Assembly: GCA_017517325.1 (NCBI GenBank)
Contig: JAFWZW010000002.1
Span: 1 to 53,578, forward strand
Reading direction: 5' to 3'
Length of the DNA stretch: 53,578 nt
Source of the DNA: Clostridia bacterium
GTDB lineage: Bacteria > Bacillota > Clostridia > Oscillospirales > SIG627
Shown: positions 1 to 53,578 of the stretch, one piece after another
Position numbering within the stretch: the first letter of the stretch is position 1
Layout: each line of letters begins with the position of its first letter
The notes under the pieces: model-generated
Databases searched by the model: none
What the model was told of the DNA's origin: nothing
The model's input: only the letters and a program-made list of their open reading frames with translations
Program-made: the position numbers and the translations under genes

Positions 1-768
1 CGTAAAGAGCCCCTGCTCAACCAGCACTACGTAGCTCTTTTCACCGTCAATGGTACCGTCTTCATTTCGTACCACAACGGGATTTTCCGCACACATTCTC
101 ACGTGCCCGTTGCTGGAATAGCAGTCGGCAGGGAGGGTCAGCGCGTAGGATTCAAACATCACCTGATGGCCGTTATCCTTGCAAACGGTTTTGGTATTGT
201 AAGCATAAATGCGCTTGCCTTCGGCATTTTTTGTCCAGATCTGCTGGAGAGAATGATCGTATTTGTAAGGACCAACGGGAATAAAGCCGTGGGCTACGTT
301 CATGGAGTGGGTCCAGGAGATCTCGGCAGAGTTTACTACTCTGTGCCAGCCGCAACTGGCAGTGCCGGAGCAGGCGGTGCCGAAGAGAAGGGGATTCTGG
401 CTAAAAAATTCCGTATCGAGAAAGCCGGTCTTTTCGTCATAGTATTCCAAAATTCTGTAAACGCTGCCGGAAGCGGTGTTGACATAAGGAATACCGCCGT
501 AAAGCTTGCCCTTATATAAGGTGCGCTCGGGCTTCTTTGCAAAGGAAATGTAGCGGTCTGTATACCACTGGAAGGAAACGGAAAGCTTTACGTAGTCTAC
601 GCAGATCTTGCGAAGCTGATCCGTGGTCATGTCGGGTGTTGCAATGGGAATGGCATCAAGTCGTGCCCGGGTCAGCGGAAGTTCTGCCTGTTCGCCGAAG
701 TCGGTATCCTCGGGGAGCATATCGGTGTTAAGCATTTCAATGGTAAAATTTTCAGGTCTGTTTGCCAT
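1..768 (-). CDS. CSG/GHVRM-family protein, no signal peptide (partial, 3' end outside window)
   Basis: First 256 residues of a member of the repeated family that fills 35.6-53.6 kb. The start ATG at 768 is preceded by AAAGGAG. The protein begins MANRPENF and has no signal peptide, like the three-domain member at 41941-45507. Visible blocks: AIPIATPDMTTDQLRKICVD near residues 39-58, GGIPYVNTASG at 91-101, TACSG with Cys133, then W141 and VVNSA, PADC at 213-216, GHVRM with His222, and an NEDGTIDGEKSY turn at 235-246. The Cys and His stand where NlpC/P60-type cysteine peptidases carry their dyad (inference). It follows the GNAT gene by 12 bp and probably shares its transcript. The C-terminal domain and any further repeats lie outside the window. 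Function unknown. Confidence 0.9.
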   Translation of the reverse strand, partial: MANRPENFTIEMLNTDMLPEDTDFGEQAELPLTRARLDAIPIATPDMTTDQLRKICVDYVKLSVSFQWYTDRYISFAKKPERTLYKGKLYGGIPYVNTASGSVYRILEYYDEKTGFLDTEFFSQNPLLFGTACSGTASCGWHRVVNSAEISWTHSMNVAHGFIPVGPYKYDHSLQQIWTKNAEGKRIYAYNTKTVCKDNGHQVMFESYALTLPADCYSSNGHVRMCAENPVVVRNEDGTIDGEKSYVVLVEQGLFT

Positions 769-780
769 AGTGAATCTCCT

Positions 781-1392
781 TTATTCAGAAAAAGTTCTTC
801 TTTGGTTTAAATTACTTTGGTATTCTTTATCGGTAATGGAATAGGTAAGGATCTGCTGCTTTTTTCCACGTTTGTAAAAATACTCCCGTTTCACGGTATC
901 TTCTTGGTAGCCAAGTCTTTCCAAAACCTTACGGCTTGCAAGATTATCTTCCATAAATCGACCGGAAAGCTTCTTAAGCCCCAATACCTTGAAGCCATAG
1001 TCCATAATTCTTTGCAACGCTTCGGGCGCAAGGCCCATTCGGTGAAACCGAGGGGAGAGAACGTAGCCTACCTCCGCACACCTTTTTCGCTCGTAGATCT
1101 CCGTAAAGCCGCAGGTACCGATCATTTTGCCCGTTTCCTTGTGGATCAGCGCCCAATCGAAAAACGAAGCACTTTGGTACTCTTTTTGTAGGTAGCGAAT
1201 GTGTGTCCGTGTATATTCTCTTGAGGTGTGAGGCTCCCAAAGAAGGTATTTGCTGGTTTCGGGATCTCTGGAATAGTCGTACATATCCTCCAAATCTTGC
1301 GGGAGGATCTTTCTCAAAACAAGTCGGGGGGTTTCCAGTGTGGGAATATCACGAAAGCTCCTCCGGATGGGGCCGGAAAAGAGGGATCGCAT
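781..1392 (-). CDS. GNAT family N-acetyltransferase (RimJ/RimL-like)
   Basis: Acetyl-CoA-dependent acetyltransferase of the Acetyltransf_3 (RimJ/RimL) type, about 203 residues, the usual length. It opens with the family signature ETPRLVLRKILPQDLEDMY. The acetyl-CoA region includes IGTCGF and the strand-helix stretch EVGYVLSPRFHRMGLAPEA, followed by the typical LGLKKLSGR and N.ASRKVLERLGY tail. The ATG at 1392 overlaps the stop of the upstream gene by one base (TGATG), so translational coupling is likely; a TTG one codon earlier is the less likely alternative. The substrate cannot be read from sequence: related proteins act on ribosomal protein N-termini, antibiotics or small amines. It is the middle gene of a three-gene minus-strand operon. 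Confidence 0.88.
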   Translation of the reverse strand: MRSLFSGPIRRSFRDIPTLETPRLVLRKILPQDLEDMYDYSRDPETSKYLLWEPHTSREYTRTHIRYLQKEYQSASFFDWALIHKETGKMIGTCGFTEIYERKRCAEVGYVLSPRFHRMGLAPEALQRIMDYGFKVLGLKKLSGRFMEDNLASRKVLERLGYQEDTVKREYFYKRGKKQQILTYSITDKEYQSNLNQRRTFSE

Positions 1393-1985
1393 CAAAGGAT
1401 CTCAAAGGTTCCGAAGCGATCGGAACGGTGAAAATCAATGGCGTCTCTCTGCAGGGGTGCCCAGGAGAGATAATGGGGGGATTCGGTGAGATCGCCGCAT
1501 TTGAATGCGTTGCCCTTAAAGGTGTAACCGGGAGCAAAATCGATCTTTCCGTATATGTTTTCGATGGTCTCCAGCGGGATAAAGAGGGTCACGGTCCAAA
1601 CACCGTCACCGATCTCTGCCTTTACCTCTGGCATAACAGGCGTTTCAAGATCGACGCGCTCGTAGCGGTCAGGGCCGATTCCGAACAGATAGCAACCGCC
1701 TGCGTTCATTTCAAAGTTAATGTAGCTGGTGCTCTTTTCGGGAGCAAAGTTCAGAAAGATCTCAAGGCAACTGTCCTCGCAAACCTCTTCACCGGGGTTT
1801 TTATGCTCGCGGCGGGGGTTGGATTCATAGCAGGAAAGCTGAAAAAGAAATCCCTTGCCCTCCATGAAGATCCCTTTGAAGCGGGAATCGGGGGTGTAAG
1901 TGGAGCCCCAGGGTACGTCGCAGATCTTGGCTTCCACCGCTGTATTCAGACTTGCGGCATCACCGCGAATGATTTGATACTTCAT
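1392..1985 (-). CDS. CBM9-like (carbohydrate-binding family 9-like) domain protein
   Basis: A 197-residue single-domain protein resembling the family 9-like carbohydrate-binding beta-sandwich proteins found in many Clostridia and Bacteroidetes. Supporting features are the start with an ICDVPWG motif, the block CEDSCLEIFLNF, a YINFEMNAGG strand, and the closing HYLSWAPL and FHRSDRFGTFEI segments. There is no signal peptide, so it probably acts in the cytoplasm, and its ligand is unknown. It is the first gene of an operon with the GNAT acetyltransferase and the partial family protein. The start ATG at 1985 has an excellent GAGGAGGAG ribosome site and a near-consensus promoter just upstream. Confidence 0.75.
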   Translation of the reverse strand: MKYQIIRGDAASLNTAVEAKICDVPWGSTYTPDSRFKGIFMEGKGFLFQLSCYESNPRREHKNPGEEVCEDSCLEIFLNFAPEKSTSYINFEMNAGGCYLFGIGPDRYERVDLETPVMPEVKAEIGDGVWTVTLFIPLETIENIYGKIDFAPGYTFKGNAFKCGDLTESPHYLSWAPLQRDAIDFHRSDRFGTFEIL

Positions 1986-2014
1986 AATCTCCTCCTCAAA
2001 AACAATGTACCATT

Positions 2015-2043
2015 ATTATATAGGTAAATACCGTAATTTGCAA
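2015..2043 (-). promoter_or_regulatory. Sigma-A-type promoter for the CBM9-like/GNAT/family-protein operon
   Basis: On the minus strand TTGCAA (2038-2043) and TATAAT (2015-2020) are separated by 17 bases. The start codon at 1985 lies about 30 bases beyond the -10. It faces away from a weaker plus-strand promoter for the gene at 2117. Confidence 0.75.
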
Positions 2044-2062
2044 GGAAAAATCGTAAAAACTA

Positions 2063-2091
2063 TGGAAAACCGTCATTGTTTCGTGTATAAT
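2063..2091 (+). promoter_or_regulatory. Probable promoter for the DUF5685/DnaJ operon
   Basis: A perfect TATAAT lies at 2086-2091. The -35 at 17-base spacing is poor (TGGAAA, 2063-2068). The GGGGGAG ribosome site and ATG at 2117 follow. Placement rests mainly on the -10. Confidence 0.45.
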
Positions 2092-2116
2092 ATTTAAATA
2101 GACAAGGGGGAGTAGG

Positions 2117-3001
2117 ATGCTGGGTTATGTAAAGTGTGACGAAGGGGAACTTTTGGTTAAACATCAAAGGCTTTATCGCGCAGTATATTGCGGCCTTTGC
2201 CACTCCATTCGCGTCACGGGTATGCACGCCCTACTCCCGTTTCATAATTACGATTTCGTGTTTCTGGCTCTGTTTCGGATGCTGGTCACAGGCGAGCCCC
2301 TTTCTCTTGAGCGTGACCGCTGCTTTTTGCACCCCTTTCGCAAAGGAAAGCAAAGGCTTTGTCATAATCCCACCTTGGCGTATACCGCCTTTGCCGCGCT
2401 TGTTTTGACCGTTGAAAAAATGCGTGACGATCTGCTGGATTCTGACGTTTCCTTTTCCCGCAGGTGCATGATCCGCCTTACCCTTCCGCGTCTCATTCGT
2501 GCCCTTCGTCGCTATGAGAAAAATGAGTCGCAGATGAAGGGGCTTTCCGAAAAGGTAGCGGCTCTTCTTGCAGAAGGCCGTGAGCTTGAAAAGGCTTCCG
2601 CCGAGCTTGACATCCTCTGCGAAAACTTTGCCCGTTGCCTTTCTCTTTTGTTCTCCTTCGGAACAAGCGGAAAGGAGGCGCGCCTTCTTTCGGGTATGGG
2701 GGATCTTCTCGGCCGCTATCTTTATACGCTTGATGCCCTTGACGACCGTGAGAAGGATTTGAAAAGCGGTGCCTTTAACCCCGTTTTGAAAAACGGTGTG
2801 CTGCCGTCGGACAAAGCCCTTTGTCAAATGGATCTGGTGCTTTCCTTTATGTTGGGCGAAATGAAAAAGATTTTGGATCTGGTTGAGGGGGAGCCCAACC
2901 TTCTGGCAATTTGCGAAAACATAATCGGTCGGGGGCTTCCCGCCACCGCCCATCCCATTCTGAACCCTGAAAGAGGAGATAAAAATGAGAGACCCGTATA
3001 G
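2117..3001 (+). CDS. DUF5685 family protein
   Basis: A 294-residue, mostly helical protein matching the DUF5685 family of Clostridia, whose members often stand next to a J-domain gene as here. It starts [15 protein letters not shown] and carries Cys-containing motifs YCGLCHSI (near residue 30) and RCFLHP, then a HNYDF segment. Cys/His pairs in the first 80 residues suggest metal binding, but this is inference. No signal peptide or clear membrane span is seen. The start has GGGGGAG 6-8 bases upstream. Its 3' end overlaps the next gene by 17 bases, so the two are probably translationally coupled. The molecular function of the family is not established. Confidence 0.75.
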
Positions 3002-3575
3002 TGTATTGGGGGTATCCCCCCAGGCAAGCGAAGACGAAATTAAAAAAGCGTATCGTACCCTTGCAAAAAAATATCACCCTGATAATTATGCCAACACCGA
3101 GTTCTCCGACATTGCAGGAGAAAAAATGAAAGAGATCAACGAAGCCTACGACGAGATCCTGCGCCGCCGTGCCGAAGGCAGCAGCACTGCGCAGAATCAG
3201 GCAGGGCAGGGAACCGCGTACCAAAACGCCAGAGTTCGCCAGCTCATTGCCGCAGGAAGGCTTGGAGAAGCAGAGGTGATTCTGGACGGGGAACAAAACC
3301 GTGATGCAGAGTGGCATTACCTGAAAGGCCTTTGTGCCATGTATCGCCGCAGCTATCACGATGCCGCGGGCTTCTTTGCTACCGCCCACCAAATGGCGCC
3401 AAACAACGGTGAATACGCCAATATGTACCGCCGTTTTCAGGGGGCACAGCAGAATTACGGTTCCTTTGGTGGCGGCACCTATCGAAAAATGGATGCCTGC
3501 GATATATGCTCCAACCTGATCTGTCTTGATTGTTTGTGCGAGTGTATGGGCGGCGATCTGATCAGCTGCTGTTAA
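2985..3575 (+). CDS. J-domain (DnaJ-like) protein with Cys-rich C-terminus
   Basis: The N-terminal 60 residues are a J domain: [20 protein letters not shown], then the KKYHPDNY loop with the HPD triplet that stimulates DnaK ATPase. A middle region with two helical repeats ([32 protein letters not shown]) resembles a TPR. The last 25 residues are Cys-rich ([19 protein letters not shown] then CC) and could bind zinc or interact with DUF5685. It lacks the DnaJ Gly/Phe region and the CxxCxGxG zinc repeats, so it is a specialised co-chaperone and not the general DnaJ. AGAGGAG precedes the ATG. The DUF5685 gene overlaps it upstream and a membrane protein gene begins one base after its stop. Confidence 0.9.
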
Positions 3576-3576
3576 T

Positions 3577-4077
3577 ATGAAAAAGACGAAAATGCTCAGT
3601 ATCTGCTCCCTGATGGCGGCGCTTTGCGTTGTGATTATGTCCCTCGGGAGCCTTGTGGAAAGTCTTGATTTTTCTCTTGCGGTGATGGCAGGACTTGTGG
3701 TAATGATCCTGTCCTCTGAATACGGAGATCCCGCCGCCTTCGCGGTGTATTTGGTTTCGGGCCTTCTCGCCCTGATCCTGCCTCTGAAAACCACGGCCAT
3801 CTTTTTTCTCGTTTTCTTTGGCTGGTATCCCATTATGCAAAAAAAGATCAATATGCTAAAGCCCGTTTTGGCGCGGGTGGTAAAATTTCTCATCTTTAAC
3901 GTGGCCATGGGGCTTTTGCTTTTCCTTTCCGCCTTTGTGACCGGCACCACTGATGCCCCCGTCATTTACGGAATCACTGCTATTCTTGCAAATCTTTGCT
4001 TCGTTTTGTACGATACCCTTTTGGATCGGTTTCTGATCTGGTATATATTAAAACTTCGGAATCGCTTGAAATTCTGA
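3577..4077 (+). CDS. Small integral membrane protein, function unknown
   Basis: A 166-residue protein with about five hydrophobic spans: a segment starting near residue 8, two through residues 30-70, one near 85-115 and one near 120-145. A basic stretch (MQKKINMLKPVLARVVK) interrupts the spans. It looks like the small multi-span membrane proteins that accompany the DUF5685/DnaJ pair in Clostridia; an ECF transporter S-component-like fold is possible but not shown. The ATG begins one base after the upstream TAA and has no convincing ribosome site of its own, so expression probably depends on re-initiation after the J-domain gene. Confidence 0.75.
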   Translation: MKKTKMLSICSLMAALCVVIMSLGSLVESLDFSLAVMAGLVVMILSSEYGDPAAFAVYLVSGLLALILPLKTTAIFFLVFFGWYPIMQKKINMLKPVLARVVKFLIFNVAMGLLLFLSAFVTGTTDAPVIYGITAILANLCFVLYDTLLDRFLIWYILKLRNRLKF

Positions 4078-4092
4078 CCTTGGAGGAGATGT

Positions 4093-5295
4093 ATGGAGAA
4101 AAAGCTCTCGCACCTTGCTATGACCCCCGCAAATCCCCGTTGGCAGGAAGCCGTTGCACGTAAGAACGAGCTTTACGCCCGTTCCAATGACTCACGAAGC
4201 CCCTTTCTTCGGGACTATACCCGCATCATTCATTCTACCGGCTTTCGCCGCTTGAAGCATAAAACCCAGGTGTTTTTCTCTCCCCAGAGTGATCATATCT
4301 GCACCCGTATCGAGCACGTCCTGCACGTGGAATCTATTGCCACGGCCATTGCAGATTCCCTGGGGCTCAATTCTGAGCTTGTCCGCGCCATTGCCATCGG
4401 TCACGATCTGGGGCATTCTCCCTTCGGTCATAAGGGGGAGCGGGTCTTAAACGATATTTCGGGCAGGGTTTTAAACCAGCCCTTCTGGCACGAAAAAAAC
4501 AGTCTTTACTTCGTGGATCATATCGAGCTTTTAGAGGATGATAAGCGTCAGCGTCAAACCCTGAATCTTACTTATGCCGTTCGTGACGGTCTCATCTGCC
4601 ATTGCGGTGAAGCTACGGAAAATCATCTGTTCCCCCGCAAGGATGCGCTGGATCTGGAAAGCCTTACCAAGCCCGGTGAGGTCAACGCTTTTACGTACGA
4701 GGGGTGCGTCGTGAAAATGGCAGACCGCATTTCCTATATCGGCAGAGACATTGAAGACGCCCTTGCCCTTGGTGTCCTCACCCGAGATAATATGGAAGAG
4801 CTCGCAGATCTGGTCTGTGAATACGCAGGGGATAAGATCAACAATACCATTATCATCAATCACCTGATCAACGATCTTTGCCTTTCCTCCGATGAAGAAA
4901 ACGGCATTTGTTTTTCCGAACGCACCAACGAATTTATCCGCCTTTTGGGGGGGTTCAATTATCGCTATATTTATCGCGCCCCCCGCGTTGCCCGTGCCGA
5001 GGGCTTTTTCGAGATCGTCATCCGCGAGCTCTTCGACCTGCTCTTCAGCTGCTACGACGGCCTGGATACCCTGGATCGTTTGGATGAGCTTCGCAAGATC
5101 TACCCCAAGGTTTCCGATTCCTTTTACGAATGGCTCCGTAGCTATTGGACCCTCATTCGTGATCCCATTCATCAAAATCCCGCTATTTTCGATATCACCT
5201 GCAGGGAGGATTACGCCAAAGCAGTGATCTGCTATCTTGCGGGTATGAGTGATCGCTACGCTATGGATTGCTTCAACGAGATTATCAGCTTTTAA
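4093..5295 (+). CDS. dgt: Deoxyguanosinetriphosphate triphosphohydrolase-like HD protein
   Basis: HD-superfamily dNTP triphosphohydrolase that hydrolyses dNTPs to nucleoside and tripolyphosphate, 400 residues. The metal-binding signature is clear: RIEHVLHVESIA supplies the first His and GHDLGHSPFGHKGERVL supplies the HD doublet and later His residues. The N-terminal FRRLKHKTQVF and the later MADRISYIGRDIEDA block are also typical of Dgt-like proteins. The short form seen here is the one often annotated as type 2 dGTPase-like in Firmicutes. The start has GGAGGAG directly upstream. It is followed 12 bases later by a metallo-hydrolase gene. Confidence 0.93.
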   Translation: MEKKLSHLAMTPANPRWQEAVARKNELYARSNDSRSPFLRDYTRIIHSTGFRRLKHKTQVFFSPQSDHICTRIEHVLHVESIATAIADSLGLNSELVRAIAIGHDLGHSPFGHKGERVLNDISGRVLNQPFWHEKNSLYFVDHIELLEDDKRQRQTLNLTYAVRDGLICHCGEATENHLFPRKDALDLESLTKPGEVNAFTYEGCVVKMADRISYIGRDIEDALALGVLTRDNMEELADLVCEYAGDKINNTIIINHLINDLCLSSDEENGICFSERTNEFIRLLGGFNYRYIYRAPRVARAEGFFEIVIRELFDLLFSCYDGLDTLDRLDELRKIYPKVSDSFYEWLRSYWTLIRDPIHQNPAIFDITCREDYAKAVICYLAGMSDRYAMDCFNEIISF

Positions 5296-5307
5296 TTGTG
5301 AGGTACT

Positions 5308-5946
5308 ATGAAGACCCTGACCTTTTGCTTGGGTGCCCTTCGCACCAATACGTATTTTTGCTTTGACGATGCAGGAGCCTGCGTGGTCGTTGATCCCGGT
5401 ATGGATGGAGAAGGGATCTGGAATAAGCTTTGCGAAAAAGGGCTGAAGCCCAGCCACATCCTTTTGACCCACGGCCATTTTGATCACGCCCAAGGGGTGC
5501 GGTATCTGGCAGAAAAAAGCGGCGCCAAGGTCTGCATTCATAAAGAGGATGCGGTGATGCTTCAAAACCCGGGCTTTGCTTCCGCTACTCTCTATTACCG
5601 TGGTGACGCCTCCCTCTATCCCCGCTGTGAGGCGGATATACTTTTGGAAGAGGGGAGCGAGATCCAAGTGGGCACTATGCATTTTAAGGTGCTCCATACC
5701 CCGGGACATACCCCCGGCTCCGTCTGCTTTGCGGAAGGGAACACCCTTTTCTGCGGGGATACGGTCTTTGCTTACGGTTATGGGCGCTATGACCTTTGGG
5801 GCGGTGATCGGGAAGCTCTTTCACGCTCCTTAAATCGCCTTTCCGCCCTTGAGGGGGACTATAAGCTTTGCCCCGGTCACGGAAACACCGCCACCCTTTC
5901 CCGCCATCGGGAAGAGATCGCCGCTTTTTCAAGGCAATTGACGTAA
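5308..5946 (+). CDS. MBL-fold metallo-hydrolase (glyoxalase II-like)
   Basis: A 212-residue metallo-beta-lactamase fold hydrolase of the YcbL/GloB-like group. The zinc motif HGHFDH occurs in LLTHGHFDHAQGV (about residues 52-64). Further ligands fit HTPGHTPGS (His near 132), the FCGDTVF Asp and the LCPGHGNT His near the C-terminus. The length and the lack of a C-terminal extension suit the small hydroxyacylglutathione-hydrolase-like proteins, whose true substrates are often thioesters other than glutathione conjugates. It lies in the same plus-strand run as the dGTPase-like gene, with GTGAGG as ribosome site. Confidence 0.9.
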   Translation: MKTLTFCLGALRTNTYFCFDDAGACVVVDPGMDGEGIWNKLCEKGLKPSHILLTHGHFDHAQGVRYLAEKSGAKVCIHKEDAVMLQNPGFASATLYYRGDASLYPRCEADILLEEGSEIQVGTMHFKVLHTPGHTPGSVCFAEGNTLFCGDTVFAYGYGRYDLWGGDREALSRSLNRLSALEGDYKLCPGHGNTATLSRHREEIAAFSRQLT

Positions 5947-5992
5947 CAATTTTTTAAATTCAAAGTTTTATTCAAAAAAGGAGGATGATAAA

Positions 5993-7231
5993 ATGAAACG
6001 ACGGCTTTTCTTTTTGCTCGTTCTCCTTTTACTTTTTTTCTCCGCTTGCGAAAGAGAGCCTATGACTGAAACCTTCCCCGCAACGGCCACGCTGACGGTT
6101 GAGAAAGAAGACATCGCAACCTTTGAGGTACCTACTGCAGAGGTGGAGATCCCTGCTTCTTCAAGCATTCCGGAGATCACCACAACGGTGCCGGTTCCCA
6201 CCTCTCACGTACATAATATGAAGGAGCGCTCCCGCATCTCTGCCACTTGCTCTTCCCCCGGGGAGATCGTTTTCCGCTGTGATTGCGGAGAGGGGAGAAC
6301 GGAAGCCCTTCCGATCCTTTCTCATACGGTTATCTCCGCTACCTGCCTGCAAGGCTCTTTTTGCAGTACCTGTGGCTCAAAGCTTTCCGATCCCTTGGGG
6401 CATCATATCGTCTCCCGCGGCTGTGACCGTTGTGATTATGAGATCAAAAGCCCCGTTTACGTTTTGGGGAAGGAGCTTGATTTCGATGAAAAAGCCGAAT
6501 CCATTCGTGCAAAACTGGGAGCTCCCACCGAATCCCTTTACGAGGGGGATATGGTCAGCTTGGTTTACGCCTCTGATCTTTCCGCTTTTACGGTGATCCA
6601 AACCGACGGTGACGGTCTCTGGGGTTTGTTTACCATAGATCCCGAGGCAAGGCTTTGTCTTCGCGAAGAGCCCATTACCATTGCCAATTTTTCAGGTGCG
6701 GATGATCCCAATTCCGACGCCTTTTATCAGGATGCGGGCTCCTGCCGAATCTTCGGCTTTCGTGACGGTATGGATGGTGGCACCTACTACGGTCTTTGGA
6801 TGCGCTATTCCGAGTGTCGCTATGATTATATTGAGGATGATCGGATCTTTTTTGACTTTTATGCCCAAAACCGTTTAAGCTTCTATTTTACAAACGCTCT
6901 GCGCGCCCGCCACGGTTTGGCACCACTCACCTGGTCGGGAGAGGCAGCTCAGGTAGCGGTGGAGTATTCCACCTATATGCTGGAGAATGATTTCTTCGAT
7001 CACGACGGCTCCTACGGTGACCGTCTCCGTCAAAAAGGGATCCTTTGGCAATACGCGGGGGAAAACATTTCCCAAGGGTACTTCAATTCCTTCTTCGTGA
7101 CCGATGCTTACTACAATTCCCGTGACCACCGTGAAAATCTTTTAAGCTCCAATTTTTCCCGTGTTGGAATCGGCCACTGCCGTAAGGCAGACGGTTCAAC
7201 GGTTTTCGGCGCTCAGATCTTTTACGGATAA
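5993..7231 (+). CDS. CAP/SCP-domain lipoprotein with Cys-rich insert
   Basis: Exported 412-residue protein. Residues 1-19 are a signal peptide ending in a lipobox (FFSAC), so it should be a membrane-anchored lipoprotein. A Thr/Pro/Val-rich linker follows. Residues about 85-150 carry three Cys-pair modules (FRCDCGEG, SFCSTCGSK, GCDRCDYE) that look like zinc-ribbon knuckles. Residues about 155-270 match the CAP-associated N-terminal domain of YlbC type (LGKELDFDEKAESIRAKLG). The C-terminal 130 residues are a CAP (SCP/PR1) domain: ARHGLAPLTW, YAGENISQGY and FSRVGIGH. AAGGAGGATG precedes the start. Function is unknown; related Bacillus proteins are sporulation or cell-surface proteins. Confidence 0.9.
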   Translation: MKRRLFFLLVLLLLFFSACEREPMTETFPATATLTVEKEDIATFEVPTAEVEIPASSSIPEITTTVPVPTSHVHNMKERSRISATCSSPGEIVFRCDCGEGRTEALPILSHTVISATCLQGSFCSTCGSKLSDPLGHHIVSRGCDRCDYEIKSPVYVLGKELDFDEKAESIRAKLGAPTESLYEGDMVSLVYASDLSAFTVIQTDGDGLWGLFTIDPEARLCLREEPITIANFSGADDPNSDAFYQDAGSCRIFGFRDGMDGGTYYGLWMRYSECRYDYIEDDRIFFDFYAQNRLSFYFTNALRARHGLAPLTWSGEAAQVAVEYSTYMLENDFFDHDGSYGDRLRQKGILWQYAGENISQGYFNSFFVTDAYYNSRDHRENLLSSNFSRVGIGHCRKADGSTVFGAQIFYG

Positions 7232-7243
7232 AGAAGATAAACT

Positions 7244-7681
7244 ATGTATATCGAACTGATCGGAAAATTGATACAAGGACATAATTGGGCCAAGATCCAA
7301 AAGCCCTGCCCTGAAAAAGAAATAAAAAAAGCGGAAAAATACGTGGGCTTTGCTTTTCCTGAGGAGCTCAAGGATCTGTTGAGGGAAACCAACGGTGACC
7401 ACTGGTTTTTGCTTTCTGCAGAGGAAATGGTGGATCAGGTCAGGAGAAACAGAGAGATTCTTGCAGACTATCTTGAGCCCGATGAATTTCAGGAAAAAGT
7501 CAATCGTTTCGTATATTTTGCATCTAATGGCTGCGGCGATTATTACGGGTATCGCGTTCTTGCCAACGGCAGGACGGATGATACTGCCATTTATATCTGG
7601 GAGCATGAGCTTTTTGAGATCCGTGAGGTTGCAAAGGATATTCCCGAATTGATCACCAAGTATTATAACGGTGAGATCTAA
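7244..7681 (+). CDS. SMI1/KNR4 (SUKH) family protein
   Basis: A 145-residue cytoplasmic protein of the SMI1/KNR4 (SUKH-1) family. Signature elements are the N-terminal EKEIKKAEKYVGFAFPEELK helix, the LRETNGDHW core, and FASNGCGDYYGY followed by IYIWEHE. SUKH proteins commonly serve as immunity proteins of contact-dependent toxins, but stand-alone copies also exist. No toxin gene lies next to it here. It starts 12 bases after the CAP lipoprotein and a strong terminator follows, so it closes this plus-strand operon. Confidence 0.88.
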   Translation: MYIELIGKLIQGHNWAKIQKPCPEKEIKKAEKYVGFAFPEELKDLLRETNGDHWFLLSAEEMVDQVRRNREILADYLEPDEFQEKVNRFVYFASNGCGDYYGYRVLANGRTDDTAIYIWEHELFEIREVAKDIPELITKYYNGEI

Positions 7682-7707
7682 TGTGAGAAGAAGCCTATTC
7701 AGATAGA

Positions 7708-7748
7708 ATCCCCGACAGATCCGGTAGTCTGTCGGGGACTTTTCATTT
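7708..7748 (+). terminator. Intrinsic terminator after the SMI1 gene
   Basis: A perfect 10-bp stem (CCCCGACAGA, 7710-7719; TCTGTCGGGG, 7728-7737) with an 8-base loop is followed by ACTTTTCATTTATTT. It lies between convergent genes and may also stop the spoIIIA transcript from the other side. Confidence 0.9.
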
Positions 7749-7778
7749 ATTTGCAAATCGGGCTTCATCCGTTTTTTA

Positions 7779-8444
7779 TCAGCTTGCGGTCTTTTCGATG
7801 ATCTTAACGTCCTTCGGCTCAATGGAGGATTCCAGGTATACGATCTCCTTGATCTGTGCGATCTGTCCGGGGGTCAGACCTTCGCCTCCCACCACGATGT
7901 TGGCGCAATCCTCATTGATAATGGCAACGCATTCTTCAAAGCCCTTTGCCTTTACAAGGTTTTCAATATCGATCTCCCAGCTGGTTTCGTTGGCAATGCG
8001 CTCCATTTGGGTAAAGGCTTCGGTTTTGGCGGTTTCGCTTGCGGTCTCATCCTCTGTGATGTTCACCAGCACCTCCAAGGCTTCGCCTCTGGCGCGTTCT
8101 CTGTCAATGACTGCCGTGGCAAAATAGTTTTCAACAGGCTGAGAATCCTCAACCTGTCCGTCCGCAGGCTCTTCAGCGGGGGGCTCCGGGGTACCGTAGC
8201 GAATGTTCAGATAACCCGCAACGGCCACCAGTACCAGACAGCCGGCGATCAGGGCGTTTTTGGCGTTGATGCCCTTCCATGGGAAAGGCTTTACCTTCTC
8301 TTTCCATTTTTCAAGCCATTTGCTGAATTCGGGAAAGTATCCGCCCTCGTCTTCCGTTTCCTGAGAGATCTCTGTCAATGCGGTTTCAGATGATGAAAAT
8401 TCCGTTTCCGGCTCGTAGATTTTGATTTTTTTCAGTTTTTTCAT
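7779..8444 (-). CDS. spoIIIAH: Stage III sporulation protein AH
   Basis: Mother-cell component of the SpoIIIA-SpoIIQ channel, 221 residues. An acidic cytoplasmic N-terminus of about 70 residues is followed by one membrane span (ALIAGCLVLVAVAGYLNI) and an extracellular YscJ/FliF-like ring domain beginning near YFATAVIDRERARGEALEVL. The end (LTPGQIAQIKEIV) is the usual SpoIIIAH finish. It is the last gene of the eight-gene spoIIIA operon. The extracellular domain should bind SpoIIQ, whose gene is at 22599-23339. Its N-terminal cytoplasmic tail is longer than in Bacillus subtilis. Confidence 0.93.
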   Translation of the reverse strand: MKKLKKIKIYEPETEFSSSETALTEISQETEDEGGYFPEFSKWLEKWKEKVKPFPWKGINAKNALIAGCLVLVAVAGYLNIRYGTPEPPAEEPADGQVEDSQPVENYFATAVIDRERARGEALEVLVNITEDETASETAKTEAFTQMERIANETSWEIDIENLVKAKGFEECVAIINEDCANIVVGGEGLTPGQIAQIKEIVYLESSIEPKDVKIIEKTAS

Positions 8445-8454
8445 AATAGGCTCC

Positions 8455-8949
8455 TTACTCCGTTACGTAAATTTGGTTTTCATTCAGATCGAGTGTACTG
8501 GCAACCAGACCAATGATCCGCCTCCGCAGATTTTCGTTTTCTGCCCCTTTGCAAACGACGCTTGCGCCCTTTACCTTGGGGAGCCGCGTTTGGGTGAGGA
8601 TCGGCTGGGTCTGACCTGCGGAATCCTCCTGCATGGTCAAAAAGCTTTCCCAGCTTTCTTTTTCCCCCGATAAGCTTTTGGCGGTTTGGCTGGCGTATTG
8701 ATATGAGATCCCCCCCTCCAACGTGATCATGACCGAGACCTGGCTGACCCCTTCCATTTTTTCCAAAATGCCGCAAAGTCGGTTTTCCAGATCTGCAGTG
8801 TAGGCAGTCTCGTCAAAGACTGTCTCTTTGGCAGAATTGGTCTTGTCACCAAAAGGATATTCAGAAAGAATGAGAAAAATGATTCCCAGCACCAAACAAA
8901 TTCCAATGATCCATTTCTTTTTTTCTTCAAGCTTTCTTTTTGCGGTCAT
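8455..8949 (-). CDS. spoIIIAG: Stage III sporulation protein AG
   Basis: Ring-forming channel component of the SpoIIIA complex, 164 residues. One N-terminal membrane span (WIIGICLVLGIIFLIL) follows a basic leader. The external domain contains YTADLENRLCGILEKMEGV and VSVMITLEGG, typical of the RBM fold in SpoIIIAG, and ends with GAENENLRRRIIGLVASTL. The start overlaps the spoIIIAF stop by four bases (ATGA). The next gene follows after 10 bases. Confidence 0.93.
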   Translation of the reverse strand: MTAKRKLEEKKKWIIGICLVLGIIFLILSEYPFGDKTNSAKETVFDETAYTADLENRLCGILEKMEGVSQVSVMITLEGGISYQYASQTAKSLSGEKESWESFLTMQEDSAGQTQPILTQTRLPKVKGASVVCKGAENENLRRRIIGLVASTLDLNENQIYVTE

Positions 8950-9398
8950 ACCGACTCCTTTCCCTCGTAAGTGGTGAGGATTTTAAAATTCATTTCCAAA
9001 AAGCGGGCAATTTCTTTGCCTGTTTTTTCATTTTCACATAAGACTCGTATTCCCGTCGGGATCGAAGCTTCATCCGCCAAAATCTTAAGGGTGAAGGTTG
9101 CATCGGGGAATGCGTCACGAGCGCTCTTAAGTATTCGCTGTGAGCTTTTTTCCAGTATGATCTCCTCCGGTGCTATATCCGCTCTTTCGCTCGCCGCTTC
9201 TGCCAAAGGAAGGGGGGCATCCTTCCATTCCCCTTTAACGAATCTTATAACGGGAGAGGCTACCGTAAAAATCAAAAGAAGAGAGATGAGAAATTTTACC
9301 GTTCCGAAAAGGGGTGAGCGCTCCCCCCGGGGTAAAAGGATCCTTGCAAGCATTGTCAAAAGGGAGCATAAGATCCACGTATAGGCCCAGTTTTTCAT
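8946..9398 (-). CDS. spoIIIAF: Stage III sporulation protein AF
   Basis: A 150-residue SpoIIIA component with two N-terminal membrane spans (AYTWILCSLLTMLARILL and FLISLLLIFTVASPVI) and a soluble RBM-like C-terminal half (FTLKILADEASIPTGIRVLC). Topology and length fit SpoIIIAF. Only one base separates it from the end of spoIIIAE, and it overlaps spoIIIAG by four bases. Identification rests partly on position in the operon. Confidence 0.88.
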   Translation of the reverse strand: MKNWAYTWILCSLLTMLARILLPRGERSPLFGTVKFLISLLLIFTVASPVIRFVKGEWKDAPLPLAEAASERADIAPEEIILEKSSQRILKSARDAFPDATFTLKILADEASIPTGIRVLCENEKTGKEIARFLEMNFKILTTYEGKESV

Positions 9399-9399
9399 T

Positions 9400-10509
9400 T
9401 TAAAGGTTTCCTTTTGCTTTTAAGAATAGGGTAATGGTGAAGATCAGGTAACACCCGTGAGAGATCATCAGCGCCAAAATAAGATCGTATAAGCGGGAAA
9501 AGGCCTTGAAGAATCGTCGGCATCTCTCTTCCCCCAAAATTTCACCCACTCCCGCCGCAAAGGATAAAAAGGTTTTTTGCAGGATCAAGGTGAGAACGGG
9601 CTGGAGCAGAATGGTCAAAAGCACCGCGAGGGCAACAACGCCGCATTCCGTTTTTACAAGCTGAAAGGAAGCCGTGAGGGTTTTGGTATTCTCTCCCACC
9701 AGAGTTCCCACTACGGGGATAAAATTGCCTGCCGCAAAGCGAACGGATCGCATAGTGAGGGAATCCGCCGCAGAAGCCAAGGCTCCCCGCAATGCCAAAA
9801 GCGTGGAGATCACCGTGAAAAAGAAAACGCAAAGTCGCTTGACCGTTTTTTGAACGAAATCAATGATCCCCGTAAGGCGCCCTTCTCCGATGCCTTCCAA
9901 AAATGAAAAGCAAAAAAGATAGCGCACGAGAGGGAAAAGAGCGTGGGTGGTAAAGGTGGATACGGCTGTGATAACGAAGGTGAGATGTGCGTTTTGTACG
10001 GCGGCGCCCTGCATCTGCCCCATCATAGTCAAAAGCACCGCTGAAATGGGCAAAAACGCAAGCATAAAAGCATTGGTGCTTTTTAAGGCGGTGGCAGAAA
10101 GGGATATGGTCTGATCTAAGCTTCGGTAACAAAAATAAGCCGCTGCCAAAAGAAAGAGCAGATCAAAGGCGCTTTCCATTCCACCTCCAAAGCTTTTTTT
10201 GATATGCTCAAACAAAACAGAAGCCAACAGCAGGGTACAGGTGCCGCAAAAAAGGTCAATGCTGTCCTGTAAGCCGCAGGAAAGGGCAGAAAGGAGCTTC
10301 TCCCAAATGAGAGAAAGTGAGCCGGAGGGGCTTTCCTCCTTTAAAAAACGGTTAATATCCTCTCGATCCTCTTGGTCCTGAATTGCTTCCCAAAGGGAAT
10401 CCGTCCCTGAAAATTCCCGCAAAGCGTCATCGGTTGCCGCCGCAGCCTGCTGAGAAAGAAGAATCAAGCAAAGTGGGATCAGAACAAGAAAAGAAAGAGC
10501 GCGCTTCAC
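9400..10509 (-). CDS. spoIIIAE: Stage III sporulation protein AE
   Basis: Polytopic membrane protein of the SpoIIIA channel, 369 residues. A cleavable-type signal sequence (LSFLVLIPLCLILLSQQ, ending AAAA) is followed by a short soluble part and about six to eight membrane spans. Family blocks include FMLAFLPISAVLLTMMGQ and FAAGNFIPVVGTLVGE, both typical of SpoIIIAE, and a late LILALMISHGCYLI span. It overlaps spoIIIAD by four bases. In Bacillus it is the large permease-like subunit thought to help assemble or feed the channel. Confidence 0.93.
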   Translation of the reverse strand: MKRALSFLVLIPLCLILLSQQAAAATDDALREFSGTDSLWEAIQDQEDREDINRFLKEESPSGSLSLIWEKLLSALSCGLQDSIDLFCGTCTLLLASVLFEHIKKSFGGGMESAFDLLFLLAAAYFCYRSLDQTISLSATALKSTNAFMLAFLPISAVLLTMMGQMQGAAVQNAHLTFVITAVSTFTTHALFPLVRYLFCFSFLEGIGEGRLTGIIDFVQKTVKRLCVFFFTVISTLLALRGALASAADSLTMRSVRFAAGNFIPVVGTLVGENTKTLTASFQLVKTECGVVALAVLLTILLQPVLTLILQKTFLSFAAGVGEILGEERCRRFFKAFSRLYDLILALMISHGCYLIFTITLFLKAKGNL

Positions 10510-10883
10510 GGTGCAATCTCCTCAAGAAGCACCATGATCTCCTCTAAAACGGGAATTGAGAGGCAGAGAAGCGCTCCCTTTCCACCCATTTCCAGCTTCG
10601 TTGCAATACCGTTTTCCCCCATATCACGGCAAAGATCGGCGCAAACGGAAACCAAAAGAGAAAGACCAAGTCCCTTCCAAACCAATTCGAAAAGGGGAGT
10701 CAGACCCGAACGTTCGGTGAGTGTTGAAAAGGTCTTCAGAATCGGAGTGACAGATTCCATGAAGAAGATCAGGATCAAAATGCCCGTGGCAACCGTAAGA
10801 AGCGTTTTGATCTTTGGGCTTAAAGGCGCAAGAATCGCCGATAGGATCACGGCGAACAGAGCGAAAAAACAGAGCCTCAGCAT
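10506..10883 (-). CDS. spoIIIAD: Stage III sporulation protein AD
   Basis: A 125-residue membrane protein with about four spans, including LCFFALFAVILSAILAPLSP, LLTVATGILILIFFME and LGLSLLVSVCADLC. It matches the SpoIIIAC/AD family in its longer AD form. I take the ATG at 10883, which overlaps the spoIIIAC stop by one base (TGATG). An upstream in-frame extension reading to 11021 would run through spoIIIAC in another frame and lacks hydrophobic character, so it is not used. Confidence 0.9.
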   Translation of the reverse strand: MLRLCFFALFAVILSAILAPLSPKIKTLLTVATGILILIFFMESVTPILKTFSTLTERSGLTPLFELVWKGLGLSLLVSVCADLCRDMGENGIATKLEMGGKGALLCLSIPVLEEIMVLLEEIAP

Positions 10884-11077
10884 CAGATCCCAAAGCTGTG
10901 GCGAACGGTGTTGATCAAGGCGGAGATCTCCCCGATGAGAAGCAGAAGCACAACGATGATCCCCCCTAAGGTCACGTAGCCCGCTTGCTCGTCCTTGCCG
11001 CTGCTTTTCAGTACCTGACACAGAACGCTGGCAAGCATCCCCACCCCTGCGATTTTCAGTAGCAACGTTACGTCCAT
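10883..11077 (-). CDS. spoIIIAC: Stage III sporulation protein AC
   Basis: A 64-residue, two-span membrane protein, the normal SpoIIIAC size. It begins MDVTLLLKIAGVGML and has the conserved KSSGKDEQAGYVTLGG loop and GEISALINTV end. The start at 11077 is supported by AAAGGAG 8 bases upstream. Longer reading to 11347 covers spoIIIAB sequence in another frame and is rejected. It lies 11 bases after spoIIIAB. Confidence 0.93.
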   Translation of the reverse strand: MDVTLLLKIAGVGMLASVLCQVLKSSGKDEQAGYVTLGGIIVVLLLLIGEISALINTVRHSFGI

Positions 11078-11088
11078 AGCCTTCTCCT

Positions 11089-11589
11089 TTAAATCAGTAA
11101 GATAAACAGTCCTACGCCAATACAAAGCCCGGTTGTCTGAGCGATGGAAGCATCGGCCTTCCTTTTTGCCCCTACCCGTTCTTCCTCCGAGTGTAATAAA
11201 GAAAGGATCTTTTTGCAGTCCCGAAGCTGTGCCTCTTTTGACTGCAGACCAAAGTATTCCCCAAATTCCAAAAGCTCGTTTTGCTCCCGTTCGCTGAGAA
11301 AGCTCTCTTGAAACAAAACGGTCAGCGAGCGTCGAAAGGCACCGCAAGGAGCTTTTTCGATCTCTTGTCGAAGTTGGGGCAAAAAGCCCGTTTTCTCCAG
11401 CTCACGGTCGCGAAATTGCAAAAAGATCTGATCTTGTGTGCGGGTGAAGGCATCAATTTCAAAGGCAACCGTTTCAAGGAGGTGCAGTAAGGATGCGCGT
11501 AGCCTTCCTTGTCTCAAAAGCTTCTCTTTTCTGTATAAGCCAATTAATATGGGTACGAGAGAAAGAAGCGTGATCCCCGTAACTCTCAC
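11089..11589 (-). CDS. spoIIIAB: Stage III sporulation protein AB
   Basis: A 166-residue protein with an N-terminal membrane span (ITLLSLVPILIGLY), a long helical cytoplasmic-type middle (LLHLLETVAFEIDAFTRTQD) and a C-terminal span (TTGLCIGVGLFILLI). This helical GspF-like arrangement is typical of SpoIIIAB. Its start overlaps the spoIIIAA stop by four bases. It is thought to link the SpoIIIAA ATPase to the channel. Confidence 0.9.
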   Translation of the reverse strand: MRVTGITLLSLVPILIGLYRKEKLLRQGRLRASLLHLLETVAFEIDAFTRTQDQIFLQFRDRELEKTGFLPQLRQEIEKAPCGAFRRSLTVLFQESFLSEREQNELLEFGEYFGLQSKEAQLRDCKKILSLLHSEEERVGAKRKADASIAQTTGLCIGVGLFILLI

Positions 11590-12491
11590 GGTATCACTTC
11601 CATACGGATACGGCTTTTGTAGCGCTCCCCGGGGATTCGCTCCAAGGTCGCCGCATAACGGAATACACGGGCTTCTATCAGCCTCTTTAATACAGGTCGT
11701 CGCCTTGCTTCCTCAAGGTTTGCGGCGTGTGCGGTTGCAAAAAGCATACAGCCGGCACCACCCATGGAAAGAAGTCGTTCTGCTTCGTCGCCGCCACCGA
11801 TCTCATCGCATAAAATAGCCTGGGGTGAAAAGAGCCTCGTTGCAATATCGATTCCTTCTTCCTTGCTATAACCGCGGATCACGTCGCATAACCCGCCCTT
11901 GTGAAGAAAAACGGAAGGGAAGATCTCGCCTCTTTCATCAATTACCGCTACGCGTAAAGGATCACGCCCTCGAAAACCTTTTGATAGGGTGCAGGCAAGA
12001 TCTCGCAGTAAGGTGGTTTTTCCCGCCCCGGGTGGAGAAAGAATCAGCGTGGAATCAAGGATGTTAGTCTCAAAAAAAGAGATCAAGGGCCTTGCCGCCC
12101 CGTTCACCTCCCGCGGGATCCTTAAATTTACCCCTTCAATGCACTCAGGTAAAAGGTTTTGAAAGCTACCTCTTGCAGGGCAAATTCCCAGTCGAAAGCC
12201 TTCATCGTTTACAAGAAAGCCCTCCTTCATCGTATCAAAAAAGCGGTAAACGCTTCCGCCGCAAAATGCACCGATGAAAGCGCGGATCTCTCCCTCTTCC
12301 GTTCGTAGGGCACGCTCTGCCGTGGCAATGCGGCCGTTTTCATCCAGAAGAACATTCCCCCTGAAATGAGTCAAAGAAAGAGGAAGGGATCGGCGAAGTC
12401 TGATCTCGCTGATCCCTTCCCAGTCACGAAAAGCGTCCAGCGCCTTTTGGATCCGAGGGGGAAATAGCTTTAATAGATTTTTCATTTCCAT
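11586..12491 (-). CDS. spoIIIAA: Stage III sporulation protein AA, channel ATPase
   Basis: Cytoplasmic ATPase that powers the SpoIIIA complex, similar to secretion ATPases (GspE/PilT type). The Walker A is SPPGAGKTTLLRDLA near residue 150; Walker B-like VAVIDERGEIFPS and the ILCDEIGG and ATAHAAN blocks follow. About 301 residues, normal length. I start at the ATG at 12491 because GCGAGG lies 9 bases upstream of it; an ATG at 12500 sits right against that site and is less likely. It heads the operon spoIIIAA-AB-AC-AD-AE-AF-AG-AH, all closely spaced or overlapping. Confidence 0.93.
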   Translation of the reverse strand: MEMKNLLKLFPPRIQKALDAFRDWEGISEIRLRRSLPLSLTHFRGNVLLDENGRIATAERALRTEEGEIRAFIGAFCGGSVYRFFDTMKEGFLVNDEGFRLGICPARGSFQNLLPECIEGVNLRIPREVNGAARPLISFFETNILDSTLILSPPGAGKTTLLRDLACTLSKGFRGRDPLRVAVIDERGEIFPSVFLHKGGLCDVIRGYSKEEGIDIATRLFSPQAILCDEIGGGDEAERLLSMGGAGCMLFATAHAANLEEARRRPVLKRLIEARVFRYAATLERIPGERYKSRIRMEVIP

Positions 12492-12520
12492 TATTTTCAT
12501 CCTCGCTTATTTGTTTAACC

Positions 12521-12546
12521 TTATGTATCGGCAGGGAAGAATAGAA
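12521..12546 (-). promoter_or_regulatory. Possible sigma-E-like promoter of the spoIIIA operon
   Basis: The minus strand reads GATACATAA at 12522-12530, close to the sigma-E -10 CATACAnT, with TCTATT upstream as a poor -35 at shorter than usual spacing. spoIIIA is transcribed by sigma-E in known species; this placement is tentative. Confidence 0.3.
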
Positions 12547-12585
12547 CAAAAAAAGAAGCCTGAATTGAAAATTCAGACTTCTTTT
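12547..12585 (-). terminator. Intrinsic terminator of the metallophosphoesterase gene
   Basis: On the minus strand an interrupted 12-bp stem (GAAGTCTGAATT pairing with AATTCAGGCTTC, one mismatch) is followed by a T-run (TTTTTTTGTTCT). The arm contains the stop codon of the metallophosphoesterase gene. Confidence 0.85.
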
Positions 12586-13300
12586 AATCAATGCGTACCG
12601 GTGTAAAGTTCCGATAATCGGAGCTGATCAGGGTAAAGTGGATCCCATCGCACTCCTCGTACAAGGGCTTCGTGCCCCAATTGTGAAGATGACCGTAATA
12701 GACTTGTTTAACACCGTATTCTTTTAAAACGTCTAAAATGGGGTTTTCTCGTTGGGCGGCGGTAATAATGGGGTAGTGGGAAAAGCAAATGATCTCGGGG
12801 GTATTGCCTTGCTCTGCTTCTTTTTCCCGTATGGCCTTTGCGGCCTCCAGCGACATTCGAAAGCGTATTGCCTCGCGCAGTAAGACCTTTTGGTCCTGTT
12901 CCGTCATTTTATCCTCGCACATCCATCCGCGGGAGCCGCAAAGAATTTTTCCTTGAGCGAGAATGGCATCGTTTTGCAAAAAACGAATGGTATCAAAACC
13001 GTTTTCTTTCAAAAAGGCGGAAAGCTTTGCTTTGGAGGGCCACCAGTAGTCGTGGTTTCCTTTCATCAGGATTTTTTCCCCGGGTAGCGCGTGGATGAAG
13101 GCAAGATCGGGCTTTGCATCCGCAAGATCCATTCCCCAGGAAATATCTCCGGGTATGACTACAGTATCCTCGGGGCGTACCATATAATTCCAGTATTCCT
13201 GCAGCCGGGCTTCAAAACCGGCCCAATTGCCACCAAACACGTCCATCGGCTTTTCACCTGAGAGGGAGAGGTGAAGATCGGCGAGGGTAAAGAGTGCCAA
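12584..13300 (-). CDS. Calcineurin-like metallophosphoesterase
   Basis: A 238-residue phosphoesterase with the five metal motifs in order: ADLHLS (D.H), PGDISWG (GD), MKGNHDYWW (GNHD), a later SHYPI and YYGHLHNWG (GHxH). I start at TTG 13300, which gives MALFTLADLHLS with AAAGGGG eight bases upstream. A GTG at 13309 would have no spacing to that site. Related proteins are single-copy cytoplasmic phosphoesterases of Clostridia with unknown substrate. The gene is divergent from the DUF1540 gene and convergent with nothing; it precedes spoIIIAA on the same strand, separated by a terminator. Confidence 0.9.
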   Translation of the reverse strand: MALFTLADLHLSLSGEKPMDVFGGNWAGFEARLQEYWNYMVRPEDTVVIPGDISWGMDLADAKPDLAFIHALPGEKILMKGNHDYWWPSKAKLSAFLKENGFDTIRFLQNDAILAQGKILCGSRGWMCEDKMTEQDQKVLLREAIRFRMSLEAAKAIREKEAEQGNTPEIICFSHYPIITAAQRENPILDVLKEYGVKQVYYGHLHNWGTKPLYEECDGIHFTLISSDYRNFTPVRID

Positions 13301-13372
13301 AAGCCTCACCCCTTTCGTATAAAATCAAAAAAATAAAACAAAATAAAAGAAAAAGAGAAAGGAATCAAAAAT

Positions 13373-13558
13373 ATGGAAGGCATTACGCTGGATTCTTCCG
13401 TACCGGAACACATCAAGGGCATTCGTTGTAATGTGAAAAACTGTGTTTACAACGATCAAAGCGCATACTGCACGGCGCGTCAGATCAGTGTCGGCCCCAG
13501 CTACGCAACTGCAGGGATCGATACCATCTGCGGCACCTTTCGCCCCCGAAACCGATAA
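13373..13558 (+). CDS. DUF1540 domain protein
   Basis: A 61-residue protein with one DUF1540 module: GIRCNVKNCVYND, then YCTARQISVG and a DTICGTF end. The four cysteines are spaced as in this family and probably bind a metal. The start has AAAGGAATC upstream. DUF1540 proteins are small, often sporulation-linked and of unknown role. A strong terminator follows at once, so it is monocistronic. Confidence 0.92.
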   Translation: MEGITLDSSVPEHIKGIRCNVKNCVYNDQSAYCTARQISVGPSYATAGIDTICGTFRPRNR

Positions 13559-13566
13559 GGGAGAAA

Positions 13567-13596
13567 GAGAGTACCTGAAAGGGTACTCTTTTTTTA
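13567..13596 (+). terminator. Terminator shared by DUF1540 and yraN (convergent)
   Basis: Stem AGAGTACC (13568-13575) with GGTACTCT (13582-13589) and a six-base loop, followed by a T-run to 13595. The yraN stop codon lies at its edge, so it may serve both strands. Confidence 0.88.
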
Positions 13597-13974
13597 TCCG
13601 TAAAAATAGCAGGGGGTGTGGATCACGTGGATCACGTCGGTCTCACTTCGCTCTAAATATAATTCCACTGCATCAAAGCGGGGTGTCAGCCCATGTGTCA
13701 GATCCGGTTCTTCCCAAATGAAGACCTTGGCGCATTTTCGAATGTGCCTCTGTTTGTTTCGGTCAATGCGGAAAATCCCTCTGCCGTATTCACGTGCGCT
13801 TTTCCAGGTGCGGGTCTTTACCTCTACGAACACAAGCTCGTCGTTCTCCTGCATGATCAGGTCGATCTCACCGTATTTTGTGTCGTAATTGGCACGAATA
13901 AAGGTCATACCCTTTTTTTCAAGGTATAGCCGCGCCAAATATTCACCTTTAGCGCCAAATTCTTTGTTATTCAC
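13594..13974 (-). CDS. YraN/UPF0102 family nuclease-fold protein
   Basis: A 126-residue protein of the UPF0102 family with a restriction endonuclease-like fold. Core motifs: GAKGEYLARLYLEKKG, then YGEIDLIMQ and VFVEVKTRT, which carry the E-D-EVK residues of the fold. GTG at 13974 is the likely start and overlaps the rnhB stop. The position after rnhB and rbgA is the common Firmicute arrangement. Its cellular role is not settled; nuclease activity is inferred from fold. Confidence 0.93.
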   Translation of the reverse strand: MNNKEFGAKGEYLARLYLEKKGMTFIRANYDTKYGEIDLIMQENDELVFVEVKTRTWKSAREYGRGIFRIDRNKQRHIRKCAKVFIWEEPDLTHGLTPRFDAVELYLERSETDVIHVIHTPCYFYG

Positions 13975-14570
13975 GCAAGCCCTCTTTTTTTCAAAAAGCT
14001 TTTTCGATGAATGGGGCTGGCACCGTGCTTTTCCACTGCTTCAAAATGTGCTTTTGTGGGGTATCCCTTGTGCTTGGCAAAGCCGTATTGCGGATAAGTC
14101 TTGTCCATTTCCAAGCATTCCCGATCACGCAGCACCTTTGCAATGATGGAGGCAGCAGCAATGCTGGGACTTTTTGCGTCTCCCTTTATCACGGGTACCG
14201 CTTCCTGCTGAAAGCCGCGGGCAATGTTTCCGTCTACAAGCAAAAATTCAGGCTTAATGTGAAGTGCTTCTACGGCCCGTCTCATTGCCAGCATACTGGC
14301 GTTTAAAATATTGATCTCATCGATCTCTTCAGGGGTAGCAGTTCCGTATCCCCAGGAAAGTGCGTTTTCCGTGATCTCCTGAAACAGAGCCTCCCGCTTC
14401 TTTTCCGAAAGCTTTTTAGAATCGTTGAGCCCTTCGGGAATATATCCCACCGGCAGGATCACCGCTCCTGCATAAACGGGTCCCGCCAAGGGACCGCGCC
14501 CCGCTTCGTCAAGGCCGCAAACCACCGAGATTCCTTGGGGGATCAGGCTTTTTTCGAAGGTGAAATCCAT
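13971..14570 (-). CDS. rnhB: Ribonuclease HII
   Basis: Removes ribonucleotides and RNA primers from RNA-DNA hybrids. The motif CGLDEAGRGPLAGPVYAGAV near residue 20 holds the catalytic D and E; LLVDGN and SIAAASIIAKVLRD carry the further Asp and conserved Ser/Lys, with D.E in LRDRECLEMD. 199 residues, normal for RNase HII. The ATG overlaps the rbgA stop by one base (TAATG), which suggests coupling. Confidence 0.97.
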   Translation of the reverse strand: MDFTFEKSLIPQGISVVCGLDEAGRGPLAGPVYAGAVILPVGYIPEGLNDSKKLSEKKREALFQEITENALSWGYGTATPEEIDEINILNASMLAMRRAVEALHIKPEFLLVDGNIARGFQQEAVPVIKGDAKSPSIAAASIIAKVLRDRECLEMDKTYPQYGFAKHKGYPTKAHFEAVEKHGASPIHRKSFLKKRGLA

Positions 14571-15430
14571 TATTTCGGTACCTCCAGCGTCATGCGCCCC
14601 AGCGTTCCGCTTCTGAATTCATCCAGAAGCACCGCAGAACAGCGCTCTTCGTTGACTACACCGCCACCTTGCAAAAATCCGCGCTTTCTGCCAATGGAAA
14701 GAAAGAGCTCGTACGGCTCCTCTTGAAGCTGCTCATCGGAAAGCTTATACCGCTCCTTTAAGGAAAGGGGATAAAGCGCCTGCAAACGTGCGCAAAGAAG
14801 GCAGGCAATCTCTTCGCTTTGAAGGATCGCGTCTTTGATGGCACCGGTCATAGCAAGATTTTCGCCGGTAACCACGTCTTCAAATTTTGGCCAAAGCACA
14901 CCGGGCATATCCAAAAGCTCCAGCTCAGCCGATGCCTTTACCCATTGCTTTGTTTTGGTGACACCCGGGCGGTTTTCCGCTTGGGCTTTTTTTGCCCCTG
15001 CAAAGCGGTTGATCAAGGTGGATTTTCCCACGTTGGGAATACCGACCACCATAGCCCGAATGGGTTTTTTCATTCCTTTTTCACGCTCTCTCTGTAGCTT
15101 CTCACGAAGTAGGTGTCGGGCGGCATCCATAATTTCGCGGGTACCTTTTCCGCTTTTGCAATCAACCGGAACGGGAACTGTATTCTCGTTTTGGCGGAAA
15201 TGCGTTTCCCAAAGCTTTGTTTTTTCAGGATCTGCAAGATCGGCTTTGTTTAAAATGATAACCGTTTTTTTATCTCCCAATAGGCTTTTGATCTCAGGGT
15301 TGCGGGAGCTTTCGGGAATCCTTGCATCCAATAACTCAAAAACAATATCCACGCTGCCGAGATTCTCTCGGATCAAACGGCGGGTTGCCGCCATATGACC
15401 CGGGAACCACTGAATAATACTACCGGGCAT
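14570..15430 (-). CDS. rbgA: Ribosome biogenesis GTPase RbgA (YlqF)
   Basis: Circularly permuted GTPase needed for late 50S assembly. It begins with IQWFPGHMAATRR, the family signature. G motifs occur in permuted order: NKADL (G4) near residue 61, GIPNVGKSTLINR (G1) near 130, then DMPGVLWP (G3). 286 residues and a helical C-terminal domain, as in RbgA. It starts directly after the lepB stop and is followed by rnhB, so the rplS-lepB-rbgA-rnhB-yraN order resembles that of other Firmicutes. Confidence 0.96.
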   Translation of the reverse strand: MPGSIIQWFPGHMAATRRLIRENLGSVDIVFELLDARIPESSRNPEIKSLLGDKKTVIILNKADLADPEKTKLWETHFRQNENTVPVPVDCKSGKGTREIMDAARHLLREKLQREREKGMKKPIRAMVVGIPNVGKSTLINRFAGAKKAQAENRPGVTKTKQWVKASAELELLDMPGVLWPKFEDVVTGENLAMTGAIKDAILQSEEIACLLCARLQALYPLSLKERYKLSDEQLQEEPYELFLSIGRKRGFLQGGGVVNEERCSAVLLDEFRSGTLGRMTLEVPK

Positions 15431-16306
15431 TTATTTTACCTTTCCGAATTTAGAAAAAGGAGTGACGCGAAGCATAACTCTTCCCATAATATAACGCTGG
15501 TCGATTTGCCCAACCGCTTCGCTGCGGCTGTCCAGCGAGTCGTTTCGATGGTCACCCATAACGAATACGCAGTTTTCTTCCACTACCAGCTCCGCTTCGT
15601 TATTCTCGTTTACGTTTAAATCTTCGGGGTTCATATTCAGCCCCTCTTCAAAGGCGATGTAATCCTCCTGAAGCTCCACGCCGTCAACCCAAACCTGCCA
15701 GGTCTGAAAATTGATCTTCAGCGTTTGGCCGCCTGTGGCAATGACGCGCTTGATCAGGGGCTCCGTTCCTCCCTTGTAATTAGGGGATTGCACCACAACG
15801 ATATCCCCGGTTTTCGGTTCATATAAAAGATCGGATATGATCAGATATTCCCGATCCTCCAAGGTAGGGAGCATAGAATCACCGCTTACCGTAACGCCGC
15901 GGAAAATGAGAGTGAAGATAAAGATAACCGCCGTCAGAGACAGGAGAAAGGACTTAAGCCAATCAAAAAGATTTCCCGCACCGGAAAGGGGCTCCTCATC
16001 GGGCTGCTCTTCAGCCGGGGGCTCTTTGTTATAAAGTTCGTCAAGGGTAACCTCTTCTTTTTTATCCTTGTTTTCATCCGTTTCTTCCGAAGCAAGTGAT
16101 TCTTCGGCACCTTCGGATTCGGTCTCTTCTTCAAAAGAGGGGTCTTCTTTTTTCTCTTCTGCTTCTTCATCTACCGCTTCAAAGGTGATCGTATCGGCTT
16201 CTTCCTGAAAAGAAGAAAAAGAAAAATCACGTTTCGCTCTGCGGCGAGGAGCGGAGGCGGTTTTCTCTTCAGTTTCGTTTTCGGGGGTGAGATCTAAATT
16301 ATCCAT
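15431..16306 (-). CDS. lepB: Signal peptidase I with long acidic N-terminal extension
   Basis: Membrane serine protease that removes signal peptides from exported proteins. One span (LLSLTAVIFIFTLIF) precedes SGDSMLPTL with the catalytic Ser; the general-base Lys is in LIKRVIATGG; GDHRNDSLDSR is the last family box. ATG at 16306 is chosen because GAAAGGA lies six bases upstream; a TTG at 16321 would place the ribosome site inside the gene. About 120 residues before the span are highly charged, rich in Glu and Lys, and are probably disordered on the cytoplasmic side. Such an extension is absent from Bacillus SipS-type enzymes. Confidence 0.95.
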   Translation of the reverse strand: MDNLDLTPENETEEKTASAPRRRAKRDFSFSSFQEEADTITFEAVDEEAEEKKEDPSFEEETESEGAEESLASEETDENKDKKEEVTLDELYNKEPPAEEQPDEEPLSGAGNLFDWLKSFLLSLTAVIFIFTLIFRGVTVSGDSMLPTLEDREYLIISDLLYEPKTGDIVVVQSPNYKGGTEPLIKRVIATGGQTLKINFQTWQVWVDGVELQEDYIAFEEGLNMNPEDLNVNENNEAELVVEENCVFVMGDHRNDSLDSRSEAVGQIDQRYIMGRVMLRVTPFSKFGKVK

Positions 16307-16319
16307 GATAAATCCTTTC

Positions 16320-16354
16320 AAAAAAAGAGAGAGGGACTTGTAAAGTCCCTCTCA
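16320..16354 (-). terminator. Intrinsic terminator between rplS and lepB
   Basis: Perfect 11-bp stem (16329-16339 with 16343-16353), three-base loop, then TCTTTTTTTG on the minus strand. The T-run ends at the lepB ribosome site, so lepB is expressed only by read-through or from a start inside this element. Confidence 0.88.
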
Positions 16355-16413
16355 GCAACTTAAATTGCAATCGAATGTGGCTGGCAAAAGTGACTTTTGC
16401 TGGTCCGTACCGA

Positions 16414-16755
16414 TTAGATCAGTTCCTTAACCTTAGCAGCCTTACCGACTCTGTCACGCAGATAGTACAGTTTTGCTCTGCGAACCTTACCGGTGCGAAC
16501 TACCTCAACCTTTTCAACTCTGGGAGAGTGCAGGGGGAAGGTCTTTTCAACACCTACGCCGTAGGAGATTCTTCTTACGGTGAAGGTTTCGGAAATACCA
16601 CCGTTTTTCTTAGCGATAACAGTGCCTTCGAAAAGCTGGATTCTTTCTCTGGTGCCTTCTACGATCTTGTTGTGAACGCGAACGGTATCACCAACGTTGA
16701 ACTGGGGAACTTCTTTCTTCAACTGCTCGTTTGTAAAAGCCTTAATCATATCCAT
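16414..16755 (-). CDS. rplS: 50S ribosomal protein L19
   Basis: L19 sits at the 30S-50S interface. The 113-residue protein has the family order: [48 protein letters not shown], then [13 protein letters not shown] and [11 protein letters not shown]. The ATG at 16755 has AAGGAGGG six to seven bases upstream. It is preceded by a structured leader and a strong sigma-A promoter, and followed by a terminator. Confidence 0.98.
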
Positions 16756-16784
16756 GACTGGCCCTCCTTAAATAAAAAAATTTA

Positions 16785-16866
16785 TTTAAGTATAAATGCA
16801 AGCGTTCGTGCTGAAGCCGGCAGAGGACCGCTTGGGTTGCTAAAAGCAAATACATTCATACCATAA
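16785..16866 (-). ncRNA. L19 (rplS) mRNA leader, autoregulatory structure
   Basis: The 5' untranslated region folds on paper into a junction. An outer stem pairs GTATGAATGTA (minus strand, 16851-16861) with TGCATTTATAC (16790-16800), with two G-U pairs. Inside are a TTGC/GCAA hairpin (16837-16849) and a CAAGCG/CGCTTG stem next to a CTG/CAG loop (16799-16834). Position and shape agree with the L19 leader known from Firmicutes, where it is thought to bind L19. A covariance-model search would settle it. Confidence 0.6.
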
Positions 16867-16873
16867 CAAAGGA

Positions 16874-16902
16874 ATTATACCACAGCAAAAACTTAATTGC
16901 AA
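16874..16902 (-). promoter_or_regulatory. Sigma-A promoter of rplS
   Basis: TTGCAA (16897-16902), 17-base spacer, perfect TATAAT (16874-16879) on the minus strand. Transcription should start near 16866, giving a leader of about 110 bases. Confidence 0.85.
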
Positions 16903-16920
16903 TAGTTTTTTTGAAAAAAG

Positions 16921-17802
16921 TTATTTTTTTTGCAAATGGTGGTAAAGGCAACCCTCACGAACACCGTGGCGGCAAACCAGCACCTGATCCCGCCCGTAAA
17001 AGGAAGCGATCTGGGAGAATACGGCCAGCGCCGCAGGGACGAGGCGGTAACGATCCTTCAATACGATCTCAAGCTTTGCTCTGCTTTTTTCATCCCCATA
17101 GCGATAATGCCGCAGGATCCGCCTGAATTGCGCGGTACCGATGGAATGGGTCTTTTTGTTTTCCAGTATATTCTTATATTTTAAAATGGCTTTTGAGCTT
17201 CCGCCGGATACCAGAATGCTTTTGCCGGGCATTTTCGGTGCGCTTTTTTTCAGATGCTCCCGGATATAGGCGCAGCAAGCATCGTATTCGAAGCGGTCTC
17301 CGTCAAAAAACTTCATATAAAGGGTCAGACATCCGAAGGGAAGGGAAACGGAATCGATCACTTGATTCTTACGGAAAGAAACGATTTCTGTGGAGCCACC
17401 GCCTAAATCCACCGAAATGCCTGCCTTGACGGGAAGGCTCCCCCTTGCCCCCAAAAAGGAGTAAAGAGCTTCCGTTTCTCCTGAAATCAATTCTACCGTC
17501 AGCCCTGTTTCTTGCCAAATACGGTTCAAAATTTCTTCAGTATTACCCAGCCCTCTGATGGATGCGGTAGCAAAGGCAATGGGGGTCGTATCCGTGAGTC
17601 TTCGGGCTGTCTTCAGGTATTCTGCGATCAGTGCACAAAGCTCTTCAATGGCGCTTTCCTTTAAGCTTCCGTTTTCCACCTTGGATCTGAGACCCATAGC
17701 AGTTGCTTTGAAAAACACGGGAACGGGTGAAAAGATCTTCTCCCCATCCAGTACGGCCAGTTTGACTGTGTTAGAGCCAATATCGATGATTGAATAAAGC
17801 AT
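16921..17802 (-). CDS. Ppx/GppA phosphatase family protein
   Basis: Exopolyphosphatase/guanosine pentaphosphatase family of the actin-like ATPase fold, 293 residues. The phosphate-1 motif is IIDIGSNTVKLAVLDG at the N-terminus; the phosphate-2 region is ISVDLGGGSTEIVSF near residue 130; FATASIRG and ISGETEALYSFLGA are family boxes. It lacks the extra C-terminal HD-like domain of long Ppx proteins, so it is the short form. Whether it degrades polyphosphate or pppGpp cannot be told. It is transcribed alone, divergently from sigK. Confidence 0.9.
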   Translation of the reverse strand: MLYSIIDIGSNTVKLAVLDGEKIFSPVPVFFKATAMGLRSKVENGSLKESAIEELCALIAEYLKTARRLTDTTPIAFATASIRGLGNTEEILNRIWQETGLTVELISGETEALYSFLGARGSLPVKAGISVDLGGGSTEIVSFRKNQVIDSVSLPFGCLTLYMKFFDGDRFEYDACCAYIREHLKKSAPKMPGKSILVSGGSSKAILKYKNILENKKTHSIGTAQFRRILRHYRYGDEKSRAKLEIVLKDRYRLVPAALAVFSQIASFYGRDQVLVCRHGVREGCLYHHLQKK

Positions 17803-17832
17803 ATTCGTTTATTCCTTTGTATTATTGTCCTT

Positions 17833-17861
17833 ATTCTACATAATTTGGCGTATAAAATCAA
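17833..17861 (-). promoter_or_regulatory. Probable promoter of the ppx/gppA gene
   Basis: TTGATT (17856-17861), 17-base spacer and TAGAAT (17833-17838) on the minus strand, 30 bases before the start codon. Confidence 0.55.
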
Positions 17862-17955
17862 GTCTTGCGGGGTAATTCCTTTATATTTCCTTTCTGAAAT
17901 CATCATTTTTTGATAAAAACATATACTGTAGCATCCTTAATTTTTGGGAGGAATT

Positions 17956-18657
17956 ATGTTTCTTGAATTTCTTGGTATCACCTTATCACATTTTGTATTT
18001 CTGTATCTACGTGTTTTGGGCGGAAATAATTTTCCCCCACCCCTTGTAAAAGAGGAGGAATCGCGACTTTTTGAGAAAGTAAAAAAAGGGGATGCATCAG
18101 CCCGCGATAAGCTGATCCGCCATAATCTGCGCTTGGTTGCACACATTATCAAAAAATATGATACGGATCAGGAAGAGCAGGAGGATTTGATCTCCATCGG
18201 CACCATTGGGCTTATCAAGGCCATCGATTCCTTTGACGCAAAATTAGGAACGCGCTTTGCCACCTATGCAGGCAAATGTGTTCAAAATGAAATACTGATG
18301 TATTTTCGATCTCAAAAGAAGTTTTCTGTGGAATCCAGCATCAACGAGGCAATTGAGGTGGATAAAGACGGCAACCCCTTGACCATTCTTGACGTTATGC
18401 ATACCGATGAAGATCTTGTGGAGCAGCTTCACCTGAAAAATCGCGTTGATCTTGCACTTCGCGGCGTGGCAGAGATTCTTGACGAGCGGGAGAGAAGCAT
18501 TATCTGCCAGCGCTATGGTCTGAACGGCAAAGGCGGCGTTACCCAGAGGGAGATCGCAAAGAAAATGGGAATTTCACGTTCATACGTTTCCAGAATCGAA
18601 AAGGCCGCATTGGAAAAGATTCGCGTATATATGGAAAAGCCGAGAAACTATATTTAA
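17956..18657 (+). CDS. sigK: RNA polymerase sporulation sigma factor K (pro-sigma-K), uninterrupted
   Basis: Late mother-cell sigma factor, 233 residues. The first 20 or so residues (FLGITLSHFVFLYLRVLGG) are the hydrophobic pro-sequence that the intramembrane protease SpoIVFB removes. Region 2 is HNLRLVAHIIKKYD, DLISIGTIGLIKAIDSFD and RFATYAGKCVQNEILMYFRS; region 4 is LDERERSIICQRYGLNG and TQREIAKKMGISRSYVSRIE. ATG at 17956 is chosen for GGGAGG five bases upstream, not the TTG at 17944. No skin-type element splits the gene. A stretch CATATACT at about 17919-17926 could be a sigma-E -10, but the -35 is unclear. Confidence 0.95.
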   Translation: MFLEFLGITLSHFVFLYLRVLGGNNFPPPLVKEEESRLFEKVKKGDASARDKLIRHNLRLVAHIIKKYDTDQEEQEDLISIGTIGLIKAIDSFDAKLGTRFATYAGKCVQNEILMYFRSQKKFSVESSINEAIEVDKDGNPLTILDVMHTDEDLVEQLHLKNRVDLALRGVAEILDERERSIICQRYGLNGKGGVTQREIAKKMGISRSYVSRIEKAALEKIRVYMEKPRNYI

Positions 18658-18770
18658 TTTCATCCAAAGCATTTGTATATTTTGAAGCTTTGCGGCATAA
18701 ATTGGTATTGCAATACAATACCACGGTGGCGGTACAGCAAAATTTAGTGCCACCGAGAACGGAGAAAAAA

Positions 18771-20333
18771 GTGGCAGAAGCATTGGAACGGGAATACCGG
18801 CGATACTTAGGAGAATTTTATGCGGGAGAGGGAAGGTGCCGCGTGGAAGCAGAAACGGTTCTTCCCGATTATAAAGAAGCGGCGCACCGCATTCTGCGCG
18901 TGGATACCAAAACCCGTGTCAACAGTAAAAATGTCTATACCCAGGGGCAGAGCGTGATCTGTGAGATCGAAGGAGTAGCGGTCTTTCATATTTTGTATCT
19001 TACTGACCGTCAAAAGGAAAAGGGCGTTCCTTCTTCTTATTTAACGCAGGAAAATTTTTCTTACACCTTTAAGATCCCTGCAGGTGAAAATGTGGATCCG
19101 GAAGAGGTGGTTGCCGTGGTTGATCTGAAAACGGAAAATCCTTCTTTTAAGCTTTTGGGACCGCGGAAGGTATCTGCCCGCTGTGACGTGGTGATACTCT
19201 TAAACGCCAAGTGTAATCACTTGTTTTCATATTATTCCAAGGGGCTTCCTGCAGATATTCAGACCAAAAGGCGCGAAGTCAACGTTTCTTCTCTGGTAGC
19301 GATCTATCAAAAAGAAATGACCTTCTCCGAAACCATCGCCCTTCCGGAGAGCGCAATGCCCATTGGAGAGATCTGTGAGATGGATGTGGATCTGTTTCCC
19401 AAAAAGATCGTCACGGAAAACGGCGGTATCCGCTTCGGTGGCAGCTGTGACGTCTCCTGTAGCTACGTGACCCGTGAGGACGAGAGCCTCGTAAGCTTTT
19501 ATCAACCCATAGAATTTGAAAAGAATTTAGGGCTTGAAGCCTGCTTGGTAGATCATATCTGTCAAGTGGTTATGACCCCCAATTTTTTGAAAGCTACGGC
19601 TGATATCAATGAAAACGGAGAAAATAAAAACATTCATTTTGAGATCGGCTGTACGGCTGAGGTGCGTCTGTTTTTAGGTGAAAGTCTGGAGGTTCTGGAG
19701 GATGCCTTCTCAACGGATACCCATCTTGAGTTGGAAGTGAAGCCCGTTTTCCCCGAGGAGATCGTGTTGTCATCTGATTTTGCCGTTCCCCTGCGCGCAA
19801 GTCTTGAAAAGGAGGAAAAGCTCCTGCGGGCAGAGGGGATCAGAAGCCACGTGGATTTTAAAAATTGCTATCTGGAAGAAGGTAAGATCGCGGTAGAAGG
19901 GAAGCTTTTCGTGCGTTATTTGGGCGTGCGGGAAGAAGGGGATCTGGTTCATCTGGAAACCGGCTACGATTTCAAGGTGCATCTTCCCTCGGAAATCGGG
20001 ATCCTGCCCGAAAACGTGAGGGATTGCCGCATCGAGATCTGTGGCGGCGCACGGGGTGTCGACCTTGATCCTGCAGGGGAAAATTTGGAATTGCGCTTTG
20101 AGATCTGCGGGCAGGTGATGCTCCTTTGCCGCCGACAGATCCAGGCAGTCAGTGAAATACTCCGTGGCGAAAAGAGAAAAAGAAAGGATCACGGTATTCT
20201 CTTTTATTATCCGGAAAAAGGCGAGGATCTTTGGTCGGTATGCAAGCAATACGCCGTATCACCTTGTGCTTTGCGTGAGGAAAACGAAATGGATGGAGAT
20301 CAGCTCCCCCGCGTAATCCACGTGACCTTATAA
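18771..20333 (+). CDS. SPOCS (DUF3794) domain protein with C-terminal LysM-like region
   Basis: About 520 residues with repeated SPOCS/DUF3794 beta-rich modules: VICEIEGVAVFHILYL and GRL-type strands recur (VNVSSLVAIYQKEMTF, GCTAEVRLFLGESLEV, IAVEGKLFVRYLGV). The last 45 residues (ILFYYPEKGEDLWSVCKQY) resemble a LysM domain that binds cortex or cell wall. Such proteins are spore coat or morphogenetic proteins of Clostridia. GTG at 18771 is preferred because GGAG lies six bases upstream; the in-frame TTG at 18690 has no site. A weak -10 (TACAAT, 18714-18719) lies before it. Placed next to sigK, it is likely part of the late sporulation programme. Confidence 0.85.
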   Translation: MAEALEREYRRYLGEFYAGEGRCRVEAETVLPDYKEAAHRILRVDTKTRVNSKNVYTQGQSVICEIEGVAVFHILYLTDRQKEKGVPSSYLTQENFSYTFKIPAGENVDPEEVVAVVDLKTENPSFKLLGPRKVSARCDVVILLNAKCNHLFSYYSKGLPADIQTKRREVNVSSLVAIYQKEMTFSETIALPESAMPIGEICEMDVDLFPKKIVTENGGIRFGGSCDVSCSYVTREDESLVSFYQPIEFEKNLGLEACLVDHICQVVMTPNFLKATADINENGENKNIHFEIGCTAEVRLFLGESLEVLEDAFSTDTHLELEVKPVFPEEIVLSSDFAVPLRASLEKEEKLLRAEGIRSHVDFKNCYLEEGKIAVEGKLFVRYLGVREEGDLVHLETGYDFKVHLPSEIGILPENVRDCRIEICGGARGVDLDPAGENLELRFEICGQVMLLCRRQIQAVSEILRGEKRKRKDHGILFYYPEKGEDLWSVCKQYAVSPCALREENEMDGDQLPRVIHVTL

Positions 20334-20335
20334 AA

Positions 20336-20376
20336 ATAAACTGCGAGACTTCTTATAAGGAAGTCTCGCAGTTTGT
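20336..20376. terminator. Bidirectional terminator between the SPOCS gene and the XRE regulator gene
   Basis: Perfect 15-bp stem (20338-20352 with 20360-20374) with a 7-base loop, flanked by TTTATTTTTATAAGG on the minus strand and TTTGTT on the plus strand. The two genes converge on it. Confidence 0.9.
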
Positions 20377-20413
20377 TCAACTTGCGGTGCATCTGTCCGA
20401 TGCTTCAAAAATA

Positions 20414-21019
20414 TCACTTCAGCACTTTTTTGCACCAGGTACGTTTGTTGCATTTTGGACACTTTAAGTGGCGGGTCGTTCCGCGGTGCATAGCCCGCAG
20501 TGCTTCCGAATAGGTGGGCACAATTTCGTGACCGCAATTTTTACACTTGTAAGCACCCACACTTACTTCAAGCTTTAACGCATAAAAGCACGGTATCAAA
20601 AAAATAACGCAAACACCGAGAATGGTCACAAGCTGCCAAACCCCTTCCGGTATCAAGAATGCAGCGATAAAGATACCTGCAATCAGGGCAGTCATACTTA
20701 CGATCATAATGGCCCACATAGAAGACCATATCGTTTTGTTTTTTCTCTCTAATTCTTTTGCCATATCAAGCAAAAGCTGTTTGTTTTTCTGTTTGCTGTT
20801 TTCCATATCGATTTTCTCCCCACTTAATAATTCGTTTACACTGATAAAAAGAATGTCACAGAGCTCAAGCATGATCGAGGTATCGGGCAACGCTATGCCG
20901 CGTTCCCATTTGGATATCGCTTTATCGGTAATATTCAGTTTTTCCGCCAACTGCCTTTGCGTTAAGCCTGATTTTTTTCTACACTCAGCAATAAATCTTC
21001 CAATTTTTATTTGATTCAT
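20414..21019 (-). CDS. XRE-type regulator with two membrane spans and C-terminal zinc ribbon
   Basis: A 201-residue protein. Residues 5-60 are an XRE helix-turn-helix (CRKKSGLTQRQLAEKLNITD, AISKWERG). A charged linker follows, then two membrane spans (MWAIMIVSMTALIAGIFIAA and LVTILGVCVIFLIPCFYAL), and a C-terminal zinc ribbon with CKNCGH and CPKCNK. A DNA-binding domain tethered to the membrane with an extra metal site suggests a signal-sensing regulator, but the signal is unknown. GGAG precedes the ATG. A near-perfect inverted repeat lies upstream at 21071-21109. Confidence 0.88.
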   Translation of the reverse strand: MNQIKIGRFIAECRKKSGLTQRQLAEKLNITDKAISKWERGIALPDTSIMLELCDILFISVNELLSGEKIDMENSKQKNKQLLLDMAKELERKNKTIWSSMWAIMIVSMTALIAGIFIAAFLIPEGVWQLVTILGVCVIFLIPCFYALKLEVSVGAYKCKNCGHEIVPTYSEALRAMHRGTTRHLKCPKCNKRTWCKKVLK

Positions 21020-21070
21020 GGACTAACTCCTTTCACATACAGTATAACGGCTGTTTTGCATTCAATATAC

Positions 21071-21109
21071 CTACCGTTGGTTTATTGAGGAGAAGTAAAC
21101 CTATGGTAG
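21071..21109. promoter_or_regulatory. Inverted repeat, candidate operator upstream of the XRE gene
   Basis: Arms CTACCGTTGGTTTA (21071-21084) and TAAACCTATGGTAG (21096-21109) pair at 12 of 14 positions with an 11-base spacer. It lies about 50-90 bases upstream of the XRE start and no gene overlaps it, so autoregulation is a fair guess. A -10-like TATACT lies downstream of it at about 21044-21049 on the minus strand. Confidence 0.45.
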
Positions 21110-21173
21110 AGAGTGTTATCGATCGGTTGGTTGTATGATAGTATGGTATGAGACAACAAACAAATATAATAAT

Positions 21174-21209
21174 GAAAAAACACCCACAGTTTTTAAACTA
21201 TGGGTGTTA
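21174..21209 (-). terminator. Terminator after the small lipoprotein gene
   Basis: Stem AACACCCA-AGTTT with AAACT-TGGGTGTT (one C-A mismatch) and two-base loop; the minus strand continues with TTTTTT. It fits the end of the gene at 21261-21476. Confidence 0.75.
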
Positions 21210-21260
21210 TTATATCTTGTTGTCCAAGCACGCTCTTATTCGGTCGGCTTTTTGCTTGAA

Positions 21261-21476
21261 TTAAAAATCGCCCCAGAAAGACCAGCCCTCATCCGCTTTA
21301 TCAATTCCCATATTGAGCTTCTTTTTCGTAGTGGTAGGAACGGGAACGTTAGAGGAAACGGGGACGTCTGCTACGGGATCACCTGCAGTGGTGGTGGGCA
21401 CTTCATCGGGTCCGCAGGAAACGAGAACGGTAACCAGTGCCATTAATACAAGCAGAATGGGAAGAATTCTTTTCAT
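21261..21476 (-). CDS. Small secreted lipoprotein, unknown
   Basis: A 71-residue protein with a lipoprotein signal peptide (MKRILPILLVLMALVTVLVS, lipobox LVSC, Cys21). The mature part is a Pro/Val/Thr-rich tail (VPVSSNVPVPTTTKKK) with no recognisable domain. Its signal peptide resembles those of the family lipoproteins further right, but the mature part does not. Monocistronic: an upstream gap and its own terminator. Confidence 0.7.
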   Translation of the reverse strand: MKRILPILLVLMALVTVLVSCGPDEVPTTTAGDPVADVPVSSNVPVPTTTKKKLNMGIDKADEGWSFWGDF

Positions 21477-21573
21477 AAGATTACCCCTTAAATACTAAAA
21501 TACTCTAAAGATAGTATAACGAAACCTTGAGCCTTTGTCAAGTGTTTTGCAATTTCTTTTTCGATTTTGAATG

Positions 21574-21612
21574 AAAAAGGCAGGCGCGTATGAGATCGCG
21601 TCTGCCTTTTGT
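21574..21612 (-). terminator. Terminator after the Cys-rich gene
   Basis: AAAAGGCAG-CGCG pairs with CGCG-CTGCCTTTT around an 8-base loop (one mismatch); the minus strand continues with TTTTTCATTC. It follows the gene that ends at 21618. Confidence 0.85.
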
Positions 21613-21617
21613 TCGGC

Positions 21618-22502
21618 TTATTCGTTTTTACAGTGATCCCTGCGACAGGATTCCTCTGCTACGGTAACGCCGCATCGTTCGGCGGTGCGCATTTCGGGAT
21701 AGAATTCGCCAACGGGAAACTCCATGGAGCGAAAGAGGGAGCAGGGATCTGCGTGGGGCAGGTCGTATTCTCCCGTGCCCGAAGGAATGCAACTGTCACA
21801 AGCGGGAATCACAAGCTGAGCAGGGCGCTCAATGCGGATCAGGGAAAAGATTCCCAGAGAAAGATAGCAAACCTTGTTGCCCGGTAGAGGATCGCGAAAT
21901 GAGCCTGAAAAGCTTTGGGCTACCATTTCGGGGATCTGCGAAGCATCGCAAAGCTTTACTCCGAAATTCCCGTCTCTTTCATAACACAGAACGTTCAGTC
22001 GAAGTGCAACGGGCTCCGCTACCTCTACCACGGCTCTTGGGTGATTGGTGGTCTGATGAATGGCGGATAAGGTCACGGGGCAGAAGGTGTCGTTCTCTAC
22101 GTCGGATTTGAAGATGGCAACGCTTCCTTCACCTCCGTAAAGCAATACGCTTTTATCATAAACGCAAAGGCCGGCTACGTCTTGCCCTGTTCCCATACCG
22201 GTACAGCAATCCAGGATCACGTGGAAATAGTACCGTGCGTTGATCTGAAAATACCCCTTGTGAAAGGGCATCTCTTCCGTGTGAATGCGTGTCCAGAGAA
22301 TTTTAACGCTTTTAACGCGAATGGCGGAAGCCACGTCAAGTATTTTTTGTCCTTCATCGGTAACCAGCACCGTCATATCTTCCAGGCATTCCTGATTGCG
22401 GCAGGAATCGTAGATTCGATATGTATCGATACAGCAGGCACCGTCGCTTGCGGATGCGGCAGAAACGTTTTCGGCTCTGCAGCCTTTTGTTGGATCGAGC
22501 AT
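21618..22502 (-). CDS. Cys-rich protein, probably sporulation-related, unknown function
   Basis: A 294-residue protein with no signal peptide and about 17 cysteines. Near residue 30 it has DTYRIYDSCRNQECLEDM, a motif I associate with hypothetical proteins of spore-forming Clostridia; further paired cysteines occur in LDCCTG, CDSCIP and the ending SCRRDHC. The first half is strand-rich (GYFQINARYYFHVILDC). Cys content and location among spore genes suggest a spore-coat protein, but this is inference and no family name is secure. AAGGAGGC precedes the ATG. Confidence 0.7.
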   Translation of the reverse strand: MLDPTKGCRAENVSAASASDGACCIDTYRIYDSCRNQECLEDMTVLVTDEGQKILDVASAIRVKSVKILWTRIHTEEMPFHKGYFQINARYYFHVILDCCTGMGTGQDVAGLCVYDKSVLLYGGEGSVAIFKSDVENDTFCPVTLSAIHQTTNHPRAVVEVAEPVALRLNVLCYERDGNFGVKLCDASQIPEMVAQSFSGSFRDPLPGNKVCYLSLGIFSLIRIERPAQLVIPACDSCIPSGTGEYDLPHADPCSLFRSMEFPVGEFYPEMRTAERCGVTVAEESCRRDHCKNE

Positions 22503-22562
22503 AAAAAGCCTCCTTGATTTTTTTACTCATTGTATTGTATGCCGGAGGAGAATAAACGTGTC

Positions 22563-22594
22563 AAAAAAGAAGTGGCAATTGCCACTTCTTTTTT
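22563..22594. terminator. Bidirectional terminator, perfect 32-bp palindrome
   Basis: The 32 bases are a perfect palindrome with A6 and T6 ends and a GAAGTGGCAA half. It lies just past the spoIIQ stop and upstream of the Cys-rich gene, so it ends spoIIQ transcription on the minus strand. Confidence 0.9.
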
Positions 22595-22598
22595 AAAA

Positions 22599-23339
22599 TT
22601 ATCGGAAATACTCCATGGGGTCAACGCTTTTTCCGTCAACGGTCACGGCAAAATGCAGGTGAGGTGCCTGTGCACATTCAATGAGAACGGTCTCGCCCAC
22701 ACCGCCGATCACTTGCCCCTCCTCTACCAAAACGCCTACTTCGATGCCGTCGGGAAGCTGGGTGGAAAGGTTTTGATAAATGCTTTTTGTGTTATCGCCG
22801 TGATCTAAAACTACGGTATGACCCATCAGCGGATCGCTGTATACTTCACAGACCACCCCGTCTGTAAAGGCCTTTACAGGTGTTCCCACCGTTGCGGCAA
22901 GGTCAACGCCGTTGTGAACGCGGTAGTCGTTCATCGTTTCGGAATAAACCAGTACGTCACCCGAAAAGGCGGCAGAAACGTCACCTGCCACGGGCATGGT
23001 GAAAGTGGGAGGCGCAGGCTGTGCGTTTACGTTGTGTTCAGGCTCCGTAGGCTCGCTGGGCACGGTACCCGCCGTGGTCTCGGGAATTTCCGAAACGGGA
23101 GGAATGGGCTTCTCGGTTGCTCTGGGTGTTTCAATGATGATGCTTGGGTCCTTTTTCTCTTTTGAATCGTCTTTTTGATTCTTCGCACCCTCTGCGATGG
23201 GGCTTTCAAGGACGGGCGTTTCAAAAATGTTGATGATGGCGCTGTAAACGCCGATGCAAATGACGGAAAGAATGCAGATAGCCAGGGCTATGTATAAGCC
23301 CCCGCTTGCAGAATTTTTCTTTTTCAGTTGATTTGCCAT
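22599..23339 (-). CDS. spoIIQ: Stage II sporulation protein Q (SpoIIQ), M23/LytM endopeptidase
   Basis: Forespore membrane partner of SpoIIIAH in the channel between the two cells. The 246-residue protein has a membrane span (LYIALAICILSVICIGVY), a Pro/Thr/Glu-rich linker and a LytM (peptidase M23) domain. LytM metal ligands look complete: H and D in HNGVDLA and HLHF. Bacillus subtilis SpoIIQ is degenerate at these sites, whereas clostridial SpoIIQ can be active. ATG at 23339 has AAAGGA seven bases upstream; the ORF reads further to 23414 but without support. A GTTCAAAATA stretch about 50 bases upstream could be a sigma-F -10. Confidence 0.9.
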   Translation of the reverse strand: MANQLKKKNSASGGLYIALAICILSVICIGVYSAIINIFETPVLESPIAEGAKNQKDDSKEKKDPSIIIETPRATEKPIPPVSEIPETTAGTVPSEPTEPEHNVNAQPAPPTFTMPVAGDVSAAFSGDVLVYSETMNDYRVHNGVDLAATVGTPVKAFTDGVVCEVYSDPLMGHTVVLDHGDNTKSIYQNLSTQLPDGIEVGVLVEEGQVIGGVGETVLIECAQAPHLHFAVTVDGKSVDPMEYFR

Positions 23340-23410
23340 ATTCGTTTCCTTTCGTTCTTCTTTGATTGTGTTACTATTTTGAACGCTTAAAGATAAAATA
23401 TTCAGCAAAT

Positions 23411-23446
23411 GCAAAAAAAGAAAAAGCCAACCAAAGTTGGCTTTAA
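23411..23446 (-). terminator. Terminator after divIC
   Basis: Stem AAAGCCAAC with GTTGGCTTT and a 4-base loop (23423-23444), then TTTTTC and a T-rich run on the minus strand. It separates divIC from spoIIQ. Confidence 0.85.
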
Positions 23447-23449
23447 AAA

Positions 23450-23731
23450 TCAGTTGGGAAGGTCGTTGGCGTAAACCAGATCACCGGGGTCACGCAGATT
23501 CAGCTTCTCTCTGGCAATGCGCTTGATGGTCTCCTCCGTTACCTCTTCCTCCAACTGGGAGTTGAGGCGTTCTACCTGAAGGGTATAGGACTGGCGCTGA
23601 GCCCGCAGCTTTTCTTCTTTCTTTTTCAGATCGTTGATCTCAATGTTCTTATTGACAATGGTAATGGCAAGGAAAAACAAAACCACGAGGAATACGAGTT
23701 TTCCCAAAAAACCGAATTTCTTTTGAGGCAT
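23450..23731 (-). CDS. divIC: Septum formation initiator DivIC/FtsB-like
   Basis: A 93-residue bitopic membrane protein. One N-terminal span (LVFLVVLFFLAITIV) and a coiled coil (EINDLKKKEEKLRAQ) lead into the FtsB-type end IAREKLNLRDPGDLVY. It is a partner of FtsL/DivIB in the division complex. It is 16 bases after yabQ, the usual yabP-yabQ-divIC order, and a terminator follows. Confidence 0.93.
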   Translation of the reverse strand: MPQKKFGFLGKLVFLVVLFFLAITIVNKNIEINDLKKKEEKLRAQRQSYTLQVERLNSQLEEEVTEETIKRIAREKLNLRDPGDLVYANDLPN

Positions 23732-23747
23732 GGTCTACTCCAATGTT

Positions 23748-24248
23748 TTAACAAAAACCCTTTTCTGCTTGGCGAATCAGGGTAATTTTTTGTTTGATCA
23801 GTCTGGCGCGTAAGGCCTTCTGTTTTTTTATTATAACTTGTTTTTTATACTTCGTAAAGAGGGTAATTGTTACTTTTTTTATAACAAAGAAAACGGGCTT
23901 TAGCGTAATGCGATAAAGGAAGAGCAAAAAGCGTCGGATCAGGGCAAGGATCCGCTCTGCAAAATAGAAAAGGATTTTGCCAAGGGTACCAAGGTAAAGA
24001 AAGAACCCTGCCCAAACGCCAAAAAACGAAAACCAACGAAGAGTCCCGTCGGAAAAGGCGAAGGTAAAAAGAATGAAAATAAGCGTAATAGGGAGAAAGA
24101 AAAACAGATCCTCAAGGAAAACGATCCATCTGCAGTGGGGAACGGCAAGGCGAATAAATCGAAAAACCTCGTAATAAAGCCCAAAGCAAAACCCTAAAAG
24201 AATGGAATCAAGAAGGAGGGCAGTATCTTGCGCGTTCAGCCCTTCCAT
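23748..24248 (-). CDS. yabQ: Spore cortex biosynthesis protein YabQ
   Basis: A 166-residue membrane protein of the YabQ family with four spans (DSILLGFCFGLYYEVFRFIR at the N-terminus is the family signature), ending in a basic cytoplasmic tail. It is needed for cortex formation in Bacillus. It begins at the stop of yabP (one-base overlap) and precedes divIC. Confidence 0.93.
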   Translation of the reverse strand: MEGLNAQDTALLLDSILLGFCFGLYYEVFRFIRLAVPHCRWIVFLEDLFFFLPITLIFILFTFAFSDGTLRWFSFFGVWAGFFLYLGTLGKILFYFAERILALIRRFLLFLYRITLKPVFFVIKKVTITLFTKYKKQVIIKKQKALRARLIKQKITLIRQAEKGFC

Positions 24249-24514
24249 CAGGAAAAGAGCCTCCGAAAAATGCCTTTTCTGTTTTCATCCGGCTCGCCGG
24301 GGTAATAGAGACTATCGATCCTGCCGGTCAGGATCACCTTTCCGTCATCAAGATCCAGCTTTTCCATGTGAAGCCCTTCGCCCGTGATCTGTAAGGTACC
24401 GAGGGCGGTTTCTAACTCCGTCGCTTCCTCTCGAAAGCTGATGACGGATCGCACCCCCTCTAAATCCAGCCTTGTGCGGTCTGTCAAAGAAAGAAAATGC
24501 TTGCTTTCGTTCAT
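24248..24514 (-). CDS. yabP: Sporulation protein YabP
   Basis: An 88-residue protein of the YabP family (beta-rich SHOCT-free small protein): LSLTDRTRLDLEGVRSVISF, then LGTLQITGEGLHMEKLDLDDG and LTGRIDSLYYPG match. It is required with YabQ for cortex formation. The ATG at 24514 and its GAGGTGA site lie within an inverted repeat (24508-24550), described separately. Neighbours are rqcP upstream and yabQ downstream. Confidence 0.93.
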   Translation of the reverse strand: MNESKHFLSLTDRTRLDLEGVRSVISFREEATELETALGTLQITGEGLHMEKLDLDDGKVILTGRIDSLYYPGEPDENRKGIFRRLFS

Positions 24515-24550
24515 AAAATCACCTCGTTTCGGTAATGCATTTTATGAACG
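24508..24550 (-). promoter_or_regulatory. Inverted repeat around the yabP start site
   Basis: A perfect 12-bp inverted repeat, CGTTCATAAAAT and ATTTTATGAACG, spans 24508-24519 and 24539-24550 with a 19-base loop. On the mRNA the ATG of yabP lies in the 3' arm and the GAGGTGA site in the loop, so folding would hide the start codon. Confidence 0.75.
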
Positions 24551-24561
24551 GCATTCGCTAT

Positions 24562-24810
24562 TTATTCCTCGCTCAGCACTTCATAAAGCCCGGAGGCTTC
24601 GCTTTTACCCACGTGCTCGGGCATATCCTTCACGCGGCAACGGAAAACCCGTTCACCGAATTGAACTTCAATGATATCACCCAGCTTCAGATTATAAGCG
24701 GGCTTTACGATCTTGCCGTTTACCAGAACGTGGCTTTCGGAGCAAGCGTCGTTGGCAACGGTGCGGCGTTTGATAATGCGGGATACTTTTAAAAATTTAT
24801 CAAGTCTCAT
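24562..24810 (-). CDS. rqcP: S4-domain RNA-binding protein RqcP (YabO)
   Basis: An 82-residue S4 RNA-binding protein. MRLDKFLKVSRIIKRRTVAN is the S4 helix pair and HVLVNGKIVKPAYNLKLGD the turn. In Bacillus subtilis RqcP works with RqcH in tagging stalled nascent chains with alanine. Length and gene position (after hup, before yabP) match. It begins 12 bases after the hup terminator stem. Confidence 0.94.
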   Translation of the reverse strand: MRLDKFLKVSRIIKRRTVANDACSESHVLVNGKIVKPAYNLKLGDIIEVQFGERVFRCRVKDMPEHVGKSEASGLYEVLSEE

Positions 24811-24817
24811 AATGCTT

Positions 24818-24851
24818 TTGCAAAAAAGGGAACTGCCGAGGCAGCCCCTTT
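24818..24851 (-). terminator. Terminator or attenuator between hup and rqcP
   Basis: On the minus strand AAAGGGGCTGCC pairs with GGCAGTTCCCTTT (mismatch in the middle) and is followed by TTTTGC. It lies between the hup stop (24866) and the rqcP start (24810), so rqcP may be reached by read-through. Confidence 0.8.
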
Positions 24852-24865
24852 ATCCTTTGATACAA

Positions 24866-25141
24866 TTATTGATTGATCTCTGCTTTCAGGGTCTTACTGG
24901 GGGAGAAACTTGGGCTCTTGAAAGCGGGGATCTCCATTTTTTCGTGGGTGTGAGGGTTACGACCAATCCTTGCGGCGCGTTGCTTGGTCTCAAAGCTGCC
25001 AAAGCCGGAGATCTGCACCTTTTCGCCCTTTGCCAGAGCTTCGGTCATAGCCGCAAAGACGGAGTTGACCGCGGCTTCTGCATCCTTCTTTTTCATATTG
25101 TTCTTGGTGGCAAGTGCTTCGATCAACTGTGTTTTGTTCAT
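24866..25141 (-). CDS. hup: HU family DNA-binding protein
   Basis: A 91-residue HU protein. MNKTQLIEALATKNNMKKKD, VSGFGSF-type GEKVQISGFGSFE, then RIGRNPHTHEKMEI (the beta-arm tip) and PAFKSPSF mark it. ATG at 25141 has AGAGGAT upstream; the ORF start at 25159 is not supported. It heads the hup-rqcP-yabP-yabQ-divIC run common in Clostridia. Confidence 0.97.
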   Translation of the reverse strand: MNKTQLIEALATKNNMKKKDAEAAVNSVFAAMTEALAKGEKVQISGFGSFETKQRAARIGRNPHTHEKMEIPAFKSPSFSPSKTLKAEINQ

Positions 25142-25192
25142 AACAGATCCTCTTTTCACTTTTCAGTAAATAATAAGGTATACTCTAAAATA

Positions 25193-25221
25193 ATGATAGC
25201 ACAAAACAAACCGCTTTACAA
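25193..25221 (-). promoter_or_regulatory. Sigma-A promoter of hup
   Basis: TTGTAA (25216-25221), 17-base spacer, TATCAT (25193-25198) on the minus strand, about 50 bases before the hup start. Confidence 0.65.
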
Positions 25222-25335
25222 GTGTTTTTGCAATTCAATGAAAAAAATCGACAAAAAATATAAAAAATCTGTTCACAAATTGTGCATTTTTCGATAAAAA
25301 GAACGAGTGTTTCCTGTAAATTGAAGAGAAAAAGA

Positions 25336-26742
25336 TCAAGCCTCCGTTTTTTGGCAGATCTCCTTCAATGCACCCACCAGATCAAATACGCTTCTGATTC
25401 CGATCAAACGCACCCCTGCAGGCTTCTTTTTCAGGCGTTCCACCTGCTTTTGGGGTAGGAGTATGGTTTCAAAGCCAAGCCTTGCGGCTTCTGCCACTCT
25501 CAGATCGGAATCGCCGATGGTGCGGCACTCGCCCGAAAGGCCCACCTCGCCAATGGCTATGAGCGTTCCCGGGAGTGGAAGCTCCATTGCGCTTGAGATC
25601 GCCGCCGTGCAAATCCCAAGATCCGCGGCGGTTTCATCCAGCCTTAAGCCGCCTACGACGTTCATATAAACGTCTCGGTCGAAAAAGCGAAGGCCAAGCC
25701 TCTTTTCCAACACCGCAAGGAGCATTGCCATCCGATTGTAATCAATGCCGCTGGAAAGCCGCTTTGGGTTGGGAAAAGGGGATTTGGTGATAAGCGCCTG
25801 CACCTCGGTAATAATGGGGCGCGTACCCTCCATCAGACAAACGGGGCAAGAGCCTGAAACGTTTTTGGGACTGTCTTCAAGAAGTCTTCTGCTGGGGTCG
25901 GGCACCTCGTCAAGCCCTTGATCTGTCATTTCAAAAAGACCGATCTCGTTGGTTGAACCGTAACGGTTTTTGATGGCGCGGAGAATGCGGCAGCTTTGAG
26001 TACGCTCTCCCTCAAAATATAAGACCACGTCAACCATATGCTCAAGAAGCTTGGGACCTGCAATGACACCGTCTTTGTTTACGTGCCCCACGAGAATGGT
26101 GGAAAAGCCCTTCTTCTTCGTGGCGGCAAGGATCCTTGCCGAGCAGGCCTTGACCTGAGCAGGGGAACCGGGGGTGGAGGATACGGTTGGATCCTGTGTG
26201 GTCTGTACCGAATCAATGATCAGGATATCGGGAGCGATCCGTTCCGTTTCCGTCAAAATCCCATCAATATCCGTTTCGCACTGCAGGTAAATATTATCGG
26301 TTAATGCGCCCAGTCGCTTGGCACGCATTTTGATTTGCAATTCCGATTCCTCGCCGGAAACGTAAAGCACCTTCAGCTTTTTCATCTCTTTGCAGATCTG
26401 TAAAAGCAGGGTGGATTTTCCAATGCCGGGCTCGCCTGAGATCAGCGCTACCGATCCGCGAACGATGCCGCCGCCCAATGCGCGATCCAGCTCACCGATG
26501 CCGGTTTCATAGCGTTCACCGAAAAGGCTTTCTTCGTGAATATCGCAAAGCTTTACCGCTGCGGTATAATCGGATGCGGGGGCAAAGGCGGCTTTCGCGC
26601 TGCTCTTGGTGGCGGTATTGACTCTTTGTACGTCCTCTTCCATGGTGTTCCATTCACCGCATTCCTTGCATTGCCCCGACCACTTGGTTTGAACGGCACC
26701 GCAGGCGGAGCAAACGTAGACGGTCTTGATTTTTTCAGCCAT
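25336..26742 (-). CDS. radA: DNA repair protein RadA/Sms
   Basis: RecA-like branch-migration ATPase, 468 residues. A Cys4 zinc finger (YVCSACGAVQTKWSGQCKEC) is at the N-terminus, the Walker A GEPGIGKSTLLLQICKEM near residue 99, the RadA-specific KNRYGS motif near 260, and the Lon-like C-terminal domain with GGLRLDETAADLG. It is transcribed alone from a near-consensus promoter. Confidence 0.97.
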   Translation of the reverse strand: MAEKIKTVYVCSACGAVQTKWSGQCKECGEWNTMEEDVQRVNTATKSSAKAAFAPASDYTAAVKLCDIHEESLFGERYETGIGELDRALGGGIVRGSVALISGEPGIGKSTLLLQICKEMKKLKVLYVSGEESELQIKMRAKRLGALTDNIYLQCETDIDGILTETERIAPDILIIDSVQTTQDPTVSSTPGSPAQVKACSARILAATKKKGFSTILVGHVNKDGVIAGPKLLEHMVDVVLYFEGERTQSCRILRAIKNRYGSTNEIGLFEMTDQGLDEVPDPSRRLLEDSPKNVSGSCPVCLMEGTRPIITEVQALITKSPFPNPKRLSSGIDYNRMAMLLAVLEKRLGLRFFDRDVYMNVVGGLRLDETAADLGICTAAISSAMELPLPGTLIAIGEVGLSGECRTIGDSDLRVAEAARLGFETILLPQKQVERLKKKPAGVRLIGIRSVFDLVGALKEICQKTEA

Positions 26743-26769
26743 AAAATACTCCTTAGTCGTTCTGATCCT

Positions 26770-26798
26770 ATTATAGAAAAAAATACGGTCTCTGTCAA
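26770..26798 (-). promoter_or_regulatory. Sigma-A promoter of radA
   Basis: Consensus TTGACA (26793-26798), 17-base spacer, consensus TATAAT (26770-26775) on the minus strand. The lplA promoter starts 7 bases away in the other direction. Confidence 0.92.
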
Positions 26799-26805
26799 TT
26801 TCTAC

Positions 26806-26834
26806 TTGCGGAATTTATTTGGATTTGTTATACT
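26806..26834 (+). promoter_or_regulatory. Sigma-A promoter of lplA
   Basis: TTGCGG (26806-26811), 17-base spacer and TATACT (26829-26834) lead to the GGAG site and ATG at 26858. Back to back with the radA promoter. Confidence 0.7.
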
Positions 26835-26857
26835 TTCAGAGAAAAGGAGCATTTTGT

Positions 26858-27829
26858 ATGAATCGCAATTTTGTATACATTTCGGAAGAAGTTGACGCTT
26901 ATTTGAATATGGCAAGAGACGAGTGGTTTTTGGATCACGTACAGGCGGATTCTATGATCCTTCATCTGTACTGTAACGAGAACGCCGTTATCATTGGAAA
27001 GAATCAAAATCCTTGGGTGGAATGTAACCTTTCAAATATGGAAAAAGACGGTGTCCGTCTGGCGCGGCGAGTCAGCGGCGGCGGAGCAGTTTATCACGAT
27101 GGAGGAAATCTAAACTTCTCCTTTATTTGCGGTGAAGATCGCGGCGATAAGGAGGCCTGTCTGCAATTGATCGAAACGGCCCTGAAGTCCCTTGGCATTT
27201 CCTGTGATCGATCAGGCAGGAATGATATGCTCCGGCAAGGAAAAAAGTTTTCGGGTAACGCCACGGCCTTTCGCAAAGGAAAAATGCTCTTTCACGGAAC
27301 TCTCTTGATCTCCTCCGATCTGGAAAAGCTCGGGGCGTATCTGACGGTGGATCCACAAAAGATCCAATCAAAAGGCATTTCTTCCGTTCGCAGCCGCGTT
27401 TGTAATTTAACGGAAGCCGTGCCGGAATTGACGCTGAAAGGTGCGCAAAAAGCGATCCTTTGCGCCTTAGCACAGCGCGATGGCTATTACGGTGAATGGT
27501 CCTTTTCTGCCTCGGAGGCGGAAGAGGTAGCCCAATATCATTCCCGCCACCGCTCCGAAGCCTGGCGCTTGGGGGAGACCCCCCGTTTTGATTATCAATG
27601 GAAAAAGCGCTTTCCCTGGGGTGGCGTTCAGCTCCTCTTCTCCTTTGAAAAAGGAAAGATCGCAAAGCTTTCTGCCTTTTCCGATGCAATGGATCCCGAT
27701 TTCTGCCACCGCCTTGAGGCGGCACTCACGGGCATACCGTTTCGTGATGAAGACATTTTGCTCGCTTTGAAAAAAGATCCTTCACCTGAATTTTCCGATC
27801 TTGCCACTTGCTCCTTTATACCGTTGTAA
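26858..27829 (+). CDS. lplA: Lipoate-protein ligase A
   Basis: Attaches lipoate to lipoyl domains of 2-oxoacid dehydrogenases or glycine cleavage protein H. The 323-residue protein has the family core: CNENAVIIGKNQNPWVECN, then LARRVSGGGAVYHDGGNLNF with the conserved RRxSGGGAVYHD block, and GRNDMLRQGKKFSGNA with the catalytic Lys in KKFSG. A smaller C-terminal domain follows. ATG at 26858 has GGAG eight bases upstream. Confidence 0.95.
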   Translation: MNRNFVYISEEVDAYLNMARDEWFLDHVQADSMILHLYCNENAVIIGKNQNPWVECNLSNMEKDGVRLARRVSGGGAVYHDGGNLNFSFICGEDRGDKEACLQLIETALKSLGISCDRSGRNDMLRQGKKFSGNATAFRKGKMLFHGTLLISSDLEKLGAYLTVDPQKIQSKGISSVRSRVCNLTEAVPELTLKGAQKAILCALAQRDGYYGEWSFSASEAEEVAQYHSRHRSEAWRLGETPRFDYQWKKRFPWGGVQLLFSFEKGKIAKLSAFSDAMDPDFCHRLEAALTGIPFRDEDILLALKKDPSPEFSDLATCSFIPL

Positions 27830-27870
27830 AAAAAGATTCCTTTGGGTACATCCAAAGGAATCTTTTTTAG
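27827..27870. terminator. Shared terminator of lplA and mrp
   Basis: Perfect 17-bp stem (27829-27845 with 27852-27868) with A6 and T6 ends and a 6-base loop. lplA and mrp converge on it. Confidence 0.93.
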
Positions 27871-27874
27871 GGAT

Positions 27875-28690
27875 TTATTGTTCGATAGAGCTAAGTAGCT
27901 CTGCCAAGGGCTCGGTGTCGTAAGCCTCTACCATTCCTCTGTCAACAAGACCTGCAAGGGTGGGATCGATGGGAAGCTTTGCAAAAGCGGGGATCTCAAA
28001 TTCTTTTGCCAGCTCTTCCACGTGGCTTTCTCCAAAGATCGCGTGGTCTTTGCCGCAATCGGGGCAAACGTAGTAGGACATATTTTCCACAAGGCCAAGG
28101 ATGGGAACGTTCATCAGCCGTGCCATTTTTACAGCCTTTTCCACGATCATGGAGACCAGCTCCTGAGGAGAGGTTACGATCACGATTCCGTCAATGGGGA
28201 GAGACTGGAATACCGTCAGGGGAACGTCACCCGTTCCGGGAGGCATATCCACGTACATATAATCAACGTCACCCCAGTTTACGTCCGTCCAGAATTGCTT
28301 CACAGTACCTGCGATCACGGGGCCGCGCCATACGACGGGGTCGGTTTCGTTTTCAAGAAGCAGGTTTACGCTCATAATTTTAATGCCGCTGCGGCTTACG
28401 ACGGGGATAAGTCCGTCGTCATCTGCCGTGGCTCTTTCGCGGATCCCAAAGGCCTTGGGAATGCTGGGGCCGGTCAGGTCGGCGTCAAGAATGGCAGTCT
28501 TTTTTCCGCTTTGTGCGGTGCGGGATGCAAGCAGGGAAGTAACGAGGCTCTTGCCTACGCCGCCCTTGCCGCTGACAACGCCGATTACTTTTTTTACGTT
28601 GCTGTTTTTGTTTGGCGCTTCAACGAGGCTTTGCTTTTTTTCGCTGCAGTTTTCTCCGCAGGTTTCGCAGTTATGGGTACATTCGCTCAT
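27875..28690 (-). CDS. Mrp/NBP35-family iron-sulfur carrier ATPase
   Basis: P-loop ATPase that carries or inserts Fe-S clusters, 271 residues. Deviant Walker A GVVSGKGGVGKS near residue 37 and the ADLTGPSIPKAFGI and DMPPGTGDVPLT blocks identify it. A Cys-rich N-terminal tail (CTHNCETCGENC) and CPDCG near residue 205 fit cluster binding. It has its own sigma-A promoter and shares a terminator with lplA. Confidence 0.94.
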   Translation of the reverse strand: MSECTHNCETCGENCSEKKQSLVEAPNKNSNVKKVIGVVSGKGGVGKSLVTSLLASRTAQSGKKTAILDADLTGPSIPKAFGIRERATADDDGLIPVVSRSGIKIMSVNLLLENETDPVVWRGPVIAGTVKQFWTDVNWGDVDYMYVDMPPGTGDVPLTVFQSLPIDGIVIVTSPQELVSMIVEKAVKMARLMNVPILGLVENMSYYVCPDCGKDHAIFGESHVEELAKEFEIPAFAKLPIDPTLAGLVDRGMVEAYDTEPLAELLSSIEQ

Positions 28691-28720
28691 GGTAATTCCT
28701 CACTTTCTTTATCCTAATCT

Positions 28721-28748
28721 ATTATAGTTTCTTTTCTTGTTTTGTCAA
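28721..28748 (-). promoter_or_regulatory. Sigma-A promoter of mrp
   Basis: TTGACA (28743-28748), 16-base spacer, TATAAT (28721-28726) on the minus strand, 30 bases before the start codon. Confidence 0.88.
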
Positions 28749-28757
28749 TAATACTTC

Positions 28758-28786
28758 TTTACATTCTACCCGAAATGTTATATAAT
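28758..28786 (+). promoter_or_regulatory. Sigma-A promoter of the lnt operon
   Basis: TTTACA (28758-28763), 17-base spacer, perfect TATAAT (28781-28786). It leads the run lnt-recD2-membrane protein-walJ-rlmH-DUF1015, all on the plus strand and tightly packed. Confidence 0.85.
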
Positions 28787-28818
28787 ATAATGCATTCATT
28801 TGGGAAAGGAGTCTAAAA

Positions 28819-30381
28819 ATGAAAAGGATTTTACACGCACTTCAAAACCGCTTCGTTTTGCTCCTTTTTTCCGCTTTTTTATCTGCTCTGCCAATGACCG
28901 TTCCTTCCTTGTTTTTCCTTTCCTGGTTTTCTTTCGTTCCTTTCTTTTTCGTTTTGGGCAGCGCCGGGGGAGAGGGAAAGTTTCGTTCCGCCTTGGGCAG
29001 AGGTGTTTTTTTCGGCTTTTTTTATCATATTTTCATTTATTTTTGGTTTTGGTGGCTTTATCCCTTGGAATTTACCGGTATGGAAAAGAGTGCCGCCTTG
29101 GGCGTTGTGCTTCTTGCCTGGTGTGGGATCAGCCTTGTTCACGGTGCCCTCTATGCCATCCCCACCGTTCTGTGTCATTTTTTCGCCCGCTTTGTAAAAA
29201 GCCGCCCGTTTCTATTATGTGTCGGCGCCTTTGGTATTCTCGCATCTCAGCGAATGACGGAGCTTTCTCAGCTTGCTTTTCCTTGGGTGCGTGTCTCCCT
29301 TGGGCAGTACCGTGCCCCTGCTCTGATCCAGAGCGCTTCTCTTTTCGGTATGGAGGGGCTGGATCTTTTGATCCTTTCCGTCAACGTGCTCCTTGCCCTT
29401 TTGCTTTTTTATAAAGCAAAGAAAAGGCTTCTTTGCGCATCTTTTGCCGTCGCTTTGTTTCTTTCCAATCTGGCTTTTGGCTTCGTTTCGTTAGCTCGTG
29501 CGAATAAGGGAGAGACCGTTACCGTCTCCTCCGTTCAGGGGTGTATCCTTTCAGGAGAAAAGTGGAACGGTGCCCAAACCGCATTTGATACCTACGTTTC
29601 CATGACCCGTGAATGTCCCGATGAAACGGAGCTTGTGGTCTGGCCTGAAAGCGCCGTTCCCGTCAATCTTGCCACCGATCCCTCCTTGGTGTCCTTCTAT
29701 CAGGAACTTTCGGAGGAGGTGGATTCTTCCATTCTGATGGGGTGCTTCTGGAAGGAGCAGGGGATTACCACCAACAGCGCCATTCTGCTTTCTCCCGAAG
29801 CCGTATCCGAGCCTTACCATAAGAAGATTCTGGTGCCCTTCGGTGAAAGAATGCCCTATCGCAAGTGGCTTTCTCGCTTGGTTCCCGCCTTGGGACAGAT
29901 CAATATGCTCAAAAATGATCTTGCCCCCGGTACCTCAACTTCCCTGATGGATTATTCCGACAGAAGGATTGGTGCCGTTATTTGTTTTGACTCTATTTTT
30001 CCAAGCGTAGTGCGTCAAAGTGCCAAGGATGGGGCAGAGCTTTTTGTGATCGTTACCAACGATTCCTGGTATGAGGATTCTCCCGCCGTTTGGCAGCACC
30101 TTGCCCACGCGGTATTTCGCAGTGTGGAGAACGGCAGATCCACCGTTCGTTGTGCCAATTCAGGCGTGTCAGCCTTCATTGATGAAAAGGGAAGGGTGCA
30201 GAGTCAGCTTGGACCTCTTGAGAAAGGGGTTTTGACCGATTCCGTATCCTTCTGTGAAAATAAAACGCTTTATACTGCCGTAGGCAACGTTTGCTTTCCC
30301 GTTTTCGGAGCGGCGCTTGCCCTATGGTTTTGCATTCTTGCGGGAAGGGAGGGGCTCTTGTGTCGGAAAAAGAAGAACTGA
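28819..30381 (+). CDS. lnt: Apolipoprotein N-acyltransferase
   Basis: Transfers the third acyl chain to the N-terminal Cys of lipoproteins, 520 residues. The N-terminal half has about six membrane spans; residues from about 230 form the CN-hydrolase domain with Glu in LVVWPESAVP, Lys in PYHKKILVPFGERMPYRKW (split across the line) and Cys in GAVICFDSIF. A C-terminal span completes the protein. Lnt is normal in Gram-negatives but scattered in Firmicutes, so its presence beside many lipoproteins is of note. AAGGAG precedes the ATG, and recD2 starts inside its last codons. Confidence 0.95.
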   Translation: MKRILHALQNRFVLLLFSAFLSALPMTVPSLFFLSWFSFVPFFFVLGSAGGEGKFRSALGRGVFFGFFYHIFIYFWFWWLYPLEFTGMEKSAALGVVLLAWCGISLVHGALYAIPTVLCHFFARFVKSRPFLLCVGAFGILASQRMTELSQLAFPWVRVSLGQYRAPALIQSASLFGMEGLDLLILSVNVLLALLLFYKAKKRLLCASFAVALFLSNLAFGFVSLARANKGETVTVSSVQGCILSGEKWNGAQTAFDTYVSMTRECPDETELVVWPESAVPVNLATDPSLVSFYQELSEEVDSSILMGCFWKEQGITTNSAILLSPEAVSEPYHKKILVPFGERMPYRKWLSRLVPALGQINMLKNDLAPGTSTSLMDYSDRRIGAVICFDSIFPSVVRQSAKDGAELFVIVTNDSWYEDSPAVWQHLAHAVFRSVENGRSTVRCANSGVSAFIDEKGRVQSQLGPLEKGVLTDSVSFCENKTLYTAVGNVCFPVFGAALALWFCILAGREGLLCRKKKN

Positions 30382-32582
30382 TCACCGTTGAAGGCGAAGT
30401 GGAAGACGTGGTCTTTCAAAGTGATGAGACGGGCTATACCGTTTGTACCATCGAATGGGAGCGTGAGCCCGTGACTTTGGTCGGCACTCTTCCAAGCCTG
30501 ATGGTGGGAGATGCCATTCGTGCAATGGGGCAATGGGTAAACCACCCCACTTACGGAAAGCAGTTTAAGGTATCCTATTTTGAAAAAAGTATGCCTGCGG
30601 ATGAAAACGCAATGCTCCGTTATTTATCCTCCCGTGCCATTCGTGGGGTCGGTCCCAAGCTTGCCCGGCGCATTGTAGAGCGCTTTGGGGAAAGCACCTT
30701 TGAGGTGCTGGAGCACAACCCCGATCTCCTTTCGGACGTTCAGGGTATCTCTCCCAGAAAAGCAAGGGAGATCTCCGCGGCATTTCGGGAGCAGTTCGGC
30801 GTTCGCAATATTATGATGTTTTTCAGCGGTTATTTCGGTATGACCACCTCCGTTCGCATCTATAAGCGTTGGGGGGATGCCGCCGTTGATGTGGTCAAGC
30901 GCAACCCCTATATTCTTTGCGATGAGATCTACGGCATCGGCTTTGAACGGGCGGATGCCATGGCTGCAAGCCTCGGCCTCGGGAAGGATTCATACGAACG
31001 GATCCGCGCGGGGCTTCATTACGTGCTCCGCTTCAATTCTGCCGGGAACGGCCATACCTATCTTCCCAAGGCGAAGCTGATCCAGGCTTCCGCAAAGCTT
31101 CTTGACGTGGATGAAGAGGCGGTTGGCGGTGTGCTGGAGGATCTTTGCGCCAATGCTGATCTGATCTGTAATACCACCAATCCCGATTCGGCGGTGTATC
31201 TGCCGGATCTGTTCCGTGCCGAATCCCTTGCGGCATCGCGTCTGGTTGCCCTTTCTAAGTTGAATCTCTATGGCTCCATCGCAGGGGAAGAGGAACTGAT
31301 CGCGCAAATCGAAGCCCAAGAGGGCATTCAATATGCCAACGCTCAGAAAAAAGCCATTCACAGTGCGCTCAATCAACCGGTCACCATTCTCACAGGCGGC
31401 CCCGGTACGGGTAAAACTACCATTATCAAAGCCATCGTGCGCATATTTGATCAGGTTGGTATGGAAACCTGCCTTGCCGCTCCAACGGGCAGAGCCTCTA
31501 AACGAATGAGCCAATCCACCGGTTTTCCGGCTAAAACGCTCCACCGCCTTTTGGAGATGGAGTATTCTCCCGACGAAAAGGTTAAATTCTGTCGCAATGA
31601 AAAAAATCCCCTTGATTGTGACGCCGTCATCGTAGACGAGCTTTCTATGGTGGATATTACGCTGTTTTCAGCGTTCTTGCAGGCAATTCGACCGGGCACC
31701 CGTATCGTTCTCATCGGAGATGCGGATCAGCTTCCCAGCGTAGGCGCAGGGGAGGTGCTCCACGATACCATCGAAAGCGGTGTTTTTCCCGTTTGCCGCT
31801 TGAATGAGATCTTCCGCCAAAGCCGCGAAAGCGCCATCGTTGAAAATGCACACCGCATCAATCGAGGTGAAGATCCCATTCCTTCAGGGAAAGAGGGTGA
31901 TTTTTTCATTATGCAGCGCCCAAGCCTTTCCCAGTCGTTGCAAACGGTCATCTCCCTTTGCCGTGACCGTCTGCCCGCCCGCTATGGCTCTTCGGTGCTG
32001 GACGGTCTACAGGTGATCAGTTGTACCCGTAAAGGAGATCTGGGTACCGCAAGGCTCAATCTTCTTCTGCAGGAAGCGTTGAATCCTCCTTCTCCGAAAA
32101 AGAGGGAAAAGCAGTTTCGTGAGATCATCTACCGCGAGCAGGATAAGGTAATGCAGATCCGCAACAATTACGATGCCCAGTGGGTCTCAGCGGAGGATGA
32201 AGAGGTTACCGGTATGGGTGTGTTCAACGGTGATATCGGCACCATCTGTGAGATCGATCCCTTGGGTGAATGCCTGACTGTGGATTTTGACGGTAAGCTT
32301 GTAACCTATCCCTTTGAAGAACTCTCTGAGATTGAGCACGCTTTTGCCGTAACGGTACATAAAAGCCAGGGGAGTGAATACCCCATCGTGATCTTTCCCG
32401 TCTTCAATCCGCCCCCTATGCTTGCAAATCGCAACCTGATCTATACTGCCGTAACCCGTGCCAAGAAAATGGTGATTTTGGTGGGGAGCGGTGATTCTAT
32501 TACCAAAATGGTCGCCAATAACAGCATCTCCCGCCGCTATACGGGTCTGCAGGAGATGTACCGCATTTTTCAGGAGCAATGA
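30360..32582 (+). CDS. recD2: RecD2-type ATP-dependent DNA helicase
   Basis: 5'-3' superfamily 1 helicase, 740 residues, the normal size of RecD2. An N-terminal OB-like part (DVVFQSDETGYTVC), helix-hairpin-helix repeats (AIRGVGPKLARRIVERFG), Walker A TGGPGTGKTTI near residue 347, Walker B VDELSMVD and the C-terminal VHKSQGSEYPIV motif V are visible. GTG at 30360 is taken as start with AGGGAGGGG just upstream; it overlaps lnt by 22 bases. The translated stretch back to 30291 is in lnt sequence and is not used. Confidence 0.95.
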   Translation: MSEKEELITVEGEVEDVVFQSDETGYTVCTIEWEREPVTLVGTLPSLMVGDAIRAMGQWVNHPTYGKQFKVSYFEKSMPADENAMLRYLSSRAIRGVGPKLARRIVERFGESTFEVLEHNPDLLSDVQGISPRKAREISAAFREQFGVRNIMMFFSGYFGMTTSVRIYKRWGDAAVDVVKRNPYILCDEIYGIGFERADAMAASLGLGKDSYERIRAGLHYVLRFNSAGNGHTYLPKAKLIQASAKLLDVDEEAVGGVLEDLCANADLICNTTNPDSAVYLPDLFRAESLAASRLVALSKLNLYGSIAGEEELIAQIEAQEGIQYANAQKKAIHSALNQPVTILTGGPGTGKTTIIKAIVRIFDQVGMETCLAAPTGRASKRMSQSTGFPAKTLHRLLEMEYSPDEKVKFCRNEKNPLDCDAVIVDELSMVDITLFSAFLQAIRPGTRIVLIGDADQLPSVGAGEVLHDTIESGVFPVCRLNEIFRQSRESAIVENAHRINRGEDPIPSGKEGDFFIMQRPSLSQSLQTVISLCRDRLPARYGSSVLDGLQVISCTRKGDLGTARLNLLLQEALNPPSPKKREKQFREIIYREQDKVMQIRNNYDAQWVSAEDEEVTGMGVFNGDIGTICEIDPLGECLTVDFDGKLVTYPFEELSEIEHAFAVTVHKSQGSEYPIVIFPVFNPPPMLANRNLIYTAVTRAKKMVILVGSGDSITKMVANNSISRRYTGLQEMYRIFQEQ

Positions 32583-33040
32583 TGAGTTTTACCAAGAAAA
32601 AACGCCTTTTATATCTGGTGCTTTGGATGGCAGTTCTCTCCCTGATCTATTGGGGGCTGGGGAACACCTCCCTTGCAATGCCGACGGTATTTTCCTTTGG
32701 AGTTTTGTGCTTTCTTCTGTCGGTTCTCTACGTTCTGGTGGGCGGTGGCATTCGCCCTATTTTGGAGGAAGATCGCCGCAGGGAAGAGAAGGTGCATCAA
32801 AAATACCTGAAGGATAAAGGAGTCCTTCACCCCGTAAAAAGGCGTGATAAATACCGCCGCTTTCGTGTAAAAACGGAAGAGGAACCGAAAAAGGAAGATG
32901 CGCCCTTGCCTCCGAGGCCCAATCCTTTAAAGATTCCAGAAGAAAAGCGGGTTCTTTTTTCACAGCTTCTTCTTGTTCTGGTGATTCCCTTTTATCTGAT
33001 CTTTTTTATTGATTGGCTGATCGTTACCATTTTTTTCTGA
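32579..33040 (+). CDS. Small membrane protein, unknown
   Basis: A 153-residue protein with two N-terminal spans (LVLWMAVLSLIYWGLG, FSFGVLCFLLSVLYVLVGG), a charged cytoplasmic stretch (RRREEKVHQKYLKDKG) and one C-terminal span (LLLVLVIPFYLIFFIDWLI). ATG overlaps the recD2 stop (ATGA). No family is recognised; such a protein upstream of walJ-rlmH is common in Clostridia. Confidence 0.75.
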   Translation: MMSFTKKKRLLYLVLWMAVLSLIYWGLGNTSLAMPTVFSFGVLCFLLSVLYVLVGGGIRPILEEDRRREEKVHQKYLKDKGVLHPVKRRDKYRRFRVKTEEEPKKEDAPLPPRPNPLKIPEEKRVLFSQLLLVLVIPFYLIFFIDWLIVTIFF

Positions 33041-33050
33041 AAGGATCCCT

Positions 33051-33848
33051 ATGACCGCATATACACTTTTTTCAGGCTCTTCCGGCAACTGTATTTATCT
33101 GGAACAAAAAAATACACGCATTTTGGTTGACGTTGGCGGCAGTATGCGCCATATCAACGAAACCTTGAAGAGCCTTTCAACCTCTTTGTCCGAGATCAAC
33201 GCCATCTTTATTACCCACGAGCATTCCGATCATACCAAAGCTCTCCCAACGCTGGCAAAGCACCTTTCCATTCCCGTTTATTGTCAAAGGGAGGTGGCAA
33301 AGGAAATGTACCTGAGCCTTCTTGCAAAATCTCCGGTGGAGGCTGCGGCACTGGCAAGAATGATCCGTACCGTAGAGCCGGGCAACGAGTATGCTGTTGG
33401 CTCCTTTTTGATCACCCCTTTCAAGACCCCTCACGACAGTGTGGATAGCCAAGGCTTTATCGTGGGCGATCAGGAACTTGGCATCGCTACGGACTTGGGG
33501 CACGTTTCCCAAACCGTGCGCCGTTTTCTTACCGGGTGCCAAAGCGTGATCTTAGAATCCAATCACGATCTGGAAATGCTCTATAACGGGCCCTATCCGC
33601 CATATCTCAAGGAACGGGTGGCTTCCGGAAACGGGCATTTAAATAATGGAGAATCCGCCGCCTTTTCAGTAGATCTGCTAAAGCACGGCTGCAGAAATTT
33701 CACTTTGTTTCATTTATCCGAGGAAAACAACACCCCCACCCTTGCAAGGGGGGAGACCTTAGGTTCCCTGACGGATCTGGGAGCCGCTGAAAACGTTGAT
33801 TTTACCTTGAACGTTGCGGCGCGCTACGAGGTGACGAGGGTACTATGA
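33051..33848 (+). CDS. walJ: MBL-fold hydrolase WalJ/YycJ
   Basis: A 265-residue metallo-beta-lactamase fold protein. It opens FSGSSGNCIYLEQ and has FITHEHSDHTKAL (HxHxDH), a typical WalJ core; LESNHDLEML is the further metal site. WalJ/YycJ is linked to cell-wall control in Bacillus, where it follows walKR, and to exonuclease activity; here the next gene is rlmH, as is usual. Confidence 0.93.
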   Translation: MTAYTLFSGSSGNCIYLEQKNTRILVDVGGSMRHINETLKSLSTSLSEINAIFITHEHSDHTKALPTLAKHLSIPVYCQREVAKEMYLSLLAKSPVEAAALARMIRTVEPGNEYAVGSFLITPFKTPHDSVDSQGFIVGDQELGIATDLGHVSQTVRRFLTGCQSVILESNHDLEMLYNGPYPPYLKERVASGNGHLNNGESAAFSVDLLKHGCRNFTLFHLSEENNTPTLARGETLGSLTDLGAAENVDFTLNVAARYEVTRVL

Positions 33849-34339
33849 ATCACGTTATCATTCATATGGGCGAAACCAAGGAAAGCTATTACAGAGAAGC
33901 CTTTGATGAATTTCAAAAGCGTATGAACGGTTACGGCTCCATGCAAAGCGTAGCCTTAAAGCCCGCCAAAACACCCGGTAGGGAATTGAGTGCCGATGAG
34001 ATCCGCTTGACTCTGGAAAAAGAGGCGGAAGAGTTTGAGAAGATCCTTTCTCAACCTAAGTATCAAAAGAGCTTTAAGATCGCCCTTTGCATCGAAGGTA
34101 AAAGCCTTTCTTCGGAAGCACTCTCGCAGCTTTATCAAAAGGTTGCGATCTCGGGAAAAAATACCGTCGTGTATCTTATTGGCTCCTCCTGGGGGCTTTC
34201 TCCCCGTATCAAGAGTCTGTGTGATCTGCGCCTTTCCTTTTCTCCCATGACCTTTGCTCACTCTCTTTTTCGGGTCATGCTTGCAGAACAAATCTACCGC
34301 GCCGAGGGAATCGGTGCCGGTGCAAAATATCATAAATAA
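33845..34339 (+). CDS. rlmH: 23S rRNA (pseudouridine1915-N3)-methyltransferase RlmH
   Basis: SPOUT-class methyltransferase that modifies helix 69 of 23S rRNA, 164 residues. The C-terminal knot is YLIGSSWGLSP and LSFSPMTFAHSLFRVMLAEQ, ending in YHK, the usual last residues. It overlaps walJ by four bases. Confidence 0.95.
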   Translation: MNHVIIHMGETKESYYREAFDEFQKRMNGYGSMQSVALKPAKTPGRELSADEIRLTLEKEAEEFEKILSQPKYQKSFKIALCIEGKSLSSEALSQLYQKVAISGKNTVVYLIGSSWGLSPRIKSLCDLRLSFSPMTFAHSLFRVMLAEQIYRAEGIGAGAKYHK

Positions 34340-34352
34340 GTGAGGTATCAAT

Positions 34353-35561
34353 ATGAAAAATGCATTTACGCCGGCTCAGATCCTTTTGCCGGCAAACGGC
34401 GATTTTGAGCGATGGGCTGTCATTGCCTGCGATCAGTTTTCATCCGAAAAGGATTATTGGGATCGGGTAGGCGAGCGAGTAGGGAAGAATCCTTCTACAC
34501 TCCATATGATCGTGCCTGAAGCGTATCTGGAAGGAATCTCTATGGAGGAGGCCTCCAAAAGCCGTAACGATACTATGGCACGCTATCTGAATGAAGACGT
34601 GCTTGTTGCCATTGACGAAGCCTTCGTATACGTAGAAAGAGAGATCACCGGCGGCGGGATTCGTCGCGGCATCGTAGGAAAGATCGATCTGGAGGCCTAC
34701 GACTATCTCCCCGGTACCGAAACTCCCGCAAGAGCCAGCGAAAAAACGGTGGTCGATCGCTTGCCGCCTCGTATTCAGGTGCGCCGCGGAGCCGCATTGG
34801 AAATGCCTCACGTGCTGGTTCTCATCGACGATGAGAAGCGCAGAGTCGTGGAATCTCTCACCGAAGAAAAGGAGAGCCTTGAAAAGATCTATGATTTTGA
34901 TCTGATGGAGGAGGGCGGCCATATTGCGGGTTACGCCGTTAAGGGAACAAGAGCCCAAAAGCTGGTAAAGGAGATCGATGCTCTGGCAGAGCGTAACGTG
35001 CAATTTGTGATCGGCGACGGCAACCACTCTCTTGCCGCGGCAAAAGATACATGGCGTCAGCTTAAAAAAGATCTTACTCCCGAAGAGCAAGAGAATCATC
35101 CTGCCCGCTTTGCTCTGGTTGAGGTTTGCAACGTCTATGACGAAGGAATCGTTTTTGAGCCTATTCACCGCATCGTATTCCGTTGCGATCCCCATCACGT
35201 CCTCTCCCTTCTTCAGGAAAAAGCCTATGACCCCAACGGAAGAGAATTAAAGTATCTGGCAGGGGGCAAGGAGGGGGTAGTTCGCGTGCGAAATGAAAGC
35301 CTCGGCGCCCTCATTGCTTCGGTGCAAAGGGTGCTGGATGAATTGGAAAGCGAAGGCTGCGTGGTAGATTATATCCACGATGATAAGGCCCTTGAAAAAT
35401 TAGCCGAAACGGAAAACAGCTTTGCCCTCTTTCTTCCTAAAATGAAAAAGCAGGATCTTTTCTGTACGGTTGAAAGCTCCGGAATTTTCCCTAAAAAGAG
35501 CTTTTCCATCGGCCACGCCAGAGACAAGCGTTATTATTTGGAATGCAGAAAAATTAAATAA
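34353..35561 (+). CDS. DUF1015 family protein
   Basis: A 402-residue cytoplasmic protein of the DUF1015 family. Marks are RWAVIACDQFSSEKDYW near the start, IGDGNHSLAAAKDTW near residue 215 (a putative active-site-like GNH block) and a PARFALVEVCNVYD strand. Members occur in many anaerobes without assigned activity; some are fused or adjacent to serine-metabolism genes, which is not seen here. A perfect palindromic terminator follows. Confidence 0.9.
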   Translation: MKNAFTPAQILLPANGDFERWAVIACDQFSSEKDYWDRVGERVGKNPSTLHMIVPEAYLEGISMEEASKSRNDTMARYLNEDVLVAIDEAFVYVEREITGGGIRRGIVGKIDLEAYDYLPGTETPARASEKTVVDRLPPRIQVRRGAALEMPHVLVLIDDEKRRVVESLTEEKESLEKIYDFDLMEEGGHIAGYAVKGTRAQKLVKEIDALAERNVQFVIGDGNHSLAAAKDTWRQLKKDLTPEEQENHPARFALVEVCNVYDEGIVFEPIHRIVFRCDPHHVLSLLQEKAYDPNGRELKYLAGGKEGVVRVRNESLGALIASVQRVLDELESEGCVVDYIHDDKALEKLAETENSFALFLPKMKKQDLFCTVESSGIFPKKSFSIGHARDKRYYLECRKIK

Positions 35562-35574
35562 TCAAATGCAAAAA

Positions 35575-35612
35575 AGAAACCCTGCAGGTTTTAAAACCTG
35601 CAGGGTTTTTGA
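35575..35612. terminator. Perfect palindromic terminator, shared with the family gene at 35620
   Basis: 16-bp arms at 35577-35592 and 35593-35608 form a perfect palindrome with T-ends; it closes the DUF1015 gene on the plus strand and the lipoprotein gene on the minus strand. Confidence 0.92.
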
Positions 35613-35619
35613 ATGTGGA

Positions 35620-37371
35620 TTAACCAATGAGAGTTGCGGTGCCTACGTTTACAAGCTCACCGGTGGATACCTGAGCGGAAATGGTAACCGTATAGAGACC
35701 GTTTGCAAACTTGTTGCGAGCGGAATCAAATTCCTTGCGGGACAAAGCGAGGCTATAGACATTTGCCTGTCTGGAGCGGTAAACCCCGGAAGCAACTTCG
35801 TTTCCAACCTGATCCTGAACTACGAGGAATATGTCGGAGATGGGGTAGTTGGACGTAACGATGGAAGCGGAAACTTCCTTCCAGGTCATTTCAGGCTTCC
35901 ACTTGGAAGCGGAGATGGAAATTTTTTCTACCGGTGCAAGATCCTTGAGGTTTTTCAGATAAGCGGTAACTTCAGCTTCACCGTAGGTTGCGTCGTATGC
36001 AGCGTGGTAGGTGGAATCAAGGGTGTTCCAGAAATCAGCATCTTCCTTGTGATATTCAGCAAAGGTGAAGGGCAGATAGTTGGTAGACTGAAGATTTGCG
36101 AAGGTGTAAACGCGGTTTACGCCGCCTTGAAGGTGGTAATTGACCCCTTCAATAACACCTCTGCCGCCCCAACCCTCGATCTGCTCAAAAACGGTAATGG
36201 TGCTTGCGTTAGGATCAATGGTGCCGTTGGGTTTTTTAACAACGTTAACGGATTTAACCATCATAGCGTGGCCCTTGCTTACAAGGCAGTCAGCGGGCTG
36301 AGCCTGTGCGTAGCACTTGTAAATTCCATCAGAACCGTGAGTCTTGTTCCAATCGCGGATTACGTGGTTGGTATCGTACTTAGTGGGGTTGTAATCGGAG
36401 GTTTCGCCGAAACGGTCGATGGTCAACGCATTGGGGTATGTAAAGAAGCCAACGGGAATGAACTCGTTGCGTACGTTCATATCTGCGGTCCAGATGAAGT
36501 AAGCAGAGTTGATCACGCGGCCCCAGCCCCAGTAAGAAGCAACGGAGCACTGATTGAAGAATGCACGCAGACCGGGGTGCTTAACTTCTTCACCAACTTC
36601 CACGGAGGGGGTGTTGGCATCGCCGTATAAGTAACCGCCGTTTTGAGCAATGGCTTCGGTCAGATAGAAGATGCCGGTTTCTTCATCGTAATATTCCAAC
36701 CAGCGGTAAAGGTTGCCGGCACCGGTGCTCTGGTAGGGAACACCGATGTAAAGCTCACCCTGTTCAATGGTTTTGTTCATATAGTCTTGGTGGGTTTCAC
36801 CAACGGCTGAGGTGGGGTAATTTTTCAGGGTAGCGTTGGGAGTCCAGGTGAAGGTCAACTGGAGCTCAAAGTAATCCAGAACGATTTTGCGAAGTTCATC
36901 GCTTGACATTTCATCGTTGGCAATGGGAATCGCTTTTAGGGCTGCTGTAGTCAGCTTCTTGGACTGAGCCAAAGAAAGGGGATAGGTGGAAATATCAGCC
37001 GCAAGAAAACCGTATTTCTTTGCAGGGGTAACAACAGCAGGAACCTTTACCTGAGAAAAGTCAAGATTCTCGCTATCATCAAAACCGTTGTAATCATACT
37101 GAGTGGAGGGCTTGTAAGAGGAAGGATTGGTGTAATTCCACTTCTTTTCAGGCTCTTGATAACGGGTTTCTTCTTCGGGCTTGGGCTGTACCGTTACCAA
37201 GGGAAGCTGAGGAGTGGGAGTGGGGAACGTGTTCTCGCTCTCCTTGGTTTCAGCATTGTTCTGTGTTTCTTCAACCTGGTCTACGGTGGTAGCAGGCTCT
37301 TCGTCCTTACCGCAAGCTACCAGAGTAAAGATCATAAGAATGGAAAGAAACAGTGCAATTGCTCTTTTCAT
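35620..37371 (-). CDS. CSG/GHVRM-family lipoprotein, most divergent member
   Basis: Secreted lipoprotein of 583 residues: signal peptide with lipobox LVAC (Cys20), then a long low-complexity linker of about 120 residues rich in Glu, Thr and Pro, then one family domain. In this domain the block AIPIANDEMSSDELRKI is at 147-163, GVPYQSTGAGNLYR at 210-223, the presumed Cys is 275 (FFNQCS) and His is 368 (KGHAMM). It is the least similar copy: NACSGG reads NQCSVA and GHVRM reads GHAMM, and the segment before Cys is lengthened by about 25 residues. The C-terminal NYPISDIFLVV block is at about 510-520. AAGGAG precedes the ATG. It has its own promoter and terminator. Confidence 0.9.
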   Translation of the reverse strand: MKRAIALFLSILMIFTLVACGKDEEPATTVDQVEETQNNAETKESENTFPTPTPQLPLVTVQPKPEEETRYQEPEKKWNYTNPSSYKPSTQYDYNGFDDSENLDFSQVKVPAVVTPAKKYGFLAADISTYPLSLAQSKKLTTAALKAIPIANDEMSSDELRKIVLDYFELQLTFTWTPNATLKNYPTSAVGETHQDYMNKTIEQGELYIGVPYQSTGAGNLYRWLEYYDEETGIFYLTEAIAQNGGYLYGDANTPSVEVGEEVKHPGLRAFFNQCSVASYWGWGRVINSAYFIWTADMNVRNEFIPVGFFTYPNALTIDRFGETSDYNPTKYDTNHVIRDWNKTHGSDGIYKCYAQAQPADCLVSKGHAMMVKSVNVVKKPNGTIDPNASTITVFEQIEGWGGRGVIEGVNYHLQGGVNRVYTFANLQSTNYLPFTFAEYHKEDADFWNTLDSTYHAAYDATYGEAEVTAYLKNLKDLAPVEKISISASKWKPEMTWKEVSASIVTSNYPISDIFLVVQDQVGNEVASGVYRSRQANVYSLALSRKEFDSARNKFANGLYTVTISAQVSTGELVNVGTATLIG

Positions 37372-37423
37372 AATAATCTCCTTTGATTTTTTTAGTGAAA
37401 GAAATATCCACTTTATCTATCTA

Positions 37424-37451
37424 ATTTTATCATATTTATATTGCTTTGAAA
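37424..37451 (-). promoter_or_regulatory. Promoter of the lipoprotein gene 35620-37371
   Basis: TTTCAA (37446-37451), 16-base spacer, TAAAAT (37424-37429) on the minus strand, with ATATGA before the -10. The same layout occurs before two other family lipoproteins. Confidence 0.5.
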
Positions 37452-37514
37452 ATTGACATTTTGATAGAAAAATTAAGCGATATTTTGGGTATTTTCACTT
37501 TTTTCACGAAACCT

Positions 37515-38840
37515 TCAGTTTTTTAGCGTTGTCGTCAATACGGTTGGCTTCTCACCTGTGGAAAGCTGGCAGGAAACCGAAACCTTGTGGTTGCCGTCGC
37601 AGTATTTTTTAAGTGAGTTCTCAAACACCATGCCGGAGAGCTCTACACTCATGACGGAAGCCCGAGTGCTTCTCTTGACGTATTCGTAAACCTCGGTGCC
37701 GTTTTCATCCGTAACGGTGAGGAATACGTCGGAAATGGCGTAGTTCGTTGTAAGGACTGCTTCCTTCAGCTGACTGACCGTAACGGTATCGCCGCTGATA
37801 CTCAAAGTAGCTGTGGAGGGCTCAACGGGATCGGTACCGATCAGTTCCCCAAAGGTAAAGGGGAGGTAACTGCTTGAGAATAATTTCTGAAAGCTGACCT
37901 TTACGTCAACACCGCCTTGAATGCTCATTTCAGAACCGTCAGATTGCTCAGCGGTGGACCATTTTGAGACCTGGTCACGGTAGCGCAAGTAGCTTTGGTT
38001 GGGATCAATGGCTCCGTTTGCATCCCGCACCACCGTGGGAGCTTCCGAACACATTCTCACGTGGCCTGCCGTGCCGGAATAATAAACCAATCCGTCGGCA
38101 GGGAGCATTTTTGCGTAGGATTCGTACATAACGTCTCTTCCGTTTTGCTGGCAGATATCAATAGTCGTCAAAGGATCAGGAGAACTTTTCAGGTAATCGT
38201 CCAGATCGTCACGGTATTGGTATGTTCCGACGGGGATAAAGCCGTTCTTTTTCACCATGGATTGGGTCCAGGTGTAATTGGCGGAATTGATCACGCGACC
38301 CCAGCCCCAGAAAGCACCTACCGAGCATTGGTTGCCGAACAGCTTTGGGTTGGCCTTGTAAAGAGAAACGGGCATAACGCCGGTGAGCGTATCGTAATCC
38401 TCCAAGACCCGATAAAGGTTACCCGTTCCTACGGTTACGTAAGGAATACCGCCGAAAACGCTGCCTTTTTCCAGCGTTACGGGCTTTCCCGAGCTTTCAA
38501 TGGTATAGCTGAAGCGGGAATCCGGAGTCCAGGAAAAGGTGAGCTGCAAGTAAAAGTAGTCCAGACAAAGCTGCCTGAGCTGGTCAGTGGTCATAGAGCT
38601 GTTGGCGATGGGGAGTGCGGCTAAAGCTTCGGGTGTAAGCGGGTCTGCAACCGTGGGGTAATCGTAAGTGTCAACCTCTTCTTTTGTCACCGTTTCAACC
38701 GAAGGGGTGTTTTCAACGGTTGTAATCACTTCTTTTGTTTTCGTTTCCTTTGGCTCTTCCTGAAGCTGACTTTCGCCTCCGCAGGAAACCAAGGATGCAA
38801 CCAGAGCGAAGACTAAGAGCATCAATGCGATTTTTTTCAT
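37515..38840 (-). CDS. CSG/GHVRM-family lipoprotein
   Basis: 441-residue lipoprotein. Signal peptide with lipobox LVSC, Cys20; a charged Glu/Lys/Thr linker to about residue 65; then one family domain. Visible blocks: ALPIANSSMTTDQLRQLC (75-92), GGIPYVTVGTGNLYR (130-144), NQCSVG with Cys172, PADGL (247-251), GHVRM with His260, then the AIDPNQSY turn and a RYRDQ end. The C-terminal domain has TNYAISDVFLTV. The sequence before the ribosome site (AAGGAGG) holds a promoter. No terminator is obvious after it. Confidence 0.92.
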   Translation of the reverse strand: MKKIALMLLVFALVASLVSCGGESQLQEEPKETKTKEVITTVENTPSVETVTKEEVDTYDYPTVADPLTPEALAALPIANSSMTTDQLRQLCLDYFYLQLTFSWTPDSRFSYTIESSGKPVTLEKGSVFGGIPYVTVGTGNLYRVLEDYDTLTGVMPVSLYKANPKLFGNQCSVGAFWGWGRVINSANYTWTQSMVKKNGFIPVGTYQYRDDLDDYLKSSPDPLTTIDICQQNGRDVMYESYAKMLPADGLVYYSGTAGHVRMCSEAPTVVRDANGAIDPNQSYLRYRDQVSKWSTAEQSDGSEMSIQGGVDVKVSFQKLFSSSYLPFTFGELIGTDPVEPSTATLSISGDTVTVSQLKEAVLTTNYAISDVFLTVTDENGTEVYEYVKRSTRASVMSVELSGMVFENSLKKYCDGNHKVSVSCQLSTGEKPTVLTTTLKN

Positions 38841-38870
38841 AGAGATGACCTCCTTGAAGTTGTTTTAATT

Positions 38871-38899
38871 ATTTTATCGTATTAGAAACAAATTGTAAA
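38871..38899 (-). promoter_or_regulatory. Promoter of the lipoprotein gene 37515-38840
   Basis: TTTACA (38894-38899), 17-base spacer, TAAAAT (38871-38876) on the minus strand, again with a CGA just before the -10. Confidence 0.6.
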
Positions 38900-38907
38900 T
38901 GGTTTTA

Positions 38908-38952
38908 CGAAAAAAAAGAGAGATGCTTTGTGTGAAGCAATCTCTCTTTTTG
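38908..38952 (-). terminator. Terminator of the lipoprotein gene 38968-40293
   Basis: AAAGAGAGAT and ATCTCTCTTT form an outer stem with an inner GCTT/GAAGC hairpin, followed by a long T-run on the minus strand. It lies directly before the next family gene's promoter. Confidence 0.85.
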
Positions 38953-38967
38953 ATTGTTTTTTATAAG

Positions 38968-40293
38968 TTAGTTTATAGAAATATTTCCGTTGTAAACGTT
39001 GATCAATTCACCGTTGTAAAGCTGAACGGAAACCTCCAGAATGCCGCCGTCCGTTGCAAAGTTGTGGATCAGGCCGCTGGGGAACGCGTCGTCGATCTTC
39101 TCTGCAAGATTGACGGAGTAGATGAAGAAGGTAGGACTTCTCAGATAACGGGAGGGAATCAGTACCTTTCCGCTTTCATCCTTCATAGTAAAGATAACGT
39201 CGGAAATGTTGTAGTTAGAGGTGATAACGGAATTTTTAAGCTCGTCGTAGGTGATACCGGTCTTTCCCTCGATGCCGCTTGCAGTGACGGTGGCCTTTTC
39301 TACGGGGTCAGTTCCGAGAAATTCCTTGAAGGTGAAGGGGAGATAGCTTCCTTCGTACAATTCAGCAAAGGAAACCTCAACGTCTACACCGCCTTGGGTA
39401 AAATAGACGGTACCGTCGGACTGCGTGCGTTTGTATTTTTCAGAGGTGTTGTAGCAGATCTGGTCGCAGTAGATAATGGTACTGCGCTGACCGTCAATGG
39501 TGCCGTCATCGTTACGTACAACGTTGGGCATTTCAACAACCATACGAACGTGACCGGTATTTACGATGCCGTCTGCAGGCTTCGTAGCGGCGTAGGATTC
39601 GTACATGATCTGCTCACTGTTATCTTTGATAACGGCTTTTGCATCATAGTTGCCTCTGTGGTTTGTTTCAAAGGTAGTGAAATCATTGGGGTACGTGTAA
39701 GGCCCAACGTTTACGTAGCCGTTACCCTGGGTCATATCCTTGGTATAACCGAATTTTACGGAATTGACCACACGGCTCCAAGCCGTGCAAACACCACCGG
39801 AGCAAGCGTTACCGAACCATCTTGCATTGCCCACAAAGGGGGTGATGGTCAGAACACCGGTTTCGGAGTTGTAGTAATTGGCAACGCGATAAAGGCTACC
39901 GGAGCCTGCGGTAACGTAGGGAAGGCCGGCGTAAAGAGTTCCTTTCTTCTCTACCTCTTCTACCTTTTGGCTTTCTACGGTGTAGGTGTAGGTCTCGTTG
40001 GGGGTATAGCAGAAGGAGCAGGCAAGGCGCATATAATCCACGCAAAGCTTGCGAAGCTCATCCTCGGACATACTTTCGTTGGCAATGGGAAGTGCCTTGA
40101 GCTTTTCGATCATAGAGGTATCCTCGATCACAAGCTCCTTGTTTTCCTCTTTTGTTTCCTTCTTTTCCTCGGTCTTTTTTGTCTCTTCTTTTGTTTCAAC
40201 TTCCGTTGTGGTAGCGGGAGGCTCGGTATTACCGCAGGCTACGATGGAAAGAAGCATTACGAAACAAAGAAGAAGGGCAAGATATTTTTTCAT
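38968..40293 (-). CDS. CSG/GHVRM-family lipoprotein
   Basis: 441-residue lipoprotein, Cys20 in IVAC, then an unusually repetitive Glu/Lys/Thr linker (EETKKTEEKKETKEE). One domain: ALPIANESMSEDELRKLC (67-84), AGLPYVTAGSGSLYR (122-136), NACSGG with Cys164, YESYAATKPADG (231-242), GHVRM with His248, and the usual late block SNYNISDVIFTM. The start has AAGGAG. It shares a promoter type with the two adjacent lipoprotein genes and has its own terminator. Confidence 0.92.
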   Translation of the reverse strand: MKKYLALLLCFVMLLSIVACGNTEPPATTTEVETKEETKKTEEKKETKEENKELVIEDTSMIEKLKALPIANESMSEDELRKLCVDYMRLACSFCYTPNETYTYTVESQKVEEVEKKGTLYAGLPYVTAGSGSLYRVANYYNSETGVLTITPFVGNARWFGNACSGGVCTAWSRVVNSVKFGYTKDMTQGNGYVNVGPYTYPNDFTTFETNHRGNYDAKAVIKDNSEQIMYESYAATKPADGIVNTGHVRMVVEMPNVVRNDDGTIDGQRSTIIYCDQICYNTSEKYKRTQSDGTVYFTQGGVDVEVSFAELYEGSYLPFTFKEFLGTDPVEKATVTASGIEGKTGITYDELKNSVITSNYNISDVIFTMKDESGKVLIPSRYLRSPTFFIYSVNLAEKIDDAFPSGLIHNFATDGGILEVSVQLYNGELINVYNGNISIN

Positions 40294-40338
40294 ATTTTTT
40301 CTCCTTATTTGTATTTCGAGCTCACAAACTCTCTCTTT

Positions 40339-40366
40339 ATTCTATCACATTTTTTTTATGTTGAAA
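40339..40366 (-). promoter_or_regulatory. Promoter of the lipoprotein gene 38968-40293
   Basis: TTTCAA (40361-40366), 16-base spacer, TAGAAT (40339-40344) on the minus strand, preceded by TGTGA. Confidence 0.5.
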
Positions 40367-40417
40367 ATAGATATTTTTTACAAAAATATCGTATGATTTC
40401 GGTGCTTTTTTACATCG

Positions 40418-40456
40418 CAAAAAATCAGGAAGGCGATTTTGCCTTCCCGATTTTAT
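40418..40456 (-). terminator. Terminator of the lipoprotein gene 40469-41791
   Basis: AAAATC-GGAAGGC pairs with GCCTTCC-GATTTT around a 6-base loop; T-rich flank on the minus strand. Confidence 0.85.
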
Positions 40457-40468
40457 AAAAGCTTGAAA

Positions 40469-41791
40469 TTATGCAGTCAGAATTCCGGAGTATGCCGTAA
40501 CCATCTCTCCCGTTGAGATTTGGCAAAGGAGCGTTACGGTGTGGTCACCGCTGCCCGCTAACGCTTTGAGCTGATTTGTAATAGCGGAGATCATAACCTC
40601 CTTTTCCATATCCACGCTCTTTGTGAAAAAATTGGTCATTCTTCTGGGAAAATTGAGTTTTTCCGATCCGTCGGGAGCCGTAACCTTCAGGAATACGTCG
40701 GAAATGGCGTAATTGCAGGTGAGCGTGGTTGCCGTGAGCTGATCGATGGTAACGGTGGGGCTTTCGATACCGAGGGTTGCGTTGGAGGCTTCCACGGGAT
40801 CTGTCCCCAAAAACTCACCGAAGGTAAAGGGAATGTAATTGGTTTTAAATAACTCACTAAAGGAGATCTTAACGCGCACGCCGCCTTGAGCCTTGTAGGG
40901 GGTGCCGTCTGTTTGCTTGCGGTCGTGGTTGACCTCGTTTACGTATTTTACCTGATCGGAGTAAAAAAGAAAGCTCTTCTCTCCGTCAATGGTGCCGTCA
41001 TCATTTCGCATAACCGAGGGCTCGCCGGTCACCATTCTTACATGGCCGGGATGAACCAGACCGTCTGCAAGCTTTACCAGTGCGTAGGATTCAAACATGG
41101 TCTGCTCACCGTTGGCGGCGACAACGTCGGAAGCGGTGTATTTGTTGGGGCTTTCAGAACGTACCTCGTGAAAATTTTCAACGGTATCGGGATAGGTGTA
41201 AGGCCCCACCCGCAGACAGCCGTTGTGGTGAGTGAGAGACCATGTCCAGGCAAGATCAGCAGAATTGATCACCCTCTGCCATGCCCATCCAACGCCGCCG
41301 GAGCAGGCGTTGCCGAATCTCAGCCCTGCGTTTAAAAAGGCAGACATATCAATGGTGCCGGTGGCTTCGTCATAGTATTCCATAGCACGGTAAATATTGC
41401 CGGAGCCGGTACTGATATAGGGGATCCCGCCGTAAACGGTGCCGGGTTCACGGGTGATATTAAGGTCCTCGTGGGTAAAGGTCTGCTGGGGCATCCATGG
41501 AAATTCAAGAGAAAGGTGCAAAAAGTCAACGCAGATCTTTCGAAGCTCATCTGCTGACATAGAAGCGTTTGCAATGGGAATGGCGGCAAGCTTCTGCTTG
41601 GTGCTCTTATCCTCCACCGTGTAATTGTTGGGCTCGGCTGTGTGCTTCCACTTGTCATCCGGCATTCCGGTTTCAGTTTCGGAAGTAGAGGAGAAAACTT
41701 CCTGCGTTACGGTTTTATCGGCCGTTTCACTGCAGGAAACCGTGGAAAAAAGCAATAATATAGATAAAAGAATTAAAGAAAACCGTTTCAA
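40469..41791 (-). CDS. CSG/GHVRM-family lipoprotein (TTG start)
   Basis: 440-residue lipoprotein with lipobox TVSC. The TTG at 41791 is chosen over the ATG at 41812 for two reasons: AAAGGTAGG lies at good distance before it, and it places the lipobox Cys at residue 20, exactly as in the four other lipoprotein copies. One domain: AIPIANASMSADELRKIC at about 70-87, GGIPYISTGSGNIYR, NACSGG with Cys163, SYALVKLADG, GHVRM with His250, then CNYAISDVFLKVT. A shorter linker than its neighbours. Own promoter and terminator. Confidence 0.9.
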   Translation of the reverse strand: MKRFSLILLSILLLFSTVSCSETADKTVTQEVFSSTSETETGMPDDKWKHTAEPNNYTVEDKSTKQKLAAIPIANASMSADELRKICVDFLHLSLEFPWMPQQTFTHEDLNITREPGTVYGGIPYISTGSGNIYRAMEYYDEATGTIDMSAFLNAGLRFGNACSGGVGWAWQRVINSADLAWTWSLTHHNGCLRVGPYTYPDTVENFHEVRSESPNKYTASDVVAANGEQTMFESYALVKLADGLVHPGHVRMVTGEPSVMRNDDGTIDGEKSFLFYSDQVKYVNEVNHDRKQTDGTPYKAQGGVRVKISFSELFKTNYIPFTFGEFLGTDPVEASNATLGIESPTVTIDQLTATTLTCNYAISDVFLKVTAPDGSEKLNFPRRMTNFFTKSVDMEKEVMISAITNQLKALAGSGDHTVTLLCQISTGEMVTAYSGILTA

Positions 41792-41824
41792 AAAAAGAAA
41801 CCTACCTTTCATTTTTATGAATCT

Positions 41825-41853
41825 AAATTATCACATTCGGTTTAAAAAAGCAA
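41825..41853 (-). promoter_or_regulatory. Promoter of the lipoprotein gene 40469-41791
   Basis: TTGCTT (41848-41853), 17-base spacer, TAATTT (41825-41830) on the minus strand, preceded by TGTGA. Confidence 0.4.
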
Positions 41854-41898
41854 TGGATATTTTTCGAAAAATTTTCGAAATGATTCCTCTTCTCCAAA

Positions 41899-41930
41899 GA
41901 AAAAGCAGAGCGTTTCGCTCTGCTTTTTAC
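41899..41930 (-). terminator. Terminator of the three-domain gene
   Basis: AAGCAGAGCG pairs with CGCTCTGCTT around a TTT loop, followed by T-rich sequence on the minus strand. It lies between the 41941 stop and the promoter of the next gene. Confidence 0.9.
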
Positions 41931-41940
41931 TTTAGTGCTT

Positions 41941-44900
41941 TTAAGCGTTGAAAGCGCCTTCGAAGGCCACCAGCTTGTCACCGTTGTAAAGCTGGCATTC
42001 GATCTTGAGCGTACCCATATAGGCTGCCATATCGTCGCAGGGGAGGATCTTGGCAAGCTCCATAGATTTGATGAAGAAGTCCATCGCTCTGTGGATCTTG
42101 GAGAATACCACCTTTCCGGTAGCGGAGGTGACGGTCACGAACACGTCGGAAATGGGGAAGCTGGCGGTCAGGGTCAGCCCCTTCAGCTCTTCCGCAGTCA
42201 GTTGGGCCTTATCGGTTCCCAAGGATACGGATCCAACGTCCACTTCCTTCTCGCCGATAAATTCAGCAAAGGTGTAGGGTACGTAGTTGGTGTCAAACAG
42301 CTCCTTGAAAGTGTATTTTACGTCAACGCCGCCCTGTGCAATATAGTGATCGCCGTTAGGAGTAAGGCGCAGGTGGTTGGGAGCGGTGGTGTAGCAGACC
42401 TGATCGCACATAAGCGTGTAGCTCTTTTCACCGTCAATAGTGCCGTCAGCATTTCTCACAACAGTGGGATATGCAGAGTTCATACGAACGTGGCCGCAGC
42501 AGGTAACACCGTCTGCGGGAAGCATTGCCGCATAGGATTCAAACATAGTCTGCTCGCCGTTTCTTTCAAGAATCAGGCGAATGTCACTTTCAGGATCGGG
42601 ATTCTTCTTTTTCTTGGTGAAGGAGGTGATCTTGTCGGAATAGGTGTAAGGACCTACGGGAAGGAAGCCGTTTGCCCATGTCATCGTGGGCGTATAGGCA
42701 AAGTTTGCGGAGTTGACCACGCGGGACCAGGAGGTTCCGGCGCCGCCGGAGCAAGCGTTACCGTAGAGACGTGCATTGTTTACACAATCCATAGAAGCAT
42801 CCAGCGTTGCGGTCTCTTCGTTATAGGCTTCTGCCATACGGTAAAGGTTACCGGAGCCAACGGTTACGTAAGGCAGACCGCCGTGTACGATTCCCTCGCG
42901 CAGAGAACGGGGCATCTGCTGGCTTCTTACCACGTAATCCACCTGCTTTGAAAGCTTGTGAGGGAAGGAAAGCTGCAGCTTCATATAATCCAGACAGATC
43001 TGACGGAGGCGGAAGTCTCTCATTCCGGGTTTCGCAATGGGAATAGCGGCAAGCTCCTTCTTCAGGTTTCTGCCTGCGGGAACGCGGGTAGCGTAGGAAT
43101 GCTTGGGGCTTACAAGCGTACCGGCAAATGCCCAGGCATTCTTCTTAATCTCACCGTTGTAAAGCTGGACGTCAACGTTTACCTTGTAGTTACCGTCGAA
43201 GAACTCAAGTCTTGCCATTTCTTTCAATGGAAGAACGGTAGAAAGCTTAATATCATAGGTAGCAAAGGCGGGGGTGCGGTATACACCGTCCAGTACCACT
43301 TTGCCGTAAGGATCGGTTACGGTGTAGAAGAAGTCAGACATGGGGTAGTTACAGGAGAGCACCACGTCTTCCAGCTCATTCACGTTGAAGACGGTTCTTC
43401 TGGGAGTATGTTTGATAACGGCCTTCTGAACCTTTGCTTCACCGGTGAATTCCTTGAAGGTGAAGGGGAGGTAACCGGTGTTGTAAAGGTCCTCGAAGGT
43501 GTACTTGATATTGACCGTACCTTCTGCAGAGTAGTATTTGCCGCTCTTCTGACGTCTTACGTGGTTGGGAGCGGTGGCAACCATACCCTGCTCGGAGCAG
43601 ATGGCGTAGCTCTTCTTTCCGTCAATGGTACCGTCTTCGTTTCTTACAACGTGGGAAAGTCCGGTAAACATACGAATGTGCCCGGGGTTGTTCAGACCGT
43701 CGCCGGGTTTTACCAGCGCATAGGATTCATACATAACCTGCTCACCGTTTTCGAGGCATACGGAGCGAGCGGTGTATTTCTGGGGATTGTGGAAGCTTTC
43801 GAGATCCTTGGGATACGTGTAAGGACCTACGGGAATAACACCGTTTGCTTGGGTGAATTGGTGGGTCCAGCCAAGCTTTGCAGAGGTGATACATCTTGCC
43901 CAGGAGGTGCTGACACCGCCGGAGCAGGCGTTACCGAATACTCTCTTGTTGCGGCCGAATTTGCTCATATCCACTTCGCCCGTCTTGGGATCGAAATGCT
44001 CAACCCAACGGTAAAGGCTGGCGGAGCCAACGTTCACGTAGGGGATACCTGCGTGGACGTGTTCCTTTTTCAGGTATACCTTATAGTTCTGTCTTTCAAC
44101 CCAATAGTTAAGGTCCTCCTTCAGCTTGAAGGGGAAGGAATTCTGGAGCTGCATAAAGTCAACGCAGATCTTGCGCAGCTCGTCGGGGGTCATGGATTCC
44201 TTGGCAATGGGGATCGCCTTCAGCTTTGCGGGGAGATCCAGATCCTCGGGCTCAAGCTCGGTGGCAACGCTGTCGGGGCAAAGGGTCACGGTAAAGCCCT
44301 TCCAGGTCTTGATGCGCGTGCCGTTGAAAAGCTGAAATTCAATTGCCAGATAGTTGGAGCCGTTTTCAAATTGCTTCAGCTCGTCGATCTTCAGGATTTC
44401 CTTGAATACCGCCTTGTACTTGTGGTGAGTGGGGTAGCGGTAAACGTCGCTGTAAATGATGTTTCCGTCTACGTCCTTTACGGTAATGAAGGCATCGGAA
44501 ATGGGGTAGTTTGCGGTCATAACGACCTTCTTCAGATCCTCGGCACGGCAGGTCTTGTAAAGAAGGTCGTTGGTTCTCATAATGGCCTTCTGATACTTTG
44601 CTTCGCCGGTGAATTCCTTGAAGGTGAAGGGAATATAGTGCTTTTCAAAGAGGGTCTTGAAGTCAACCTTGATATCAACGCCGCCCTGAACGTATACGGG
44701 GGTGCCGTCTTCCTGAAGAACGTCGGTGTGATAGGTATAGCTCTTGGTGCCGTCTTCGTTTACCTGAACGTCGGTTTGATAGGGGGTGGCAACCTGATCC
44801 ATATAAAGAATGTAGCTTTCCTCACCGTTGATCTCGCCGTTTTCATCACGCACAACGTGAACGTCGGAAACCATTCTTACGTGGCCTCTGCTGTGAACGC

Positions 44901-45507
44901 CGTCGGCAGGCTGCAGGCAGGCGTAGGATTCATACATCACGTCTCTGCCGTTTTCAAGGCCGATGTTGTGCGCGGTGTAATCCTTTTCTCTCTTGGGGTC
45001 TTCCTTAAGGGTCAGCCCGCTCTTGATAAAGAGGGGGAGCTCCTTCATATAGGTGTAAGGTCCTACGTTTACGTAACCCATCAACTGGGTCATACCGGAG
45101 GTGTAGGTCATTTTGGCGGAGGATACGCATCTTGCCCAGGCAATGCAGGCGGCGCCGGTGCAGGCGTTACCGATGAGTCTGGGGTCGGATTTTAACTGGG
45201 AAATATCGAAAACGCCCGTTTCTTCATCGTAGAATTCCATTACCCGATAAAGGCTTCCGGAGGCAAGATTTACGTAGGGAAGACCGGCGTAGACGGTATC
45301 GGTGGAGAGCTTCACGGGGCGCTTTGCGCTCTTGATGGTATATTCATAGTCTTCGCTGGGAACCCAGGGGAAGGTCAGCTGCAGTCTCATAAAATTAAGA
45401 CAAGCTTTACGCATCTCCGCGGGGGTACTGTCGGGTGTGATTTTCGGCATCATTGCATTGAATGCTTCCTTGGTAAAGGGCTTTTCTACCTTGGGATAAT
45501 TTGCCAT
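41941..45507 (-). CDS. Three-domain CSG/GHVRM-family protein, no signal peptide
   Basis: 1188 residues holding three family domains in tandem: about 1-425, 426-815 and 816-1188. Candidate dyads are Cys116/His209, Cys528/His610 and Cys919/His1006. Domain 1 has NACTGAA instead of NACSGG. Each starts with an (A)IPIAK-type block and SMTPDELRKIC-like helix and ends with a TANYPISDAF or CNYPMSDFF-type beta-sandwich. ATG at 45507 has AAGGAG six bases upstream; the protein begins MANYPKVEK, with no signal peptide, unlike its lipoprotein neighbours. A reading back to 45594 covers the leader and lacks a start. Upstream lie a hairpin, a weak promoter and direct repeats. Confidence 0.92.
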   Translation of the reverse strand: MANYPKVEKPFTKEAFNAMMPKITPDSTPAEMRKACLNFMRLQLTFPWVPSEDYEYTIKSAKRPVKLSTDTVYAGLPYVNLASGSLYRVMEFYDEETGVFDISQLKSDPRLIGNACTGAACIAWARCVSSAKMTYTSGMTQLMGYVNVGPYTYMKELPLFIKSGLTLKEDPKREKDYTAHNIGLENGRDVMYESYACLQPADGVHSRGHVRMVSDVHVVRDENGEINGEESYILYMDQVATPYQTDVQVNEDGTKSYTYHTDVLQEDGTPVYVQGGVDIKVDFKTLFEKHYIPFTFKEFTGEAKYQKAIMRTNDLLYKTCRAEDLKKVVMTANYPISDAFITVKDVDGNIIYSDVYRYPTHHKYKAVFKEILKIDELKQFENGSNYLAIEFQLFNGTRIKTWKGFTVTLCPDSVATELEPEDLDLPAKLKAIPIAKESMTPDELRKICVDFMQLQNSFPFKLKEDLNYWVERQNYKVYLKKEHVHAGIPYVNVGSASLYRWVEHFDPKTGEVDMSKFGRNKRVFGNACSGGVSTSWARCITSAKLGWTHQFTQANGVIPVGPYTYPKDLESFHNPQKYTARSVCLENGEQVMYESYALVKPGDGLNNPGHIRMFTGLSHVVRNEDGTIDGKKSYAICSEQGMVATAPNHVRRQKSGKYYSAEGTVNIKYTFEDLYNTGYLPFTFKEFTGEAKVQKAVIKHTPRRTVFNVNELEDVVLSCNYPMSDFFYTVTDPYGKVVLDGVYRTPAFATYDIKLSTVLPLKEMARLEFFDGNYKVNVDVQLYNGEIKKNAWAFAGTLVSPKHSYATRVPAGRNLKKELAAIPIAKPGMRDFRLRQICLDYMKLQLSFPHKLSKQVDYVVRSQQMPRSLREGIVHGGLPYVTVGSGNLYRMAEAYNEETATLDASMDCVNNARLYGNACSGGAGTSWSRVVNSANFAYTPTMTWANGFLPVGPYTYSDKITSFTKKKKNPDPESDIRLILERNGEQTMFESYAAMLPADGVTCCGHVRMNSAYPTVVRNADGTIDGEKSYTLMCDQVCYTTAPNHLRLTPNGDHYIAQGGVDVKYTFKELFDTNYVPYTFAEFIGEKEVDVGSVSLGTDKAQLTAEELKGLTLTASFPISDVFVTVTSATGKVVFSKIHRAMDFFIKSMELAKILPCDDMAAYMGTLKIECQLYNGDKLVAFEGAFNA

Positions 45508-45525
45508 AACGATCTCCTTTTCTTT

Positions 45526-45564
45526 CGGTACTGTCTTATTTTTTTGTTGTAAGAGACCGTACCG
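45526..45564 (-). promoter_or_regulatory. 5' leader hairpin before the three-domain gene
   Basis: CGGTAC/GTACCG (45526-45531, 45559-45564) with an inner TCTTA/TAAGA pair. It lies just upstream of the true ribosome site. A second AGGAGG-type motif at about 45582-45589 has no start codon behind it. Confidence 0.45.
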
Positions 45565-45599
45565 TCTTTTTGAAGGATTTACCTCCTCCAACAAAATTC

Positions 45600-45659
45600 A
45601 TTCTGCCACAATAACCTCTGAATGTGAATGGATAAAATAACGATAAATGGACAAAATAA
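45600..45659 (-). promoter_or_regulatory. Weak promoter with AraC-type direct repeats before the three-domain gene
   Basis: A poor -10 (CAGAAT, 45600-45605) and -35 (TTCACA, 45623-45628) at 17-base spacing overlap two direct repeats AATGGAYAAAATAA (plus-strand view, 45627-45640 and 45646-45659; one differing base), 19 bases apart. Two repeats about two helical turns apart, with the proximal one touching the -35, is the layout of AraC-family activator sites. A one-base variant of the 11-base core (AAATGRACAAA) recurs at 48962-48972 before the AraC-controlled operon. Confidence 0.5.
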
Positions 45660-45705
45660 ATCCACTATTTTGTGCTTGCTTTGCTAAGCATTTTGATTCA
45701 TTTTA

Positions 45706-45738
45706 ATAAAAAAGGAATCCGAAGATTCCTTTTTTAAT
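45706..45738 (-). terminator. Terminator after the family remnant and the oxidoreductase operon
   Basis: GGAATC with GATTCC plus A6/T6 ends (45708-45735) and a CGAA loop. No other terminator lies between it and the gene at 46016, so it closes that operon. Confidence 0.9.
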
Positions 45739-45752
45739 CAGTTCTTTCCGTT

Positions 45753-45975
45753 TTATTGTACCGGCATCAGTTTTCCGGAATAGAATACGGGTCTGGTACC
45801 GTTCCCAAGCTGAACGGAAAGCTCAAGGGTATGGTTTCCGTCTGCATATTTTGTCAGTGCCGGAAGGGGAATCTTCCCTGAAAATGCAAATTTAAATACC
45901 TGAAAGCTTTCGATGCTTCTATCATCCCAGGTAACGGGGTCGGTGACGGTTTGATATATTACTTTCTCTTTTTTT
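45753..45975 (-). pseudogene. Remnant of a CSG/GHVRM-family lipoprotein gene with internal deletion
   Basis: The minus strand reads VTDPVTWDD directly followed by RSIESFQVFKFAFSGKIP and then ALTKYADGNHTLEL, LGNGTRPVFYSGKLMPVQ and a TAA at 45753. In the intact gene at 49985-51337 these pieces flank the whole catalytic domain: NDPLTWDD at residues 71-78 and then TIESF about 320 residues later. So the core and the signal peptide have been deleted, in frame for the first deletion. An AAAGGAG site precedes it but no ATG. A 60-base stretch (45783-45842) differs from 50015-50074 at two positions only. Confidence 0.85.
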
Positions 45976-46015
45976 CTCCTTTTATGTTTGTTGTTTACTT
46001 TGCGATATTTTGAAA

Positions 46016-46891
46016 TCAGAGTCGTTCAAAGAGCTTTTCTTTTTGGGTGTTGATCAAAAGGCGCTCTCCGAAAAAGGCGCAGCACTCCACCTCTTCGTTG
46101 GCAAAGGGTGAGTCGGAAAGATCCTCGAAAAAGGCGTACTCGCGCTTTTCAAGATCGATCACGTTCATACCGTTGGGGTGGATCTCTTTTCCCGCACCGA
46201 ACATATACCAGATTTGTCCGTCCTTCACCGTGCCGCCTTGTGTATGAAGAATGTTGCAGGGGAGATCGTACTGATCAAAGATATCCTTTGGATAAAGGGT
46301 AACGTCTCCCGCGAGAGGGTCGGGAAGGCGGAATTTTGTAAGGGTGTATACGTTATCGGGCTTTGTAAACTCTCGTTTGGATCGGTGCTTGGAGGCAAGC
46401 ATATAATAGAAGCCATTGTCCGTGTCCACCAGGGAAGCGGGCCAGCCCCAGCCGGGCACGTGATAAGGGGTAGTCTCAAGGCCGTCGTTTTTGTAGAAAA
46501 TGCGCTGGATGGTTTCGGCTTTGTAGGCTCCGTTTTCCTTTGTGATCCTTTCTACAGCACAGTATGAAATATACCCGTTTTCATCGTATTCACCGCTGTT
46601 TCCGGCCGTTATGTACATCAAAGGGATTTCATCTCCCGAAAGCTTTGGGCCGAATACCGCATCGTTTGCGTGGTTGGCGTAGCGCTTATCGGGTACCCCG
46701 TCGTTGAAAGACCCCAGCTTCAATACGGAGATGGGCTTTTTTTCCTTCGTGTTCAGATCATATACACCGCAGATCCCGGTGTGAAACAGAACGAAGCCAA
46801 GGCCTTCGTGTATGGCAAAGCCCTGAACGCTTCGTCTTACACCCACGTATTCCAAGGTGGGGTTTTCAAATTCCATAAACAGCTTATACAT
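46016..46891 (-). CDS. Beta-propeller-like protein, unknown function
   Basis: A 291-residue protein, no signal peptide. Strand-rich repeats such as GFVLFHTGICGVYDL, PLMYITAGNSGEYDENG, GFYYMLASKHRSKRE and GQIWYMFGAGKE suggest a beta-propeller, but no named family is recognised. It overlaps the FAD oxidoreductase by eight bases, so the two are expressed together. It is the last gene of an operon that starts with a SGNH hydrolase and faces an AraC regulator. Role in metabolising a substrate handled by the oxidoreductase is only a guess. Confidence 0.65.
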   Translation of the reverse strand: MYKLFMEFENPTLEYVGVRRSVQGFAIHEGLGFVLFHTGICGVYDLNTKEKKPISVLKLGSFNDGVPDKRYANHANDAVFGPKLSGDEIPLMYITAGNSGEYDENGYISYCAVERITKENGAYKAETIQRIFYKNDGLETTPYHVPGWGWPASLVDTDNGFYYMLASKHRSKREFTKPDNVYTLTKFRLPDPLAGDVTLYPKDIFDQYDLPCNILHTQGGTVKDGQIWYMFGAGKEIHPNGMNVIDLEKREYAFFEDLSDSPFANEEVECCAFFGERLLINTQKEKLFERL

Positions 46892-48260
46892 AAAGCAAAA
46901 CTCCCTGTTCCTGAAGTTTTTCGCGCAGGATCTTCACGTCAAGTTCTCTTGTATCCGTTTCGCTTTCGGAGCACAAGGCGGCGGCGGTACCGGCGGCTTG
47001 CCCCATTGCCATACAGGGGGGCATTACCCGAACGGCACCTGCCGCTTCGCTTTCTGCGGAAATACAGCGCCCTGCCATAAGAAGGTTTGAAAGCCCCTTG
47101 GCAACCAGGCAGCCGTAGGGAATACCGTAATATTTGTTTTCGGGGATGGTGATGTATTCATTGCTTGCAGGGCCGAATCTGCCGTGTACGTCAACGGAAT
47201 TGGCGGCGATCATGACGGAATCCTCGGGTACGTTGCAGTTTAACAGATCGTCAAGCACAAGGGTCTTCATTCCGTGAATATGGCGGGTCTCACGGATACC
47301 TAGGGTACTGCCCGATTGAAGGAGCTTTGCGTTTTTACAGCCGGGCACGTATTTTTTTAAGAAGGCGAAGATCTCATCCACCTGCTCGCGGCCGATCATC
47401 TCGCCTTCTGTAAGGCTTTGGGAAAGACTTCCGTCAATGCCCATAATGCGGGAGGTGTTGATGCTCCATTCGTCCTCGTCAACCCCGCGAAACAGACCAA
47501 TGGAAACACGGTTCAGGGACCAATCGCCCGCCTCCTTTGCCTTGGAGACCCACCAGTGCATAGAGCGGTAATTGACCCCGTCCTTGCGGTAAAAGTTGTC
47601 GCGGTTGGCTTCGATATCCGCATCTACCTTGGCGCTGTCTACTCCGCCGATCCTGAAGAACATAGTAGCGGGCTGTATTCTTCCGTTGCCATTTCCAAGG
47701 GTGTAGGGAACACCGGCGGCAACGGCACAGTCTCCGTCACCGGTGCAATCGATCACGATCTTGGGCTTTATCGCACAGAGCCCTTCTTTTTTTGCCAGCA
47801 CCAATTTGCTGACCGTTCCGTTCTCTACCTCTGCGTCCACGAAGGAGGTGTGGTAAAGCACACGCACGCCCGCTTCCTTCAGCATACGGTCTGCAATCAG
47901 CTTCATGGCTTCTGCTTTGAAGGGGGTCACGTGGATATGTCCTGCGGTAATATAAGAGGTAAAGGCTGAAGATGCTTCGATCTTCGAGGGGTGAAGAGCA
48001 CCGCCCACGGCGATGAGTCTTTCCACGATCTCTTCAAACAGACCGCGGATCAGCATGGTATTTCCGCCGCTGTCGTAGCAGGTCATAAAAGGGGCTACAA
48101 GCCCTGCGGTAGCCATACCGCCACAGAAGCTTCCTTTTTCAATAAGCAGCGTGTCAACCCCTTGTCTTGCGGAAGCGATGGCGGCGCAAAAACCTGCAGG
48201 TCCACCGCCCAGCACGACTACGTCTGCGTTTTCAACGACCAATTCTTTCTGATAGATCAT
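46884..48260 (-). CDS. FAD-dependent oxidoreductase (FAD_oxidored family)
   Basis: A 458-residue flavoprotein. The Rossmann motif is VVVLGGGPAGFCAAIASARQ near residue 15, followed by LIEKGSFCGGMAT and the ligand PFMTCYDSGGNTMLIRG; CTGDGDCAVAAGVPY and GRCISAESEAAGAVRV complete the family (PF12831) layout. Typical members of this family in gut Clostridia act on unknown small molecules and stand near AraC regulators. The start has GAGG; it lies 12 bases after the SGNH hydrolase gene. Confidence 0.9.
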   Translation of the reverse strand: MIYQKELVVENADVVVLGGGPAGFCAAIASARQGVDTLLIEKGSFCGGMATAGLVAPFMTCYDSGGNTMLIRGLFEEIVERLIAVGGALHPSKIEASSAFTSYITAGHIHVTPFKAEAMKLIADRMLKEAGVRVLYHTSFVDAEVENGTVSKLVLAKKEGLCAIKPKIVIDCTGDGDCAVAAGVPYTLGNGNGRIQPATMFFRIGGVDSAKVDADIEANRDNFYRKDGVNYRSMHWWVSKAKEAGDWSLNRVSIGLFRGVDEDEWSINTSRIMGIDGSLSQSLTEGEMIGREQVDEIFAFLKKYVPGCKNAKLLQSGSTLGIRETRHIHGMKTLVLDDLLNCNVPEDSVMIAANSVDVHGRFGPASNEYITIPENKYYGIPYGCLVAKGLSNLLMAGRCISAESEAAGAVRVMPPCMAMGQAAGTAAALCSESETDTRELDVKILREKLQEQGVLLYV

Positions 48261-48272
48261 TTTAAACCTCGG

Positions 48273-48899
48273 TTAAATATAGTTCTTCAATTCATCGGCA
48301 ACCTTGTGCCCCAATGCCGCAAAGGCTTCGTGGGTCAGGTGGCAAGAATCTGTATACTGATCGCTGTCCCAATCCTTCATAAAATCGCAGATATCGTGAA
48401 CGGGAACTTGGTTTTCTTCCATCACTTCTTTGGCAATGGCGTTGTATTCTTTTATGGTTTCGGTAGTTCTGGGATTATTTCCTTGGCTGCCGTTTGGATT
48501 CATAGGAGAGGTCGTGGCAAAAACCAGCTTTGCGTTGGGGAAGAAAAGATGTAACAGATCCACGATGATCTGCAGATTCTTTCTGTATTCATTGGGTGTG
48601 GTCAAGGCGAAAGGGTGCCCGTTCCAATGGGCGGCGTCCCAATGTCCGCAGTTAAAATGGACTACGTTTACCAGCTCGGGCTTGTCAAAAAAGCCCGCCC
48701 ATCTTTTCATATTGATGATTACGTATTGGGTGCATCTGCAGTTTTGAGTAAAGAAAAAGGTTTCGGCAACGTCTGCAAGGTCATCTTTGGTGGTTTGGCA
48801 ATAGCCCTTGCGAATTGAATCTCCAATAAGAAAAATATTGGGTTTTGTTTCGCTGCATTGAAATCGTACTTCGGAGGCTCCGTCTTCTACCCAGATCAT
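48273..48899 (-). CDS. SGNH/GDSL-type hydrolase
   Basis: A 208-residue esterase/acetyl hydrolase of the SGNH superfamily without signal peptide. Blocks: IFLIGDSIRKGYC (Gly-Asp-Ser), VVHFNCGHWD, VFATTSPMN and DSCHLTHEAF with the Asp-x-x-His of block V. It probably removes acyl groups from a sugar or similar substrate. First gene of an operon with the FAD oxidoreductase and the propeller protein, divergent from the AraC regulator. Confidence 0.9.
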   Translation of the reverse strand: MIWVEDGASEVRFQCSETKPNIFLIGDSIRKGYCQTTKDDLADVAETFFFTQNCRCTQYVIINMKRWAGFFDKPELVNVVHFNCGHWDAAHWNGHPFALTTPNEYRKNLQIIVDLLHLFFPNAKLVFATTSPMNPNGSQGNNPRTTETIKEYNAIAKEVMEENQVPVHDICDFMKDWDSDQYTDSCHLTHEAFAALGHKVADELKNYI

Positions 48900-48941
48900 A
48901 AGGTTTCCTTTCTTTGACTCTTGACAAGAATCATTTTGTTA

Positions 48942-48972
48942 TTTATAATTGTACCACTCAAAAATGAACAAA
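48942..48972 (-). promoter_or_regulatory. Promoter of the SGNH hydrolase operon with AraC half-site
   Basis: TTGTTC (48966-48971), 18-base spacer, TATAAA (48942-48947) on the minus strand. The -35 overlaps AAATGAACAAA (plus view), one base different from the core repeat before the three-domain gene. A second half-site at the right distance is not clear here. Confidence 0.4.
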
Positions 48973-49007
48973 GAAATGCCGAAAAGTGATAATTTCTTAT
49001 GCTTTTG

Positions 49008-49016
49008 TGATATAGT
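49008..49016 (+). promoter_or_regulatory. Extended -10 promoter of the AraC gene, leaderless start
   Basis: TGA-TATAGT fits an extended -10 (TGnTATAAT). The expected RNA start at 49022-49024 falls on the ATG at 49023, and no ribosome site lies between, so the mRNA may be leaderless. Confidence 0.5.
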
Positions 49017-49022
49017 TTGAAA

Positions 49023-49940
49023 ATGAAAGACAGAATCGAAAAATACGTGCGTTCCGGTCATTACACCGTGCTTTTTGAATCGGATCGATCCGGTACGTAC
49101 CAAAACAACCAAAAGGGCTGGGTTGATCATCTTTTGAGTGAAAGAATCATCTTTTCTCACAGAATCACTTCGCCCGACCGACCCGATCTTTTTGAGCGTC
49201 TCCACTACCACGATTATTACGAGCTTGTTGTTTCCAAAACAGAGCTTGGGGTGGAGTTTTGTGCCAATGGATGGGAAACGATGATCGCAAGGGGAAACGC
49301 CGTTCTCACGAGACCCGGCTTCCCTCATATGTTTAAGATTGGGGAAGGTTTCCCTTACGACCGATACGTTCTGTATTTTAAAAATCCCGCGGATATCGTT
49401 GATGATCCCCTGATCACGGATTTTATTACCCGCGGTAAAGAGGATTCCGCCGTCTTCACCGGCTGCGGTGAGGAACTGCTTCGCAGGATGAAGGAAGCAG
49501 AGCTTTTATTGCAACAGAATGCCTCCCCCTATTCCTTCAGTGAGGCAAAGCTTGAGATCTGCCGAGCCTTTCTCTCTTTATCCAAAAGCGGTTGTTCCGA
49601 AGCATCCCCCGCGACGCCCGAACAGCCCCGTTCCGTCAGAGAGATCAAGAATTATATGGACGAGCATTTTCTTGAGATCCATCGGGTGGAACAGCTCTGC
49701 GAGGTGTTTTTCTATAGCAGGGAGCATATTTCCCGGATCTTCAAAAAGCATTATAATACCCCCATCCACGAATACCTTTTGTGCCTGAAGTTGATTCATT
49801 GCTGTTCTTTGTTGAAAAAATGTGAAACAGTGGAATCCGCTGCCCGTCAATCGGGCTTTTCCAATATGTCAAGCTTTGTAAAGCTGTTTAAAAAGCACAT
49901 CGGTTGCACGCCCTCCGAATATAAGAGAAACAGTCAATAA
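49023..49940 (+). CDS. AraC family transcriptional regulator
   Basis: 305-residue regulator. The N-terminal half is a cupin (RLHYHDYYELVVSK, then NAVLTRPGFPHMFKIGEG), as in AraC sensors of sugars or other small ligands. The C-terminal half has two helix-turn-helix units: HRVEQLCEVFFYSREHISRIF and SAARQSGFSNMSSFVKLFKKHI, with the IGCTPSEYK finish. It faces the SGNH-FAD operon, so it is the likely activator of it. An in-frame TTG at 49017 is possible but the ATG at 49023 is preferred because the -10 places the RNA start there. Confidence 0.9.
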   Translation: MKDRIEKYVRSGHYTVLFESDRSGTYQNNQKGWVDHLLSERIIFSHRITSPDRPDLFERLHYHDYYELVVSKTELGVEFCANGWETMIARGNAVLTRPGFPHMFKIGEGFPYDRYVLYFKNPADIVDDPLITDFITRGKEDSAVFTGCGEELLRRMKEAELLLQQNASPYSFSEAKLEICRAFLSLSKSGCSEASPATPEQPRSVREIKNYMDEHFLEIHRVEQLCEVFFYSREHISRIFKKHYNTPIHEYLLCLKLIHCCSLLKKCETVESAARQSGFSNMSSFVKLFKKHIGCTPSEYKRNSQ

Positions 49941-49978
49941 CGAAAAAGAGACTCTGTCAAACAGAGTCTCTTTTTTGC
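49941..49978. terminator. Shared terminator between AraC and the family gene at 49985
   Basis: Perfect 15-bp stem (49943-49957 with 49961-49975) around CAA, A-rich and T-rich ends. Convergent genes on both sides. Confidence 0.92.
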
Positions 49979-49984
49979 AGATTT

Positions 49985-51337
49985 TTATTTTACGGGCATC
50001 AGTTTTCCCGTGTAGAATACGGGTCTGGTACCGTTACCAAGCTGAACGGAAAGCTCAAGGGTGTGGTTTCCGTCAGCGTATTTGGTAAGAGCTGCAAGGG
50101 GAATGTTACCGGAGAATTGGAAATAATATTTCATAAAGCTTTCAATGGTCTTGCGGTAATTGAGAACGTAATTACCTTCTGCATCTTTAATCTTAAAGTA
50201 AATATCGGTTATGATGTAGTTTGCAGTGAGGGTTGCGCCGTTTACGTCAAAGGGCGTAACGGTCTCACCCTTGTGAGTGAAGATAACTTCGGCATCCTCC
50301 ACGGGATCGGTTCCCAAAAACTCTGCAAAGGTAAAGGGAATGTAGTTGGTGTTATAGAGTTCGTTAAAGGAATATTTCCAGTTGTTGCCCCCGGCAATGT
50401 GATATTTGGTGCCGTCTGCCTGGGTGCGCTGATACTTTTCGGGTACGGTGTTATAGCAGATCTGGTCACTGCATACAAGAAAGCTCTTATCACCGTCAAT
50501 GGTACCGTCTTCTTTTCTTACTACGATGGGCTCTTCCGTGATCATTCTTACGTGGCCGGTATTTACGGTGCCGTCTGCCTTGTGAGCGGCGGCGTAGGAT
50601 TCAAACATTACCTGTTTGCCGTTTTTCTTACAGATTTCGGGAGCGCCGTAATCCGAGGGATCTTTTCCGATGCTGGTAAGCGTCAGGTCGTATTCGTAAG
50701 GGCCAACCTTCAAGAAGCCGTTGGCGTGGGTCATACCCCAGGTCCATTGAAATTTGGTAACGGAGTTGATAGCTCTTGCCCAACCATAAGAAGCACCGCC
50801 GGAGCAGGCGTTTCCAAGAAGCTTCGGATTGGCCAAAAAGGGAGTCATATCTAAAATGCCGGTATTGGAATCGTAGTGGTCCATCAAGCGGTAAAGGTTA
50901 CCGTAACCGATCGTGATGTAAGGAATACCGCCGGTGAGTTCGCCCTCGGGCAGAACTCTCTTGAAGTTCTGGCTTTCCACTACGTAGTGATAGTCCTGAT
51001 TGGGAACGTAGGTAAAGGTCATGGAAAGGTTAAAGAAGTCAACGCAGATTTGGCGAAGCTGCTCGGAGGACATGGAGTTGTTGGCAATGGGGATTGCATT
51101 GATGTCATCCCAAGTGAGGGGATCGTTTACCGCGTTATAAACCACGGGCTCTTTTTCTTCCGTCTTTGTTTCTTCAATTGTAGCGGTTTCTTTCTTTTCT
51201 TCCGTTTCTTTTTCGTTATCCTTCTTTTCATCCGTTGTCTGAACTGCGTCTATGGTAGCGGGGGTTTCTTCTTTGGCGCAGGAAACGAAAGGAAAGAGCA
51301 TTACAAGGCATAAAATAAGTGCGAGTATTCTTTTCAT
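49985..51337 (-). CDS. CSG/GHVRM-family lipoprotein
   Basis: 450-residue lipoprotein, Cys20 in FVSC, then a Glu/Lys/Thr linker to about residue 65. Domain: NDPLTWDDINAIPIANNSMS (71-90), GGIPYITIGYGNLYR (136-150), NACSGG with Cys178, then WARAINS, ESYAAAHKADG (246-256), GHVRM with His262. The C-terminal beta part has TANYIITDIYFKI. ATG at 51337 is chosen (AAGGAG upstream, Cys20 rule); the stretch to 51571 is another gene in a different frame. It begins 16 bases after the stop of the multi-domain gene at 51354 with no terminator between, so the two are probably one transcript. Confidence 0.92.
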   Translation of the reverse strand: MKRILALILCLVMLFPFVSCAKEETPATIDAVQTTDEKKDNEKETEEKKETATIEETKTEEKEPVVYNAVNDPLTWDDINAIPIANNSMSSEQLRQICVDFFNLSMTFTYVPNQDYHYVVESQNFKRVLPEGELTGGIPYITIGYGNLYRLMDHYDSNTGILDMTPFLANPKLLGNACSGGASYGWARAINSVTKFQWTWGMTHANGFLKVGPYEYDLTLTSIGKDPSDYGAPEICKKNGKQVMFESYAAAHKADGTVNTGHVRMITEEPIVVRKEDGTIDGDKSFLVCSDQICYNTVPEKYQRTQADGTKYHIAGGNNWKYSFNELYNTNYIPFTFAEFLGTDPVEDAEVIFTHKGETVTPFDVNGATLTANYIITDIYFKIKDAEGNYVLNYRKTIESFMKYYFQFSGNIPLAALTKYADGNHTLELSVQLGNGTRPVFYTGKLMPVK

Positions 51338-51353
51338 GTTTTTCTCCTTAAAT

Positions 51354-53578
51354 TTATTTTTTAAGAATGCTGTCGTATGCCAATTCCTTGGTGCCGTAAT
51401 AGAGCTGAGTTTCAATGCGGATCTTGTTGGTTCCGGCTTCTTCGAAAGGAGCCAGTTCTTCGGCGGTGAGGAAATCGCTAACGGGGAGCTGGTAGGTAGA
51501 GAAGGTAATTCTTCTGTGCACTTTGCGGAAAAGCTCGTTGCCGTCCTTGTCGCAAACGGTAACGAATGCATCAGAAATGGGGTAGTTGGTGGTGAATACC
51601 ACGTCGCAAATCTGCTTGGCGGAGATCTCTTCCAGGTTGATGTTGGCTGAAACCTCGGGCAGTTGTACTTCCGATTCGCCCAAAAATTCCTTGAAGGTCA
51701 CAGGGATGTAGCCGTCCTTGAAGAGCTCCGCAAAGGTAACCTTTACGTCAATGCCTCCCTGTACGAAATAGTGGTCGCCGTCGGGGGTCATCTGTGCGTG
51801 CTTTCTTCCGTAGCCGGTGGTGTAACAGCCCTGGTCACAGTAGAGCATCCAGCTTTTTTCTCCGTCAATGGAGCCGTCTTCGTTTCTTACTACCGTTGCC
51901 GTGGATGCCGCAAGACGAATGTGGCCTTGGTTATTCAGGCCGTCTGCAGGCTGGATCAGTGCGTAGGATTCGAACATCACCTGCTCACCGTTTTCAGCAC
52001 AGACCATCTTTGTTGTGTAGAAATCGGGTCTGTCGGATTTTCTGGTGAAGCGGGGGAAATCGTTAGGGTACTTGTAAGGGCCAACGTTCAGATATCCGTT
52101 GTACTGACACATACCCGCGCACCAAGTAAGATATGCAGAGGAGATGCAGCGTGCCCAGGAGGTGCAGGCACCGCCGGAGCAAGCGTTGCCGAAATAACGC
52201 TTGTGCATTTTCTTGTATTCGGTCATATCCAGAACACCGGTTTCGGGATCGTAAAATTCCATTGCGCGGTAAAGGCTGCCGGAGCCAACGGTGATATAGG
52301 GAAGACCGCCGTAGAGAACGCCCTGTTCCAGTTTGCATTCGTGCTTCTGGCTGTCAACGACGTACTCGTAATCCTCGCTGGGGGTAAACTGGAAGGAGAG
52401 CTGAAGCTTCATATAATCAAGACAAATCTTTCTCAATTCTTCGGGCTTCATTCCGGGCTTTGCAAGGGGGATCGCCGCCAGCTTTTCGGGCATAGAGCGG
52501 TCGTATACCTTTCTTGCGATTTTGCCGGGCATCAGTCTTCCTGCATAAGCGCGCACGATCTCGCCGTTCATTAGCTGTGCCTTGATCTCAAAGCTGTTTT
52601 CGCCGCTGGCTTCGAAGGGCTTCAGCTCATCCAGGGGAATGTAAGGTGCCAGGGGCATTTCATAGAGATCCAGTTTTTCGGGGCCCGTAACGGTTCTTCT
52701 TGCTACGTGGGAATAAAGCACCTTGCCCAGAGGATCCTTAACCTCGGTAAAGAAATCGGAGATCAGATAGTTGGAGCGGATCTCAACCTGCTTCAGTTCT
52801 TCAACGGAAAGAGATGTTTGGGTGGTGTTGGCGTTGATCTTGGCTTTCTGTACCACAGCCTCGCCTAAAAATTCCTTGAAGGTGAAGGGAATGTAACCGG
52901 TGCGGAAGAGCTCGGCAAAGCTGATCTTTACGTCGACGCCTCCGTGTACGCGGTAAAGATCACCCTCGTCGGTAAAGCGAACGTGATGGAATGCAGATTC
53001 GTAGCAGACCTGGTCGCAATAAAGAAGAAAGCTTCTTTCCCCGTCAATGGTGCCGTCGGGCAGACGGGAAACGGTTGCTACCGAGGAAGCCATACGAATG
53101 TGACCGGGGGAGAGCAGACCGTCCGCGGGCTTAACTAGGGCATAGGATTCGAACATCACCTGCTCGCCGTTTTCCTTGCAAACGTTTTTGGGAGTGTATC
53201 GGGTGGTAGGCTGAATATCAGTACCGCGGATGGGGCGGATAAAGCGCTTCAGGTGCTTGGTATATTTGTAAGGACCAACGTTGACGAAGCCGTTGCCTTG
53301 GGTCATATCAAAGGTCCATCCAAGGCGAGCGGAAGAAATACAGCGGGACCAAGCTATGGAAGCCGCACCGGAGCAAGCGTTACCGAAGATCTGCTTGTTT
53401 TTGCCAAGCTCGGAAAGATCCAGAATGCCGGTTTCGGGATCGTAATATTCTGCAACACGGTACAGGTTACCCGTACCGATGGTTACGTAGGGGAGACCGC
53501 CGTGAAGAGATTTTCCCTTCAGGTTTACGGTATAATTCTGAGAATCAACGACGTATTCATAGTCCTTACTGGGGAGCC
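51354..53578 (-). CDS. Multi-domain CSG/GHVRM-family protein (partial, N-terminus outside window)
   Basis: The reading frame stays open to the window edge, giving about 740 residues: the rest of one family domain (from the DYEYVV block after its first helix) and one complete domain. First domain: FGNACSGAA, then a GHIRMASSVATV block and a beta part RSNYLISDFF. Second: AIPLAKPGMKPEELRKICLD, GGLPYITVGSGSLYR, FGNACSGGACTSW, PADGLNNQGHIRLAAS, NYPISDAFVTV. It reads GHIRL, a small variation of GHVRM. The pattern matches the three-domain gene at 41941 and probably also lacks a signal peptide, but the start is not visible. A TTG-free gap of 16 bases separates it from the downstream lipoprotein gene. 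Confidence 0.88.
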   Translation of the reverse strand, partial: LPSKDYEYVVDSQNYTVNLKGKSLHGGLPYVTIGTGNLYRVAEYYDPETGILDLSELGKNKQIFGNACSGAASIAWSRCISSARLGWTFDMTQGNGFVNVGPYKYTKHLKRFIRPIRGTDIQPTTRYTPKNVCKENGEQVMFESYALVKPADGLLSPGHIRMASSVATVSRLPDGTIDGERSFLLYCDQVCYESAFHHVRFTDEGDLYRVHGGVDVKISFAELFRTGYIPFTFKEFLGEAVVQKAKINANTTQTSLSVEELKQVEIRSNYLISDFFTEVKDPLGKVLYSHVARRTVTGPEKLDLYEMPLAPYIPLDELKPFEASGENSFEIKAQLMNGEIVRAYAGRLMPGKIARKVYDRSMPEKLAAIPLAKPGMKPEELRKICLDYMKLQLSFQFTPSEDYEYVVDSQKHECKLEQGVLYGGLPYITVGSGSLYRAMEFYDPETGVLDMTEYKKMHKRYFGNACSGGACTSWARCISSAYLTWCAGMCQYNGYLNVGPYKYPNDFPRFTRKSDRPDFYTTKMVCAENGEQVMFESYALIQPADGLNNQGHIRLAASTATVVRNEDGSIDGEKSWMLYCDQGCYTTGYGRKHAQMTPDGDHYFVQGGIDVKVTFAELFKDGYIPVTFKEFLGESEVQLPEVSANINLEEISAKQICDVVFTTNYPISDAFVTVCDKDGNELFRKVHRRITFSTYQLPVSDFLTAEELAPFEEAGTNKIRIETQLYYGTKELAYDSILKK

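Follow-up and report, generated by a model that had tools for sequence, protein, structure and literature searches.

What is the protein domain that recurs along this locus, and what might so many copies of it do for one bacterium? The window, by which we mean the whole stretch of DNA analyzed (53,578 nucleotides), is the entire contig C5 of a 1.74-Mb draft genome (G000) that is 81% complete. A sequence-only reading had described an expanded family of eleven domain copies plus one remnant, and had proposed HMM searches, structure prediction, and copy counts in related genomes. We ran all three.

The repeated domain and its genes

An iterated profile was run over 926 ORFs (the window plus 25 loci from genomes, with the window copies among the rows used to build it). 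It found 11 domains in eight window genes, all on the minus strand and distributed as that reading had listed them, together with the remnant. The gene positions were also borne out, with refined starts at 51337 for the 49985 gene and at 45507 for the 41941 gene. The features are as follows.

1..768, minus: copy without a predicted signal, one domain; continues on contig C13
35620..37371, minus: putative lipoprotein, one domain (35626-36957); iterated profile, lipobox pattern
37515..38840, minus: putative lipoprotein, one domain (37524-38645); iterated profile, lipobox pattern
38968..40293, minus: putative lipoprotein, one domain (38980-40119); iterated profile, lipobox pattern
40469..41812, minus: putative lipoprotein, one domain (40475-41611)
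41417-41419 and 41303-41305, minus: predicted catalytic Tyr and Cys codons of the 40469 gene (codon positions derived from ORF 40472-41827)
41063-41065, 41042-41044, and 40952-40957, minus: predicted catalytic codons of the same gene for the GD-like motif Asp, the His, and Asp-Gln
41941..45507, minus: signal-less three-domain protein (41953-43068, 43141-44235, 44293-45480)
45753..45962, minus: remnant, a domain start fused to a domain end by internal deletion
46016..49940: four-gene non-family island, with an unassigned protein, FAD_oxidored, and a GDSL lipase (minus) and an AraC-type regulator (plus)
49985..51337, minus: putative lipoprotein, one domain (49997-51124), 16 bases after the 51354 gene
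51354..53578, minus: tandem protein with two visible domains (51363-52502, 52530-53573); runs off the contig at its 5' end

The 41941 gene has a AAAGGAGA ribosome site immediately 5' of its ATG, and its protein has no hydrophobic segment. The first domain of the 51354 protein is truncated by the contig edge, and an exact 132-base overlap joins the left-edge copy to contig C13. The remnant reads as a domain start joined to the last ~50 domain residues; positions 45751-45915 are 82% identical to 49983-50147. The island sits between the remnant and its closest match. No inverted repeats of at least 18 bases (seed 12) were found in 35000-53578, which bears against invertible promoters.

A search with the 40469 protein alone matched the remaining window copies at E values from 9e-106 to 1e-57, apart from the 35620 copy, which was picked up in three pieces (best 1e-24). 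Identity to the 40469 domain was 33-45% across 21 other domains, far above chance. In the stretches examined, G000 holds about 26 family genes and 31 domains when each gene is counted once. A number of copies sit at contig ends, and the two matching pieces of L041:4547-11785 were taken as a single gene. On these comparisons the family is genuine and expanded, as its copy number had suggested at first reading, and its copies are widely diverged.

Signature, fold, and superfamily placement

The conserved blocks quoted earlier held up in an alignment of 84 full-length domains, drawn from 97 non-duplicate rows after 13 partial rows were dropped. Numbered by ORF 40472-41827 (protein numbering plus 5), Pro84 and Arg96 are invariant; Gly134, Pro136, and Tyr137, the Tyr lying within GxPY, are each present in 83 of the 84 domains, as is His262, and Cys175 in 82. 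Asp255 of the GD-like motif occurs in 84/84, preceded by Ala in 75 and by Gly in only 9. A third polar position (E 41, D 32, H 9, A 1, G 1) is followed by Gln292 in 82/84, and either position could serve as the third catalytic residue. Both domains that lost the Cys carry Ser instead, and each opens a three-domain tandem protein (L039 and L058); the one in L058 also lacks the His and the third polar residue. For comparison, PMC3573020 describes an NlpC/P60 core in which an oxyanion Tyr joins Cys, His, and a polar residue, and PMC10318531 makes a GD motif on beta-1 part of the NlpC/P60 signature.

Searches against named families gave no credible match. This held for Pfam (hmmscan of the eight window proteins and 22 domains, with weak sub-threshold rows), for NCBIfam, whose lipoprotein models touched mainly the signal region, and for PHROGs (22 catalytic parts). 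PDB sequence searches returned chance-level matches only, and a PDB profile match to serine hydroxymethyltransferase (E 0.53) was dismissed as chance. Pfam revealed no wall-binding domain on the window copies. None of 22 members passed the gathering cut-off of PF00877, so the family is not filed in PF00877 itself. None passed that of PF05257 (CHAP) either, where the best scores were 21.2 bits for a G006 copy and 18.8 for L089 against a cut-off of 26.

Bridging sequences made the connection. Searches with the family profile extend to relatives elsewhere in the order, outside the family, and then to class-level proteins; of the order-level relatives scanned, three carry SLH domains (L085, L086, L087) and one Big_2 (L084). 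One such intermediate, L106, passes Pfam NLPC_P60 (26.4 bits, cut-off 23); L101, L105, and L110 gave no Pfam NLPC_P60 match, and no NlpC/P60 model matched in the NCBIfam scan of the intermediates. In hhalign, the family aligned with four intermediates at 98.5% (E 2.5e-15) and these with 23 NlpC/P60 rows at 96.5% (E 7e-10), whereas the direct comparison of family and NlpC/P60 was weak (5.7%, E 0.0067) and the Ig-like tail, as a control, gave 0.3%. The hhalign CHAP profile was built from two of seven CHAP sequences and hence provides no fair test. The tail itself resembles domains found alongside NLPC_P60 in L111, Peptidase_M23 in L107, and a C39 match below threshold in L112.

Because the Ig-like tail filled the search list of the full-length model, the catalytic part was predicted alone. 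In this model, some 120 of 271 residues form an NlpC/P60 core, with about 150 extra residues wrapped around it. In the numbering of this part, Cys103 opens predicted helix 103-111, as expected for a papain-like catalytic Cys, His190 opens strand 190-194, in the way that a catalytic His begins the second strand of this fold, and strand 184-187 follows the GD-like motif Asp. Foldseek returned nothing significant for the catalytic part: NlpC/P60 entry 3h41 ranked fourth at E 1.2, and most top matches were unrelated. Only re-alignment of the Foldseek candidates separated the NlpC/P60 entries, and the closest structures among the rows listed were wall hydrolases.

From the active-site pattern, predicted fold, and bridging sequences, we are highly confident that the domain belongs to the NlpC/P60 superfamily. 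It would be a divergent, insertion-rich cysteine hydrolase, followed by an Ig-like domain. The sequence-only reading had recognized no established family name; indeed no curated family covers the domain directly, although its kind is recognizable.

Distribution, evolution, and predicted location

Matches to the 40469 protein occurred in 8 of 39 genomes: 7/7 of the genus (between 7 and 36 matches per genome, counting fragments), 1/16 others in the family, and 0/16 others in the order. Profile searches found 13/296 genomes of the order, including the seven of the genus; 17/391 class-wide, mostly through partial matches; and 2/398 in a phylum sample, the last two counts including the source genome. 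A tblastn of one copy found no match in phages, nor did one of intermediate L105 in plasmids. The named relatives are three MAGs, RGIG5579, Oscillospiraceae SIG619, and SRR873610_bin.94. RGIG5579 comes from sheep colon, which suggests that the genus lives in ruminant guts, and the source bacterium is probably gut-dwelling. Among the literature matches listed, no title or abstract opening was on this family.

A tree of 117 domains, built by a quick method, clustered strongly by genome (29 changes, where shuffling gave a mean of 74.6). Within it, the three- and two-domain proteins of G000 and G005 pair domain by domain, and the 51354 protein is related domain for domain to the signal-less L060. 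The tandem proteins of G006 and G003 group with their own genomes' copies, so the tandem architecture probably originated repeatedly. Nine hand-picked close pairs gave dN/dS of 0.09-0.26, with dS near or above 1.9, and unreliable, in two; recent pairs stay under purifying selection. Several genus genomes share array positions. One array end adjoins the gene at 33845-34339 of the window, which we take to be RlmH-like, as it also does in G001, G004, and G006; in between lie a DUF1015 gene (G000, G004) or three other ORFs (G006). The opposite end borders a YunB gene in G000, for which G004 and G006 (50-51%) and G002 (28%) have homologues.

Among 97 genus proteins classed for export, 67 single-domain proteins match a permissive lipobox pattern, two of them L093 dockerin proteins that are probably false matches. 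Six single-domain proteins have a signal without a lipobox, four were undecided, five are cut at the N-terminus, and 13 have no signal (seven tandem and six single-domain). A stricter pattern left 58 lipoboxes among 110 proteins, relatives included. Tandem is not equivalent to signal-less, since three-domain L051:5819-11137, one of the two tandem proteins left over from these classes, carries a signal peptide and six signal-less copies have one domain; the left-edge copy nests among lipoproteins despite its signal-less start. Clear ribosome sites precede those of the 13 signal-less starts that lie in G000, G003, and G005, while some genes of G004 and G006 have weaker ones; the L039 tandem protein, the second of the two left over, starts by eye after such a site without a signal. 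In G001, two copies at a shared array position carry Dockerin_1 and other copies a lipobox (L098), in a genome with 18 dockerin and 4 cohesin matches.

Cys content is 2.1% in domains of signal-less copies and 1.4% in 77 further proteins of the genus, a difference with a Mann-Whitney p of 2.7e-5 in a statistic that ignores kinship. The direction is the same in all five genomes with both classes, slightly so in G004 (1.87 vs 1.74%, one domain). Signal-less domains are also richer in Lys, Arg, and Glu and poorer in Ser and Thr. Exported proteins tend to avoid cysteine; the higher Cys content fits a cytoplasmic home, and we consider it likely that the signal-less copies are intracellular. Most copies look surface-anchored and some appear to stay inside the cell, in keeping with the paired architectures reported earlier: lipoprotein-like copies adjoin signal-less tandem ones.

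Proposed function and known systems

From the computed active-site pattern, predicted fold, export classes, expansion, and purifying selection, we infer amide hydrolysis, a peptidoglycan-peptide substrate from own or foreign wall, and a division of labor between compartments. We lean towards a joint explanation in which these are divergent NlpC/P60-like hydrolases of wall peptides, with surface and cytoplasmic copies. The Cys, activated by His and Asp/Glu/His, would attack an amide bond within the stem peptides of peptidoglycan. Copies of the lipoprotein type would act outside the cell on its own wall and probably also on wall fragments of other gut bacteria, and signal-less copies, about half with two or three tandem domains, would process imported or recycled wall peptides in the cytoplasm. 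Tandem duplication and divergence may have tuned copies to different peptides. By analogy with the superfamily, peptidoglycan is somewhat favored as the main substrate. Of the two functions first guessed at, wall remodeling was the better guess; nothing found points to toxins, and toxin/effector arrays were rejected for having no recurring non-family neighbor beyond shared chromosomal ones (annotated neighbors being a minority) and, for the one copy searched, no phage match.

A more specific version is tentative at best: a genus-specific two-compartment system, whose diverse surface array digests the walls of other gut bacteria by scavenging or predation, while dedicated intracellular, often tandem versions, the signal-less form having arisen several times, finish the imported fragments.

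The family might instead be autolysins only, replacing ordinary NlpC/P60 enzymes in growth and division of the own wall, with copy number reflecting drift and redundancy. G000, at 81% completeness, has no PF00877 or PF05257 match; G003, G005, and G006 have no PF00877 match and G001, G002, and G004 one each. However, G000 is not special in this respect, because 14 of 29 genomes searched, including three of the six other genus members, likewise have no PF00877 match, and relatives outside the genus may lack it too. Some 26 genes in a 1.74-Mb genome seem well beyond what autolysins require, purifying selection persists in recent pairs, and the intracellular copies are left unexplained, so we regard this account as unlikely.

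We give as little credence to NlpC/P60-fold enzymes with a non-wall substrate, that is, amidases, deamidases, or transferases whose targets are other amides or proteins of dietary, host, or bacterial origin. Such activities exist within the superfamily according to PMC10318531, the predicted wrapping of the core by extra residues would suit them, and we also list in their favor a dockerin-borne R. flavefaciens NlpC/P60 tandem for which PMC3573020 reports that protease activity was not detected. Against them stand the wall hydrolases as closest structures and the Ig-like tail that accompanies such enzymes. Surface or decoy proteins without catalytic activity, binding through this fold, are very improbable: the losses in two first domains of tandem proteins would fit, but Cys and His are otherwise kept despite wide divergence.

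A large uncharacterized family from uncultured Clostridia thereby gains a place within a known superfamily of enzymes, and a single Cys mutant would suffice to test the prediction that follows. One catalytic domain occurs under different anchors (lipid, dockerin, SLH), apparently in two compartments. Compared with the DL-endopeptidases and autolysins of PF00877 (CwlO, RipB, Acd24020), the family is only 13-18% identical in the alignments compared, and it has large insertions, its own N-terminal block, an Ig-like tail, and no direct Pfam match. CHAP hydrolases (PF05257) match more weakly than NlpC/P60, through sub-threshold Pfam rows only.

Another likeness is RflaF_05439 of the rumen bacterium Ruminococcus flavefaciens, described in PMC3573020 as two tandem NlpC/P60 modules with a dockerin and, in the strain 17 homologue, a Cys-to-Ser change in the first repeat; all three features are also seen here, although a single ORF is described there and tens of copies occur here. 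Its structure (DUF2272) is PDB 4EYZ in PMC10318531 and 4EZY in a legend of PMC3573020. That 4EYZ/DUF2272 is absent among the structure matches listed, and RflaF_05439 among the sequence matches, has no bearing either way. Trichomonas vaginalis, a mucosal microbe, likewise has an expanded NlpC/P60 set (PMC10461829), with nine acquired genes in a protozoan and assayed enzymes, whereas the present family is bacterial and known from sequence. Should this family act on foreign peptidoglycan, the Trichomonas expansion would have an equivalent in bacteria.

A gene island and long ORFs at the array

Within the window, the 3′ end of the family occurs as a direct repeat (45751-45915 vs 49983-50147, 82% identical). 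Four genes lie between the two copies, encoding an unassigned protein, a FAD_oxidored protein, a GDSL lipase, and an AraC regulator. The layout looks as if this island had been inserted into the family array.

At the YunB end, the array adjoins a long ORF of 913-992 residues (L038:9051-11864, L048:5612-8392, L054:1857-4595, and L061:877-3852). The ORFs of G000, the genome of the window, and its congener G006 are of one kind (L038 with L048, 47% identical), and no Pfam match was found in the L038 ORF. Those of the congeners G004 and G002 (L054 with L061) are 74% identical and seemingly represent another kind.

Long family proteins and ordinary hydrolases

Two family proteins were noted for their build:
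L041:4547-11785, 2413 aa, with a hydrophobic N-terminal segment and a very diverged domain copy at its end
L051:5819-11137, 1773 aa, with a signal peptide and three family domains

Two related ORFs (378 and 381 aa, 54% identical) adjoin the former. The latter has a sub-threshold Pfam match to CHAP, and its ~500 N-terminal residues had no Pfam match. No match to ordinary NlpC/P60 or CHAP was found in G000, or likewise in several relatives; because the G000 genome is 81% complete, its lack of matches may mean little.

Secreted and dockerin-bearing copies

By eye, the ~340-400 N-terminal residues of the secreted copies at L094 and L096 (from G001 and G002) look alike; a scan of two of these proteins against Pfam gave no match for the N-terminal halves. 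The array position shared between genomes holds, in G001 (a sister species), two genes of the family that end in a C-terminal Dockerin_1 (L093:135-3930), as probably does a third G001 copy, on contig C71.
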